Shown here piece after piece: positions 1 through 64,000 of a stretch of 64,000 nt of DNA. The stretch is from positions 1 to 64,000 of the forward strand of contig JAGLWF010000007.1 in the NCBI GenBank assembly GCA_023133595.1, read 5' to 3'. The DNA is from Nanobdellota archaeon (GTDB lineage: Archaea; Nanobdellota; Nanobdellia; Woesearchaeales; WJKV01). How positions within the stretch are numbered: position 1 is the stretch's first letter; each line of letters starts with the position of its first letter. The position numbers were made by a program, and so were the translations under genes. The notes under the pieces are model-generated. The model saw only the letters and a list, made by a program, of their open reading frames with translations, was not told the origin of the DNA and did not search any database.

Positions 1-3000
1 TATAGTATCCTCTGTCTCCTGGCAGGTCATCGATACCTTGGGGTAGACGATCTATATTCTCACTTCTTCTTTTAAGTTGTTCAATTCTATTTTTAAGTCT
101 TAATTCTGTTCTTAAAACTTCGTTGACCATTTTTTCCAATCCTTTAATTATATCTTTTCTACTTTCAACTATCTGGACTTCTCCCCCCTCTTCCAATGCT
201 TTCAATAGATTTCTATCTTTTTTAATATCGATTCTCCTGGCTTTGCCCACCGTCCTAACGCCATGAAATTTACCATCAATATAAACATCAACGAACTTCC
301 TAGTATATTCTTCGCCAAGGAAGATATTCCTGCCTTTCAATTCAAATGATATTACCCTTTTTCTACTTTCAACTATCTTAACTCTTCCATCCACTTTCAA
401 TGCATCCAATAAAGCTTTATCATTTACACTATCTAAATGGATTCTCCCATCTTTGCCCACCGTCTTAACACCATAAAGTTTATCATCAACACGAATTTCA
501 ACAGACTTGGAAGCGTATTCTTCGCCAATGAGGATTTTTGAAAGCGAGCTTTCCTTTTTAAATTCAATTTCTTTTCTTATGAGTTTAAGCAAATCATTTA
601 GAACAACTACATTTGTTGCAGACTTTTTCAATTTTGGACGCTTTACAATATACTCCACTATGTTTTCTAGAGATTTTTCCCTGTTTTCAGGTTTCTTGAA
701 CTTAGAGATTTCAGGTTCATTATCTTTAACAAAATCATAAAGAATATAATCCAGATCTTGCAATTCTTCAATCACCTTAGTTCCTTTTTTAAAGTTCTCA
801 AGTTCATCCGTTCCTTCTTCAAGTTGGGGATTTGCATGATCTACCATTTCTTTGAATTGAACTTTTATTAAAGCAATTGTCAGTTCTTCTAGGGATTTTG
901 TTAGAGCTTTCGATTTTCTTGCAGAACTATCCTTCAAATCATCTCTTGCTTCTTTTATATTTTCAATAGCAGAATCATAATCGTAAGCTTTTCCACTTGT
1001 CTGAATTATACTTTTTTCTATATTTTTAACTAGCTCATTTCTACTTTCATCCAGGAGTCTATTCGCTTCTTTTATCTTTCCTTCTTTAATGTATATTCTT
1101 ATATCTTCTATTAGTTTGACACAATCAGAACAAGTATCTTGTAAATTGTTTGTTTTTAGAAACTCGATTTCTGCTTTTTCTACTTCTTTTGTTTGAGCAA
1201 TCATTTCACCTAATAATTCTTCAATCGCAACAGCTCTTCTAACTTCTACAGGCTTTTCAAACACAGCTGGAACCGCCTCTTCAACTGGAAGTTTCTTTGG
1301 ATACAATAAAGTTCTTATTCCAGTAATTTTATTTACAAGTCTTCCTAATGCAAATGTCCCAGCCCATAGAGGCTCTAGTATTTCTCTTATTGATGGCCGT
1401 GTCCAAGCATTGTAAGCATCTATCTCGAAAGCAAGCTTATTCAGGTCCCTTAGATCAATATTAAAAGTATCTACGTTTATTTCAGCCAATCCAAAATCTA
1501 TGATATAAAAATTTCCTTCTTTATCTCTAAGTATATTATCTAAATGGATATCTTTATGATGTATCCTTCTTGGATGAATCTCTTCAATGACATAATCAAC
1601 AATATTCGGCCATTCCTGTTTTCTTACTGTTCCCCCAGCTTCAATATGATCTCTCAAACTAACAGTTCCTTCTAGGAATTCCGTTACTGAAAAATATTCT
1701 GCATCAAACATCTCATGATCTGCAGGAGCTTCCTCTAATTCCTTAAGAAGTCCTTCAAGATCAGTTATCTCTTCTGGTGATTTTCCTTCCTCTTTTCTGA
1801 AAAGCCCGACGAATCCAGGAACTTTATCCAAACCTGATAACTTTTGCAAGACAACTGCCTCCCTGACAAGAGCTTCTCTTGATAATTTCTTAGCAATATG
1901 TTCAGGAAGATTTTCCTTTTCAGGATCAATCCAATAATCAACCTTATGTTTCTTGACAAACAATCTTTCTCCATCAAATAAGGCAAGATAAGCATCTGTC
2001 TGCATCCCTTGTTTTGAGAATAGATTTTCCGGTGTTAATCGCCCCACAATATCTTTTAATCTTTCTTCAATTGCGATTGCTCTCCGGACTTCTGGCCCTT
2101 CAACACTCATCTGCCCTTTCTCTAATATTTTTTCTTTTAGAGATTTTAACCAGGCATTTTCCTTTCTGATGCGCGTATCTATATCATAAGTAAATGGAAA
2201 CTCCTCGGGTGTGTCTTTACTTATTGCAACACCAAAATCAATAAGCCATAATTTTCCATTTTCATCTACCAGAATATTCCTATTGTGTACATCTCCATGA
2301 GCATATCCAAGTTCATGCATTTTTTCAATATTTCGCACAAACCTGTTCCATTCTGATTCGCTTATTTTATTCCCCGCTTTAAGATGATCTTCAAGAGTCA
2401 CTCCTTTAATTTTTTCATAAACAAGATAAGTATTTTCTATTTTTGTTCTGTCAAAACTATAATCAATGAACCTCGGGAAGAATAATTCGATCTCTCCTAT
2501 TTCTGCTTTTTCACTCAGCTCACTTAACATTTTTGCTTCTTTTGCAATAGAAGGAAAACCTAATATATCAGTATAATAGTCTATAGCATGATGAGTTTCA
2601 ATATTTCTTGAGCGCATTTTCCGAAGCTCTTTTTCAGTTTTCGGTTTTTTTATAATTACCACAAATCCATTTTTCTTCCCCTCATAAATGTTGGCTTGTT
2701 GTCCTTTAGATACTAATTCCTCAATATATGCTGGAATTGACGGCAAAGGCCTAAAGAAATGGATTCCCCTATCTAAAAGCCTAGCAAACCAGCCTTCTTC
2801 CTCAATCACAACCGCCCTTCTCACTGTCGGTTCTTCAAGTACTGCAGGCTCTTCAGTATAATCAGATGCAAACTGCACCCCTTCAAGCAAGCTTATATCT
2901 CCCCTGAGCAGTTTTGGAAGTATATCTCTTTTGAAGGCATCTTCAGGAAGATTTTCCCTTATTGTCTTGAACATGGTTCTTCCATGCTTGTATGCCCAGA

Positions 3001-6000
3001 AGGCAGTTTCATAACCTGCTCTCTCAAGCCTGAGCTCTTCTGCTTCAATATCAAAGCCGCTGTCGCTCCTTTCACCTTCTTTTGTGAAAAGCTCTGCAAA
3101 GTATTTGCTCATATGATATTCCCAATCTTCTGCAAAACCTTCAGTGATTAGTTCTTCAGGGAAAATCCCTCTTTTTGTGGTTTTATGGATGAAGTGGCCG
3201 AATTCGTGCATAAATGTGGAAAGGATTCCTTGGACTGTCTTCTGCCTTTCTGCATTTATCCTGATTGTAGGGAAGAAGCCGAACCGGTCGTAGAATTCTG
3301 CACTAACAGGTATTTGATTTTTGTCAGTCCAATATTTGTCGCTGCTTATCTTTATCCTTAAGGATTTATAATCTACTTTTCCAATATAATTTAGCTGTGC
3401 ATTCTGCACAAGGTTGAGATATTCAATCAGATTGGTCTTCCTGTCCTTGTAAGGCCATATCTCAGAGTTGATTAACGTTGATATGAAGGCCTCTACTTTC
3501 CTGATTTCATCTCCTGTATGTCCAAACAATTCTCCTTCCCTTATTCTGTTGAAATAATCTTCTGCCTCTTCTTCCCTTAATCTTTGCTTTCTCCAATTTT
3601 CCTTGAAATCCTCCATAAACGTCTGCCTGATTGTTGCATCTTCAAATACTGCAGACATGATCATCTTTTGTATTGTTCTTCTTTGTTCGCTTGTAGGTTT
3701 GTCAGGATCTATCTTCCCTTCTGCAATGTATGCCTCTTTCAAGCTATTGACTTCTGACTGGACTATTTCCTTGTCAAAATTATTTTTCAAGCTTGCTTCA
3801 ACTGCATCAGAATAAGTTGATTTATCTATCAGCTCTCTCAGAAGAGGCCTTGTATCAAAGAATCTTCTTACTTTTATTCCCCGCTCTTTTATTTCAACTG
3901 TATCCTTTTCCAAGAAATCTTCAGGGATTATTCTTGCCGCTAATGCATAATCCACATTCTCACTTTTTGAAGGCAATGATTTGATGACCTCTTCAAGCAG
4001 TTCTTCATTTCTTGGCCATCTGATAAAACCGAAGAAAGTCCTTCTTTCGAATGTATTTCTCAGGAATTTCAAGCTTTCTTCAGTCTCTCCAATCCTCAAT
4101 AATGCATTTACAGTCCAGAAATTGTCAGCACTAAACGAATCTATCAATAAGCTCACTGCTGCATCCTTGTCTGCCTGGCTGAATTCTTTCCAGTTTGCCT
4201 GCGCTAAATTCTTGATATCTTCTGATGACAAAGCTTTCTTTTCAAGTATGCTCTGTGCTTCCTTATTTTCTATGAAAACACCTTCTTCAGGCATCTCTTC
4301 TTCTGGAACAGCTATTCCAAATTGTTTTGTTATCTTTTCTTTTATATCAGGATCTGCTCTTGTATAATATCCCTTGATTTTATCTATTATTTCTGCTCTT
4401 TCAGCAGGGTTCCTTTCTATTATCTTTGGGAGGATGCCTCCAATAATCTCATCTTCCAGTTTTTCTACCTCTCCTCTTTTCTGGCCGTGATTATCGATTA
4501 ATGTGAATAGTCTGTCTAGTGCAGGCAGCCCAATACTGATTATATTTTCTACAACTTCTGCATGTCTTTTCCACAGTCTTTGCTTTTCTCTATTAAGTTC
4601 TCTTCCATGAGCAAGGGACATAGGTTTTCTGCTCGCCTGCTTAAAATTGCTGTCATAACCAGCAAGGAAGTTTGTATTGACCTTCACTCTCAACCATGTC
4701 CAAACGCCTTTCAGACTGTCAGCAGCTCCTGCAGCAAGTATGTTAAGAATGAAGGGCTCTTTTTCTTCAACCTCTACAGGTTCTTCTTCAATCGCAACAG
4801 CTCTCTTCACTTCTACCGGCTTTTCGAACACAGCTGGAACTTCTTCTTCAACTGGAAGTTTTTCTGGAAATACTTCGGAAACAGGTTTAGCAACATACGC
4901 AGAAGTTACTACATATTTTAATCCAGGATGATATATCCTTTCTTCAATAGAAACTTTACTATCTGTAGCATAGGTATCCATGATATGGTGATCAAATAGA
5001 TATGTCTCTGTAAATTGTCTATTTGAAAGACCGCCAGCTTCAGTTGTTATCAAAAGCTCAAAATTATTTTCTTCTGCAAACTCATACACTTTTTCCATTA
5101 TCCTATCAATAAGTTCTTCATCTTTTTCAGTTGTTAATGAACGAACTAATCCCTCAGAAGGATCAAAACCAATCATGATCAATCGATTTCCTTGAAGATT
5201 AAGCAACAAAGCTCCTTCATGCTCTCCATTCCCAATCACTTTGACTATGATGAGATCTTCTCGCGCCTGATCATATGGATGGTCTCCAAAACATTCTCCA
5301 GAGAATTTTCCCTGCCAGAGATCAAGGAGAATCTTCTTCTTGAAAATCAATTCTATCTTCTTCGCTGCAGCAGCTTCTTTTGTCTCACTTTCAGTCATTT
5401 CTGTCTTTGCTCTGATAATTAGTTGCCATAAATCAGAAGCTTTCAGTTTTGGAACAAAATCCTCCATATCTAGAATCTCCATTGCATCTACCAGTGCAAT
5501 ATTGGCTTCTGGCAATTTATCAAAGAATTCATTCTCTTCTTGATTAACAAATTGCCTCAAGACAGATAGGTCAATCCTTTCAAACACTTTATACAATAAG
5601 ACATTTATTTCGTCTTTATTCAATTCCAGTTTTTTGAATACTTTTTTCTTTATATTGCCTTTTTGATCTTTTGCTCTCAATCCAGCTTTGAGGGAAATGC
5701 CATATTCTTGCTCGAGAGCATCCCATTCACCTTCTTCAATCATCTGAGCAATTTTTCTATCTATTTCTGGGGTTATCTCTATCTTCTTTGCCCTCAGATT
5801 CTTGCGTATGATCTTCTTTATAGTTTCAGCTTTCTCTTTTGTCCTCATTCCAGGGGAAAGTGAAATACCATATTCTTTTTCGATCTCTTCCCAGCTTTCC
5901 TCTTCTACCAATTCATCAATCCTTTTATCAATATCAGAGAATTTTTTCTTTATATCTTCAATATCAATTTTCATCTCAGCATCCAGTAGATCAGAAATTG

Positions 6001-9000
6001 AATTTCTTAATTCTTCTTCAAGTCCAGGCTCTAATTCCCTTTCAACTGTACGCGTTGTGAATTCAAATGATTTTATTGATTCCTTGAAATCCACTGTCTT
6101 TAGCCGTTCATCAATTGCCTTTAATGCCTTGACAGGTTGATCTACCAAATCTTTAAGATCTTCAAATTCTGGAACTTTGAATAGATTATCATAATTACGT
6201 TCATCAAATTCCTCATCTTTATACCTTAAAAGAGGAATATACATCTCATAGTCTATAATTGGCTCGCTGTAATATACTCGTGTTAAGAATTCTTCATAAT
6301 CTCTATCAGCAGTTTTAATAATTTTAGATATTGCCTGTTTTCTATGCTCTGGTTTCTTAATCTGATCTATTTTTTCGGCAGCAGCCTTTAATCTGCTAAG
6401 ATAAAGATCAAGTCTGTTTTCATTCATATCGTATTTAACTGTTGCAGCATATTCTAAGAAGATTTTGCTTGTAAGTTTATCTTCATTCTTTATAACATCC
6501 CTAAGGTATACACCTATTTCAGATCCAACAAGCCCAGTGAATATAATAAATGCCAGTGTATACTGCCTACCCTCAAAGTTATGAGCCTTCATTTTTTCAA
6601 TCAAAGTAGGGATAATAGCAAATATCTCAAGACCCTTCATACGTGCCAGCAAAACTGCTGCTGTTTCAGCTGGGGTCATATAACGATCTTCTTCAATATA
6701 CTCTAATAGAAAAGATATTGAATCTTCTTCTGCGATTGCAGCAAAAGCATTGATGGTCTCAATTAGATATTTATCACTTTCTTCTTGTGCAATTTCTTTA
6801 GGATCTTCCTCTTTTAATATATATTTTAAAACTGGGATTGCTTCTCTTGCATCAGACCCCATGTTTGTCAAAGCATGAAGAGCAATCAAACGTGTCTGAT
6901 AATCTTCAGATTTCAATCCTTCAAGAAGTATTGGCATTAATTTTGTTTTTTCATCTAGTATATATGAAAGCGCAGCTGCAACGGCAACTCTTATTGCAAG
7001 GTCCTCTTCTTTTTTCAAGATACTCTTTAGTTTAGATCGGAATTCTAAATGTTCCTCAGGAGTAAAAAATTGAGGATGACTTAATGGATTTCGTAACATC
7101 CTTGCTGCGAGAAGACGTATTTGATAATCTTCATCATCCTTAGCAACAACATCAATAGCCGCTTTTATTGCAGGAGAGACTTCAGGATCTCTAAGATGTG
7201 AAATTGGACTTATATATGAAATTAAAGTAGATATTCCATACAAACGAACACGTACGTCTTTATCATAAAGTGCTTGTATCATGATCAAAATCTTTCTATC
7301 CGAAACTCCTGCCCGCAATGAAAATGCCGCAATCCTTTCTGCAGGGGTATCGCCAGTCCTAGAAATTTCAAAAATAGTATCTAATATTTTAGATTGGATA
7401 CCTGATCCGCTTCGCTTATACAATTCGTGCGCTAACTTTATTGCATGCAAGCGCATTGGAAGATCCTTGTGCTCTAAAAGAGGAAGTAAAATAGGAAGAG
7501 GGGTTGCTCCAAAAGGTCCATTTATCATTGCTGTTATAAGAGCAATCTTCATCGGAATACTTAATTTATCTCTTCGACTATAAACTGCTTCAACATCTAC
7601 ATCAGGATATTTTACATGTATTGCATCAAGAGGAACAGCAACATCATATTTTCCAAGTTCGATTAATTCTGGAATCTCTTCGGACTTAAATCCAAGCGTA
7701 TCTTTCATCAGTTCAAGTGCTGCTACAATCTCTTTGGGATTGTAACCGTCCATCAAATATCTAGATATTATGTTTACAATCTGAGGTTCAGGAAATGTCG
7801 GACTACTAATAAGTCCAATCAGACTGCGCGGATCTTTGCTATATTTTTCAGCTTCTCCTGGAACATCTTCATATGGCCTGTCGCCTACTAATTTCAAGAA
7901 ATCTTCTTCTGTAAACTCTCTTCCTTCAATTAATTTTCCTTCTGGCCCAAGCATTTCTATCTTATAAGGTCTTACAATAGGCTTCTCTGAAGCCAAATAG
8001 ATCCCTCCTCGATATTTTATGAAAACTCTTACTTGTTCAGGACCCATTGCATCAACATATGTATGAAAATCAATTGCATCTGGCTGATATGCTAGAAGCT
8101 CGCGGATCACATCCTGTTCAGCAGAAAGAATCAGAGGAATATATTCTTCTTCTAGCCCTGATTCAACAAATATCGTGCCCAAATTTGAAACTTTATCAGA
8201 AATCCTAATCAGTGCATTATCTATGCTAAAAAGAGGTTTATCTACTACTTTTTTGCCTTCAGCATCTACTGCAAAAGCTTCAATAGTATAACGTGTGCGT
8301 TGTTTTTCACGTTCTCTAACGAGTTTTATTGTTTCAATACTAGAAGTAAATGTTATCTTCGCACCAACAGCTCCAAGTCTTCTTGCACGTTCTTCTAAAG
8401 TACTGCCCAATCGCTCTTGTAATTTTGTTGCAAAATATTGCGCAAAATTCTCTTGCAAAGGAAACCCTTCAAGCGGTTTCATCTCTATTGGTTTTCCTTC
8501 TTCATCAAGTTCTTCAATAGCAATAGCTCTTCGAACTTCTGGTTTGATTTCTCTTATTCTTTTTCCAAATCTCTCGTAAATTTCTTTGATCTCTGCTCTT
8601 AAAAGGTTATCTTCTGGCAAATACATTTGCGCAAGCCTATTAAGTATCTTAAAGTTAAATTTGTATCTCTCTACTAGTTTAGGACGTCTTCCTGCAAGTA
8701 TTCTTTCAATATTAGTTTTTTCATAGTCAGTTACTTTTCGAAGATAATCTTCTGCAGAGATGCCGATTTCCTGATTTGCAATCAGCATCAGATTTGAAAA
8801 CCGGAAGTGAGCTTCTTCTGATACTTCTGGATTTCTTGACATGAATGCTAGTCCCCCAGAATAATCTCCAAAGAAAGATCGAAGACTGTACCGATTCTCA
8901 TTAGCATCATAATCTTCAATGAATGCTTTCCAAGGCGAAACATCTATTCCTTGTTGTTCTAACATACGTAATTTCCTTCTAAAAATATAATCTATGATAT

Positions 9001-12000
9001 TTTGCTCCCCATAACCAAGAAAAGCTCCTATTGGGGTTCCTTCATATCCTAATTCATGATAGAGTTCTCCGAAACCCGAAATGTATTTTTTCAACCCTTC
9101 ATCAGTTTTTATCTTCTCCACTTCCTCTGGTTTAATTACATATGCCCCATCTGGAAGTTTTATCCTTGAAAAAGATAAGAAAGCTTCTCTTGTTTTATCA
9201 ATATTGTATATTATCAGATCATCTCCCCTTTCAATAAAATCAATTCCAAAGGTCTCTTTAATCTCAGAAAGAGCTTCCTCAGCATCTATAACTTTTTTAT
9301 CTTTGAGTTCCTCTAAAAATCCTGCTCTAATCCCAAGCAAGACACTAGCAATTTCAGGGTCAGCCACAATAGCTTTTGCTTTTTCATCTGGCCAGTCTGC
9401 TAAGAAATCATTCAATTGTATTGCCTTTTGTTTCACTTCTTCAATCACAACAGCTCTCCGAACTCTTGTAAGTTTTTCAAACACAGCAGGCAGTTCTTCA
9501 ACAGCAAGTTTATCCTGAAAATCCCTGATTAATGCCTGCAATCTCAGAATTTCTTTGTTTGTATTATATGCAGTATCATAAATATTATCCAGCTGCTGTT
9601 TCAAGACGCGGATCTTATTATCAATCTCCTCCACGCCTGGAATTTTTGCATCTTTTGCCCTGTCAATAAATGCCTTGATGCTTGCAATATTATTTTCACG
9701 TCTTCCAAGACCTTTATCTTGACCCAAGAATTCATATGCTTCATTCACAGCTTTGAATGCAGCTTCTGCCTCTTTCTGGACTTCTTCTGGATATGCTCGC
9801 CACTTATCAGGATGATAATCCATTGCTTTTGTTCTATACGCTTTTTTCAATGCTGTCTTGTCCCAAACAGGTCCCAAGCCAAGAATATATTCTGCAGCTT
9901 CTTTTGCATCCCTCAGATACCACATCCCAGATTTGATTCCTGCAAATGATGCCCGGGCCAATTCCTTCTCAAAATTCAACAATGACTGCACTTTATCATC
10001 AAGAATATCAGCAAGAAGAACATCTTTCGAAGCTTCTAGTTCTGCTATTTCATTCTTTCTTGTGTGTATGGCTATCTCTAAATCAACAAGCTCTTTTTGA
10101 TTAGCCTCAATTATACCCATATATCTCTTTATTTTCTTCCAGATTGTTTCTGGAGATTCTACAACCAACTCTTCTGTAAATGCGGTTTCCAGCTTCTCGT
10201 TCAGATCACCTATCACTTGATCAGTATATCCACTGGATATACGTACTCTTCTTTGAAACGGTACTCCAACCTGTTCTCTTTCGAAAATATTATTCAAGAT
10301 CGCTTCAGCATAATTTGGATCCAGGGAAGTTCCATAGTTCAGCCAGAACCATTGGAAAGCTTCGACTATCTCAGGAGTAATCTCTGAAAATTCATTGCTC
10401 GATGCCCGAAGATTTGAATATGCTTCTTCTATGAATCTAGCTTTCAGCTCAGGCCGACCTATTTCAGCAGCTATCTTATATTTAGTAACATATGAAAAGA
10501 CAACAAACATTTTTCTCTGTCGGTCTGCAATAGTTCCTTCACCAAGAGAACGCACAAAAGTTTCTGCTTGTCCTTTGGAAATCATTGGTCTTTGTTTCCC
10601 TCCTGGCACAGAAACTCCACTCAGCATCTTCATGGACAAGTCAGACAGTACATCTCTTGTATCTTTTTTGTATATCTCAATCAGCTTCAGAATATCAACT
10701 TTTAATCTGAATTGCTGATGATCAACAAGATCTAATTCTTTGTTCAAAGCAGTCTCAACACGCCGAGCACTAGATAATCTAGAGCCATATGTTTTCTGGA
10801 ACAATATGAAATCTTTAACAGTTTCATCACCAAATGCTCTATACTCTATTGAAGGGAATCTTAACAATGCTTCTGCTATGTCAAAATCTTTACGTGCAAT
10901 AGCAGCCATGACTGAAATGAATTTCTTCTGCCTATCACCCTGTAAATTGTCCTCCAGATTTGTCAAAAAGAATCCTGCATTATCATCGCTCATGCGAAGC
11001 GCTATTGCTCTCTTAACAAGTTCTGGCTTCTCGAACACAGCAGGAACAACTTCCTCGTATAATGGTAATTTCTCAGGCTCGACAAATTCTGCAATCTCTT
11101 CATAGAATGGACCATAATCAGTCCATCTCCAGAAGTCCATCAAAGCATCTACAGCAGGTTCTCGTTCATCCTTATCAAGCCTTCTTGCAAGTTTTATAAG
11201 AGCTAAAACTACAGCTTCGTGATGTTCATCATAAACAACATTATCAAGGATATCAATTAATGGCTCAGTAGCTGATTCGATCGCAGATGCAGGAAGATAA
11301 GCTGCTAATTTTCCAAGTATGTTAGCAATTTGAGTATAAACATCTTCATTGTCAGGATCTTTCAATATCTTGGTTAAAACTTCAGGATCTACCCGTCCCA
11401 TTTCTTCTAACCCCTGGCGTGCATAGCGGACATCATTGTAATCATCAGATCTCAAACCATTAATTAATTTTTCAACTCTTGTCTCTGGAATGAATCTTCT
11501 TATTAATTCATTAAATATACCACTTGAAACACCAAACAAGCCTAGTGTCAGGACCATACCACCAGCAGACATTACAGTCATAATTTCTGGAGATATTGCG
11601 ATTGCTCTCCTGACAGATGGAATTTCTTCAATAGCAACAGCTCTTCGGACAGCAGGTGCTTCTGCTGGTCTCAATCCTTTGATAACAATTTCTTGTGTGC
11701 CTATTTTAACTATATCGCCTTCATGCAGTTCAGCAAGCCTGATTTTTTTGCTGTTGACAAAAGTGCCCCATTGGCTTATATCTTCCAAGTACCATTTGCC
11801 ATTCTCAAAATACATCTGCGCATGTCTTCTTGATGCGCGCAGATTCTCTGCAGACACGCGGATGTCACTAGTGGTCAATCTTCCGATGCTGATAGGATTC
11901 TCCCGGGTCCTGGAAATATCCAGTGAGAACTCTGTTCCTTCCAGCACAACTTTTTCTATCAATGGTCGGATAGGGGCTTCTTCTATTGGAGGAAGTTCAG

Positions 12001-15000
12001 CTCTTGCCTTCAAACCAGGATTGACTTCTTCAACTTTTGCCAGGAATATCACTTTGAAACTTTCAGTATCCAATCTCATAGCTGCATGATCTAAAATATC
12101 ATGTGAGACTTCGTTCAGGCCATGCATCCGCAGCATTACATTGATCATGTTCATGAACAATGAATTGTTTACCTGTTTGAAAAGCCGGGCATTTGCAGCA
12201 TAGATATAGAATTCTGCGATTTTGTCAATGACTTCTTCTATTGGCGTGATTCCAGGTTTCATCTTCATGAATTCTGCTATTATCTTTCTCATTGCTTCGA
12301 TATAACTCGTGACAAAATCTCCATTTGGATAGAAATGCCTGAAACCCCAGTTTGCAGACCATGCATCTTCATCAAGTCTATCAAGCCGAATTCTTTGGAT
12401 ACCTGCTCTTTCTGTTATCTGGCTTCTGGCATCAGATATTCTTCTGGCAAGAGTCTCATACTGGGGAGTGCCTTTTTCATAATTTTTTCTTGCTTTACGA
12501 AGATTCACATATTCTTCAAGTAATGTTTCATATTTACTGACATCTTTTACATAACTATCATCTGTGAGACCGTGCCTGACAGCTAATTTGTATACATCAA
12601 AACTTGCTTCATCGTATTCACTCGACGGATCTTCAGTCATACGGATAACTCCCTGAGGAACTTTGTATAGTTTTCCAGCTCGTTGATAATATTCTCTATT
12701 TCCAGTCTGGCCAGCGACTGCAAGCCTGTGCATTTCTTGCAGAAGGCTTTCAAAGGAATCATAATCAAGATGACCTCCCAGCAACAAGCCTTTTAAGAAT
12801 TCCTCTCTCGCTTCAGCATTATTCATCCAATAATTGTTCGGGGTTGCAGGAGTTGCTTGTTGTGGATCTCTTACAAGCCCCTGCCATGGAATAAATCTTT
12901 CTAATTGTGCTCTACTCTCAACATTCAATAGTTTTAGAAGAATCCCTTTGATTGCTTTCCTGTTTTCTGCAGAGATCCCTCGCTGTATGACAGTGACGCT
13001 TTTCGTTCCTAATCTCAATGCTTCTTTGAATTTATCAGCAGAAAGAGATAAGGCTCCAGCAGGACCATGATCTAATATCACTTGGGAATAATCTTTGGTA
13101 TAAACTGCGACTCTCCAGGTCTCAATCTTTCCAGTCTTGGGATTTAGGATGCTGACCATCTGTCCTTTTCTAGGAAGATTCAAATCAAAAGCAACGCTCT
13201 CTTCTAATTTCTTTTCAGCTAACTCAATCAATTGAGGCAGTTCTTCTATAGGATAAGAAATAACACCTTTCTCATTCCGTAAAAATATCATCATGTCTTG
13301 ATATCTATCAACAACAAAATCCTGCGACTCTTTCTCGAATTCATTCCAGATCGTAATCTTGGCACCAGCATCTGGAAGACGGGTTTCTGGTCTTGTCTTT
13401 GCAATCTCAGCTCTTTTTTGAAACAAATCTAATTTAAACATGTATGCTTTGCTGTCACGGGTCCGCTGTAAAATAACCTCATTAAACTTAGCAATATAAT
13501 CAAGAACTATGAATTTTTCAGAGACACTCAAGCCTTCACGCCAGAGATAAACCTCTTCATCAGGCAATGGCAGTCCTGCTTCTTTTGCTTTTGCCATATC
13601 CATGCGCTCCTTAAACATATCCCAAGGTATCTCCAAACCTTGATTATCTGAGAGCCTGACCACTATGGCTGTTCTCTTGTCAGTATATTCAAGAATCTTG
13701 ACAACATCTGCCTTTTCCTCTGTCTTGCGCCAGATGGATACAATCGATTTTGCAGGCGGAAGATCCTCAATAGCAACAGCCCTCTTCACCATTGGTTCCT
13801 CTATCTCTTCCTCAAGAGCCTCGATAATAGGGGTTTCAAAGATAATCCTAGGACTTTTCCTTATCTCTTTTTTAGTGTAATGCTTCTGCCAAGGTTCAAC
13901 CCAGTATTTACGTGCAAAATTCGTGACAACAGTTTTAAGAGCAACAGGCAATCCTGCAACACCTTTCTTTTTCCAGTATTCTTTTGCGTCAAACTTATGC
14001 ACACCCGGCAATGTGTCAAACACATCTGGATCAATAATAGAGAATATGTATTTGTCTCCTTTGACTTCATAGAAGACCTTTCCAGTGTTAAAGACTTTTC
14101 CTCTCGCTGGTCCGCCGCCAGCATCTGAATCAGAGATGTCTAGTACAAATCCTGGCTCTTTTCTAGTGCTTTCCACATTTCTCAGGAATGTTGCCCATGC
14201 AATCTTGAATTTATCTTGATCCTTTATTCCCTGTGGTAATTCTTTAATAGAGATCCCTGGTGCGAATTTCTGTGTTATCAATCTTTTATAATTTCCATCT
14301 GCATCTGTATAGATAATCATATCATCAAACACTGTCTGTACAATAACATCCTGCTTTCTCCAGGATTCTGGGATGATCTCTTTTTGAGTATTGAGTTTCA
14401 ATGCAACATTATGCATATCTCTCATCAATTTGATCACAGAAGTAAAGTCAACATCATGCCTTTCTTTAGATATCTTGAAAACTTTGGCAACACCATCTTC
14501 ATCAAGGAAGATATAATTCTTATTCTCTGCTCCTTCAGAGAACAGGGTCGCTTTATGCCCTCCGATAGAATCAATATATTTTTCCACATCTTCTGTGATA
14601 ACTCTAGAACCAAACAAAGCACCCAATAATAGTTCAATATCCCTGCGCTCTTTGATAGGGGCTTTTTCATAGAGATCATATATCCTATCAAGCAGATAAA
14701 TCCTATTTTTTATCTCTCCGTATGGAAGAGAAGAATCTAAGTAGAATAGATTATTAGCTTTCTTTAAAGAATCGATAAAGTTATTTAATCTTATATTTCC
14801 TTCAACATCTCCAACAATCCCTTCTAGAGTATCTGGTGCTGTTTCTCTGTCAATCTCTCTTCTCCAAGGCATTTCTCGCGTATCATGCTCCAGATCCAAT
14901 ACATCTTCATAGATCTTCTTTAATTCTGAAGCTAATCCTGGATTCTTGACAGCAATCTTTTCTTTCAATATCGAATCAATAAATTCTCTTTGAGCTGCAA

Positions 15001-18000
15001 ATACAAAATCATAACCTTTCCGGATCACACCTTCTCGTCTTAATTTTACTTCTTCTAAAGCCAGATCAATCTCTGATAATAATCCAGTGTCAGTCACTTC
15101 CTCTCTGATTTCCTGAAGCGAATCCTGAGCAAACGAACTGACGTCAGAGAAAGGATCTTCCATTGATTTTATCAATGCAGGAACTGCTTTTGTGCTCTTT
15201 GTAAACCCAAGCATTTCTATTGCCATCCGTCGAACTTCGTAATTTTTATGTTCAAATGCCTGAATAAGCAGATTTTCATTTGAAAGTATATCCTCTACAA
15301 TCCTTTTTTCTTCAAAAGATCTTGCCAAGGTAGTAAGTTCTCCTATTTTTTCAAGATCAGCATAAAGATCAGATGTAGTTTCCCAGATTTTAAATGGAGG
15401 ATATTTAACTTCTGGTTCTGCAACCAGCTTAGTCGGCAATGGCTCTTCAAGTTCTTCTGTTGTGACTTCTGGACCCACAATTTCTGGTTCAGCTGGCTTG
15501 CTTATTCTCTTTGCTACAGATTTCGCAATCCTGTGAGCACCAGGAGCAAACATGAAAGCCAGGATACTGCCAGTAGTGTACCACAAGATGCTTCTATACG
15601 CAATATCAGCAACAGGATATGCCCACCCGAATTCTTTAGTATTCTTTTTGAGATCAATGAATGGAATGATCCAGCTTGCTGCCCGTCTGAGTCGTGATGG
15701 TTTTTCTTCGACAACTGCTTCAGGTGTCGGCTTTGCTTTTTCAGCTTGTAATCGTCTCTCTCCAAGTGAAGTAAAAATTGTCTCTGCAAACGGAGCATAG
15801 AAGAATGCAGGGATAAAGAAGAATCCAAATGCAGCTCTATATAATACATTAGGGACAAGATATCTCAGACCATATTTTTTAGTATTCTTGATCATATCTG
15901 CTGGAGGGAATATCCAGCTCAGAATCTTTCTTCCAAGTGAAGGTTCTTCTTCTACAATTGGTTCTTTTCTTTCAGCTTGTAATCGTCTCTCTCCAAATGA
16001 AGTAAAAATTGTCTCTGCAAACGGAGCATAAAAGAATGCAGGGATAAAGAAGAATCCAAATGCAGCTCTATATAATACATTAGGGACAAGATATCTCCAG
16101 CCATACTTCTGGAAGTTCTTTCGCATTTTTATCGGCGGGAATAACCAGTTTGCAAGTCTTCTGCCCAACGAAGGTTTTTCCTCGACAACTGGTGCAACTG
16201 TCAGCGCTGGAATCTGAACAGGCAATTCAACAGGTCGTCCAAGCAAAGCTTCTCTTAATGCAATCAGATTCTCTTTGTCAAGTTCTGTCAGCACATTATT
16301 GTCAATATCATATGCCAATACTCTTTCAATATCTCCTGCCAACTGTGTCCTAAATTTTACATCCTTCTCTTTGACTTCTTCTGGAGTAAATCCTTGGTCT
16401 ACAAGCTCCTGTCTTACACCTGCTATTTCATTCACCATGGTTCTAGATAATTCATAGAAGTTTCTTAGACGGTCAGGCAATGTCAATATTAATTTTATTC
16501 TGGCAACAATATCTTCTGGCTGTTCGAACAATTGCTGTTCAAGAATCTCATCAAGAGTAACACCATATTCTTGTTCTGCATCCCATCGCAGATTAATGAT
16601 ATCAAGTTCACGTAGAGTCAGAGCAGGTTCTGGCTCCATGACACTATCTCTAATTCCATAAGATAACCAAGAAAGATCTCTAGGCATCAGGCCGCGAGGA
16701 ACTTTTTCTTCGATAACAACTGCTCTCTTTGCAGCAACTTCTGCAGCTTTGGAAAGAACTTCAGGATCAACAACACTTCTTTCATCTACAAAAGAACGTT
16801 CATATCTTTTATATTTTGAATCGGTTACTGTTGTCGGATTTATTCTAATTTTATCTAAGATATCCCAATATCTGTATGGGATCCGCTCTAGTAAAATATT
16901 TTCAGCAATTGGTGTTAAATCTTCTCTCAAGACAAGCTTGCGGAACTCTGTTGGAGATTCATGATATCCCTGCGCAAACAAGAATTCTGAAGAATGCATT
17001 ATCTCTGTAATTTCCCATTCTTCCTTGATGCTTTTCTCTGCTGCCAATTCAAATCCAAACATCCTGGAAACTGTTTCAGGATACATCATTGCAAGATCTT
17101 CATAATCAATCCCTAACAAAGTACTTATCATATCTCTGTGATGATATATCGTACTCTCAGAAGAATATCCAAAGAATTCTTCTGGTTCTGTTGTGAACAA
17201 AATATGCGGAACATTATCATAGTCTATGAAAACAACTGCTTTTGCTCCTCTTAATCCATAACCAAGATTAAAACTGAAGATATCCAAGAAATTTTCAGCT
17301 GTTACCTGATTGAAGGCAACCTCTTTTAATTTCTTATGATCTATTGGAAGGATCGGTCCCATATAGTTTCTAGAAGAGATTTCTCTATAGACTTCTAATG
17401 GCACTTCTTCTTTTATGTTAGTCTTGATTACATTTTCTAAATCCTTTGGCTTTATTTCTGATTCTGGAATTCCCCAGATCAAATCTTCAAGTCTTGGGAA
17501 AGCCCGTATTCCAGTAAGAGCATAAACCTGATCAGCAAGTATGTTTCTTCTTTTTGCTAGTTCTTCTGGAACCTCTTCTTTGGTAAGTTCTTCTGTTGAA
17601 CGCTCTCTTAATCCGTCAAAAATCAAAGAAGTATAGCCTTTCCATTCTCTAAGATCTGGATGTGAATTCAATGGATGGGAAATACCATAGTATTCATTAC
17701 CTTCTGAATCAATAGTAAGACGCCAAGCAACCCAATCATCTCGAACAGGATCAAACAACCAACCACCATCAATCGCTTCTCCTAAATCTGCAACCACAGC
17801 ATCAATAGCAACAAGTTTCTGCACTTCCTCAACATCAAACTGAGGAACTTTCTTGACAGGAACTTTCCGACCATGTATGATTTCTTCTTCAAGAACAACT
17901 GCACGCTTGACTTTTGGTTCGAACACAGCTGGAACAGCCTCAGCTGTCACTGCTTTCAGAAGAGATACACCAATCAACATGTTCATCTCTTCAAGATCAT

Positions 18001-21000
18001 TCATATACGGTTCTGTTTCTCTCTTGACAATTTCTTCGAATTCTTTACGTTCTGCATCAGAAAGGATCTTTTTCCTTGCTTCCAACTGACTGCGTTCCTC
18101 ATCAGAAAGTCTTTCTCCTGTTTTCTCTGGCCAGAGCAGTTCTATCCAAACCTCTTCCTGCATCTGCTTTCCAGTAAATATTATTGAGTCCAGAGCTTTT
18201 CTATTAATCTCTGCTTGCCTTTTGTGTTCTGGATCAATAAATTCTGATATCCCAAGAGAATCAATTCTTGGCTGAACCACATTGTTCAAGAAGAAGCTGG
18301 TTCCAAGTCCCACTTGATGCCAGGCAGTTTCTGCATAAGGGATCTTTGCAAGTTCCTGGCTTGCTTTCAGTATCCGTGCTTGTTCAAATGTTCTGGCTCC
18401 TTCATTAAGTCCTGCTATTCTGGAAATTTCATCATCTGATATTCCTTCCAGGATCTTTTCCAATCTTGCTTTATCTTCTCCAAATTCACCACGTAATCTT
18501 CCTGGAAGAGTATATAGATAATCTTTACTGTGGCCCATGATATCACCAGCTGCCATCAACCGTGCAGCATAAGTGGCAGAGAACAGAAGATCTAATTTCT
18601 CCCGGGTGATTTCATTTTGTTCTAGATCAAAATCTTCTCTAAGAGTCTTTAGCTGATCTATACTCAATTTTTCAATAGAAGTTCCTGCAATACTTTGTAT
18701 TTTCTGAATTTCTTCTGCTGTTTCTACACCTTTGAATACAGTAGCCTCAATCAGGAACTGCGCTAATCTAACCTCAAACATGTCTTTCATGCCTAGTTCT
18801 TTCATGAATTTTTCAACTGCTTTCTTGCTTCTCTGTTCATGATCAACCTTCATCGCGCCAGTGACAGGGTCTGCTTCAAAATAACCAAAGTCGTGGACTA
18901 ATGATGAAATAGAAGATAATTCAAATATTCTTTTAGGCAATACAATACCAAGAGCACTCTCTGCCTGCCAAAGACCTTTGATCACAAAATCATCAAGCTC
19001 AATTGCGTGCAAGAAGTTATGGTATTCAACATACGGCCATTGATCATAACCCTGAATCTCTCCATAGATCATCCTCTTCAACAGGTTGAACGCGGATTCA
19101 GTAGCTGCAAAAGAATCCTCTAATAAGTCTTTTCTCTTTTCTCTTTCATTTTCAATCAGGATCTCAAGAGGTCCAGGAAGAACTGTTGTAGCATATTGTT
19201 CTTCAATAGCAATCGCTCTTCGAACTTCTACCGGCATCTCTGAAGGTGCTTCCCCAATAGCAATAGCTCTTCTCACAGCTATATCTTCAACAACTCTTCT
19301 CTCAATACTGTTTATAACCTCTCCATAGAACTCTTCTTGTTCTTTTGTCAGTCTTGGCTTTGCTTTCTCAAGATCAGCTCTAATCTCTGCAATATGTTCT
19401 GCAGGAGTGTCTGGTTCCACTGTAAACAAGTCTACATAAGTCCTGATCACATCCAGCAGCATTCCAAGTGCTTGATAATCACCTTCTGCCAGCTCACCTT
19501 CACCTTCTAAGAAATTACTTGCACCTACAATCTCAACAATCTCTGGCGACATATAATTTTCTTTCAGAATTTTTACAGTATCCTCATCAACTGCGTCTCC
19601 AAGATAATTCATGTACGCTGCAACAAGCAGTAAATTCTTTTCAGCTATCTGTTCTAAAGTTGGATTTTCCGGATCTAATAATAGGTCATTTGCAAGACCG
19701 TAGGTTACCATGACCAAAGCATCTCTGACGAATGCACCTTCTTTTTCAGAATAAAGCTCCTCTATTTCTTTTAATCTTCCTTTGAACAGACTTTTCGCAG
19801 CTATTGAAACAGCATAGGTGTCGTCTAGTTCTTTGACAATCCCAAGCTCCTGGACAACTCTTTCTGGAACATTTCTTATAATTTCAAGCATATCCACTTG
19901 TCTTGTTTCTCGATCAAGTTCTTCTATCAATTCAGAGCTTGCCTGGAATATTTCCCTGTCCTGCAATATTCTGTTGAGTTGTGCTGCTGCTCGTTTTTCT
20001 TGGAAGATCTCTCTTTCTCTGTCCAGATCAATACCCATGTTCTCTAACTGGAAAGTATTATCAAAAATCAGATTAGATTTTGCTTTTATCCTTTCAAGGA
20101 AAAGCATGTCCCACTTTGCGTCATATATCGGTCTTGTTTTTTCATCTGCAAAATATTGATCTGCCCGCCCTCTGTATTCTATTGCTTTCTTTGCAGCTGC
20201 TCTTCCGCGATCACTGTTTTCAATTGCGATATAGACAAGATAATCACCAGCAAATCTAGGACGCCCTATCAAACCAGGGTCCATTCCAGCTGAGTTTTCT
20301 TCATAACTATAAGTTCCTTCGATTAATTTAACAATACCTTCCTGGCGCTCGAATACTCTAGAATATATTCTTCTCACAATATAGTTGTGTAATAGGAAAC
20401 TAAGACGATATTCTTGTATCCCTGCAGCTTTATTTGTCTCAATGATTTCCTCCATATTAGCTTTATCTTGTTCGTCCAAAGTGACCATAATTGTTTCAGA
20501 AACATCACGCGGCAATAAGTCCATAACTCCAGGCATAATTATACCATTAAGTTTGGCAACATCCACTTTATTATCTACAACCATAGTCAACAGCTTTCCA
20601 TACAAATCTCTATCCAGATATCGCAACAACCGTGTGATATCATCAAGTTCAATCGGAACAACTTTTACTTCTTTGTCAAGAGTTTTAGATAATCTCTCTA
20701 GCCCTGTAAGAAGAGGTCCAGGCGCGTAACTGCCATCACGTAATCTTGTTCGAGTCAATGTGCTCTTGCCAGTACCAGGAACTCCACGAATTTCTATAAC
20801 ACCAGCACCATATTGCTGAAGAATCCTTTCAAACTCTTTTATTATCCTATCGACAGCATCATCTGTTCGATAAACAACTTTAGCTTCAAGACCTACATTA
20901 TTTCTAAGATCTTCTAATCTTTCTGCATAATTAGCTTCTTCAGTAACCTTCCTCCACTCTTTAAGCACTTCTGTAAATCTTTCAAGATCATCAGGAGTGA

Positions 21001-24000
21001 TTCCAAAGCCAGAATCCATGTGCTTGACTTCATCTTGAACCTTATCATAGATTCTCTGCAGATCTCTTTCAACCAAGACACGTGATCTTCGTACTTGTGT
21101 CGCGCGGGTCGGAGTTGGTGCTGGCCATATCATTGGTTTGCCAGCTTCTTTCCATGCATCAATACCATCTCTTCCAGATCGTATCGATGGAGAATTGTCA
21201 ATGATAATAGTTTCTGGATTTTCCTCAACCTCCTGATCCTGATCAACAAAATTGTAATAATACGCTTTATATGCAGGTGCGAGAAGGACTTTTCCAACTT
21301 CTGGTCTTCCACGCATCTCCATGCTTTCCAGATTTGTTAAATCATCAATCCATACCTTCAAGACAGCATCATAATCAATCCTGCTTTGGGGGACACCATG
21401 TACAGGATCTTCCATGACATCTGCCGGACCTCCACGCAGATATAATCCTTCAATAACAAACATGTCAATGTCTTCAATATTCTCAGTGTATTGCGTTGCA
21501 AACGCATTCTCATAAATCTTATCAACTTGTTCTGAGAAGTCTCTTACATCTTTTGGAATATCTCTTAAAGATCTGTAGATCTTTTCATCGCTCAATATAC
21601 GCAGATAATCTGCAAAGCTTCTTGCATTTCTGTTTGTTTCTCTGGTATCCTCTTCTAGAATATTCAGAATCCCTTTTTCTCTTCGCTCAGCTTTATCTAC
21701 TCTAGATATCTTGTGAACATAATAATGCTGTTCCTGGATAAATTCAGCAAACCTGTCAATCAATTCCAATTCTTCAGCATTCAGCTGGTTCAACCGAGTT
21801 AATATCAATAGCTCTTTCTCTTTACCAGTAGCGAGCCTTGGCTGTGTGATAATCTGCTTGATTGCCTCAATATCATTTACAAAGTAATCAACATGGAAAA
21901 TTAGGATCTTGTTCTTAGAAATTACAGTTTCACCGGTTTTCTCATCAATCAGATCGGTTTGCGTGATTTTATTTGCATAATAACTTTTTCCAGAGCCAGG
22001 AACTCCGCCAACACCGACAATGGCTCTGTCTTCTGGACCGCGTACTTTCTTTGCTTTTATCTCTCGCAATCTGGATTTTACTCTCTTGATAAGTTCAATC
22101 ATTCCTACTTCAACAGACATTGGTTTTTTGCCTGGAACTTTCAACGGGCGATATTTGATTGTGATCTCCCGTCTATCTTCACCGAATGGGAATGTGCCTG
22201 TGAATTCAATTTCTGTAGATTTATGTTTTAAGATTCTAAGTATCCCTTCTCTCTGTGTGATTCCTAATAACTCATTAGTCTCTTTTACATTCTCTAATCT
22301 AGCTTCAATTTGTGATCTGAATTCAGGATTATCCCAATGCCGTTCAGCATGACCTAATTCGCCAGCATACATTAAAGTAAAGACATCTTCTAGGTAAGAC
22401 ATAAACTCTCCAGAAGTATATCTTCCTTTCCGGATTGCTGAGACAACTTCTTTTGGCTGGTATCTTCCAAAAAGATCTTGAGTTGTAGGAGTAACCAGAT
22501 CTTCAAGCACCGGCACTTCAATAGTGATTTCTTCTTCTGGAATCTCAACTGGAGTATCTTCCCCCCCTAATTCAGCCCGCATCTCTTCCAGAGAGACACC
22601 AACTTCCACTTTCATTGATTCTATTATATTATCTACAAAATCTGCACCGAATGCCTGTTCAATGTCAGCTATTCGTGCAGAAAGTATATTATTAATATCT
22701 TCTATCACTTCTGGTGTTAATGCTGCAATCTCTTCAGCTGCTGCTGGCAGTGCAAATTCTGAAAGCTGATTCACTGTCAAGCCTTGTAAATCCTCAAAGT
22801 CCATCTTGTCGCTGATAATCCGCTCTGCAAGAACGCCAAGCGCACTCTTCTTTACTTCAGCATCAACAATTTTTGTATCTTCATAATATAATTCACCTGT
22901 TCGCAGATCAAATGTAAAGCCTCGGCTCTTACCATCAATATCATTCACCAGAACTTCCAGTCTCATATTCTCATCCATCATTCCAGGTTTTCCTTTTGCA
23001 AAACTCTTTTTATCGAATACAAAGTCTCCGAACTGGGCTAATACAGCCATTTCATGAGCAAGGATATCTTCTAATTTAGAAACATCATATTTTCCAGCGA
23101 CAAAGTTCCAGAACTTCTCTTCTTTTGCCTGCTCCAATACATTCACTTGCTCGATACGTCTCTCAACCATTTTTCTCAATCTTAGATCAGCGCCAGCAAT
23201 ACTGTTTTCTCCGATCTGCGTTGGCAGGAATGTGAATCTTCTGGTTCCTTCTTTGGTCTCTTTTCCAGTCAGGTGTTTCATTTCATTTCGCAGAAGATAT
23301 TCTTTGAATGCATTCTCTCCAACCCTAGCAGCGATATAAGATAGTGTGTCTGCATCTATTTCTTGTGAAGCGAGATCATATAATCCTCTATCAATGCCTA
23401 TTAATCTGTTTATAATGGTTCTTCCATCTCCAACATCAAATAATTTCTGGGATACAATATTCAAGACAGCTTTCTGAACATCCTGTATTGCTCGAATCTG
23501 TTCTTCGGTAAATATGCCATACTTGCTATACTCTACAATCTGTACTTGTTTCGCGCGATCTTCATTGAATCTTATAAGATTTTCAAGGTCTTCAACAACA
23601 GTATCTATCAGATCAAAGTAATCGCCAATTTTTGCGATAGGTTCACCAACATCTGCTAATCTTTTATTCAACATATCTGTCAATGTCTTCTCAAGCACTG
23701 TCCGGTCTGTCACACCCTTTCTCAGGTCTGTCTGCACAGCCAATAAAGAAGCGATTCTAACTTTATCATCCATTGGCATCCTGGCTAATGAAGGCATTTT
23801 ATTGATGAACGCAAACATATCATCCTCAGTATGGAAACCTTCCTCGATAATAAAGACAACACCCATCTTTTCAAAGCCAGTGATATCTGCGATCGGATGT
23901 CTGTCATAATTCTCATACATTAGCAGTCCTTCCAGATCTCCGATAACAACAACTCTACGCACTCTCTCCTTTCCAATCAATTCAACTGTCGGGCTTTGCT

Positions 24001-27000
24001 CGATAGCAATTGCACGTTTCGCACTGTCAACAAGCCTGTCAATTGTTCCTTCTTCACCTATCTTCTTCAGGAATTCCCCTGGCGTGAATCTCTTCACCTT
24101 TTCTCCTGCACCAAACTGTTTTCCAGTCAGGTCACCACCATCTTCATCCAAGAATATAATCCTATTTCCAAACAATTTCATATCAGCTGCTTCGTCATAA
24201 TCACTCCACAAGTATCCATCTTTGAATCTCTTAAGGAACTGCTGTTTCCTATTGAAAATTATCTTCTTCCAGATCTCTTCAGCAGAAGGTCTTAGGAATA
24301 CTGGTGGCGCTTCTTCTTCGATTGGGATTACAACTCTTGCAGGGACTACAGGAGCACGTCTCTCCTCAACTTCTTTCTTTAATGGCAAGAATCCAGCGAC
24401 ATCTAGTGTTATTTCATTTAATATAATTGGTATTTCTTCATTAACATATGAAGATATTTTTACTGCTTTGGGATTCGCTTTATATCTGCTCCAAACATCT
24501 GGATTCTCTTGAATAAATCTGTTCACTATCTCAACACCAGATTCTAGAGAATTAATATCCAGGGTTAAAGTTCTTCCTCTTGAAATAAATACTGGAGAAT
24601 CATACATTGAGGAATAACTGGCAGAAACCATAGCTCCTACTTTAGATAATCCAACTATTTTTGTAATAAGATCCCAATCTGCACTATTTGCTTCCTTCAA
24701 TCGTTCGAATCTCAGCTTCTTTTCTTTCTCTGCTTTTAGTTTTGCTAGACGTGCTTCTTCTTCTTTGCGTTTCTCTTCTAATATCCTTTCTTCTGCACGT
24801 TTCTTCTCTTCCTCAATTAATCTTAAATTCCTTAAACCTGCAGCATATTTCTTTTCTAAATCCTGACGCGCATCTTCTTTAAAGGTGTCCAAGTACCTAT
24901 ATAGTAAACCAATCTCTTCTGCTGTTACTTTATCTGGAGATGGATAATCAATGTCTTTTTCAGGAACCTGATCGCTAAAGACATGACCAACATCTCTTCC
25001 AAGAGCATCAGTTTGTCCAGCAATTGTGATTACTTGTCCCTGCTCGAACAAGAATTCAGCAGTACGCTGACCTTCTTCTTCTACAAACAATTTAACTTTA
25101 TTATCAGCAGTAATTTCATATCCAACATTGTTCACAACAGGAAGATCATTCTCTCTTGCTGCCAAAGCCGCGTGCGAACTTCTACCCCCTGTTTGTACAA
25201 TAACTCCTGCAACAGCTGAATGTTGTATAAATTTATTCTGCTCAACAACAGTATCATCAGTTACAATGATGACTTTTTCACCACGAGCCTCGATCCCTTT
25301 CATCTGTTGATCAAATGTTTCAAAGTCTTCTTTCAATTCTGGTGTTAAGACAAACAATCTTCCAGAAGCAACTCCGGTAATTCCAACTTCGCCAGTGATC
25401 GCAGGCTTATTTTTCTCAATATGCTCTTCACTAACTTCCTTGCTGAGAATCCGATCCTCCAATCCAGAAACCACTTCATCCAATTGCCCTTTATTCAGGT
25501 CTCCTTTTTCAAATCGCCTATAAGCGAACAACAACTTAGCTTTTGTTGTCATCTTTGCGCCACGCGTCTGTAAGATATAGAGTTTTCCATTCTGGATTGT
25601 AAACTCAATGTCTTGAACATTACCGTAGTGGTTTTCAAGCCTTTGGCTTAATTCTATTAATTCATCATAAATTTCAGGATATCTTGCTTCTAATTCTTTT
25701 ATATCCTTAACTTCAGCTTTGCCTCGTACAACATCCTCTCCCTGTCCTTTGAAGACAAGATTACCAAATGGTACTGCTCTTCCTGTCTCAGGACTGCTTG
25801 AGTGCAAGACACCTGAGGCACTTCTATCGTTAAGGTTTCCAAAGACCATTTCCTGTACTGTTACTGCGGTTCCAATTACATCCTTGAATAATTCTGGACT
25901 TTCTGCTCTTATACGGTTCGCTTCTTCACCATAGAATGAATTATAGACAGCATCAACAGCTAATCTCAATATATTATTCATATTTCCTTCTTTGAGAGCA
26001 TTGACAACATCAGCTCTTTTATTATCAATATATATCTGTTTAAATGCATCAACCAATTCCTCTAGTTCAGCTCGATTAAAGTCAGCAATATCTTTTCCTT
26101 TGCCAGCTTTCTCGATTGCGTCTTTGAACAATTGATCATCTATTCCTAGCGCAACACCACCAAACGATTCTAAGAATCGTCTATAACTATCAAGTGCAAC
26201 CTTCCAACTTTCTTCTTCACTCAATCCAAATTCTTTCTGGAATGATTTTGCAAAGGCTTCAAGAGAGACATCATTAAATCCTAGATCCAGTATCGTATCC
26301 ATTAAACCAGGCATACTCACAGCAGCGCCACTTCTGACAGAGACAACTAATGGATTTTCAGGATCATTAAATTTCTTGCCAGACATATCATCTTGCTGCA
26401 TTATTCTTATTGCTTCATCAACAAGCCTATCCATCTCTGCTTTTTCTTCTGGTGTTAATTCTTTATTTCTAGCAGTATAGATTAACCTTTCAAGTTCTGC
26501 ACTAAAGACCACAGCAGGCGGTACTGGCAATCCAAGTGAGGCCATTTCTGCAAGATTAGATGCTTTTCCGCCAACACGACTCTTCAATCTTCCCTTCGAC
26601 GGAATATCTGTTGATTCTTCAGCAGGAACTCCTTTCTTTCCTAAGAAGAATAATTTTTGCTTCTCTTTATCTGCAAGACCACTATCTAATATTTGTTGAT
26701 ATTGATATTGTGCATATCTTTCTAATTCATCAAGTGTAAACAGAACAAAATAACCACCGTAACGCGCATTCCATTTTATCCGAACTTTATTGCTCGGAAG
26801 ACCTAAATCTTTGAACACCTTACCAAGCCTCAACAACCAATCGTTAATTCCGCCTGTTGTGAATTTTTCTGTTGGAACTTCTGAATTATCCATAGAAACA
26901 TGGAATAAGATTGGGACTTCTTCTGGATCCTTAACATTTTTCGGCAGCCAGTTGATATGACCAATTCCGCCACCAACCTCAGCTCCAACTAAATTGATTT

Positions 27001-30000
27001 GTCTATGATTCGCAACCCGACTATCAAGATTCAATTGTTCTTGCCCTGGATTAAGATTTAGCATTCCTCTAAATTGTGCAACTTTTTCTGCCTCTTCTGC
27101 AAAGAGCTCTGCTAATTTTTCTGCAGATTCTCCCTCTAGTTGATCATATTTTCCGTCTGAAGGGAATTGTATAGTGCTTGTTCCAGCACTTAAGCTAATC
27201 ATTGGGAGGCCCGGACTATTTACTGTCTTCATCTTTTCTGAAGCTTTTCTGAAATTTCCTTGTCCAGTTGTATCAAAGAATCGTTCTAATTCTGCTGGAC
27301 TATATCTTGAGAATTCCTCCTCAAACAATCGTCTACGGTTCTGCCCTTCCCTGGATTGATCATCCAGAATATCCTTGATATGGTCTTCTGTGATGACTCT
27401 CGCACGCCGCACTCCAGCTGTTTCAGCCAGGCCAGTCAGTTTAGTATGCAGATCATCGAATGCTTTTCTGATAGTTATTTCTCCCCTGCCTTTGACTTTG
27501 ATTCCTGCTTCTGCAAGTTCGTTGATCGCAACATCAGATGTCACTGCAATTCCGTAAGTTCTCAGATATTCCTGGATATTTCCTATAAGTGCATCTTCTG
27601 TAGGGATTTTTTCACCCTTAAGTTTCTCTAGGACCACATCTCTCTCACGCGCAGACTCTTTTTTCATTCCATCTTTCTTGAATCGATTTGCTTTTGCAAG
27701 AGTGGCAAATGCAGACATGAACCATTTCTGTCTCTTTGCAAGTGCAGTATCGCCAAGCACAGAAAGCAAGATCCTTACATCAGCCTCTGAAATAAGCACG
27801 CCTTCTTCTCTGATAAGATCATTCAAGTTCTCAATATTTTCTGCAAACTTTCCAATAGATACATAATAGCCTACTTCTTCAGCAAATAATTCTTCTGCAT
27901 AATCAACAGACATGAATGAGCCATAATTAAATTGATAGGTTATAACATCTTTCGCAAGCTCGATTTCTTGTCCAGTACTGATCTTGGAAAGGTCAAATTC
28001 ATCAAGACCTTTATTTACAGTAGCAACTGCCTTCAATACTTCGCCTCTAGCAGCATTGGCCAGGATAGAAATAAACTTAAGAGTTGGCCTGTCCAGTTCT
28101 GTCATCATCATCTGTGCCTGTGCTATTGCTATAGGTGTAGTAATCGTGAGTGGCTGCTCTTTAACTTGGAATGCAATAACTTTATCTCCTTGAAGCTCGA
28201 CACCACCGACATTTCCACCATAATAAGTAGACATTCCAACGTCAAGATTTATTATCCTTCCACCAAATCCGATCAATCCATATTCATCCTTTAGTAGATT
28301 CGCTCCTTTTGCACGCGGAGGAGTATGTGAAACAAACTGAGGTATCATTCCTTTAGGATCCGCTTTTAATAATTCATCATAATAATCCACCCAGAAGATG
28401 CCTCCGAATTTCTGTTGTGGTTCCCGTTTAAATTCCCCGGTTTTTGGATCTTTAACTGTTCTTGCCTCTCCAATTCCAAATATCATATTCCTCTTATAGG
28501 ATAGATCCTCATCTTCCATGGCTCGTACTAATACCCCATTAAAATCATCTACGATTTCATCCAAAACATCAACTTTATCTTCTGCAGTCATATCATCATA
28601 ACCAATTATAGATTCAATCTCAGGATGTACTCCTGCATGTGTAACAATCATTCCACCAATGTGTGTTGCTGCGACCATATCTCCTGAAAGAATCTCTCCT
28701 TTTAATTTATCATGCCAGAAATCATTCTTAAAGTTCTTAATGTCCATCCTGCTGATCTCTCTTCTTGCTGCATACGCAAGCTCGTGATTTCCTATTATTC
28801 TTATCACTTCATCTCCAACTTTTCTGGCTTGCTCCTGCAATTCAGCCTCGTAAAGATAAGTTTCCTGCGCAGCCAGATCATCATATTGCACTCCAGAATC
28901 CAGTACATCTCCGTTCAAGACCAGTGTTGTCTTCACACCTTTCTTCTTGATCCAGTTTCCTTCTTCATCAATATAACCATTCTTTCTCAGAGCAGTTTTT
29001 AGATGCTCTATCTGCCCGTGCCTGTCTCCAAGTATCACTGCACGTTCATTCGCAGGAAGAGCAACTGGAAGTTTTGCAATCGTTTTCTTTTCAACAGTTG
29101 CTATTCTTTCATCCAATACTTTTGCACGTCTTACCATCGGAGCTCTTTCTTCTCCAACATCTGGTACTTCTGGAATCACTTCTTCAACTACAGGGATTTC
29201 TTCAATAAGAACAGCTCTTCGAACAGCAACTTCTTCAGGAACAAGTTTCCTGGTTTTAGGAGGGAATATGCCAAACTGTGATGCAACAACCCATTGTGTC
29301 ATGCTCAGAAGAAGTTCTTTTGCATTCATACCTTCGACTCTAGGTTCAGCTGGAATCTCTTCTTTAACTACAGGAACTTCTTTAGCTATTGCTTCGATCT
29401 GACTTTCTTGTTCATCAGCAATTGTCTCTAAGGTTTTGGAAGGTTCTATTTGCGATGCAGCCACAGCAGCATAAGTACCAGCAATCATTTTCTCGACCTG
29501 GCTGACTGGTTGTTTGGTTTCTGCTGCAGTATCTCTTATTTCAATCTCTCTTTCTCTTTCTCGGATCTCGGCCTTGGCTCTTGTTTGCAGTTCACGGAAA
29601 TTAGCATTAGTACGTACGAATTGTCTGGCATTTTGGGATCTTTCCAGTATCTTAGCACCAATTATATCTGCTTTATTCTTATCTTTGGTGACTTGTGGCT
29701 TGTTCATTGCAGTGATCATTATTACTAGAGCTTCTTCTGCTGCATATTCTTCATATTCTTCTCCTAGCTGCCGCATAATCCACTCCTTAGTATCATAATC
29801 CAGCGAATCCCAGAATTCAGCCACAACATCCTTATTCTCTGCTTTAAGATCAGCGATAATACTGTGTGACGCTTCGTGGTATCCAAATGAGACTTCATCA
29901 TCTGCACGGATCTCGTCTTTAATAATAACTCCGCGACCAAGTTCTGTGAACTGCGCAACATGCCCGTCAAGAGTGCCGTACATCTTGACAATATCTGCTT

Positions 30001-33000
30001 CAGAAATACCTTCTGTTCTTTTCTGCTCTTCCCTCTGCGCCTCTAATATTTTTCTGACAGCAGCAACTTTATCTGCAGAGAATGCTTCTGCATTGGTCCA
30101 TCCACGATCATCTTTATTTAAATCTCGACCATACAATATTTTATGTATATCATTCAATTTTGCCATTTCAGCAACCACAAGCTTGTCGTGCACAGTTGTG
30201 TACAACTTTCTTGACCTTGCATCCGAGAACTGTCTCATCAAACCCGGTTTTAATTCAGGTGTTCTTCCCTGTTCAATCTCTATTTTTGCCGTTTCAAGTG
30301 AATCCCGCAGAGTATTCATATAAGCAACACGGCTTCGAAGTCCAACTTTTGTTCTGGAAGCTTCTAATGCTTTTGGCCTTACCTGATCAATATAGTCAAG
30401 AACATCATCAATAGCTTTCATCTTTTGTTCCCGGGGTACTTTAGGACCTATAACCGGATCTGTGATGATATCTTCAACATTTCTAAATTTACTTCCAAGA
30501 TCTCTAGAAGTTCTTCTCAGCATTGATTCAGCTGCCTCTGCAGCAATTTCTTCAAATTTTGCTTCAGCAATATCCTCAAGAGGTTCAAATGTTCGCTGGA
30601 CTTCAGCTAACTGTTCTATATCAGCATCTGGAAGAAGCTCAAAGATATTATTATTCTCCTGCATCAATAATCCCATATCACGGATCAGTTCTTGCTTCTC
30701 CAATGATAATGCTACTTGTTCATGGAACATATCTATTTGTGTTTCAGCGTCATAACTTTCTCGTGTTGAATCTAATACATTCAGTCTTTCACTGATCTGC
30801 CTCAATCTTTCTTTTCTTTCACCTAATTGATCCATATTGTCATTATAGATATTATAAACTTGCTGTCTTCCTTCTGGTGTCAGTGTTTCTTTAGTGAATA
30901 CTTTTTCTCCAACCCGGATCTTTCCATCTAATGATTGAGTGACTGTTGTCTCAATAGCAGGCGCTCTTTGCCTGAAAACAACTTCTGGACGGTCACCACC
31001 AACAGCACGTTCAGCATAACTATCTGTATTTCTTAATGTTTCCATAGAATTCTTCATTTCTGCAAGAGTCCCAACATATTTTAGTCCTTTTGCAGTACCT
31101 GTCTTAGTAAAGTCAAATTTAGCTCCTTCTGCATAATCCGCAAATTCCAAGAAACGTTTCTGACTCTTTGGATCCAATCTCATGAAATCTTTAGAGAATA
31201 ATTCGCTTGTCTTAACTCTCTTACCATCAATTACAACTTCTCCTTTGATTCTCAATATTTCTCCAGTTGTTGGCTCAATTTCAAAGAATTTTTCAGAAGA
31301 TATCTTTAGTTTGCCTTTTCCTGCTGTTTCAACGAACTTTCCTTCGACCTCATAAACCACTTTCTCAAACAATGCAGATCTCGCTGGCCCATCTTTGGCA
31401 ATATTCTTCTTAAAGAAATCAGCAGTAGCATCAAACTTGCCGCGCATTATATCAGCAGGATCGCCTAACTGTGATTTTGTGCTTGTTGCAAGATCTTTTG
31501 CTCCTCTGCTCTCAAAAAGATCTCGCCATTTGTCAATGATCTTTCTTCCGTCAGGAGTTGCTGTTTCTCTGGCAAGTCTTAATGTATGTTTTGATAATGA
31601 ATCTGGTTGCTGTAGATCAGAATTCAAGTTTGCTCTATGTGTTTCAACACGTGCAGAAAGCATGAATTCTCTTAATATTCCTTCTGATGTTGAAAGAGCT
31701 TTATTTGTTGTATGCACTTCAAAACTGTCGAACGGAGACCGTCTTCTTCCAAAGAACTGATCACCACTTTCAAGGTTAAGACCACTACCATCACCAATAT
31801 TCTGGTCAAATTTCCTGTCAGGTAATTTTTCTCTCTCAATTATCTCTTTAATCTGCTCAAATGTTTTTCCTTCTTTTAATAATTGGTTAGTACGTATGGA
31901 TCTTTCTGTCTTGATATCAAGAGCCTCTCTTTCTGTTGTAACAATCTTGACTTTCTTTCCTTTGTGTGTTGTGACTATTTTTCCATTTACTTCTTTTGCA
32001 AAAGCAGCTTCAACTTCACTAGGTTCTACTGGATCTGGACCCTTGTACTTCTTTGTTTTTGCATCATATTCATATTTGTAATATTTTCCGCCTTTCGTAT
32101 TAGTCCTTTGCAGATACAATATATCAGTGTCAACAGGCTCACCACGTGCCGCTTTTGTTTTCTGTATTTCAATATAACTTTCCCATTGCTCTATCCTAGA
32201 ACTGACACCTCTTTCAGAACCAATTGTCTCTACTCCTTCTGGATTTAATTTTACTTTTCCAGCTTTATCATACAATCTTATCTTTCCTTCAAGATCAGAA
32301 GTGAATTCATAAGCTCTCTTAGTTATACCTGCTCTTTCGCCATAATACAATTTGTTGTACATATCTAATAATTCTCCTTGGAAATTCCTTCCTGGTCCTT
32401 GTTCTGAAACTTTGACCATACCTTTTCCAAACTTGGCTTCAATAGTAGCTCCTTCAATTATGTCGGTAGCTGTCCACTGGATTTCTTTTCCACGAGACAT
32501 CCGCAATGCTTCATCATAAGATATGCTCCTTGTCTTTGTTGTGACGTCAATGTTTAATAGTGCATTTTTGCTTGCACCTAATGAAAGACGATGCAGCAAT
32601 GTCTCAATTGTCGCATCACCAAAGCTCAGTTCTGGTGCAACTGTTCTACCAATAACAGGAACTGGTCTTCTTACACCAGTTACTGGATCAGGATATACCA
32701 TGAAATTCGCATCCCGTTGCCAAGTCAATACTTCTCTTAGCTTAGAAAGAACTTCCATTTCCATAGATCCGGGTTCAATCTTATCAACACCAAGAGCTTT
32801 CTTGAAAGCTTCCAGAGCTTCTGGAGAAAAATCTTCGACAACAGTCCTTGATTTCCTGTCTGTGGTTGCAGTATCGTACTTTTTCTTGAATTCAAGAACT
32901 TCTTTACGATTAATATTTTCACTCTTGAATCTTTCATTTATAATATCTACTTCAGCCTTTGTATATTTATTATCTGTAATCTCTTTTAGCTCTCTGGCAC

Positions 33001-36000
33001 TTATTTTACCATTATTCTTCAATACTTTATCAAGCAGTTTTGCTTGAACATCAGCATCAATTGTTCTTTCATTGGATTGCAATAAATCTTTAGTCTTTTT
33101 TGAGAATGCTTCATTAAGTAGAGTGTCACGTGCTCTATTAAGGAAGTCACGCTCAGATTTGAACTGCTTTGCATCATCTTTGAACAACTTGGAACCTTCT
33201 TTTGCAGCTTCTCTGAAACGGAATGTCCCTTTTTTAGGATTTATTTCTATATATTCATCTATAACTTTCTGAATCTTCTCAATAACTTCTACTCTCTGCC
33301 TTCCTAGTTTTAATGCACGTTGTTTAGATGTTTCTATTGTGATTTGCATGTTATTTGCTTTATTTTCAAGATGAGCTTCGTCTCGGATGTGGGTTGGACC
33401 TTTTTCAATCATATCTAGTATTTGCTTTGCAAGCGCACGTTCAGCATGAGTTCCCATCTCTGATTTCATTATCAGCTTTTGTTCAGTTAGATAATCAACA
33501 ACAGCAACTCTTGATTTTGAAACAGCTTTAAATGCAGCCTCTAATCCTTTAATACCTTCAGTTTTCATAAGTTCTGCAATATCAACAACATCTCCTTTTT
33601 TACCGCCCGGGAATTTCTTTTCAATAAATTTCTTGATATCATTAAATGCTCTTTCTCGGGTAGGTGAATTAGGCATGTGTACTGTAACTTTTCCAGCACC
33701 AAGTTGTAGCTCATACATGAGAACTGCTGGCATCATAACTGCAGTCTTACCAAATGCAGTAACTGCTTGAATAAGTACATCCCTATTTCCGTGCACCTCT
33801 AATAATGCTTGCACTTGATTGCCCCTTAATTTCATTTTACTAACACTTTCAAAATTATCAAGATATTCATTGAAAGCTTTAACTTGTTTTTCAGTCACTC
33901 CAAACTTATTATATATTTCACGAACTTCTGGACTAGCTTCATTATATTCTATCAATCTCTGCTTTGCTTTCGGATCTTCTGGAAGAAGAGACTTTTTCTG
34001 TTTAGCTGTCAGAGTTTTCATTTGATCTGGTGTAAAAATATCTCTTACCCGACTAACACCTTCAGCAAATGTAAGTGACTCACTTACTCGTGAAACTTGT
34101 GCCTCTATTATCTCCATCTGTGCTTGATAGAATCCTTCTCTAATTGCTCCAGTTGTTTTTAGTTCAATTAGATATTTTGTTCTTAATAGTAAGAGTTCCT
34201 TCTCTATCTGTAAAGATTCAACAGTATCTATCTCTGCTTTCTTTTGATATTCTGCATCATATTTCTCTTTGATAGTATGTTTTAGCTCTTTAATCTCGGA
34301 TTCTAGTTTGGCACGTTCAGCAACTTTTTCAGGACTTAATTTTTCTAATGCTGTTCTTTTCTCAGCCAATTTTTTCTGTGCATTCTTGACTTCTACCTGT
34401 TTAAGCTGTTTTTTAAGAATCTCTAATCTTTTTTGTTCAAGAAGATTTTCTTGACTTTTTATCTTCTTCAATCTTTCATTCATAACTTTATCGCCAGCAT
34501 CATCAGCCCTTTCTTTTTGCTTTAATCTTTCATTTCTTGCTTTGATTGCTTTTTTCATCAATTCTATTGTTTTATCGTAAGTTTCTGCAGTATAATCGCC
34601 ATCCTTCATATTTTTAGGATCATTGAATTCTTTTGCAAATTCAGACATGTATCTTCTTCCTTCAGAACCTGCTCTCTGTGCTTCAAGAATATTTTTTCTT
34701 CTCACAAATTCTTCAGGGATCAGTTTTCCACGTTTGTATTCGATTTCAATATGTTTTAATGCTGCATCAATCTCTCTAATCTCTGCTTTGCTCAGCTTTA
34801 TTGTCTGTTCATAATCTAATCTTGTTTGAGCATCTGTAGATTCTCCTTCTACTTTTTCACGTGCTTTCTTAGATCGTATACTTTCTAACTCAGCTTTTAT
34901 CCGATCCGGAGAAACTTTATTATATTGGGCTTCCAATTTTCCAATTTCAGAACGTAATTGTTTTGCTTCTGGAGATTTTGTAGGCAATTTATCCAATTTT
35001 TGCCTTAGCTCAGTGATTTCTGCTTGAAGTTTCCTTGCTTTTTCAGGAGAAGTTTCCCTAAGCTCTCTCTGCAATTCACCCATTCGTTTCAAATCATGTT
35101 TATTTAAAGCAGCTTCAGCAGTCTTGACCGCCTTCATCAACTCAGGAACATCTTTAATATACCTATTCATCTCTGCAATCTCTCTTGATGAATATTCACC
35201 AAGACCAGCATCTTTCAATTCTTTAGCAGTTACTTTTCCTTTCCTGAATAATCTTTCTAATGTTTTTGTATCAACAGTTCTTGATCGGCCATCGGCAGTT
35301 TGTGTTTCAATAAGACTACGTAATGCAGATCTTCTATCTACTGTAAACTGTTTAGGTACCCGTTTTCCTTCTTTTGTGGTTTCAAGTCGTGTTTCAATGA
35401 AATAATTTGCATTCCTTCGGGTATTCTGAAGATTTTTCTCAAGTGGATTTCTGTCCATCTGTCTTCTTGTAACAGCAGAGACCCTTCCTCTCATAATCGC
35501 TCCCTGGAACACACCGCCCCCTTTCATACCTAATATAAAGACGCCGTTTCCAACAAAACTCTTGCCGAGATTTTCCCAGCTGAACTCATAATGCTTACTA
35601 GTTAGTGCTTCTCCTACCTGTTCAGACGCAACAAAAAATGAGACTTCTCCGACAAGTGCTATTGTTTTTCCACCGATATTCAGTACAGCTTCTTCACCCA
35701 CCATTGTTCCAAAGACTCCAGTTCGCCCCAATACTGCACCAAAGCCTTTATGCAATACGCCTAATGAACCAATGATGAACATGTTATGAGCAAACTCGCC
35801 AGCAAGGGCTCCAGCAGTCCACTCCCCTTCCCCTTTTGCAAGCTGCCATCCTCTGTGCATTGTAGTGAAAATAGCTGCATTCAGAACAAGACCTATACTT
35901 CTAGCAACAACATTTCTTACAGCAGCATTTGCTAGGACCTTTCCACCAACTCGGGATATCAAACTTCTCGCGAAATATCTGGCAGCTAATCTAGTAGTAT

Positions 36001-39000
36001 AAACTCTACCAAGACCCATAATTCCAGCTCTTGCAGCTCCAGAAGCAAATCCAGCCATACCACCAGATGCAACTATCGCAGCCAGTTCAAGAAGAGTTCC
36101 AATGTTCAGATAATCATCCAGCCAATGGCCCTCATAATGTTTAAGAGACTTGAACGAATATTTACCAATATCAAATGATTTGAACCTGGCAACATCAAAC
36201 TCACCCCTGTTATCAATAAGTCCGAATGAACCTAATCTTGTGTAAGCTGCAACATTAGTGGTTCTTACTCTCTCAACAGATCCTTTATCAACATCATCAT
36301 AAAATTGTCCTTTCAATCCAGCGATCATACGTTGTATGTGCGCAATCTGTGCTTGTTTCCTATATTCTGGCATATCAGAGGCTGCAATCTCTGAAATCTG
36401 TTCTTCTAGTGTAGCAACTCTTGCTTCAAGATCCCCTTCTAACTTTTCAATCTCTTTTTCGCGCGCATCCCTTATCGCTTTGACAGCTTCAACCAGGTCC
36501 TCAATCTTTCCTCTTTCTGCTTTGAACATCTTATCATATCTTGCATATCCTTCACCAACCAAAGAACCATACACTTTACCCATACGGAAGACACCAGTGC
36601 TATACAAGAAATCCTTCAATCCATCAAATGTTCTCAAATCAATTTCAATATGTTTGTTCCTCTCGTATCTGGATATCGCAATTTTTCCGTTCAGTGAAGC
36701 AATAATATCTTCAAGACGAGATGTTACCAAACTAGCTTTTTGTCTTCCATCAAGACTAGGATCAATACCCCTATTAGGATTTCTACCGACCTTGTCATTC
36801 AATTCCTTCCATTTAGCAACATAATATTCTAGTCCTGTTTCAGCTACCCGGTAATTCCTATAAGTCAATGGATTATGGCCAAGCACAGAACTATATTCCT
36901 TATGATCTTCTATAATTCCCTCAACACGTTTCTTTTCCCAGTCATATCGCTTTAATTCTTCCCTATCTAATTCACCTAAACATTCTTGCCTACCTTTTTC
37001 TCCTTTTCCAGTATGCAGGCAATGCTCCACACCAACAGCCCGCCGTATTGCTTTTGCCTGCTCTGCTAATATCTGATGTTGGATTGCGCGGTGAGGAAGC
37101 TGGAATCTCTGGTTCTCGTGCATTGTCCGCTCAAACTCAATAACCTTTTGTCCATATTCTTTATACAGTTCTGCAGCATAATTCGCATCTATTTTTGCAA
37201 GATATTCATGATAAGCTTTGAGTTTCCCCTGCTCTCTAGCCATTGCCTTCTTTAATTCCCAGATTTGATTTCGTATTTCATAATCTTCTCTCTTAGGATC
37301 TTTCTTTTCAATATTTCCAATCTTACGGCCAAGTTCCCAGATCTTATCCCTGGCATTATTTCCAGATTGCTCCATGTACATCTTTGTATTTTCAGAAACT
37401 TCGCCTGGAGGATCACCATACATCACTCCTGCTTCATCGCGATCAAGAGAACCTTCTAAATTTCCTTTTTCTTCCAGAAGTTTTTCTATTCTAGCTTGTA
37501 TCTTCTGGTTAAGGAGAATATCTTCTTCATGTTCAGGATTTTCATGAGGATCCATCTCCGCCATCATAACATCAAGATCCATCTCTTCTTTCCGGATGAA
37601 ATAATCAAACCGTTCATCAATCTGTTCTTTTGTTGAAGATCTGAATTTGTCCAGCATACTGTCAGTATCCTCAATTGCTACTACTGCTTCTGGAGAAAGC
37701 TCTTCGAACTCTTTCTCTCTCTTGCCCCACATTAGTTCGTCCAGTTCGTTTGCTATTTGGTTTGCATAATCAAGAGCAAATTTGCTTTCATCAATAGCTT
37801 CTGTGTTTGCAAGATCTGCTAATGCCCTTGAAAGATTTTTTCTGTCTTCTGCTGTGAAGGATCCAGGTTTTGTTTTTAGTTTGTTAAGCAAAGCAACAAT
37901 TGTCTGTCCGCTCTTTCTCAGGTTGCCTTCTCTATATTCCTCATATTTTGATTCCTTCAGGATCTCTTTTATCGCATCTCTCCAGGCTTTATTGTTTGAG
38001 GAATCATCTGTTCTTCCTTCTCTATATTTATCAGCTTTCTTGGCAAGATAGCTCAAAGCCCTGCTTTCTTCTTCAAATGCAATTTCATCATTTATCGTCT
38101 CTCTTGCCAGTGCTTTTTGCTGATGATACAACCGTTCTTCCATCTCTCTGATCTGGCGTCTCTGCTCTTTAATAACATTAGAATCATCCTTGAATCCCAA
38201 TCCTTTCTGTTCTTCTAGCTCTCGTTTAAGCCTTCCGATTGCCAGAAGGGTTCGCTCGATCTTAGTTTTCATACCTCGATATTTTGCAAGATTCATCTCG
38301 TGAGAGTAAGCTATTGAAGCATAATCATCACCTTGTCTCTTGAGCACTGTGTTTGTATCAGCAATCCGATCCAGAATCAATTTTTCTGCTTCTTGTAATT
38401 TCTTCCTGTCTGCATCAGTCAATCTATGGTCGTATCTTATTTGCGCTAGTATCTGAGCATATTTTTTCTTAAGCTCTACAGTTCGTCCTCTATGGAACCG
38501 CTGATATCTTTCTCCTGTCTTTGGATCCCGCACTACAAAAGTATCTTTTCCTCTTTCATCCTTCTTTCCAAGCCCGCCATAGACTTGTTCTTCAATATCT
38601 TTGACAATAGCAGCACGTTTCTCTTCTTCTGCACGCTTCCTTGCTTCTTCCAATACTTTGTCTATTTCTTTCTGTGTTTTTAGAAACTGGTCAATATCAT
38701 CCTTTGAACTCTTTGTATCCAGTTCAAGATCTTTCTTGAAAGTTTCAAGCTTCTGCTCGAAAACTTCTAATGTGATCTCTCCAGCCATGAATTTTGCTTT
38801 AAGATCCTGAACATAAACAATCTCTTGCTGTCTCATATCAGCTGCAAGAATTCTTTTCCCCCCTTCACCAAAGAATTCATCAAGCTTAGCTTGATTTATT
38901 CTCTTTAAAATATCCTGAAGACCAGTTCCATCTGCATTAGCCAACTGGCCTTTTAATCCGTCAATATCAGCTTTTATCTTGTCATACGCTCTGGCCTTGC

Positions 39001-42000
39001 CGTACTCTTTCTTTAGCTTGCTGTCAAGATTAGCTATCTGTTCTTCTAATCGTCTTAATTCTTGTTCTGCTTTTTCCACCTCTTCATGAGAAGTGCCTGC
39101 AGCTTCAAATTCGTCCTGGCATGCTCCTTCTGATTTTTTTGCTACACAATCCCTATAAGCTTTCATATCTTTCAAGAACTCTTCTTGTCTGCTTTTTATA
39201 CTTTCAGGATCCTCAGGATCTTCTAATTGTTTCTTCCGATCTTTCATCCCTTCTAACTTATCTTTCTCAACCATCCGGTCTGCTTCTTCTGCTCTTGCCC
39301 CTTCTCTTCGAGCTTCAAGTTCTTTTTCTAGCTCTTCAATCTGGGCTTCAACCTCTTTGATCCTTTCTTGCAGATCAGCTTCTGATTCAAAGTCAGCGTT
39401 TTCAAGAAGACGTTGTGCATCCTCACTCGAAATTCCAGCGTTTTCAAGTTCTGTTATTGCATTTTGGATCACAGTATTTTTCATCTCTGCAAGCTCTTTC
39501 TCTAGCTGAGCCATCTGCCTGGCATTTGCCTCAAATCTCTGGCCAATTTCTCCAAGAGATGTCCTTACATCATTTTGATCATAGCCTATAGGCTCTATTT
39601 TATATCCATCGGCTAATTTACGTTTTGTTATTTTAACTTGGATGTTTGTTCTTTTTCCATCTTTATCAAGCAAGTAATATTTTCCGTCATGCTTTGTGAC
39701 CCATTCATTATCTTTTAATTTTCCTTTATCATCAAATATACCATATGCTGGTTTTTGCCCTGTTTCGAATGTAGCAGCAATACGGGCAAGAATATAATGT
39801 TGTTCAGCCAGTTTCTGGCTTTCCTCTCCTAATGCTCTTCGCTGCTCGGACTTTTCTTCGTAGCCTGGTATCTCTCTAAAGGAATCTGGATTGGATAATT
39901 TGACTATAAGACGTTGCGCAGCTTTTGCTTTCAATTCTTCTTTCAATCTGGCTGCTTCTTCTGGAGATGCATCAGCAAGTCTCTTTTTTAGTCCTTCCAT
40001 CTCAGCTGTAAGTTTATCTTCCAAGATCTTTTGTTTTGCAAAGAACTCGTCCTGGACAAATCCACGATATTGTTCGGTCTCATCATTGCTCATCTGTCCG
40101 TAAACTGCTCCAGTATGGATATCTTTGATCTCGCCTGTCCGATAATCTATGAAGACAGAACGTTCATTGCCATCAATATCAGTGAATGTTGTGAAGCCTC
40201 CGACCTCCACATTCTCTCCGATATCATTCAGGAACAATCTATTGATCAATGCAGGATCAAATTTCTTTGGATCAAAGTCCTCGTCACTTAATAGATTAAG
40301 AAGGCTATCTATCTTCTCCAATCTCATCTTATCTCCAACTGTTAACTCCTTCTTCTGATCTAATAATGCTTTTTCTGCTGTCAATTCTTCTTTCTTTTTC
40401 TGAACATCAAATGTAACAACATGGGCGAACATTTCTTTTATCTCTCCTGTTTCAGGATCAATTTCAAAGTCACGCACAGTGCGCAGTCCTTCTGCCTTCT
40501 TTTTGTTGGCCTCATCTAATTCCTTTACAGCCCTTTCTCTTTCTTTTTCATAATATTTTTTCTCGCCCTGCAGTCTTTTGATATCTGCTTGTTCTTCTGC
40601 AGAGAATCCTTCAAGCTTCTTCTTTTGTTCTTCTTCTGATAATTTTTCGAATTCTTCCAGATTCATTTCTTGTTTTTTCAGAAGCTTTGCAAGTTTGGCA
40701 GATGCCTCATCTATCTTTTCCTTTGCCCTTTTTTCGCTGCTTTTAAGACCTTCGATCCTCAGATTGATAAGTTTCTTGTCAATGTCAGACATCCGTAATG
40801 TTGTTCTCAAACCATCCAACTGCAACTGCCTTTGCATTACATTTTTCTTCAGTTCGTAGAATTCACGATTCTTTTGTTTTATACCAACCATCAATTCTAC
40901 TGCCCGATCTCTTTTCGGTTTAAGCTCACTCATCTTATCTGCAAATGCTTTCCTTGCATCATCCAACTCTTTTTGTTTAACCTGATATTGAGCATACTCT
41001 GGCTTCATACTGGCCAATTCTTTTTCTAGATCTTTGACTTTATCAGAAGCTTCCTTCATCCCGCTCTCAAACTCTGCAAGCAGTTTCTTATATTCATCAT
41101 ATTCTTTGCTTTTCAGTGCAGCTCTTGCATCATCAAGCTTCTTATTTCGGCCAACCATATCTTTTTCTAGTTCAGTAATTTTTTGCTGCAAAGCTTGCAG
41201 ATGACGAGTGACCACACCTTCTTCTGGATCATAAAGGAACTTGTTTTTCTCTGATGCTGCCTTTGCAATGTCCTCGGCATTTGCCATATACAAACTATTT
41301 AACTCTGGAGATTTAGTCCTCAAGAAACTCGACAATGGCTCTCTTTCAGTGATCTTCCATTCACCGTCTTCATACTTCAAAGCAAAGCCCAAATGTTTTG
41401 TATTACCTTGGATTAAATTCAACATTCCCGTTGTTACCAAGTTTCCATCTTTGTCTCTTGGAGCAACATCTTTCATGAATTTTGTTAAATCTTCTCCAGT
41501 GCTTTTGATTTTCTCTTGCACTGCTTCTCTATGTTCTTCATCGCTTGGATCAAAATCCTTACCATAAATCTGCTCTCCGACAGCCTTTTCCAATTCAGCC
41601 TTATGCTCGCTCTGGTATCTATCTAATGGAACAGCATGTTTTTCTTTATCTCTATCAGACATAGTTTTATCTAATGCTATCTCTTCAGGAATTACCATCC
41701 ATTTTCCATTCTTTGCTATTAATTTGTTATTTCCTAAAGTCTTTTGCAAGTTATCTACAGAACCTTGAATTTTACCGAATCTTTCCTGGAAGTCTTTCAA
41801 TTTACCTTTCATCCCAGGCAATATCTCATTTACCATCGTATCCAATACTGCTAATTTTGAACCTGGTGTTCTCACCTCCGTAGACCATTTGAGTACTGCT
41901 TTCTTTTCTTCTTCGGTCTTTTGATATTCTTTATTTTTCGGTATTTTTTGATATTCTTCTTGCAATCTTTTCTTCTTTATTTCTATTTTTTCTAAATCTT

Positions 42001-45000
42001 TTTTGTTATTTTCTAAACCTTTTTCCAGTTTTTCTTTCTCTTCTTCTAACTCAACTTCTTTTTCTGCATCATACATCCCTTCTTTACGCTCCTCAATAAG
42101 TTCCTTTTGCTCTTTCTCTATTTCTACTAATCTTTTCTTTTTCTTTTCTGAATCCCCTTCAAGATTTTCTTTCTTTTCATCTAACCCAAGTCTATCATCG
42201 AGATTCTTTCTTCGCTCTTCCGCCAGCTTCTCATCTTTCTCTAATCCTCTTTCTAATGCATCTGCTTTATCATCTCCTTCTCTCCGTCTATATTCTGCAA
42301 TCTTATCTTTCTTTAATTGCTCTAGTTCTTTCCGAAGTTCTGATTCGATCTCTTTCACTAATTCATCAACTTCTTTTACATCTCCAAGACTGGTGAATTC
42401 TCCAAGTTTCTGAAACATCCTTCCAATAATTTGAATATCTCCTCCAAATCCTTCTGGAGGATCTTTCAGAATCATTTCGAACAATTGCTTCTTCACATCC
42501 TGTGCAGCTTCTAACAACCCGCTCAACAGGTCAAGCCTGATTCTTTCTGGACCAGATAAACTTCCAATACCTTTTTTCTTTCTATAACCTTTATTTCTTC
42601 CAAGGATTATGTCTCCTGTGTTTGTCTTGTCTGCTTTCTTCGCACCATAACCTCCAGCAATATCTTGCTGGCCTTTCTGTGCATTCGCAGCTCTTTCTGC
42701 TGGTGGCAGTGGCGGGAATACTTTATCCCACGGAGGCAATGACATAAGGGTTCTTTTTGGAATAAATCCTACATATACACCAAACATTGTTATTTCTAAC
42801 TTTTCCCATTCAACTTCCAGTGCTCCCCGGATCATCCTTGCCTGCACAGCAGGATCTGCTGGCTTCTCAGGGGTTGGTCTTGGTTTTGGTTTTGGTTTTC
42901 CGCCAGGTCTTGTGGATCCTCCTGTTGTCGGTGTGACAGTGCCTGTTGGATCAGATGAGAGAGGAGGTGTGAAAGTTGGTTGCTTCTTAGGTCCAGGCAT
43001 GTCTATTTCTTCAGGCAATGAATCGCATTTATCCAAATCCACTGTCCAATAGAGTGGATCAGATTCAGGATATTTTTCTGCGCACGTCTGGTCGCATTCT
43101 TCTGTTTTAGGATCTGGTTTGTTCCCAGGATCATAACCTGTCAGGGCCCAGTTAGGCACAAAACAATGATCGTCAATTGGCTCGTTCTTAAACTCAAACT
43201 CTATCTTTCCTTTTGCTTTGCCTGTCCCTCCATTTCTTGAATATTCTTCAACTTCTGGAGAGTCCTCATTCTTCTTGAATGTCCAGCATTCATATTCATC
43301 TTTTTTGTTATAATCCTCTACTTTCTTATCCAGCCAGCCATCAAATACACTGAAAACATTATTACTATTAATATAACTCAAGACAACATTAGAATAATGA
43401 CAATCAGCATAATGTATCATGGCTGCAAGATATGCCATGTATGCATAAGCCCACATTACATCTGATTTCAGGCTCGCAAGATTTTCACTACTGTATTGAT
43501 CATCAAGCGCATCTGCATCTGAACCGATTTGTTCTACAATGTCACTGAAATCCTTATAATCATCTGCAAATGTAGAATACCCAGTGCTCATATCATTATA
43601 ATCTTCATTTGCCACACCTTTTATTTCCTTTTTACATTTACCAACTAATTGTCCGACTTGGCCAGCCCATCCCAGATAATTTGCTTTGAACTTATCTAAC
43701 TTAGCTTTATCTTTATTGATCTCTTCTTTTAATTTACCAACATCTGCTCCTCCTTTGCACGACTGGCTTGCTTCTTTAAAATATTTAGCTTGTTTATCAG
43801 AAGTTTTCTTGATAAAGTCAGGAATATCACTCATAATTTCTTTATAATACCCCCCACTAAAACTCTGTGTACTAATTAATTTAGTCCAATATTTTGCTGA
43901 TTCTGGTTCTGGTTCTGTTCCAGTAGCATCTTTGTATAATGCCTGGGCAATTGCCCATGCTTTTCCGTATTGTTTTAACAACAATGTATCTTTGAAATGT
44001 TCTGCATTCGTCTTGACAGTCTGTGCATTTTCCTGATTTATGTTCAGCGCGCTCTGGTCTGCTCTCCCTCCATCACCTTCGCCAGCTCCAGCTGCTCCAC
44101 CAGATGTTCCTTCTGAAATACACCACTTTCCATCATCTGGATCTTTTGGAATTACTAGTGCAGCTCTTCCAGTTATATCTGCGATTGCGCTTCCAGTGAT
44201 AACACCTAAATTCTGTTCACGAGGATGTTTTGGTTTCTTGAACTTGACTGGTTCTGGGAGTGCCAGCAGACTGTTCTCATCGATTTCAGGGATCCTTTCT
44301 ATGCTTCTGCCAAGGATTTTTTTAGTAAATCCAGTTATTCCGCCAGTTGACTGAGCAGAGTGAGCATAACTTTTGCCAGTGGTTTGTATCAATCCACCTA
44401 ACTTCCCTTTCATTGGAAGCACGCCGTTTGCGCATCCAGCTAGATCACTGCCTAGTGCTTTCTGTGCATTTGACAATTCTTCAGAGCCACCACAGCCTCC
44501 ACCAAGCCTTTCAATCATTTCTGATTCTTCTAATTCAGTTATTGTCTTCCGATATCGCTGCTCTTTTGATTGTGCACCAGTAATATCAACAGTAGCTGCT
44601 GGAGCTAGCATCATCTTTCCATAGCCACTACCGCTTGGTTTTGGAGTAATTTCACCAGCCCTGTATCCTGCTTTTCCTCCACCAATTTGTTTCATCGCAC
44701 CTGTCATGCCTTCTGCACAGCCAGCTTGTTCACCAGGAGGTACTGGTGGAGGTGGATACTGGATGAATGCTCTTGCATCACCAATTCCTTCTTTTGGATC
44801 GAACCGGAACTGTACTCTTTGCACGCTTCCTTCTACACCATCTGCTCCGCGTCTGTACAAGAACCACATTCCTTCGTTGACAAAGGTAGGTTCTTCTGGT
44901 TCTGCCTGTTCTTCTGGAGATTTCACTACTCCGGCAATAGCGCTTGCTTCATACTTCACAGGCGCTCCTCCTCCTTCGACCACAATCTGTTTCAGGACTC

Positions 45001-48000
45001 CAGAAGGTAGTGTTACATCGCCAGCAAAGGTGACACCTTCACCATAAGGTCCGCTAGAATAAGTTGTTGACTTCTTTCCGTCTGCATCTGTTGTTACAAC
45101 TTTTTCAACAACCTCTACAGAACCATCAGGCTTCATTGTTTTTTCAAGTGTTGTTGTGACAGTAGTTCCATCTTCATTTGTCACTTCTGTTGTTGTTGAC
45201 TCAGAATATGATTTTTGCTCTTTGCCTTCAGCATCTGTATAAGTAATATAACGTTTTGTCAATGTTTTTCCATCTTCAAGAGTTACAGTTTCTTCAACAA
45301 TCTCTTGTCTTGTTTCTTTTCCTTCAGGATCAATCGAGACATAGATTGTCTTCTTCATCTCCTGTCCGTCTGGTCCGATACCTTCGAATGTTGACTGTCT
45401 TGTCTTTGTGACCTTTGGCACTCCGTCTGGACCAGTTGTTATAGTAATATCTTCAGTGATCCGCTCTCCATCAGGGCCAATGCTGGACTCGCTCGTTTGC
45501 GTGACAGTGGTTGTCTGCGGTTCACCATCAACAATCTGTGTATATGATCTTGTTGTCGAAGGGATTCCTTCTTCATCATAGGTGGTGATAGTTTTTGTTG
45601 AATATGGTTGACCATCCTGGTCTGTTGTTTTTGTTGTGACAGTCACGACTGGAAGACCGTCAACTATTTCAGTTTCATAAGTTGTCTCTACGTCCTGGCC
45701 AAACACTCCTTTTGTTATGACAGTGACTGGGCCTTCTCCAGGCTCGACAACAGGAGGTTCTTCTTCAAACTTATCTAATCCTTCTTCATCCCATGCCTCT
45801 TCGTCCCATTCTTCGCCCCAATCATCTTCTGCCTCTTCGAAATCCTCTGCAATATCTTCTCCAATCTCAGCAACAGAAACAGGTTCTGTGATCATTGGTT
45901 TGTCAACAGCTTTCTTGTCTTCTTGTTTTTCAACACTGCCAGGATAGAAGATTCCTAGTTCAAAAAGAATATTGCTTTGAGTTACAACTTCAGGAGTAAG
46001 CTCAACAACAGCGCCTGCTGTCAATAAGATCATTCCAGATGGTTTAATCTCATTTCTTTCAATCACTCGAGGTTTGCCAAGAGCCACTGGTCTGCCAAGC
46101 GGTGTCAAGATAGAATATCCACTGACATCCTGTCCTCCAAATTCATAGATACTTCTTCCTATTGGAATATCTCCAATTCCTCCTGGAACAACACCCATAT
46201 CTACCAGACCTTGCGGAGTGATCACTGGTATTGTTTCCTCTTCTCCTGCGACTCTTAATTCTGTCTTTCCTTCATCATCACCGCCCCAACTGAACGCGTC
46301 AACCACAGTGGTTCCTTCTTCACTCAACTTGATAATCTTTACAGTACCTTGCGACATGCCAATGACATCGTGAGTAACTGGCTGTTCTTCACTTTCTTCC
46401 TCTTCTTCTTTCTCTTCTTCTGCCTCCTCTTCTACCTCCTCTTCTTCTTCTACCTCTTCTTCTACTTCTTCTTCTTTCTCTTCTTCTGGGGTAATCAAAC
46501 CACCTTCGTCAGAAATAACTACTCCACCACCAACTCCGGTATCTGTAACTTTCCTTTCATATCTAATTAAAGATAGAACTTGCGCACCAGTAATAGGTGA
46601 TCTCGAATTCTCATCTTCTAATGTATTGACAAGCGCGCTTTCTTCTGTCAGTTCTGTCAGAGGTTTGTTTAGTTTGACAAACGGATCATAATTCAGAAGT
46701 TCGCCAACCTTTACTAGTGGATATTTTCCATAGAAGAATGCCACTTCTTCAGGCAGCATTGTCACTCTTATTTCTGGTTCAACTGCTTCGAACCCTTCTT
46801 CAGGAATCATTTCTTCTGGTGGAACTTCTCTTTCAGGGAATTCTGGTCTTCTTCCTTCTGGCACTCCCTCTTCTTCCTCTACTTCCTCTTCTTCCTCAGG
46901 AGTTATTTCTGGAGGGACAAATTCTGGAGGTTCTTCTTTTGGAGGTTCTGGAGGCGGTTCTTCAACTGCCTTTGGAGGGAAATAAAAGTCTGGTTCATAA
47001 GCATAAACCTCTTCGAAATATTTTGGATGTCCAACCACAAAGATAACACCAGATCCTCCTAGTCCTGATAACGGAATGACATAAGTTTTAGTTTCATTCT
47101 CTTCGACCAGCCTGCTTTCTGGTGTTTTTGGTTCTTCTGGAGCAGGTGTTGGGCTTGGAGTTGGTTGATATGGAACATCGACAAACTGCGCACCAGTTAC
47201 ATCCAAGAGAGCATCTTTTGGAGCTACAATATCTTTTTCACTCTTCAATGCTTCAATACCCAGGTCAACTTCTGCGTTTGGTTTATAATTCGTGAATCTT
47301 CCTAATCTTATGAATGGATAATGCCCATAGAAGTAAACTTTCTGTTCTGGCCGCGCAACAACCATTATTCTTGATTTTGTATTTTTCGGGTCAGTTATCT
47401 CTCCAGTATCTCTATTGACTGTGAATTCTTTTTCAAGCAAAGGAGTGGCGTCATTTAATCTTATTCTGAAGGTAACTTCTGGTTCTTTCAGTTTTGCAAG
47501 TTCCATGAACTCTCCTTGCTCGTTTCCTTGCTGTGTCAATGTTGTATCCAATGTCTCGATCTTCGCGTCCTCGGGAGGAATCGGAATTTCTCCAAGCAAT
47601 GCAAGTTCATTGATCGTGCTTGTTGTTGTTATTGGATTTGCAATGCCTTGCTGTGTTGCTTTGTCAACAACCTGCGCGTCAATCACTAAATTTTTGTTCG
47701 CGTCAAAATTAAGGCCTTTGAATACAATATCACACGGATTCTCATCAGAATAATAATCCATGCATGGGAAGTCTTCATCAGGACCGTATCCTTCTCCAGG
47801 CGGGTAACCATCTTCAGGATAACCATAATCAGCTGTATTGAATGTGAATGGATACGCATCTTGCGCATTTGTATCAGGGATCTGGTCGAACAATGGCCGT
47901 GTTTCATCTGCACCATAAATCTTGCCACCAATCCAGACATTGACAACTGGAGGCAATGGTTCAAGCGGAGTGAACGCTGCGATCCCATCGTTATTCGTCA

Positions 48001-51000
48001 TCTCAATCTCGCCAGGGATACGTTCTCCGTCTCCGCCAGTCACAACCAATGTATCTTCTGTGATTGTTTCTGGATCAACCTGGCTGCTGAACACAATCTG
48101 TATCTCAATACTCGGAGGCACTGTCATGCCAGGCATTGGACTGGAATAAGCAACCTGCAGTCCAGGACCAGAACCTGCAACAAAAGAACTTCCGAATGCT
48201 TTTGCCGGGTCAAGAGCAAGCGCAGGATTCTCTGGTTTTCTGTTTTGGTTTAGCATGTTCGCGTCTTGGTCTGTGAACGAAGTAGGGACATAGACAAAGT
48301 ACCGCATGAACGGAGTCAGCTGTTTTCTAGGTTTGAACTCAAACAAATTATTGTTTCCTTTTACCAGGAATGTTCCTGCGATCGGAACTCTCTTATTGTC
48401 CATTATTTTTATTTTATTGACTTTGCTTGTGTCCATTGGCTTGCTGAAAGCAAGGAATACATTTGCAGTTGTCGGAACATCCTCTTGCTCATCATTAGGG
48501 AAGACATCTGTTACAAATGGAGTCATCACTTCTTGTGCAGTTGCAGGCTTGTTGGTTATCTCAATATGATACTTGCTCATATCCAAAGGCATATCTCCGG
48601 CTGGATTGATCTGCGGAATGAATATCGTGACAAATTCACCGCGGTCAAGGATTCTCTTTTTCTCTTGTTCGCTCAGGCCTGTTCCTGGTTCTTCTTCAGG
48701 AGTTTCTTCTCTGCCTTCCTGAGGGATGAACGGAACATCAGTGATTTGCGCGCCTGTAGGGATATCAAATGGTCCAGTATATTGTGGTGCAGGAGTTGGA
48801 GTCTCTCCAGTTTCTCTGGTCTCTCCAATTTTTCCAGTTTTTTCAGCTCTGTCAGTTTCCTCTTCTTTTTCCTCGGCAGCTGCAGCTGATTCTTCAGTAG
48901 AGCCCATATAATTACCAATCGCTCCGATCTTTGGTTCTGGTCCAGGAAGATCGTCCTCACTATCTGCAGGACCGCATTCTGGTGAATCATCAAATACACA
49001 CTGACAACCAATACATTTCACACCGATTGGAGAATCTTTACATTGTTCTGCAGCCAGTTTATCTCTTTCTGGATCTGAAAGTGGTTCTCGCTGGAGTTCG
49101 CCTGGTGCACCTGGTACTTTTCCAAGTCCTGGTGCTCCTGGAGTTGGAGCTGGTGGGGGGGTTGGTACTTCTCCTGGTATTGGTGCAGGTGTTGGAACTG
49201 GTGTTGGTGCAGGTGGTGTGTATCCTGGCTGGCAATGTGTTTCATACATACAATCAGGATCACTGCAATCAATTGCGCCATCACCATCATCATCTATATT
49301 ATTATCACAGATCTCGCTTGGCCCATACGCTGATGGAGGAGGTTGCACTCCATGACAGAATCCTTGCGCAGCGCAATCCGGATCCTCACAGTCAACATAA
49401 CCGTCACCATCATCATCCTGAACATTACTGCAGCGAGAAAATGTATTCTCTGCTGCTCTTCCAGTAATGAATCCAAAGATTGCAGCGCCTGCTACCTTAA
49501 AACTTTGAATAAATTGTTGCTGTTCTTCTTGTTGTTGTCCTTGTTGCTGTTGTTCTATGCCACGTCTTCCAGCTGTCCTTTCCCGCTGTATCCTTTCTAA
49601 ATATTCTTCTTCTGTTTCCTGAGCTTGCTCTGCTCTTTGCTGTCGGGCAGCTTCTCTCTCAGCCAGAATCTCTTCTGGTGTTTTTCCAACATCACACTGC
49701 TCTCCTTCATCTATTCTGAAATTTCCACACTCTGCTCCAGCATCTTCATCTGTGATTCCCGCTTCCTCAGGCATATCTTTTGGTTCTTTGTATGCTTTTG
49801 GTTCTGGAAGGCCTGGCTTGTATTCAAACTCGCCAGATGTCAAACATAATGCTGTCCAGCATTCAGGACATTCTCCTTTTATACATTTACTCATATCCAC
49901 ACACTTTGTTCTGCTCGCAGCTGTCAAAAATGGGGAGACTTCACATTCTCCCCGACTTTTAATCTCTGGTGTTCCGACTATCTTTCCATCCATGCCAACT
50001 TCAGCACAACAACATTCCAGACAATATTTATCTTCAACGCATTTTCCAGTCGCCACTTGCGTCAACCCGCCGCCAGCCTCGCCAACACATGCTTTCTTTT
50101 CTTTCCACGAGAATGTAAATTTTTTCGGACCATCTGGATTCGCAGGAGACAACTGGCTTGAAGACGGAGGTTCCTGGCAACAGCAAGTATCTGCCCCAGC
50201 ACATGGACATGTAGTTTCCCCATCTTCACATTCCTCTTCTGGGGCGCTAACAGTAACAGTATAATCTGCTGGTGGAGGATCTTCTTCACATTCACCTACT
50301 TTCTCATCAATATCCTTAGAATCAGCTCCTACTTTCCGAGGTGGTTTTTCTGTTGTAGTGGAAGTATATGTACAGATAGGGTATTTATCAATAAGAATAT
50401 AATATTCAGTTGTCTTTTCTATAATAGTCCAGGTTGCTGTCACAGGCGGGCCGCAGTCTATTTCCACAGTACATTCTTTTTCTTCTTTATCAGGTTTCTT
50501 AGGACATGAAATTTTAGGACAATCACACTCCACATCTGTTTTCGGACATTCGTCAACACCACAATCAAAGGTTTGTGTCCATGTATCAGGTCTTTCACCA
50601 TCTTTTTCTTTACATTGTTCGTCCATATCTCCTTCGCCGCTTACTTCTATATCTTCTACTTCTGTCGTTATCTTGTTAGTCATATCACATGGTTCAAAAG
50701 GAGCAGTTGAGTATGTTTTCGTTGTCGTAGTTGTAACTTTACATTTTCCCTTTGCTTTATTAGTACATGCGTCTTCGATTTCAGGACCTTCACAATCTGT
50801 GGTGCTTGATGATGTAGGTCCAGGACAAGGTTTTCTCTCTTCTGTTGTTACAGGCACAACTGTAGTACCACGCGGTCTTGGATCAGGTTCAGTAGTTATT
50901 CCAGAATAATCTGAACTTACATCAAATGTTACAGAAATTCCTACAGAAACATCTGAATCAACATCTACAAAAATCTTGCCATCATCATAATAAGCAACTA

Positions 51001-51937: not shown

Positions 51938-52285
51938 CTATACCTCCAAGATTGTAAAAAAAAGGGACAACCCATTGCCCAAGCCTTGGTGAGGAAACGG
52001 CTTGAGCAACAAGTTGAACTCCTAGTCTTTTGGGGAATTGATATGGACTAAGCGTGATTCTTTGCATAGCATATTTTGCTATTGCTGCCAAGTGCAGCTT
52101 TCTGATTTTTTGTGGGATATGCATAGACTTGGCTTCTGATGTCGAGGACAATACCAGCGGAACGCAGCAATAGCTATCAAAGTGCATAGCACGCTCCGCA
52201 CGATCATTATTATGATCATTAAACCGAGTCTTTTTCACTCGAGTGTTTGCTCGAAGGCTTTGCTTGGTGTTATGCACATTCACTT
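51938..52285 (-). promoter_or_regulatory. Hairpin-rich leader of the giant gene
   Basis: This 348-base stretch has no convincing gene. It carries an unusual number of inverted repeats: 52236-52245 (perfect palindrome CACTCGAGTG), 52202-52217 (6-bp stem, 4-base loop), 52157-52199 (5-bp outer stem), 52084-52098 (5-bp stem), 52066-52082 (6-bp stem), 51977-52007 (9-bp stem with G-U) and 51964-51980. The giant gene's GGAGGT lies at 51942-51947. It may be a structured untranslated leader or a small RNA. No clear TATA box was seen in it, so the giant gene may be read from the promoter upstream of the 52801 gene. Confidence 0.55.
51956..52007 (-). terminator. Possible attenuator: two overlapping hairpins and a U8 tract before the giant gene
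   Basis: On the minus strand a 9-bp stem (52007-51977, loop of 13) is followed by a short stem (GGGCAA with UUGUCCC, 51980-51964) that abuts eight Us (51963-51956), 18 bases before the giant ATG. The two stems share the GGGC at 51980-51977, so they exclude each other, as in an antiterminator/terminator switch. U tracts alone can terminate archaeal transcription. Confidence 0.45.
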
Positions 52286-52801
52286 TCATACCCACACCTC
52301 CTTTGACATATACTCTACTTTATTGTCGTCTAGAAAGTGTCTAAACATTGGAAACTTCTCTGCTGTTATCAGCATTGTAGATTTCGAGATTAATTCAAAG
52401 CCTTCTTGATCCTTCAGACCTTTGTAAGAATATTTCTTGCCCTTGATTGTGAGAGAATGGCCGTAGATGGCTTTACTTATCTTAACTTTTTTTGCTGACT
52501 TTAGTTTTGTAAGGTCGTAAGAAACAAGAACATAAGGTTTGAGCTTCAGTTGTGAGAAATTAAGAGCGCCATAGACAAACTGACCTGAACGTAATGCGTC
52601 TTTGAGTTCATGCGCTTCATCTATATTATGAAGCGTAAACTTATGGCCCTTCAGAATCTTTTTGATTCTTGGATAAAACTGCTCATAAGCTTTCATATCT
52701 AAAACTACTAAGAACTCGTCATTCGAAAGAATAACTGCCTTAAGACAGTCGATTTCCCTCAAACTCTTCACTATTTCAGTAATCTCTTTATCAGCTATCA
52801 C
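52286..52801 (-). CDS. Unknown 171-residue protein upstream of the giant gene
   Basis: Start is GTG at 52801, with GAGGG about nine bases before. No signal peptide or membrane helix, so it is cytoplasmic. Two halves are visible: an N-terminal alpha/beta part with CLKAVILSNDEFLVVLDM, reminiscent of small nucleotidyltransferase-like folds, and a C-terminal part with VLVSYDLTKLKSAKKVKISK, IYGHSLTIKGKKYSYKG and TMLITAEKFPMFRHFL. The C-terminal pattern (YDLT...KV..S.A.YG) is one I associate with small archaeal proteins of unknown function. It is the first gene behind a promoter with three operator-like palindromes and may share a transcript with the giant gene, so a regulatory or assembly role is possible. 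Function unknown. Confidence 0.85.
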   Translation of the reverse strand: MIADKEITEIVKSLREIDCLKAVILSNDEFLVVLDMKAYEQFYPRIKKILKGHKFTLHNIDEAHELKDALRSGQFVYGALNFSQLKLKPYVLVSYDLTKLKSAKKVKISKAIYGHSLTIKGKKYSYKGLKDQEGFELISKSTMLITAEKFPMFRHFLDDNKVEYMSKEVWV

Positions 52802-52849
52802 CTAAAGCCCTCATTCGGTCTCTCACAACCTATCTCAAATGTTTTTGGC

Positions 52850-52929
52850 TTAGTAATATGTTATTAAAGAACTCATATATAAATGTTTTGGTTAACATAT
52901 TAGTTAAAATTTAGAAACACGTTAACAAA
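52850..52929 (-). promoter_or_regulatory. Promoter with three operator-like palindromes upstream of the 171-residue gene
   Basis: A TATA-type box reads AACATTTATATATGAG on the minus strand (52871-52886), so transcription should start about 25 bases downstream. Site A (TTAGTAATATGTTATTAA, 52850-52867) covers that start; site B (weaker, 52892-52909) and site C (TTAGAAACACGTTAACAA, 52911-52928) lie upstream. The same element recurs at 54519-54595. Confidence 0.65.
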
Positions 52930-52950
52930 AAGGAAGAAAAATAAAAAATT
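52927..52950 (-). terminator. U-rich terminator after the 494-residue secreted-protein gene
   Basis: Directly downstream of the stop at 52961 the minus strand runs AATTTTTTATTTTTCTTCC then TTTTT, a typical archaeal U-rich termination signal without a hairpin. Confidence 0.6.
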
Positions 52951-52960
52951 TAGTAATGAA

Positions 52961-54445
52961 TTAATTAGCCGATGGGGATGGCTTACAAAGACCGGCATCA
53001 CATGCACCTTGGAGTGCTTTAGGCATAGCAGTTCCCCTAGGATATTTATTATCAAAATATCTTTTTATCTTCACCCAATCAGGTTTCCCAGCTTTTCTAT
53101 ATCTTCTCATCCATTTATAGACTTGGCCCTCTATGTTTGCTGGACTTAATCCTTTTGGTTTCTTAACTACGCCGGGGCAGGTTGCCCATCTTTTCTTTAT
53201 TTTTGTTTCTGGATCAATACATGGTGCTCGTTCGCCAGTGCTTACAGTGGTGAATGTAAACTGAACTCTATGCGCACTAGGAGGTTTTGGGAGATCCTTT
53301 GGACACCCCAGAGGTTCCCTTGTAGTTTTAGTTTTACATGGTTTTGTTACTTTTTTGCCTTTGCATTGCTCTTTTTGCCAAGGTTTCTCTTTAGTTGTAT
53401 CCCGAATACATTTTGGAAGAGGACCAAGATTCTTATATCGAATAGTTTTCATCTCTATAGTATAAGTTGGATAATCAGGTTCTTCACAAACTGTTATTTG
53501 CTTATACTTACACCAGATTAGACCTTCTTCTCCTACTTCCAACATAGGTTCGCCTCTCCCTCGGTTCCAATTTATATTGCCCACATCTCGGCCATCAATC
53601 TCAATTTCAAGTTCAGTACTCTCGCCAGCACCTGTTCCAATAATATTTATTGGAGTCCCGACTGGACCTTGCCTTGGTTCAACATCTGCTACAGCTGGAT
53701 CAGTGACAGTGATAGTGAACCAGCCATGTTCAACTCCGCCAACTCTAAGACTGCCGTCGCCGTAAGTGCGTGCTCCATCAACACCTTCTTCATTGTTTCC
53801 TATTTTAATAGTAACATCATCTGGATTTATTGGTTCTCCTGATGAAACATATACAATTGTTTCTGGTTTTGTTGATTCAGGTGTAAACGCACTGAATGTA
53901 TAAAGACCCGGACCTTGATTAAAATTAACAGTAGTCGATGCACGACCATCAGAACCTATTACACCTGTATCAATTACTGTTGCAGGACTCCCTTCATGAC
54001 TCATTGTGATCTGATATGTCCGTCCTTCTGCTGATTCTCCTGTTTCTAATTCAACTTCAAAATCGATCTTAGGAGTATCATCTACAATAAAATGAGACAT
54101 ATCTTCATATTCGGTTGCTGGTTCAGCTAATGGATCAAGATCATAGATTATTGGTTCTTCTCCAGCATAAATTTCTATATCTGGTTCTTCAACAAATTCT
54201 TCTTCAACAGATGGTTCTAAAAGATAAGAAATATCTTCATCGAATTTAGGTTCACTACTTGGTTCAATTCCAAACCAATCCCCGACTGTATATACCATCG
54301 ATTGAAATGTGAAGGATAACCAGGAAATTTCATCTTCTTCAAATTCAATAGAATCTGCAGTCTCTCCTTGCGCAGCTGCGACAGGAGAGAAAGTCATTAT
54401 CATAATGATAAAGAATGTTATTAGGAAAATACGTTTTTTTACCAA
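52961..54445 (-). CDS. Secreted Ig/IPT-domain protein with basic Cys-containing C-terminus
   Basis: I choose TTG at 54445 (494 residues): AGAGGTGG lies five bases upstream, the product begins at once with a signal peptide (VKKRIFLITFFIIMIMTFSP then VAAAQG), and an upstream in-frame ATG at 54502 overlaps the TATA-like run. After an acidic segment with a Trp/Phe-rich stretch (ISWLSFTFQSMVYTVGDWFG) comes an Ig-like domain (TYQITMSHEGSPATVIDTG ... GLYTFSAFTPES), then an IPT/TIG-like unit (VEPRQGPVGTPINIIGTGAG), then a Lys/Cys-rich part with CKYKQITVC and PCKTKT. It is exported and probably a surface or matrix protein. It is divergent from the 54677 gene, with shared operator-like sites between them. 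Confidence 0.85.
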   Translation of the reverse strand: MVKKRIFLITFFIIMIMTFSPVAAAQGETADSIEFEEDEISWLSFTFQSMVYTVGDWFGIEPSSEPKFDEDISYLLEPSVEEEFVEEPDIEIYAGEEPIIYDLDPLAEPATEYEDMSHFIVDDTPKIDFEVELETGESAEGRTYQITMSHEGSPATVIDTGVIGSDGRASTTVNFNQGPGLYTFSAFTPESTKPETIVYVSSGEPINPDDVTIKIGNNEEGVDGARTYGDGSLRVGGVEHGWFTITVTDPAVADVEPRQGPVGTPINIIGTGAGESTELEIEIDGRDVGNINWNRGRGEPMLEVGEEGLIWCKYKQITVCEEPDYPTYTIEMKTIRYKNLGPLPKCIRDTTKEKPWQKEQCKGKKVTKPCKTKTTREPLGCPKDLPKPPSAHRVQFTFTTVSTGERAPCIDPETKIKKRWATCPGVVKKPKGLSPANIEGQVYKWMRRYRKAGKPDWVKIKRYFDNKYPRGTAMPKALQGACDAGLCKPSPSAN

Positions 54446-54676
54446 ATCAACCACCTCTTGATCAAGATATTCTATTAGAATATCATTATTATATATATAC
54501 ATAGCGAATTATTTGTTTTTAGAAACGTATTACTAAATTTAGAAAGGTATTCCTAAATAAGTAAAGAAAAGGTAGATTAAGAAACATATAACTAAACGAA
54601 ATATATCATAAACATTTATATAGAAAGCAGATATATCAAAACAAAAAGAGGTTTGATAATCAAGAGGTGAGATGAG
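54446..54676. promoter_or_regulatory. Divergent promoter region with three operator-like palindromes
   Basis: Plus-strand TATA box TTTATATA at 54615-54622, ribosome site AGAGGTGA at 54663-54670. Minus-strand TATA-like run at about 54488-54500. Between them lie sites D (TTAGAAACGTATTACTAA, 54519-54536), E (TTAGAAAGGTATTCCTAA, 54539-54556) and F (TAAGAAACATATAACTAA, 54578-54595). D to E is 20 bases and E to F 39, about two and four helical turns, so a protein could bind them on one face of the DNA. Confidence 0.7.
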
Positions 54677-55765
54677 ATGAAAAAATTAGTTTGTATAATT
54701 CTAGCAATATTAATGATGTTTTCTGTGGTAAGTGTTGTCAGTGGTCAAGGTGATGACATAGAATTTCCAAAGTTAACAGATGATGATTTTAAACTTGGTG
54801 AAAAAGTTACTACTGACCCCAAAACTGGTGGAGAAGAAGAAGAGGAATTCACTGAAGACCCACCACTTCCAGAGTGGGCAGAGGAAGGAGAAAAAAAAGA
54901 ATTGACTGAAGAATTAGAAGAACCAAAAGGATTTTTCGGAAAAATCATAGACTGGTTCAAAAATTTATTTGGAATTGGAGTAGAAGCACCTGCTGAAGAG
55001 GGTTTAATAGCTGCTCCACAAAAAAGCATCAAAATGATAGCTGTTGTTCCTGATCTGTTAAACAAGTTAGAAAATCAAGGTATATTTCTGACTGCGCAGC
55101 TTGAGGATGAACTTGAGGCAGAAATCGAAAGGATAGATGACTGGGTTGAGACTCACAATCCACCAACAAGTTACGTTCCAGATATCAGGAAGATATTTGA
55201 CAATCCAAAGATAACTCCTACAATAATAAACGAAGTTCTGGATGATATAGAGGAATGGGAAGATATCTTTGAAAAAACAGGAGAATTACCAATAGGCGCT
55301 CCAGGTACTATCGAGTTTGATTCAAGTATCATAATGACAGATATCCAGGATGCTGCTGTTAACACAGTTCAAGCCAGTCTTGCTAGTTTCCTGTCAACGA
55401 ACAGAATTGCTCCTGAAGCAGCTAGTGTTGTGCTTGGAGGCACGCACGTCCCAGTTACATTGCTTGTTACTGATGATGAAGGTGTAGCGCAGCCAGGACA
55501 GTCAGTAATTTTCAAGTCAAGCGATGGAAGCATTGAATTCGATCCTTTGACAGGAGTCACAGATAGTGAAGGCTATGTATCAACAGAAATCACAACTCCG
55601 AATCCTGGCAAAGTTGGAGAAGACCTTTTGCAAACAATAATTTTCGCAGAAGTCTCTGATGAAGTCACATCAAATGAAGCTGCAGTTATAACAGTTGGTC
55701 TACAATCGTTTGATATAGTTAATACAGCAGTATCTAACATACAAGGAGACGATACATCAAACTAA
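54677..55765 (+). CDS. Secreted protein with C-terminal Big-1-like Ig domain
   Basis: 362 residues, ATG preceded by AGAGGTGA. The signal peptide is MKKLVCIILAILMMFSVVSV then VSGQ. An acidic region follows, with an amphipathic Trp-rich helix GFFGKIIDWFKNLFGIG that parallels the Trp-rich stretch of the divergent neighbour. The middle is helical (LNKLENQGIFLTAQLEDELE). The C-terminal ~110 residues form a bacterial-Ig (Big-1/invasin-like) unit: PVTLLVTDDEGVAQPGQSVI, GVTDSEGYVSTEIT, then FAEVSDEVTSNEA. An extracellular structural or adhesive role is likely. The gene is followed after 27 bases by another secreted-protein gene, so the two form an operon. Confidence 0.9.
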   Translation: MKKLVCIILAILMMFSVVSVVSGQGDDIEFPKLTDDDFKLGEKVTTDPKTGGEEEEEFTEDPPLPEWAEEGEKKELTEELEEPKGFFGKIIDWFKNLFGIGVEAPAEEGLIAAPQKSIKMIAVVPDLLNKLENQGIFLTAQLEDELEAEIERIDDWVETHNPPTSYVPDIRKIFDNPKITPTIINEVLDDIEEWEDIFEKTGELPIGAPGTIEFDSSIIMTDIQDAAVNTVQASLASFLSTNRIAPEAASVVLGGTHVPVTLLVTDDEGVAQPGQSVIFKSSDGSIEFDPLTGVTDSEGYVSTEITTPNPGKVGEDLLQTIIFAEVSDEVTSNEAAVITVGLQSFDIVNTAVSNIQGDDTSN

Positions 55766-55792
55766 GTTCACATTCATTAATGAGGTGAGAGA

Positions 55793-56593
55793 ATGAAACG
55801 TATAATCAGTTTACTTATTGTAATGTTAATGGCATGTTCTGCAGTGGTCTTTGCAGCAGGAACCCCAGAGATATCATTGAAAGCTATGATTCCAGGAAAT
55901 ATCATGGCTACTGCGACTTTTGTTGGTCCTCCACCGTTGCCTATCGGTATTTTAATAGGTTTTAGGAAGACTGAAGCTGATTTTGAAAAAGTCCTGATAA
56001 GAGTGCCGGAAAAATTGCAGGAACCGATCAGACTGCAGGCAGAGATGACAAAAGCAATATTAAAAGCGCCTGGAGATGAAGATGGTGAAGAACCAACAGG
56101 AATTCTACCAGAAGAAGAACCTCCAGGAGAAGAGCCTACACCAAGACCGCCAACACCGAAAAGACCAATACCAAAAGTTCCGCCAGCTGGAGAAGATAAT
56201 GGTGAACTAGGTCCTCCATGGACAATAGAAAAATGCGATCAATTATTAGGTGGACACCCTTTTGAAGGTTATACAGATCTTCCAAACAGTTGTGCCACCG
56301 GAGGTCCTGTGACAGCTCCTTTGACACAGTGCACTTACTGTAATCCGCAAAAGACAAGTACAGGGGATCCAGAGATCTGTGTTGATGCGAATGGATTGAT
56401 CACTGCTACGAGTGGATGTGTTGCACCTGGAGCTACAATCATAATAACCAATCAAAATACTCAGGAACAACTGATACTAACAGCAAATGCACAAGGAGGA
56501 TTCCAGATTCAGTCACAAACAGCGCAACCAGGGCATATCATCAGTGCGACATTAGCTAGGATCCCATCAACACCTCCTGTAGTAGATATATAA
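55793..56593 (+). CDS. Secreted Pro-rich protein with small C-terminal beta domain
   Basis: 266 residues; ATG behind TGAGGTGAGAGA, the same ribosome site as the gene before. The signal peptide is MKRIISLLIVMLMACSAVVF then AAGTP. A roughly 70-residue N-terminal part is followed by a Glu/Pro linker (about residues 95-135, with PRPPTPKRP), a short Cys-containing part (CDQLL, CATGG, CTYC, CVDANG, CVAPG) and a C-terminal beta unit (ATIIITNQNTQEQLILTANA then GGFQIQSQTAQPGH). The same beta unit (AKIIVTNLQNEDETYTYADD) occurs in the small protein at 57742-58071, linking the two loci. Likely a surface protein of unknown function. Confidence 0.88.
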   Translation: MKRIISLLIVMLMACSAVVFAAGTPEISLKAMIPGNIMATATFVGPPPLPIGILIGFRKTEADFEKVLIRVPEKLQEPIRLQAEMTKAILKAPGDEDGEEPTGILPEEEPPGEEPTPRPPTPKRPIPKVPPAGEDNGELGPPWTIEKCDQLLGGHPFEGYTDLPNSCATGGPVTAPLTQCTYCNPQKTSTGDPEICVDANGLITATSGCVAPGATIIITNQNTQEQLILTANAQGGFQIQSQTAQPGHIISATLARIPSTPPVVDI

Positions 56594-56595
56594 AA

Positions 56596-56614
56596 TTTTT
56601 ATTTTTTCTTTTTT
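56596..56614 (+). terminator. U-rich terminator of the 54677-56593 operon
   Basis: A T-rich run (TTTTTATTTTTTCTTTTTT) starts two bases after the stop of the 266-residue gene. It fits archaeal U-tract termination and separates the operon from the convergent HEPN remnant. Confidence 0.65.
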
Positions 56615-56618
56615 AGAA

Positions 56619-57054
56619 TTATTGCTGAGATAATTCATTTTTTAAATATTTCTTAATAATCTTATCTTTCATGATAAAAATTTTAGTGATCAATTCTTTC
56701 CCCTGTCCAAATTCGACTTTTTCTCCATAATAATTTATACTATTTCGTACGTATCTTAGCCTATCAAATTCATCATAATCAAAATTTTCAAATATATCTT
56801 TCAATAATTCAGCGATACATGATACATATATGGGAAAGCACTTTATAACCTCGATTTATACATTATGCTTCCAGAACTTCACGCAAAGAATCATAAGAAA
56901 GTGAAACATAGGCAGAGATATTTTTCTCATTAATTTCAGCTGTTTTTACTGCCCCTTCTTTAATATTGGCCATTTCTATTAGAGACTTGATTAAATCCAA
57001 ATCAATCCTTGTTTTCTTGATTAGTCTTTTTTTAAAACACTCAGCTAAATCCAT
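56619..57054 (-). pseudogene. Broken HEPN-domain toxin partner of an MNT antitoxin
   Basis: Reading from ATG at 57054: DLAECFKKRLIKKTRIDLDL ... DSLREVLEA, then TAA (56863-56865), then CINRGYKVLSHICI in the same frame. A 7-bp tandem duplication of GATACAT (56814-56820 and 56821-56827, plus-strand sense) then shifts the frame; removing one copy restores HICIAELLKDIFENFDYDEF, followed by DRLRYVRNSINYYGEKV, the normal HEPN end with its R-N-x-x-x-Y motif. So two lesions interrupt an otherwise complete HEPN gene. It overlaps the MNT gene by 10 bases, the usual arrangement. Probably inactive; translation of the parts cannot be excluded. Confidence 0.8.
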
Positions 57055-57569
57055 TTTATTTTGCCTTGTAATACCCTCCCATTCAAAACGTTATTTATCA
57101 AATGCTTGTTCTTAAATTCACTGACTTCCTTTGCAACGATCAGCTGTAATTTTCTATTTAACTTTTTTTCAAATTTTTTCAAGTCTGGAAATTCTTTTGT
57201 TTTTTCAGAAATAATAAACAAATCAAAATCACTATCTTCAATATCCTCCCCTCTTGAAGCGGAACCAAACAAAATAATCGTTGGCTTTAAATAAAATTTA
57301 TTCAAAGCATCAAGCAATTCTGAATCTTTAAACTTTCTAATATTATAGAATATTTTTAAATCACGATAAAAATCACTTTCCAGCTTTGCTTTATACAAAT
57401 TTAGCGATCTCTCTTTTCTGCCTTTTAAAATTTCTTTTTTAACAGAAGTCTTCAGCTCTTTGCTTGCAGTGGCTGGTGAAATCTTTAGAATTCTGGCAAC
57501 TTCTCTGACATTAAACTCCCTACTGGGTTCTTCAAAGAACAATCTTAATATGTTTATTTTTTTGAACAT
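57045..57569 (-). CDS. MNT-type nucleotidyltransferase with N-terminal winged helix (HEPN antitoxin)
   Basis: 174 residues. Residues 1-60 form a winged helix-turn-helix (FNVREVARILKISPATASKE). The nucleotidyltransferase motif is ILFGSASRGEDIEDSDFDLF, with the GSxxxG and SDxD catalytic pattern of minimal nucleotidyltransferases; the third Asp is probably replaced in LQLIVAK. In archaea and bacteria such proteins neutralise a HEPN RNase encoded next door, here the broken gene overlapping its end. The fused DNA-binding domain suggests autoregulation, and two direct repeats lie over its start. A TATA-like box about 25 bases upstream implies a leaderless mRNA. Although the toxin partner looks dead, this gene appears intact. 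Confidence 0.9.
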   Translation of the reverse strand: MFKKINILRLFFEEPSREFNVREVARILKISPATASKELKTSVKKEILKGRKERSLNLYKAKLESDFYRDLKIFYNIRKFKDSELLDALNKFYLKPTIILFGSASRGEDIEDSDFDLFIISEKTKEFPDLKKFEKKLNRKLQLIVAKEVSEFKNKHLINNVLNGRVLQGKIKWI

Positions 57570-57605
57570 TCGTTTAATAAAATGAACATCTGTTTAAATA
57601 TTTTT
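57564..57605 (-). promoter_or_regulatory. MNT promoter with two direct repeats
   Basis: Plus-strand repeats GAACATTCGTTTAATA (57564-57579) and GAACATCTGTTTAAATA (57584-57600) start 20 bases apart. The first covers the start codon and the second overlaps a minus-strand TATA-like AAATATTTAAACA. They are well placed for binding by the gene's own winged-helix product. Confidence 0.55.
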
Positions 57606-57697
57606 CGGTTTTTTTGCTTTAGAAAGTTCACACCGACAAAAAGTATCTTTGTCCAGTATATAATAAAAAGGTATTTGAATGAATACAAAAGCTATGT

Positions 57698-57717
57698 AAA
57701 AAAAACAAAAAGAAAAA
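57698..57717 (-). terminator. U-rich terminator of the four-gene surface operon
   Basis: About 25 bases after the stop at 57742 the minus strand has TTTTTCTTTTTGTTTTTTTT, a strong U tract marking the operon end. The rest of 57606-57741 holds nothing further that I can support. Confidence 0.6.
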
Positions 57718-57741
57718 TCTCGCAGTACAATCTTCACAAAT

Positions 57742-58071
57742 CTATTCTGTTTCTACCCTTAGATAATCTAGACTAGAAGCAAGCATATCTGTCTGGAAAG
57801 CACCAAGATCGTCAGCATATGTATAGGTCTCGTCTTCATTCTGCAGGTTTGTAACAATAATTTTTGCAAAAGGGTTGACAGAGTTTGCACTTCCAGTTAT
57901 AGTCACAAAACCATACATATCCGGAGAAGAAACTGTTACCAGGTCTTCATTGACAAAACCGCTGTGCGCAGCTCCTGTTGTCTCTGAAATATCAGAAATA
58001 AATATCATGGAATGGATAAGTGTGAACACAACAATCGAAACAATCAACAAGACCAGTGATTTATGATTCAT
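57742..58071 (-). CDS. Small membrane-anchored beta-domain protein
   Basis: 109 residues. An N-terminal hydrophobic helix (KSLVLLIVSIVVFTLIHSMI) is followed by SETTGAAHSGF and a beta unit (GFVTITGSANSVNPFAKIIV, then TNLQNEDETYTYADD and GAFQTDMLA) that resembles the C-terminal unit of the 266-residue secreted protein. It is the last gene of the operon; its ATG lies one base after the preceding stop, with GAGGAAC inside the preceding gene as ribosome site. It is probably an extracellular domain tethered by an uncleaved signal anchor. The TGAA motif after the helix also occurs in the 770-residue neighbour. Confidence 0.85.
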   Translation of the reverse strand: MNHKSLVLLIVSIVVFTLIHSMIFISDISETTGAAHSGFVNEDLVTVSSPDMYGFVTITGSANSVNPFAKIIVTNLQNEDETYTYADDLGAFQTDMLASSLDYLRVETE

Positions 58072-58072
58072 T

Positions 58073-58858
58073 CTAACTTAATGTTCCTCTGACTGTTTTT
58101 AGTTTTGTGATCGCATCAGCTAATTTTCCAGTGCAGGTCTCTAGACCTCCTGATAATTTATCAGTATATACTGTACTGAACTCGCCCTTATCATACTTAC
58201 AGCTCATAGACATGCCTGTGAACAGGTCTCGCACCTCTTTTGGCTCATTCCTGTCAACCTTTAGTATCCTTTTCTCAATACGACACCCGTGCGTTGAGAA
58301 TTTCACCTCTGCATTGTCAATATCAGCAAAATACTTCGCATCAGCGCATTTGTCTGCCTTTTCCATGAAACATGACAGGTCTCTGCCGCAGTTCTTTGGC
58401 ATTGCCAGTACACTCACACCTAAAATGATCAAGATTGCAAGTATTGCAAAGACCATCATAGGTTTTAGCTTCTTTTTCTTGAATGTCCTTTTTGTCTTTG
58501 GTTTTTTAACACGGAATTTAACACCTTTCTTCTTCTTGATCTCTTTGATGATCTTCTTCTTTTTCTTGAAAAGCTTGAACTTCTTTTTTGGTTTAATCTT
58601 TTTCTTTCCTTTCTTCAGCTTAGACAGTCCTGCCCCCAATGATTTCTTGGATCCTGCTTTTCGGATAGCAGCTGCGATCAATGCGGGAGACGCACCATTC
58701 TTTCTCAAAGAAGCTTTTATCTCAGAAACTTCATAACCGCTTCTGTGCAGGCTCCTGACATAACCTGCAAGAATCTCTACTTTAGCCCCGCTCATTTTTT
58801 TCTTAGGCTTTTTCTTTGCCTTCTTCTTCATTTTTTTCTTGGTTTTTTTCCTTGCCAT
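58073..58858 (-). CDS. Lys-rich single-pass membrane protein
   Basis: 261 residues. The first ~125 are extremely basic (KKTKKKMKKKAKKKPKKK and several similar runs) around a small helical unit, KVEILAGYVRSLHRSGYEVS then SEIKASLRKNGASPALIAAA, of the 'Y...L..GY....I...L...G....LI..A' type common in DPANN membrane proteins. One helix follows (MMVFAILAILIILGVSVLA), then an external domain with five cysteines (CGRD, CFME, CADA, CRIE, CKYD) plus CTG. Topology: basic part inside, where it could touch nucleic acid or acidic lipids. Fourth base after the previous stop; translationally coupled. Function unknown. Confidence 0.88.
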   Translation of the reverse strand: MARKKTKKKMKKKAKKKPKKKMSGAKVEILAGYVRSLHRSGYEVSEIKASLRKNGASPALIAAAIRKAGSKKSLGAGLSKLKKGKKKIKPKKKFKLFKKKKKIIKEIKKKKGVKFRVKKPKTKRTFKKKKLKPMMVFAILAILIILGVSVLAMPKNCGRDLSCFMEKADKCADAKYFADIDNAEVKFSTHGCRIEKRILKVDRNEPKEVRDLFTGMSMSCKYDKGEFSTVYTDKLSGGLETCTGKLADAITKLKTVRGTLS

Positions 58859-58862
58859 TTTT

Positions 58863-61175
58863 TTATTCAGATGCTGATGTTGGTGTTAGTGTTGCTCTTC
58901 CATCAGCTGTTTCATACCTACTTTCTGCTTTATCATAAAATAATGTCACGCCATCTATGCTTGCAGGAAGCCGCTCTAATAATTCCAGGAATACTCTGAT
59001 ATGTGACATACCTGGAACTTTAAGCTTGATGACATTCCCTTGTTTTTCAAAGACAAATATCTCGACATCTGTTCCTTTGCTTGCTGCTAACATATATTCT
59101 CCAAGCTCAAGGCTGTTCCAATCCAACTGGATATAAGCAGTGCCTTCTTCGCTTGTTTTTGCTCTAAAATCTGACTGCCAGGGAAAGTCAGTATCAATTT
59201 CTCCAGCAACCAAAGCTCCTGTGAATATTTTGAATCCATCATAAGCTTTTCCTTCTGTCTTTGGTTGTGTTCTTCGGATAGCATCTATTTCTTTTCCATC
59301 TTTCAGAAGAATTACATTAACCATTGCACCTTTTTGAGGCGCTCCAAACTTATTTGTCACAAATATTTCAGCTGTTGCATAATTCTCAATTAACATCATA
59401 TTATGATCAAAGTATCTTCCTTCATCAGTGCTGAATCCTCTTTCAGGATCTGAATCAAGAGAGAACTTCATATCTCCACCATAAATCCTACGTGGTCCTG
59501 AAAACCAATCAGGGATAGTTCCTGGCGGTATTGGATTTGGATTCGGTCCTGGATCTGGTCCAGGGAATGGATAATCTGCTGTCGGCGGAATAGTTCCATC
59601 TGGCCAGCTGATAGTAGGAATCCATGGATCAGTTGGGTCCATTATTGTGATGATACCTGCGTCAGGAATGTAGATAGTTGGTATGTCTGGTATTGGAATC
59701 GGGAAACTTACAACTGTTGGTATCTTATATGTATATCCGTTGACAAGAACAGTTACAATGAACGGAACATCTATTTTTCCACCTGGACCGTCTGCACCAG
59801 CTCCTACGCCGGGTCCGATACCACCGCTAACAGATCCTCCCTCTGTGGTTGTTCCTTTTCCGTCTGGACCAACAAGGTATGCATCAGGGTGATGTACTTC
59901 AACAGAAACAACAGTAACATCTCCTGCAAATCCACTTGGATCGCACGGCAGTTGTGCAACATCAAGTTCTGCACCTACATTAACTGTGAACAAATTATCC
60001 TGAAGCGCGACATCTGAGATATCAACTTCTATATTTGCTTTGATATCTGCTGGTGTGCAGAGAACAGTTGGAAATTCTTCAATCGGTTCTTTAACAGGTA
60101 TCAATCTAAAGCCATCAAAACATGAATTTGCATGATCCTTTTTGAATCCACTAACAATATTTAGACTTCCTTCATAACCGTATGCAACAAGTGTGAATTT
60201 AACCAATGCAGCTTGATTTGTAATTCCGGATATTCCTTCAACAAAATCTACTTTGCCAATAACTTCTGTTTTTAGAAGTTTTATCCCTTCGTGTTGAGGA
60301 TAAGGTACTCTTGCCCATGCATTATCTATACCCAGTTCTTTATTTCTATAAACTTCTGGATGTTTAATTTCAATCATCACTTCAAACGGTTGGCCTGGCA
60401 CATATCTTATTATGTCTGTTCCAACAGGTTTGCTTACACAATTACTACTATCGCCAGGACCACCTCCCCAAGGGCATTCTAGTCTGCCATTTAAAGTTTC
60501 ATCCCAAGAACCAATCGAATCTCCCATTGTAATAGGAAAGCCAGCAGAATCTAAAGCTCCGTTTTCTCCTGTATGAAGTTCCCATTCTACGTCTGAAGAT
60601 GTAGTATCACTACAAAGTATTGTGAATGTAATTGTGTCATCATCAACAGATGCATCTACTACAGATCCGCCATAAGCACTAATCGCGCCTATAGCTGAAG
60701 CTGCAAATCCTATTGCAGCATCAACAGCAAGAAAAGTGAATGAATATTTTCTTGCAGTTTGACCATTAATAGTTAGATCTACAGGAGCAGCTGAAGAAAG
60801 CCATGAAAAAGGACTAGCTCCAATATCAGTTGCAAGAGCAGGACCATTAGCTGCAAGGAATTCCATTGTATCAGAAACACCATCTCCATCTCCATCAGTA
60901 GAAGCAGAATTCATCACAAAATTAGTTTCACAGGCATCAACAATTAAATCTCCGTCAGCATCATTCGCCGGATTATATTCTCCATACGCTGCACATAATG
61001 TTTCAATTCTGTCCGGAATTCCATCACTATCTATATCTTCGAATGCAGTAAACGTAATTGCTGCCCCAGTAGGCAGATCACCGCTAAAGCCGGAATAATA
61101 TAATGAAAAGACGATAGAGATTATTATCACAACTGTGAAAAATATCATCTCGTGTTCTCTTTTTATTTTTACCAT
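58863..61175 (-). CDS. Large anchored surface protein with thrombospondin-3-type Ca-binding repeats
   Basis: 770 residues. A signal anchor (MIFFTVVIIISIVFSLYYSG) leads into DLPTGAAITF, then Asp-rich repeats DIDSDGIPDRIETLC, ANDADGDLIVDACETN and STDGDGDGVSDTMEF typical of calcium-binding TSP3 repeats. Several beta domains follow, a Pro/Gly/Asn linker (PFPGPDPGPNPNPIPPGTIP, about residue 540) and a C-terminal MG2/invasin-like domain (AEIFVTNKFGAPQKGAMVNV ... LELGEYMLAAS) ahead of a final ~40 residues. It starts one base after the preceding stop. Probably an extracellular component of the complex encoded by this operon; no enzyme motif seen. Confidence 0.9.
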   Translation of the reverse strand: MVKIKREHEMIFFTVVIIISIVFSLYYSGFSGDLPTGAAITFTAFEDIDSDGIPDRIETLCAAYGEYNPANDADGDLIVDACETNFVMNSASTDGDGDGVSDTMEFLAANGPALATDIGASPFSWLSSAAPVDLTINGQTARKYSFTFLAVDAAIGFAASAIGAISAYGGSVVDASVDDDTITFTILCSDTTSSDVEWELHTGENGALDSAGFPITMGDSIGSWDETLNGRLECPWGGGPGDSSNCVSKPVGTDIIRYVPGQPFEVMIEIKHPEVYRNKELGIDNAWARVPYPQHEGIKLLKTEVIGKVDFVEGISGITNQAALVKFTLVAYGYEGSLNIVSGFKKDHANSCFDGFRLIPVKEPIEEFPTVLCTPADIKANIEVDISDVALQDNLFTVNVGAELDVAQLPCDPSGFAGDVTVVSVEVHHPDAYLVGPDGKGTTTEGGSVSGGIGPGVGAGADGPGGKIDVPFIVTVLVNGYTYKIPTVVSFPIPIPDIPTIYIPDAGIITIMDPTDPWIPTISWPDGTIPPTADYPFPGPDPGPNPNPIPPGTIPDWFSGPRRIYGGDMKFSLDSDPERGFSTDEGRYFDHNMMLIENYATAEIFVTNKFGAPQKGAMVNVILLKDGKEIDAIRRTQPKTEGKAYDGFKIFTGALVAGEIDTDFPWQSDFRAKTSEEGTAYIQLDWNSLELGEYMLAASKGTDVEIFVFEKQGNVIKLKVPGMSHIRVFLELLERLPASIDGVTLFYDKAESRYETADGRATLTPTSASE

Positions 61176-61176
61176 C

Positions 61177-64000
61177 TTATAGTTTCTTTTTTATGTCTTT
61201 GAATAATGTCATATAGTTTTTATATATCTCCTTTTTCTCTGCAGCTGGAAGCTGTTTGTACATCTGGTTGATTTTCTCTGTCAGTTGGCGCACTTTGCGC
61301 ATATTATTATGATCCAGTTCGAAATATGTTTGGGATATTAATTTATTTATATCTTTTTTCATTTTGCTCGGAGAAAGTCCTGCAATCGGCATCACAGGGA
61401 CTGCTGGTTTTGGCGCGACCTTAAACTTGATTGGTCTTGCTGGTGCTTTTCCTAGGATAGTTGGTCTTTTGGTGAATGAGATTTTACGATGATGCATGTA
61501 AGTATAAATTCCAACTCCGACCAATGCTGCTAATATAATCAACAATAATAACAGGCTCAACCATCCTAATTTTTCCCGCTCAACTTCTGCAGGGAATAAT
61601 TCTTCTGGCAATGCGCACAGATCACAAGGTCCACCGCAGTCAATGCCTTCCTCTCCCTGGTTCTGGATACCATCATAGCATGTTGGACAGGCTGGACATG
61701 GACCGCCGCAGTCAACACCTTCTTCTCCCTGATTCAGGATTCCGTCAAAGCATGACATTGCTTCGCAATCTCGTGTTTCAATCTTTAATCTTCCTAGTGC
61801 AGGATTTGTCTGCAGTCTCTGGCATGGTGCAATATTCGTACAATAACGTGATTGTGTTCCGTCTTCTCGGCATACACCCCAGTCCTTGCACTGCCATTGG
61901 GGTTCGCAAGGTCCTGTTGGAACTGTTACATTCTGCGAATATAGATTTCTATATCGCTGAGATCTTCGATTGCTATGTCCGCCGCCGCCACCACCGCTGC
62001 TGCCTCCTCCGCCTGCTGGAGGTTGCTGTCCAGACTGTATTATCTGGCAGTTGGCATCGCATGTTGCTGTGCCTGGCGGTTCGCACTGTTCGTTATTGCC
62101 TGCGCTGTTAGGTGTCTGCACAGTACCATCGCCGCATGTTCCTGTTCCGCCTGTTCCTGGACCAGTTATCTGGAACAATACACTTTTCGAATCAGTGTCT
62201 GTACTGTCACTGACAATAAAGTTCCAGGTATAACTTCCTTCGTCACCAGAAGCTGTCTGCCACGTGAAAGTTCCACTGTTCACGTCAATCGAACCCTGGG
62301 TCGCGTCTGTCGAGAATGTCAGATTATCTTCCAGGTTAGGATCAACACCAACATTTGTCAAAGTGATAAGGGTTCCAACTGGCACAGAGATGGTATTGGT
62401 TGATGGAAAGATCTCTGGCACTGTATTCAACATGTCAACAGAAGAACTCACACTAACATTGACTGAATTCTGGTCTGCATAGAAGTAATCACAATCCCAC
62501 GGACCTTTCAGTCCCAGGATGTTCGGAACAACATATGCACATGTGACATTATACGGTAAATGCACGACGCACGATCCATTCAACAGATTGCCTGAACCGT
62601 AGTTATAATAGAAAATATGATCTCTGATAACAGCATCGACATACAGAATTGTATCTCCTTCAAGATCAAAGATGTTTGCGTTACAGAAGATAGTATTGCC
62701 AATCCTGAAATCCATTCCATTATTGAAATTGATGTTTATTCTAGGTTGTGGAAGTGGTGGTGGTGCCCCTGGCAATAATCCAGTAGTACATACACCTTGA
62801 TACGGAATGATCCAAGTTTGTCCTGCTAATAATCTTATCTCAGCAAGTGTATAAGGATTGCCGGTTGCAGGATTTGTCGGCAATGGCCTTTGCGCGTTTG
62901 TTAAATCACAATTGTTAGTAGTACAATCATTATTATTCCAGCAGGATAACGGCGGACTGCAGGCTGGACAGTTTCCGCCACAATCTAGGTCTGATTCATC
63001 ACCATTCCAAGTAAGATCAGTACAAGTGCCTGGTATTGGTCCTGGTGCTGGCGGTCCAGGTGGAATTGGTGGCGGTGTTGGAAATATTAATTGACATGTT
63101 CCGTTGCATATTGGTGTGTTCGGTGGTTCACATTGTTCGAATATCCCGTTTGAATTTGGAGTTTGTAATAATAAGTCACCGCAGAATCCAGTGCCTGGTG
63201 CTCCTCCTGGTGGTAGTGGCGGGATTCCTGGCGGACCAGGGAAAATTATGGCCTGACAGTTTGCGTCACAGGTTGCAGTATTTGGCGGTTCGCACTGTTC
63301 GTTCACACCAGCTGAATTAGGTGTCTGCACAATTCCATCACCGCAGAAGGTTGCATTTGCTGTGATATTTTGGAACATACAATTTGCGTCACAGGTTGCA
63401 GTATTTGGTGGTTCGCATTGTTCATTGACACCAAAAGAATTAGGTTTCTGCACAATACCATCACCGCAGAAGGTTACGTTTGCAGTAATGTTTGTACAAT
63501 TATCATCGCATGTTATACCATCAGGTGGATCGCATTCTTCTATAAAGCCAACAAAATTTGGCATCTGCACAACACCGTCGCCGCAGATACCGCTTCCACC
63601 GCTAGGCCCGATTATTTGACAATAATCATCACAAGTCACATTTCCGTCAGGAGGATCGCATTGTTCTCTCATCAGAGGGAAATAACCCCTAAAGTTCCAG
63701 ACAGGCGCACCCATCTGCACAAGATTATCTCCGCACCATTCAACCCAGCACTGAGGAAAGCTACATCCATCACCAGAAATTTGATTTCCGTCGTCGCATT
63801 GTTCTCCTAGTCCTGATTCCATAAGACCATTGCCGCAGTGCGGCGGATAGTTTGCAGATGGTGGAGGTAGTGGTGGTAATTTTTTCTGGCAAATGCAATT
63901 TATACATTGTACTTTTGAATAGACTCCAGCATGTACAGTAAAGAAAGGTGCGCATGGAGGGACAGACATTGGTGGTCCTGCAGCACCGCCAGCATAATGC
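61177..64000 (-). CDS. Cys-rich repeat surface protein with C-terminal membrane anchor, N-terminus outside window
   Basis: The frame is open through the last base; an in-frame ATG at 63969 is preceded by HYAGGAAGPP in the same frame, so I treat the N-terminus as missing. Visible are about seven units of the form CGDGxxQxPNxxGxxExCxPP followed by TxxCxxxC (DUF4215/Myxococcus Cys-rich type), a DESDLDCGGNCPAC unit, a cadherin/Ig-like domain (ISVPVGTLITLTNVGVDPNL ... WNFIVSDS), a Gly-rich linker, a TSP1-like unit (CEPQWQCKDWGVCREDGTQS), two CFDGILNQGEEGVDCGGPC-type units, a helix (WLSLLLLLIILAALVGVGIY) and a basic cytoplasmic tail. This architecture is typical of DPANN surface proteins. First visible gene of the operon. 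Confidence 0.88.
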   Translation of the reverse strand, partial: HYAGGAAGPPMSVPPCAPFFTVHAGVYSKVQCINCICQKKLPPLPPPSANYPPHCGNGLMESGLGEQCDDGNQISGDGCSFPQCWVEWCGDNLVQMGAPVWNFRGYFPLMREQCDPPDGNVTCDDYCQIIGPSGGSGICGDGVVQMPNFVGFIEECDPPDGITCDDNCTNITANVTFCGDGIVQKPNSFGVNEQCEPPNTATCDANCMFQNITANATFCGDGIVQTPNSAGVNEQCEPPNTATCDANCQAIIFPGPPGIPPLPPGGAPGTGFCGDLLLQTPNSNGIFEQCEPPNTPICNGTCQLIFPTPPPIPPGPPAPGPIPGTCTDLTWNGDESDLDCGGNCPACSPPLSCWNNNDCTTNNCDLTNAQRPLPTNPATGNPYTLAEIRLLAGQTWIIPYQGVCTTGLLPGAPPPLPQPRININFNNGMDFRIGNTIFCNANIFDLEGDTILYVDAVIRDHIFYYNYGSGNLLNGSCVVHLPYNVTCAYVVPNILGLKGPWDCDYFYADQNSVNVSVSSSVDMLNTVPEIFPSTNTISVPVGTLITLTNVGVDPNLEDNLTFSTDATQGSIDVNSGTFTWQTASGDEGSYTWNFIVSDSTDTDSKSVLFQITGPGTGGTGTCGDGTVQTPNSAGNNEQCEPPGTATCDANCQIIQSGQQPPAGGGGSSGGGGGGHSNRRSQRYRNLYSQNVTVPTGPCEPQWQCKDWGVCREDGTQSRYCTNIAPCQRLQTNPALGRLKIETRDCEAMSCFDGILNQGEEGVDCGGPCPACPTCYDGIQNQGEEGIDCGGPCDLCALPEELFPAEVEREKLGWLSLLLLLIILAALVGVGIYTYMHHRKISFTKRPTILGKAPARPIKFKVAPKPAVPVMPIAGLSPSKMKKDINKLISQTYFELDHNNMRKVRQLTEKINQMYKQLPAAEKKEIYKNYMTLFKDIKKKL

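What the first reader, a model, noticed from the sequence alone, without database searches (positions are those of the whole stretch)
1..51937. A reading frame of at least 17,312 codons in an archaeal-looking genome
The sequence shows one phase kept from 51937 to the window edge, with a good start site. Known giant genes of this scale are best described in Omnitrophota bacteria; here promoters, terminators and neighbours look archaeal. The gene is larger than the whole rest of the window and its end is not yet seen.
Basis: partly seen in the sequence, partly recalled or inferred. Interest (0 to 1): 0.95.

Follow-up and report, generated by a model that had tools for sequence, protein, structure and literature searches.

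The report
Giant exported archaeal multi-enzyme protein gene
A small-genome archaeon (Woesearchaeota) carries one uninterrupted gene for a 17,511-residue, 2-megadalton exported protein that strings together kinases, phosphatase-like and other enzyme modules almost free of cysteine, and relatives in the same order carry similarly built giants, pointing to a poorly explored class of giant cell-cell interaction proteins.

Summary
The minus-strand frame 51937..2 has 17,312 codons, no stop and no N. Window position 1 is the contig edge. Another contig of the same genome (C10) overlaps that edge by exactly 150 bp, uniquely, and continues the frame to a stop: 17,511 aa in total, 1.99 MDa. The genome is archaeal (TBP, aIF5B, Trm1 and a wyosine enzyme on the two joined contigs). 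The other sampled genome of its family is a named Woesearchaeota MAG, and it carries colinear fragments of the same gene at about 30% identity, so a single assembly artefact is unlikely.

The protein has a signal peptide, a disulfide-rich N-terminus and a long coiled coil. Most of the C-terminal 11,500 residues are a string of modules: SF2 ATPase, metallophosphoesterase, PPDK ATP-grasp plus phosphohistidine domain, two P-loop kinases, HEAT, FHA, DnaJ and two protein kinases. Repeated VRRAVAIEE linkers join many of them. A 10,562-residue stretch has no cysteine. Across twelve such ORFs in eight genomes, 83 of 86 internal cysteines lie within 15 residues of another, against 4.6 expected. This indicates export of the whole chain.

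My best mechanism is a surface-displayed giant delivering phospho-signalling enzymes to a partner cell. Delivery is inferred, not shown.

The parts
2..51937 (-). Giant ORF, residues 1-17,312 of 17,511; continues on contig C10 to C10:749
51942..51947 (-). Shine-Dalgarno GGAGGT, 4 nt before the ATG
   Evidence: sequence
51857..51937 (-). Sec signal peptide, aa 1-27
   Evidence: sequence; hydropathy
48968..51283 (-). Cys-rich, disulfide-type N-terminal region, aa 219-990; NCBIfam acid_disulf_rpt NF033662 at aa 834-861 plus a second copy
   Evidence: 48-56% identical over its best parts in the sister genome
48248..48520 (-). Big_5 Ig-like domain, aa 1140-1230 (best of two stretches)
36338..42940 (-). 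Charged helical/coiled-coil region, approx. aa 3000-5200 (by composition)
   Evidence: composition; predicts helices only at low confidence
35498..36130 (-). Conserved hydrophobic helical region, approx. aa 5270-5480 (candidate membrane-insertion segment)
   Evidence: conserved in sister genome; function inferred
33326..33892 (-). SF2/ResIII-DEAD ATPase core, aa 6016-6204 (QAVTAFGKT, DEAH)
29864..29878 (-). HEASH zinc-protease-like motif, aa 7354-7358 (motif only)
28631..29041 (-). Calcineurin-like metallophosphoesterase, aa 7633-7769 (GDRHG, GNHE)
25010..26590 (-). PPDK module, aa 8450-8976: ATP-grasp plus phosphohistidine domain (GGRSSHA); no PEP-binding barrel detected
21908..22030 (-). P-loop of nucleoside-kinase-like module 1, aa 9970-10010
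   Evidence: sub-threshold
20708..20809 (-). P-loop of module 2, aa 10377-10410
18731..19105 (-). HD-like module, aa 10945-11069 (LVHDFGYFE), shared with sister genome
   Evidence: motif only, no Pfam hit
15095..15271 (-). HEAT_2 repeats, aa 12223-12281
11699..11893 (-). FHA phosphopeptide-binding domain, aa 13349-13413
   Evidence: shared with sister
9716..9886 (-). DnaJ domain with HPD, aa 14018-14074
6788..7033 (-). HEAT_2 solenoid, aa 14969-15050
3194..3208 (-). HEFGH zinc-protease-like motif, aa 16244-16248
   Evidence: Peptidase_M78 below cut-off
2213..2698 (-). Protein kinase/Kdo-RIO-like domain 1, aa 16414-16575 (HGDVHNRN, DFG)
1397..1876 (-). Protein kinase-like domain 2, aa 16688-16847 (HKDIHLDN, DFG)
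1226..29224 (-). Zone of 15 repeated linkers (VRRAVAIEE type, some with PAVFEKP before it) starting at 29224, 29134, 19276, 19225, 17911, 13789, 11650, 11614, 11017, 9463, 8536, 4810, 2824, 2089, 1243

Best explanation
A single intact archaeal (Woesearchaeota) gene encodes a Sec-exported, roughly 2-MDa, multi-module protein. Shown: the frame, its end on the joined contig, the domain content with intact catalytic motifs, cysteine absence or pairing along the chain, and recurrence of similarly built giants in the order. Inferred: the N-terminal disulfide-rich and Ig-like part holds the protein on the cell surface and contacts a partner cell; the coiled coil is a stalk; the conserved hydrophobic region before the ATPase inserts into a membrane; and the cysteine-purged C-terminal modules are a payload of ATP-using phospho-signalling enzymes that act in the partner's cytosol. 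The repeated linkers serve as flexible joints, or possibly cleavage sites, between payload units.
For: Intact frame and unique join. Colinear fragments in the sister genome, each open from edge to edge. Signal peptide plus disulfide-repeat N-terminus. 10,562 residues without Cys. The PPDK module has 0 Cys against 3-7 in the aligned stretch of cytosolic PPDKs of the order, and a second giant's PPDK module also has 0. 83 of 86 internal Cys in 12 giant ORFs have a partner within 15 residues, expected 4.6, maximum 18 in 2,000 simulations; low-Cys cytosolic-like proteins give 8 of 43. Catalytic motifs intact in kinases, DnaJ, phosphoesterase and PPDK. Related vocabulary (FHA, kinase, PP2C/SpoIIE, metallophosphoesterase, HD, PPDK) in giants of other families. 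The modules need ATP, and ATP is cytosolic (general knowledge).
Against: No transport machinery, partner cell or expression data are known. VKOR, a disulfide-forming enzyme, was not found in this 92%-complete genome. AlphaFold models of the ATPase and hydrophobic regions were uninterpretable. Some modules may be inactive binding scaffolds. The homologous ATPase core is in only 2 of 353 genomes of the order (a third hit is marginal), so conservation of function cannot be tested broadly.
Confidence: 0.5

Rival explanations
1. Exported surface fibre or coat: the whole giant stays outside as a structural or adhesive scaffold, and the enzyme-like modules are repurposed folds or act on extracellular nucleotides.
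For: Signal peptide, Ig-like and disulfide-repeat domains and Cys pairing all fit permanent exposure. Large archaeal proteins are often described as surface proteins (PMC10266531, PMC11573180). The neighbouring genes also look like exported surface proteins.
Against: Catalytic motifs of kinases, PPDK, DnaJ and phosphoesterase are intact, which is not expected for relics. ATP-dependent enzymes lack substrate outside.
Confidence: 0.27
2. Transmembrane receptor/scaffold: the N-terminal part is outside, the hydrophobic region spans the membrane, and the C-terminal enzyme modules lie in the producer's own cytosol, as proposed for nanohaloarchaeal giants with a cytosolic ATPase.
For: Hydrophobic conserved region at aa 5270-5480. 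ATP and a DnaK partner are present in its own cytosol. Topology precedent in PMC10266531.
Against: Cys is purged or paired also after the hydrophobic region, including the sister's vicinal CC pairs and the window's CxxC at 16936/16939. Cytosolic PPDKs of the order keep Cys. Hydropathy does not give clear transmembrane helices there.
Confidence: 0.13
3. Polyprotein cleaved at the linkers into ordinary separate enzymes used by the producer itself.
For: Linkers sit at many domain borders. A survey of MAG proteins cites the suggestion that giants may be processed (PMC13104272).
Against: Signal peptide and Cys avoidance argue against use in the cytosol. The linkers were not found in the sister or other giants examined.
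Confidence: 0.07
4. Assembly or binning artefact: unrelated genes joined, or a frame kept open by chance.
For: Metagenome assembly with 38 contigs; the last 199 codons rest on a 150-bp contig overlap.
Against: No stop in 17,312 codons inside one contig; uniform codon usage; independent colinear homologue; other giants in other genomes.
Confidence: 0.03

Closest known systems
Giant SPEARE-type proteins of Nanohaloarchaeota (SVXNc_0300, 9,409 aa; BNXNv_0298; PMC10266531)
   Same: DPANN archaea, Sec signal peptide, Ig-like domains, proposed role in host interaction, one huge gene in a small genome
   Different: Here nearly twice as long. No VirB4/TraG-type ATPase hit; instead an SF2 ATPase plus a long series of phospho-signalling enzyme modules, linkers and a Cys-free chain.
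Giant ORFs of Omnitrophota (V. archaeovorus 39,678 aa and others; PMC10066038)
   Same: ORF over 20 kb in a small genome; proposed cell-cell interaction
   Different: Bacterial; described as having few annotated domains and often several transmembrane helices; here archaeal, with many recognisable enzyme modules and few hydrophobic segments.
Aloposon twin giants and other giant genes of Asgard archaea (PMC8813620)
   Same: Giant archaeal genes
   Different: 3,000-6,000 aa, tandem pairs in mobile elements at tRNA genes; no tRNA in this window. Homology was not tested.
Multi-effector toxins delivered as one chain (MARTX-type; from general knowledge)
   Same: Long exported chain with several effector-like enzyme modules after a putative membrane-entry region
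   Different: No RTX repeats and no cysteine protease domain detected; the payload could not hold a Cys protease within aa 4,987-15,548 because it has no Cys.
Pyruvate phosphate dikinase (PDB 5jvj, 1kbl)
   Same: ATP-grasp and phosphohistidine domains, E = 7e-61, catalytic His kept
   Different: PEP/pyruvate-binding C-terminal barrel not detected; fused in the giant; all Cys removed.

Membership tests
Nanohaloarchaeal SPEARE-type giants | Sec signal peptide and huge ectodomain | tested here: met
Nanohaloarchaeal SPEARE-type giants | VirB4/TraG-like ATPase near the C-terminus | tested here: not met
   No such Pfam hit in the segments scanned
Nanohaloarchaeal SPEARE-type giants | Membrane-spanning segment before the ATPase | tested here: inconclusive
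   Moderately hydrophobic conserved region; model unreliable
Omnitrophota giant ORFs | ORF over 20 kb | tested here: met
Omnitrophota giant ORFs | Encoded by an Omnitrophota genome | tested here: not met
   Archaeal markers and Woesearchaeota sister
Omnitrophota giant ORFs | Many transmembrane helices | tested here: not met
   Only a signal peptide and four marginal segments by hydropathy
MARTX-type multi-effector toxins | RTX repeats | tested here: not met
   No hit in Pfam scans
MARTX-type multi-effector toxins | Self-cleaving cysteine protease domain between effectors | tested here: not met
   No Cys from aa 4,987 to 15,548; no Pfam hit
MARTX-type multi-effector toxins | Delivery of modules into another cell | not testable with these tools
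   Needs experiment
Pyruvate phosphate dikinase | ATP-grasp and catalytic-His domains | tested here: met
Pyruvate phosphate dikinase | PEP/pyruvate-binding C-terminal domain | tested here: not met
   Homology to 5jvj ends with the His domain; no PEP-utilizers_C hit
Asgard aloposon giants | Tandem giant pair next to a tRNA gene | tested here: not met
   No tRNA in window; single giant gene in it

The most novel reading that the evidence does not exclude
Many Woesearchaeota use a modular class of exported giants, with cysteine-purged phospho-signalling enzymes (kinase, PP2C/SpoIIE phosphatase, FHA reader, phosphoesterase, PPDK) on one chain, to deliver a whole signalling circuit into a partner cell. 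This would be a delivery strategy not described for archaea.
Probability: 0.3. Interest if true: 0.93.

Novelty: new variant of a known kind. Interest (0 to 1): 0.82.

Why it matters
It nearly doubles the size of the largest protein reported from cultivated archaea (9,409 aa, PMC10266531), and a gapped 19.5-kaa giant in another family suggests it is not a one-off. How DPANN archaea act on their hosts is an open question. A chain of recognisable enzymes with an apparent export signature gives named modules that can be expressed and tested. The cysteine pattern offers a simple sequence test for spotting exported giants. It also raises the question of how a 2-MDa chain is translated, moved through Sec and folded by a cell with a 1.4-Mb genome.

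Tried and rejected
AlphaFold of the ATPase core and of the hydrophobic region with two-sequence alignments gave mean pLDDT 39 and 40 and was not used; no fold search was run on them. PDB sequence searches with the ATPase profile and with P-loop module 1 gave nothing. A PPDK tree was unresolved with long branches, so one capture or several cannot be told apart. The protein kinase survey of the order was swamped by ordinary kinases. A viral contig scan found no relative. The genome-collection scan found only the sister MAG. The idea that the J-domain must use a host DnaK was dropped, since the genome has its own DnaK. VKOR was sought and not found. Short contigs C28-C32 that look like open frames are masked N and were discarded.

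Full report
Observation. The frame was scanned base by base: minus strand 51937..2, 17,312 codons, no stop, no N. The other five frames of the joined gene contain 468 to 1,802 stops each. The ATG at 51937 follows GGAGGT by four bases and starts a clear signal peptide. GC3 and codon usage are uniform along the gene and resemble the rest of the genome.

Where the gene ends. The window is bases 1-64,000 of a 73,130-bp contig (C36) in a 1.37-Mb, 38-contig genome, 91.7% complete. Position 1 is the contig edge. I fetched the ends of all contigs: C36's edge overlaps the start of C10 by exactly 150 bp. No other place in the genome matches it. Several other contig pairs in this genome show the same 150-bp overlap, as expected of neighbouring contigs. 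The joined frame stops at C10:749, giving 17,511 aa, 1.99 MDa, pI 5.1. The last 199 residues depend on that join.

Which organism. C10 carries TATA-binding protein, aIF5B-type IF2, RNA 3'-terminal phosphate cyclase and Trm1; C36 itself carries a wyosine-forming radical SAM enzyme. TBP, Trm1 and wyosine genes are archaeal/eukaryotic features (general knowledge). The sister genome G001 of the same family is 'Candidatus Woesearchaeota archaeon isolate Bin_486'. I call the order Woesearchaeales on the strength of this sister record; the tool gives handles, not names.

Independent support. In G001 four contigs, each open from edge to edge, match the giant in order: C18 (aa 361-1119), C63 (3657-5517), C92 (5569-7123 and 10945-11069), C27 (12704-17019), mostly at 25-40% identity. 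The PPDK region is missing there, so payload modules differ between relatives. The ATPase region has clear homologues in only 2 of 353 genomes of the order.

Anatomy. Signal peptide; Cys-rich region with acidic double-disulfide repeats; Ig-like Big_5 domains; a charged helical region to about aa 5200; a hydrophobic helical region conserved with the sister. Then an SF2 ATPase, metallophosphoesterase, PPDK ATP-grasp plus phosphohistidine domain, two P-loop modules, HD-like module, HEAT, FHA, DnaJ, HEAT, and two protein kinase-like domains. Catalytic motifs of kinases, DnaJ, phosphoesterase and PPDK are intact. Fifteen copies of a VRRAVAIEE-type linker, some with a PAVFEKP extension, mark many of the borders from aa 7572 on.

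Cysteine pattern. Residues 4,987-15,548 contain no Cys. Coiled coils are often Cys-poor, so I tested folded modules: eleven module stretches totalling 4,409 aa hold none (binomial p about 1e-23 at the genome rate). In the aligned PPDK stretch, nine cytosolic enzymes of the order have 3-7 Cys, while this giant and a second giant in another family (G005) have none. Across twelve giant ORFs from eight genomes, 83 of 86 internal Cys have another within 15 residues; 4.6 are expected and 2,000 simulations never exceeded 18. In low-Cys cytosolic-like proteins of the window's genome it is 8 of 43. Even-numbered Cys content is used elsewhere as a predictor of oxidative folding (PMC7678975). I read this as export of the entire chain, enzyme modules included. 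It is an inference from sequence, and no VKOR was found in this genome.

A wider class. An order-wide FHA survey put FHA domains inside ORFs of 3,327 to 12,045 aa in seven genomes; it missed the window's own FHA, so it undercounts. In G024 the 12,045-aa ORF is separated only by a 10-N scaffold gap from a 7.5-kaa ORF with a signal peptide and Kazal domains, a single giant of about 19.5 kaa if the scaffold is right. It carries kinase, FHA, HD, metallophosphoesterase and SpoIIE phosphatase. The G005 giant (6,471 aa) carries PPDK and PP2C, and the G124 giant has a signal peptide and a 5,135-residue Cys-free run.

Mechanism. ATP-using enzymes on an exported chain need a cytosol to work in. The simplest reading is a surface-held giant whose payload acts in a partner cell. 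Shown: frame, modules, Cys pattern, recurrence. Inferred: surface anchoring, membrane insertion, delivery, role of linkers. The main rival is a permanently external scaffold with repurposed modules.

Relation to the known. Nanohaloarchaeal giants (PMC10266531) and Omnitrophota giants (PMC10066038) are the nearest precedents for size and proposed role; neither has this module set as described in those papers. Proteins over 40,000 aa in MAG collections were traced to Omnitrophota and Oscillospiraceae (PMC13104272). I cannot claim the longest archaeal protein, since G024's is probably longer and uncultured archaea were not fully surveyed.

Noticed in passing
G024:C21 end of ORF at 1802, G005:C14 end at 31788, G005:C16 end at 15912, G124:C12 giant end (L121/L122), L125 1-6669 end: Five Cys-poor giant or large ORFs end with a lone Cys at position -1 to -3 (AAEQCAA, NIVCS, KAKVC, AKLACRT, GQCTG); the window's giant does not. 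Possible C-terminal anchoring or cross-linking signal.
   Followed up: partly
window 52041-52310: Dispersed element of two ~98-bp modules with short terminal inverted repeats, found singly or paired, about 43 hits in the genome; MITE- or REP-like, directly upstream of the giant gene.
   Followed up: partly
G024:C21 approx. 55800-57053 (L096:15800-17053): At least four Kazal-type protease inhibitor domains in the N-terminal part of an archaeal giant protein.
   Followed up: partly
window 52961-63999: Cluster of further exported or surface proteins next to the giant, most without Pfam family, plus an HTH-nucleotidyltransferase gene at 57045-57569.
   Followed up: partly
L005:6818-9062 (C36:70818-73062): MoxR AAA ATPase with adjacent VWA protein on the same contig.
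   Followed up: no
G000:C7 3-19646: Second very long frame in the same genome, 6,548 codons with an N-terminal hydrophobic segment, running off the contig edge; normal Cys content.
   Followed up: no
L115/L116 (G038:C25 4150-32104): A 3,055-aa frame with signal peptide overlaps a following 6,282-aa frame, perhaps one giant gene split by a frameshift or two adjacent genes.
   Followed up: no

What the first reader, a model, noticed from the sequence alone, without database searches (positions are those of the whole stretch)
52850..54595. Six copies of an 18-bp palindromic element in two promoter regions
Sites A, C, D, E and F match TTAGnAAyrTrTTACTAA well, B less so. They lie at the promoter of the 171-residue gene (and perhaps the giant gene) and between the divergent secreted-protein genes, with near-integral helical spacing between D, E and F. 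This points to one regulator for the whole locus; none of the genes here is an obvious candidate for it except possibly the 171-residue protein.
Basis: partly seen in the sequence, partly recalled or inferred. Interest (0 to 1): 0.72.

Follow-up and report, generated by a model that had tools for sequence, protein, structure and literature searches.

The report
Regulator-binding site arrays controlling surface genes
In an uncultivated Woesearchaeota archaeon, two mirror-image clusters of an 18-letter palindrome sit at the promoters of a giant surface-protein operon and its secreted-protein neighbours, and the same cluster design recurs in a relative in front of a ribosomal protein gene, so they are very probably docking sites of one unidentified regulator.

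Summary
The element is real. A profile built only from D, E and F ranks A, C and a new seventh site (G, 52950-52967) as the next three best of 64 kb; shuffles almost never match it. In the 1.37-Mb genome it is confined to this locus; the other near matches checked lie inside genes. The sites form two mirror-image arrays with one rule (C-22-B-39-A and D-20-E-39-F, bp). Only the 20/22-bp steps are near-integral helical turns; 39 bp is 3.7 turns.

The closest held relative, Candidatus Woesearchaeota archaeon Bin_486, carries the same three-site array (21 and 39 bp) in front of ribosomal protein gene uL16/L10e; 58 more distant genomes show nothing comparable. Site-to-TATA distances repeat between promoters (37/38 and 45/46 bp). 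The giant gene follows the 171-residue gene in an overlapping operon.

Best reading: operator arrays for one cooperative dimeric transcription factor, probably activating the secreted-protein genes and able to repress the giant operon, where sites bracket TATA and cover the likely start. Regulator unknown. The 171-residue protein is a degenerate MNT nucleotidyltransferase, an unlikely candidate. Sites, spacing and conservation are shown; binding and sign of regulation are inferred.

The parts
52850..52867 (.). Site A, TTAGTAATATGTTATTAA; 8 bp downstream of the TATA-like box of the 171-residue gene, over its likely transcription start
   Evidence: rank 4 of 64 kb with a D,E,F profile
52889..52906 (.). 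Site B (weak), TGGTTAACATATTAGTTA; 5 bp upstream of the same TATA-like box
   Evidence: 10-bp core identical to A; spacing 39 bp to A and 22 bp to C
52911..52928 (.). Site C, TTAGAAACACGTTAACAA
   Evidence: rank 5
52950..52967 (.). Site G (seventh site, not in the finding), TTAGTAATGAATTAATTA; overlaps the 3' end of the 513-residue gene, 39 bp from C
   Evidence: rank 6
54519..54536 (.). Site D, TTAGAAACGTATTACTAA
54539..54556 (.). Site E, TTAGAAAGGTATTCCTAA
54578..54595 (.). Site F, TAAGAAACATATAACTAA
52840..52935 (-). Array C-22-B-39-A at the promoter of the 171-residue/giant operon
54512..54605 (+). Array D-20-E-39-F between the divergent secreted-protein genes, mirror image of the first
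52876..52883 (-). TATA-like box TTTATATA of the 171-residue gene, between B and A; the surrounding 13-mer AAACATTTATATA is shared with 54610-54622
54615..54622 (+). TATA-like box TTTATATA of the 362-residue gene, 37 bp from the start of F
54491..54498 (-). TATA-like box (TATATATA) of the 513-residue gene, 38 bp from the start of D
   Evidence: sequence; inference
52286..52801 (-). 171-residue gene: degenerate MNT-type nucleotidyltransferase with the C-terminal domain of a Woesearchaeota family
51915..52289 (-). 124-codon ORF linking the 171-residue gene (ATGA overlap) to the giant gene (23-nt overlap); coding status not proven
2..51937 (-). Giant secreted Ig-like-domain protein gene (at least 17,312 codons, cut by the contig end), last gene of the operon
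52961..54502 (-). 513-codon secreted-protein ORF; likely real start TTG at 54445, behind a ribosome-binding site
54677..55765 (+). 362-residue secreted protein with a Big_1-like domain
55793..56593 (+). 266-residue secreted protein, probably co-transcribed with the 362-residue gene
   Evidence: inference from 27-nt gap

Best explanation
The sites are two operator (upstream activator) arrays for one dimeric, cooperatively binding transcription factor of this Woesearchaeota lineage. Each array has three palindromic sites spaced 20-22 bp and then 39 bp toward the promoter; a fourth site (G) extends the first array by 39 bp. Adjacent dimers 20-22 bp apart would sit on one face of the DNA and bind cooperatively. 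At the divergent 513/362-residue promoters all sites lie upstream of both TATA boxes, with the nearest site start 37-38 bp from TATA, so binding most likely activates. At the 171-residue/giant operon, C and G lie upstream, but B abuts TATA and A covers the likely transcription start, so full occupancy should repress. The simplest outcome is coordinated, possibly opposite, control of the small secreted proteins and the giant surface protein. Shown: sites, spacing, private distribution, conservation of the array in the closest held relative. Inferred: binding by one protein, its sign, and control of the giant gene through the operon.
For: Cross-validated motif and shuffle tests. Confinement to this locus in the genome. 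Mirror arrays aligning end to end. The same three-site array with 21/39-bp spacing in Candidatus Woesearchaeota Bin_486 before uL16: with own-site weights only, array score 43.5 against a maximum of 16.4 in 3000 shuffles. Of 60 genomes searched with the array profile only these three arrays stand out (E about 1e-15 or lower; next best 0.003), noting that all three trained the profile. Repeated site-to-TATA offsets 37/38 and 45/46. Archaeal precedent for multi-site dimer binding, activation from just upstream of BRE/TATA, and dual control (PMC2995911).
Against: No regulator identified and no binding data. Only one relative has the array, at a functionally different gene. The 39-bp step is not a whole number of turns, unlike the two or three turns reported for Lrp-type arrays. 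The genome's own uL16 promoter lacks the array. Transcription starts and TATA boxes are predicted only; a weaker TATA-like sequence (52832-52839) downstream of A would place that whole array upstream and remove the repression argument.
Confidence: 0.75

Rival explanations
1. Chance resemblance among AT-rich promoter sequences.
For: The sequences are AT-rich, and single exact matches of the symmetric 12-base core occur at random in relatives, with the control pattern as frequent or more so.
Against: Cross-validation, shuffles, confinement to one locus, conserved 20-22/39 spacing in a second genus.
Confidence: 0.03
2. Autoregulation by the 171-residue protein, which would itself bind the sites.
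For: Its gene lies directly downstream of one array.
Against: No Pfam or NCBIfam match; it aligns with MNT nucleotidyltransferases lacking a helix-turn-helix; no homologue found in the relative that has the array (84% complete genome).
Confidence: 0.05
3. The arrays are inverted ends of a mobile element (multi-site transposase-binding ends as in Tn7 or Mu) that carries the 513-residue gene; the array in Bin_486 would be another insertion next to uL16.
For: The two arrays are inverted around one gene, each has three sites, and the Bin_486 contig breaks 75 bp before its array.
Against: No transposase in the interval, no sharp shared terminus, sites are palindromic, similarity peaks at the sites and continues into TATA rather than ending at an edge, no further copies in either genome.
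Confidence: 0.04
4. Replication or plasmid-type iterons, or sites for a chromosome-organising protein.
For: 20-22-bp spacing resembles iterons.
Against: Chromosomal-looking neighbourhood (MoxR/VWA, radical SAM genes, named from the translations by eye); position at TATA boxes; recurrence at a ribosomal protein promoter.
Confidence: 0.03

Closest known systems
Archaeal Lrp-type operator arrays (Ss-LrpB three-site control region; Ptr2 upstream sites)
   Same: Several palindromic dimer sites over about 100 bp close to BRE/TATA; mixture of strong and weak sites; dual activation/repression according to site position (PMC2995911)
   Different: Here sites are 18 bp with TTAG/CTAA ends; spacing 20-22 and 39 bp (39 is not two or three turns); regulator unknown
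Doubled TTAGnAA-N4-TTnCTAA palindromes upstream of [NiFe] hydrogenase and hypB genes in Bacteroidota (found here)
   Same: Nearly the same half-sites and the same 20-22-bp doubling
   Different: Bacterial; a TetR-family gene lies beside the hydrogenase element, whereas no TetR_N match above cut-off exists in either woesearchaeote. Probably convergent
DtxR/IdeR iron boxes (TTAGGTTAGSCTAACCTAA; recalled, not looked up)
   Same: TTAG...CTAA outer half-sites
   Different: 18 rather than 19 bp; the inner GTTAG/CTAAC is absent

Membership tests
Archaeal Lrp-type (Ss-LrpB/Ptr2) operator array | Several palindromic dimer sites upstream of BRE/TATA | tested here: met
Archaeal Lrp-type (Ss-LrpB/Ptr2) operator array | Centre-to-centre spacing of two or three helical turns | tested here: inconclusive
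   20-22 bp steps met; 39 bp steps (3.7 turns) not met
Archaeal Lrp-type (Ss-LrpB/Ptr2) operator array | Bound by an Lrp-family protein encoded in the genome | not tested
TetR-type doubled operator (as at Bacteroidota hydrogenase genes) | TetR-family regulator present in the genome | tested here: not met
   no PF00440 match above cut-off in either woesearchaeote
DtxR/IdeR box | 19-bp TTAGGTTAGSCTAACCTAA | tested here: not met
   site alignment (consensus TTAGTAATATATTACTAA, 18 bp)
Transposon ends (Tn7/Mu-like) | Transposase gene between the ends and further copies | tested here: not met

The most novel reading that the evidence does not exclude
A lineage-specific Woesearchaeota regulator uses a fixed three-site array (20-22 bp then 39 bp) as a module that has been placed at different genes in different genera: at a giant surface-protein locus in one, acting as a reciprocal switch between giant and small secreted proteins, and at a ribosomal protein gene in another.
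Probability: 0.25. Interest if true: 0.65.

Novelty: new member of a known kind. Interest (0 to 1): 0.46.

Why it matters
My two literature searches found nothing on regulatory sites in Woesearchaeota. A site array that links a protein of more than 17,000 residues to its secreted neighbours gives a concrete handle (bait DNA and a pattern) for finding how such organisms control the surface proteins through which they probably contact other cells. A conserved array architecture across two genera also offers a footprint for identifying the regulator.

Tried and rejected
Homologues of the 513-residue protein: none in 98 relatives or in named genomes. Single-site searches in 144 relatives gave isolated matches at or below control level. 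The array profile in 58 more distant genomes gave only noise. Viral contigs: none. The genome's own uL16 promoter: no array. Structure of the 171-residue protein from a single sequence: pLDDT 53.5, not used further. TetR as regulator, suggested by Bacteroidota look-alikes: rejected. A weak array-like match at C33:94916-94991 (E 0.04; sequence) has no clear 18-bp sites by eye.

Full report
Observation. All are there. The reverse test (A, B, C, G to D, E, F) also placed D, F and E at ranks 2, 6 and 8. Dinucleotide shuffles reach the observed level in 0-1 of 2000-5000 cases. B is weak (rank 162) but shares a 10-bp core with A and falls at the spacing described below; its best register is 52889-52906.

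Distribution. In the 1.37-Mb genome, places with at most two mismatches outside the locus number three (C12, C23, C35), and all lie inside coding genes. The symmetric core TTAGnAAnnnnTTnCTAA at up to one mismatch occurs at six places, three of them here; of the others I checked the context of C12 only.

Architecture. Centre-to-centre distances are A-39-B-22-C-39-G and D-20-E-39-F. Read toward the gene each serves, the two arrays are the same: C-22-B-39-A before the 171-residue gene and D-20-E-39-F before the 362-residue gene. The two regions align over about 125 bp (score 52; shuffles 26.5 +/- 4.4, none of 500 reaching it).

Promoter geometry. TATA-like boxes TTTATATA lie at 52883-52876 (minus) and 54615-54622 (plus), within an identical 13-mer AAACATTTATATA. 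F starts 37 bp before the plus box, and D starts 38 bp before the likely box of the divergent 513-residue gene. At the 171-residue gene, C starts 45 bp before TATA, B ends 5 bp before it, and A lies just downstream over the likely start. Starts are inferred from general archaeal promoter spacing, not measured.

Operon. The 171-residue gene ends in an ATGA overlap with a 124-codon ORF, which overlaps the start of the giant gene (at least 17,312 codons) by 23 nt. The array before the 171-residue gene therefore probably governs the giant gene too; an internal promoter is not excluded.

Relatives. The only held genome of the same family, G001 (= Candidatus Woesearchaeota archaeon Bin_486, WJKV01000078.1), encodes a fragment of a homologous giant protein (L058). 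It also carries, before its uL16/L10e gene, TTAGAAATATGTTACTAA plus two more sites at 21 and then 39 bp. Using only this genome's sites as weights, that array scores 43.5; 3000 shuffles of the same region give at most 16.4. One bacterial contig (L101) reaches 34.2, but it had been fetched because it contains the doubled core. The two woesearchaeote genomes are the only ones among 60 with a strong array (all three arrays trained that profile, so its E-values overstate the fit). The relative's array starts its last site 46 bp before TATA, against 45 bp for C here. The orthologous uL16 promoter of this genome lacks the array. The contig with the relative's giant gene does not include its promoter, so conservation there is untested.

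Regulator. None identified. The 171-residue protein aligns with Woesearchaeota MNT-type nucleotidyltransferases but has lost the GS...DxD motif; related proteins also exist as the C-terminal domain alone. A helix-turn-helix/nucleotidyltransferase gene at 57045-57569 is a possible but unsupported candidate. A doubled version of the same core occurs in Bacteroidota upstream of hypB or [NiFe] hydrogenase genes, beside a TetR-family gene where the hydrogenase operon is shown, but neither woesearchaeote has a TetR_N match above cut-off, so this looks convergent.

Mechanism. Palindromic sites imply a dimer. Paired sites two turns apart imply cooperative neighbours. Fixed distances to TATA imply contact with, or exclusion of, the basal factors. 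Archaeal Lrp-type regulators give the closest described behaviour: several dimer sites over about 100 bp, activation from a site just upstream of BRE, repression or roadblock when sites overlap the start (PMC2995911). I therefore propose activation of the divergent 513/362/266-residue genes and dual or negative control of the 171-residue/giant operon. The existence of operators is well supported (about 0.9); common control of the locus about 0.75; the sign of regulation only about 0.4.

Verdict. A genuine, locus-specific operator array with a conserved architecture in a poorly studied archaeal group; a new member of a known kind of thing (multi-site archaeal operator), with an unknown regulator.

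Noticed in passing
L102-L110, L112-L114: Doubled palindromes of the form TTAGnAA-N4-TTnCTAA, 20-21 bp apart, lie directly upstream of hypB or the [NiFe] hydrogenase small subunit in 12 Bacteroidota contigs; a TetR-family gene is adjacent in the three hydrogenase-operon contigs checked (L102, L112, L114). Looks like an undescribed hydrogenase operator.
   Followed up: partly
window 54466-54484: A perfect 19-bp palindrome GATATTCTATTAGAATATC between the TATA box and the likely start codon of the 513-residue gene; the only perfect copy in the genome.
   Followed up: partly
window 54443-54445: The 513-codon ORF probably starts at TTG 54445, behind the ribosome-binding site AGAGGTGG, not at the ATG 54502.
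   Followed up: partly
window 2-51937: Giant secreted protein gene of at least 17,312 codons, cut by the contig end; a homologous fragment exists in Bin_486 (L058).
   Followed up: partly
window 52286-52801: Degenerate MNT nucleotidyltransferase of a Woesearchaeota family whose C-terminal domain also occurs alone in proteins of about 95-104 residues (L028, L034).
   Followed up: partly
L101:4687-4724: Doubled palindrome in front of a pilin-like (N_methyl) gene in the rumen assembly RUG14125.
   Followed up: no
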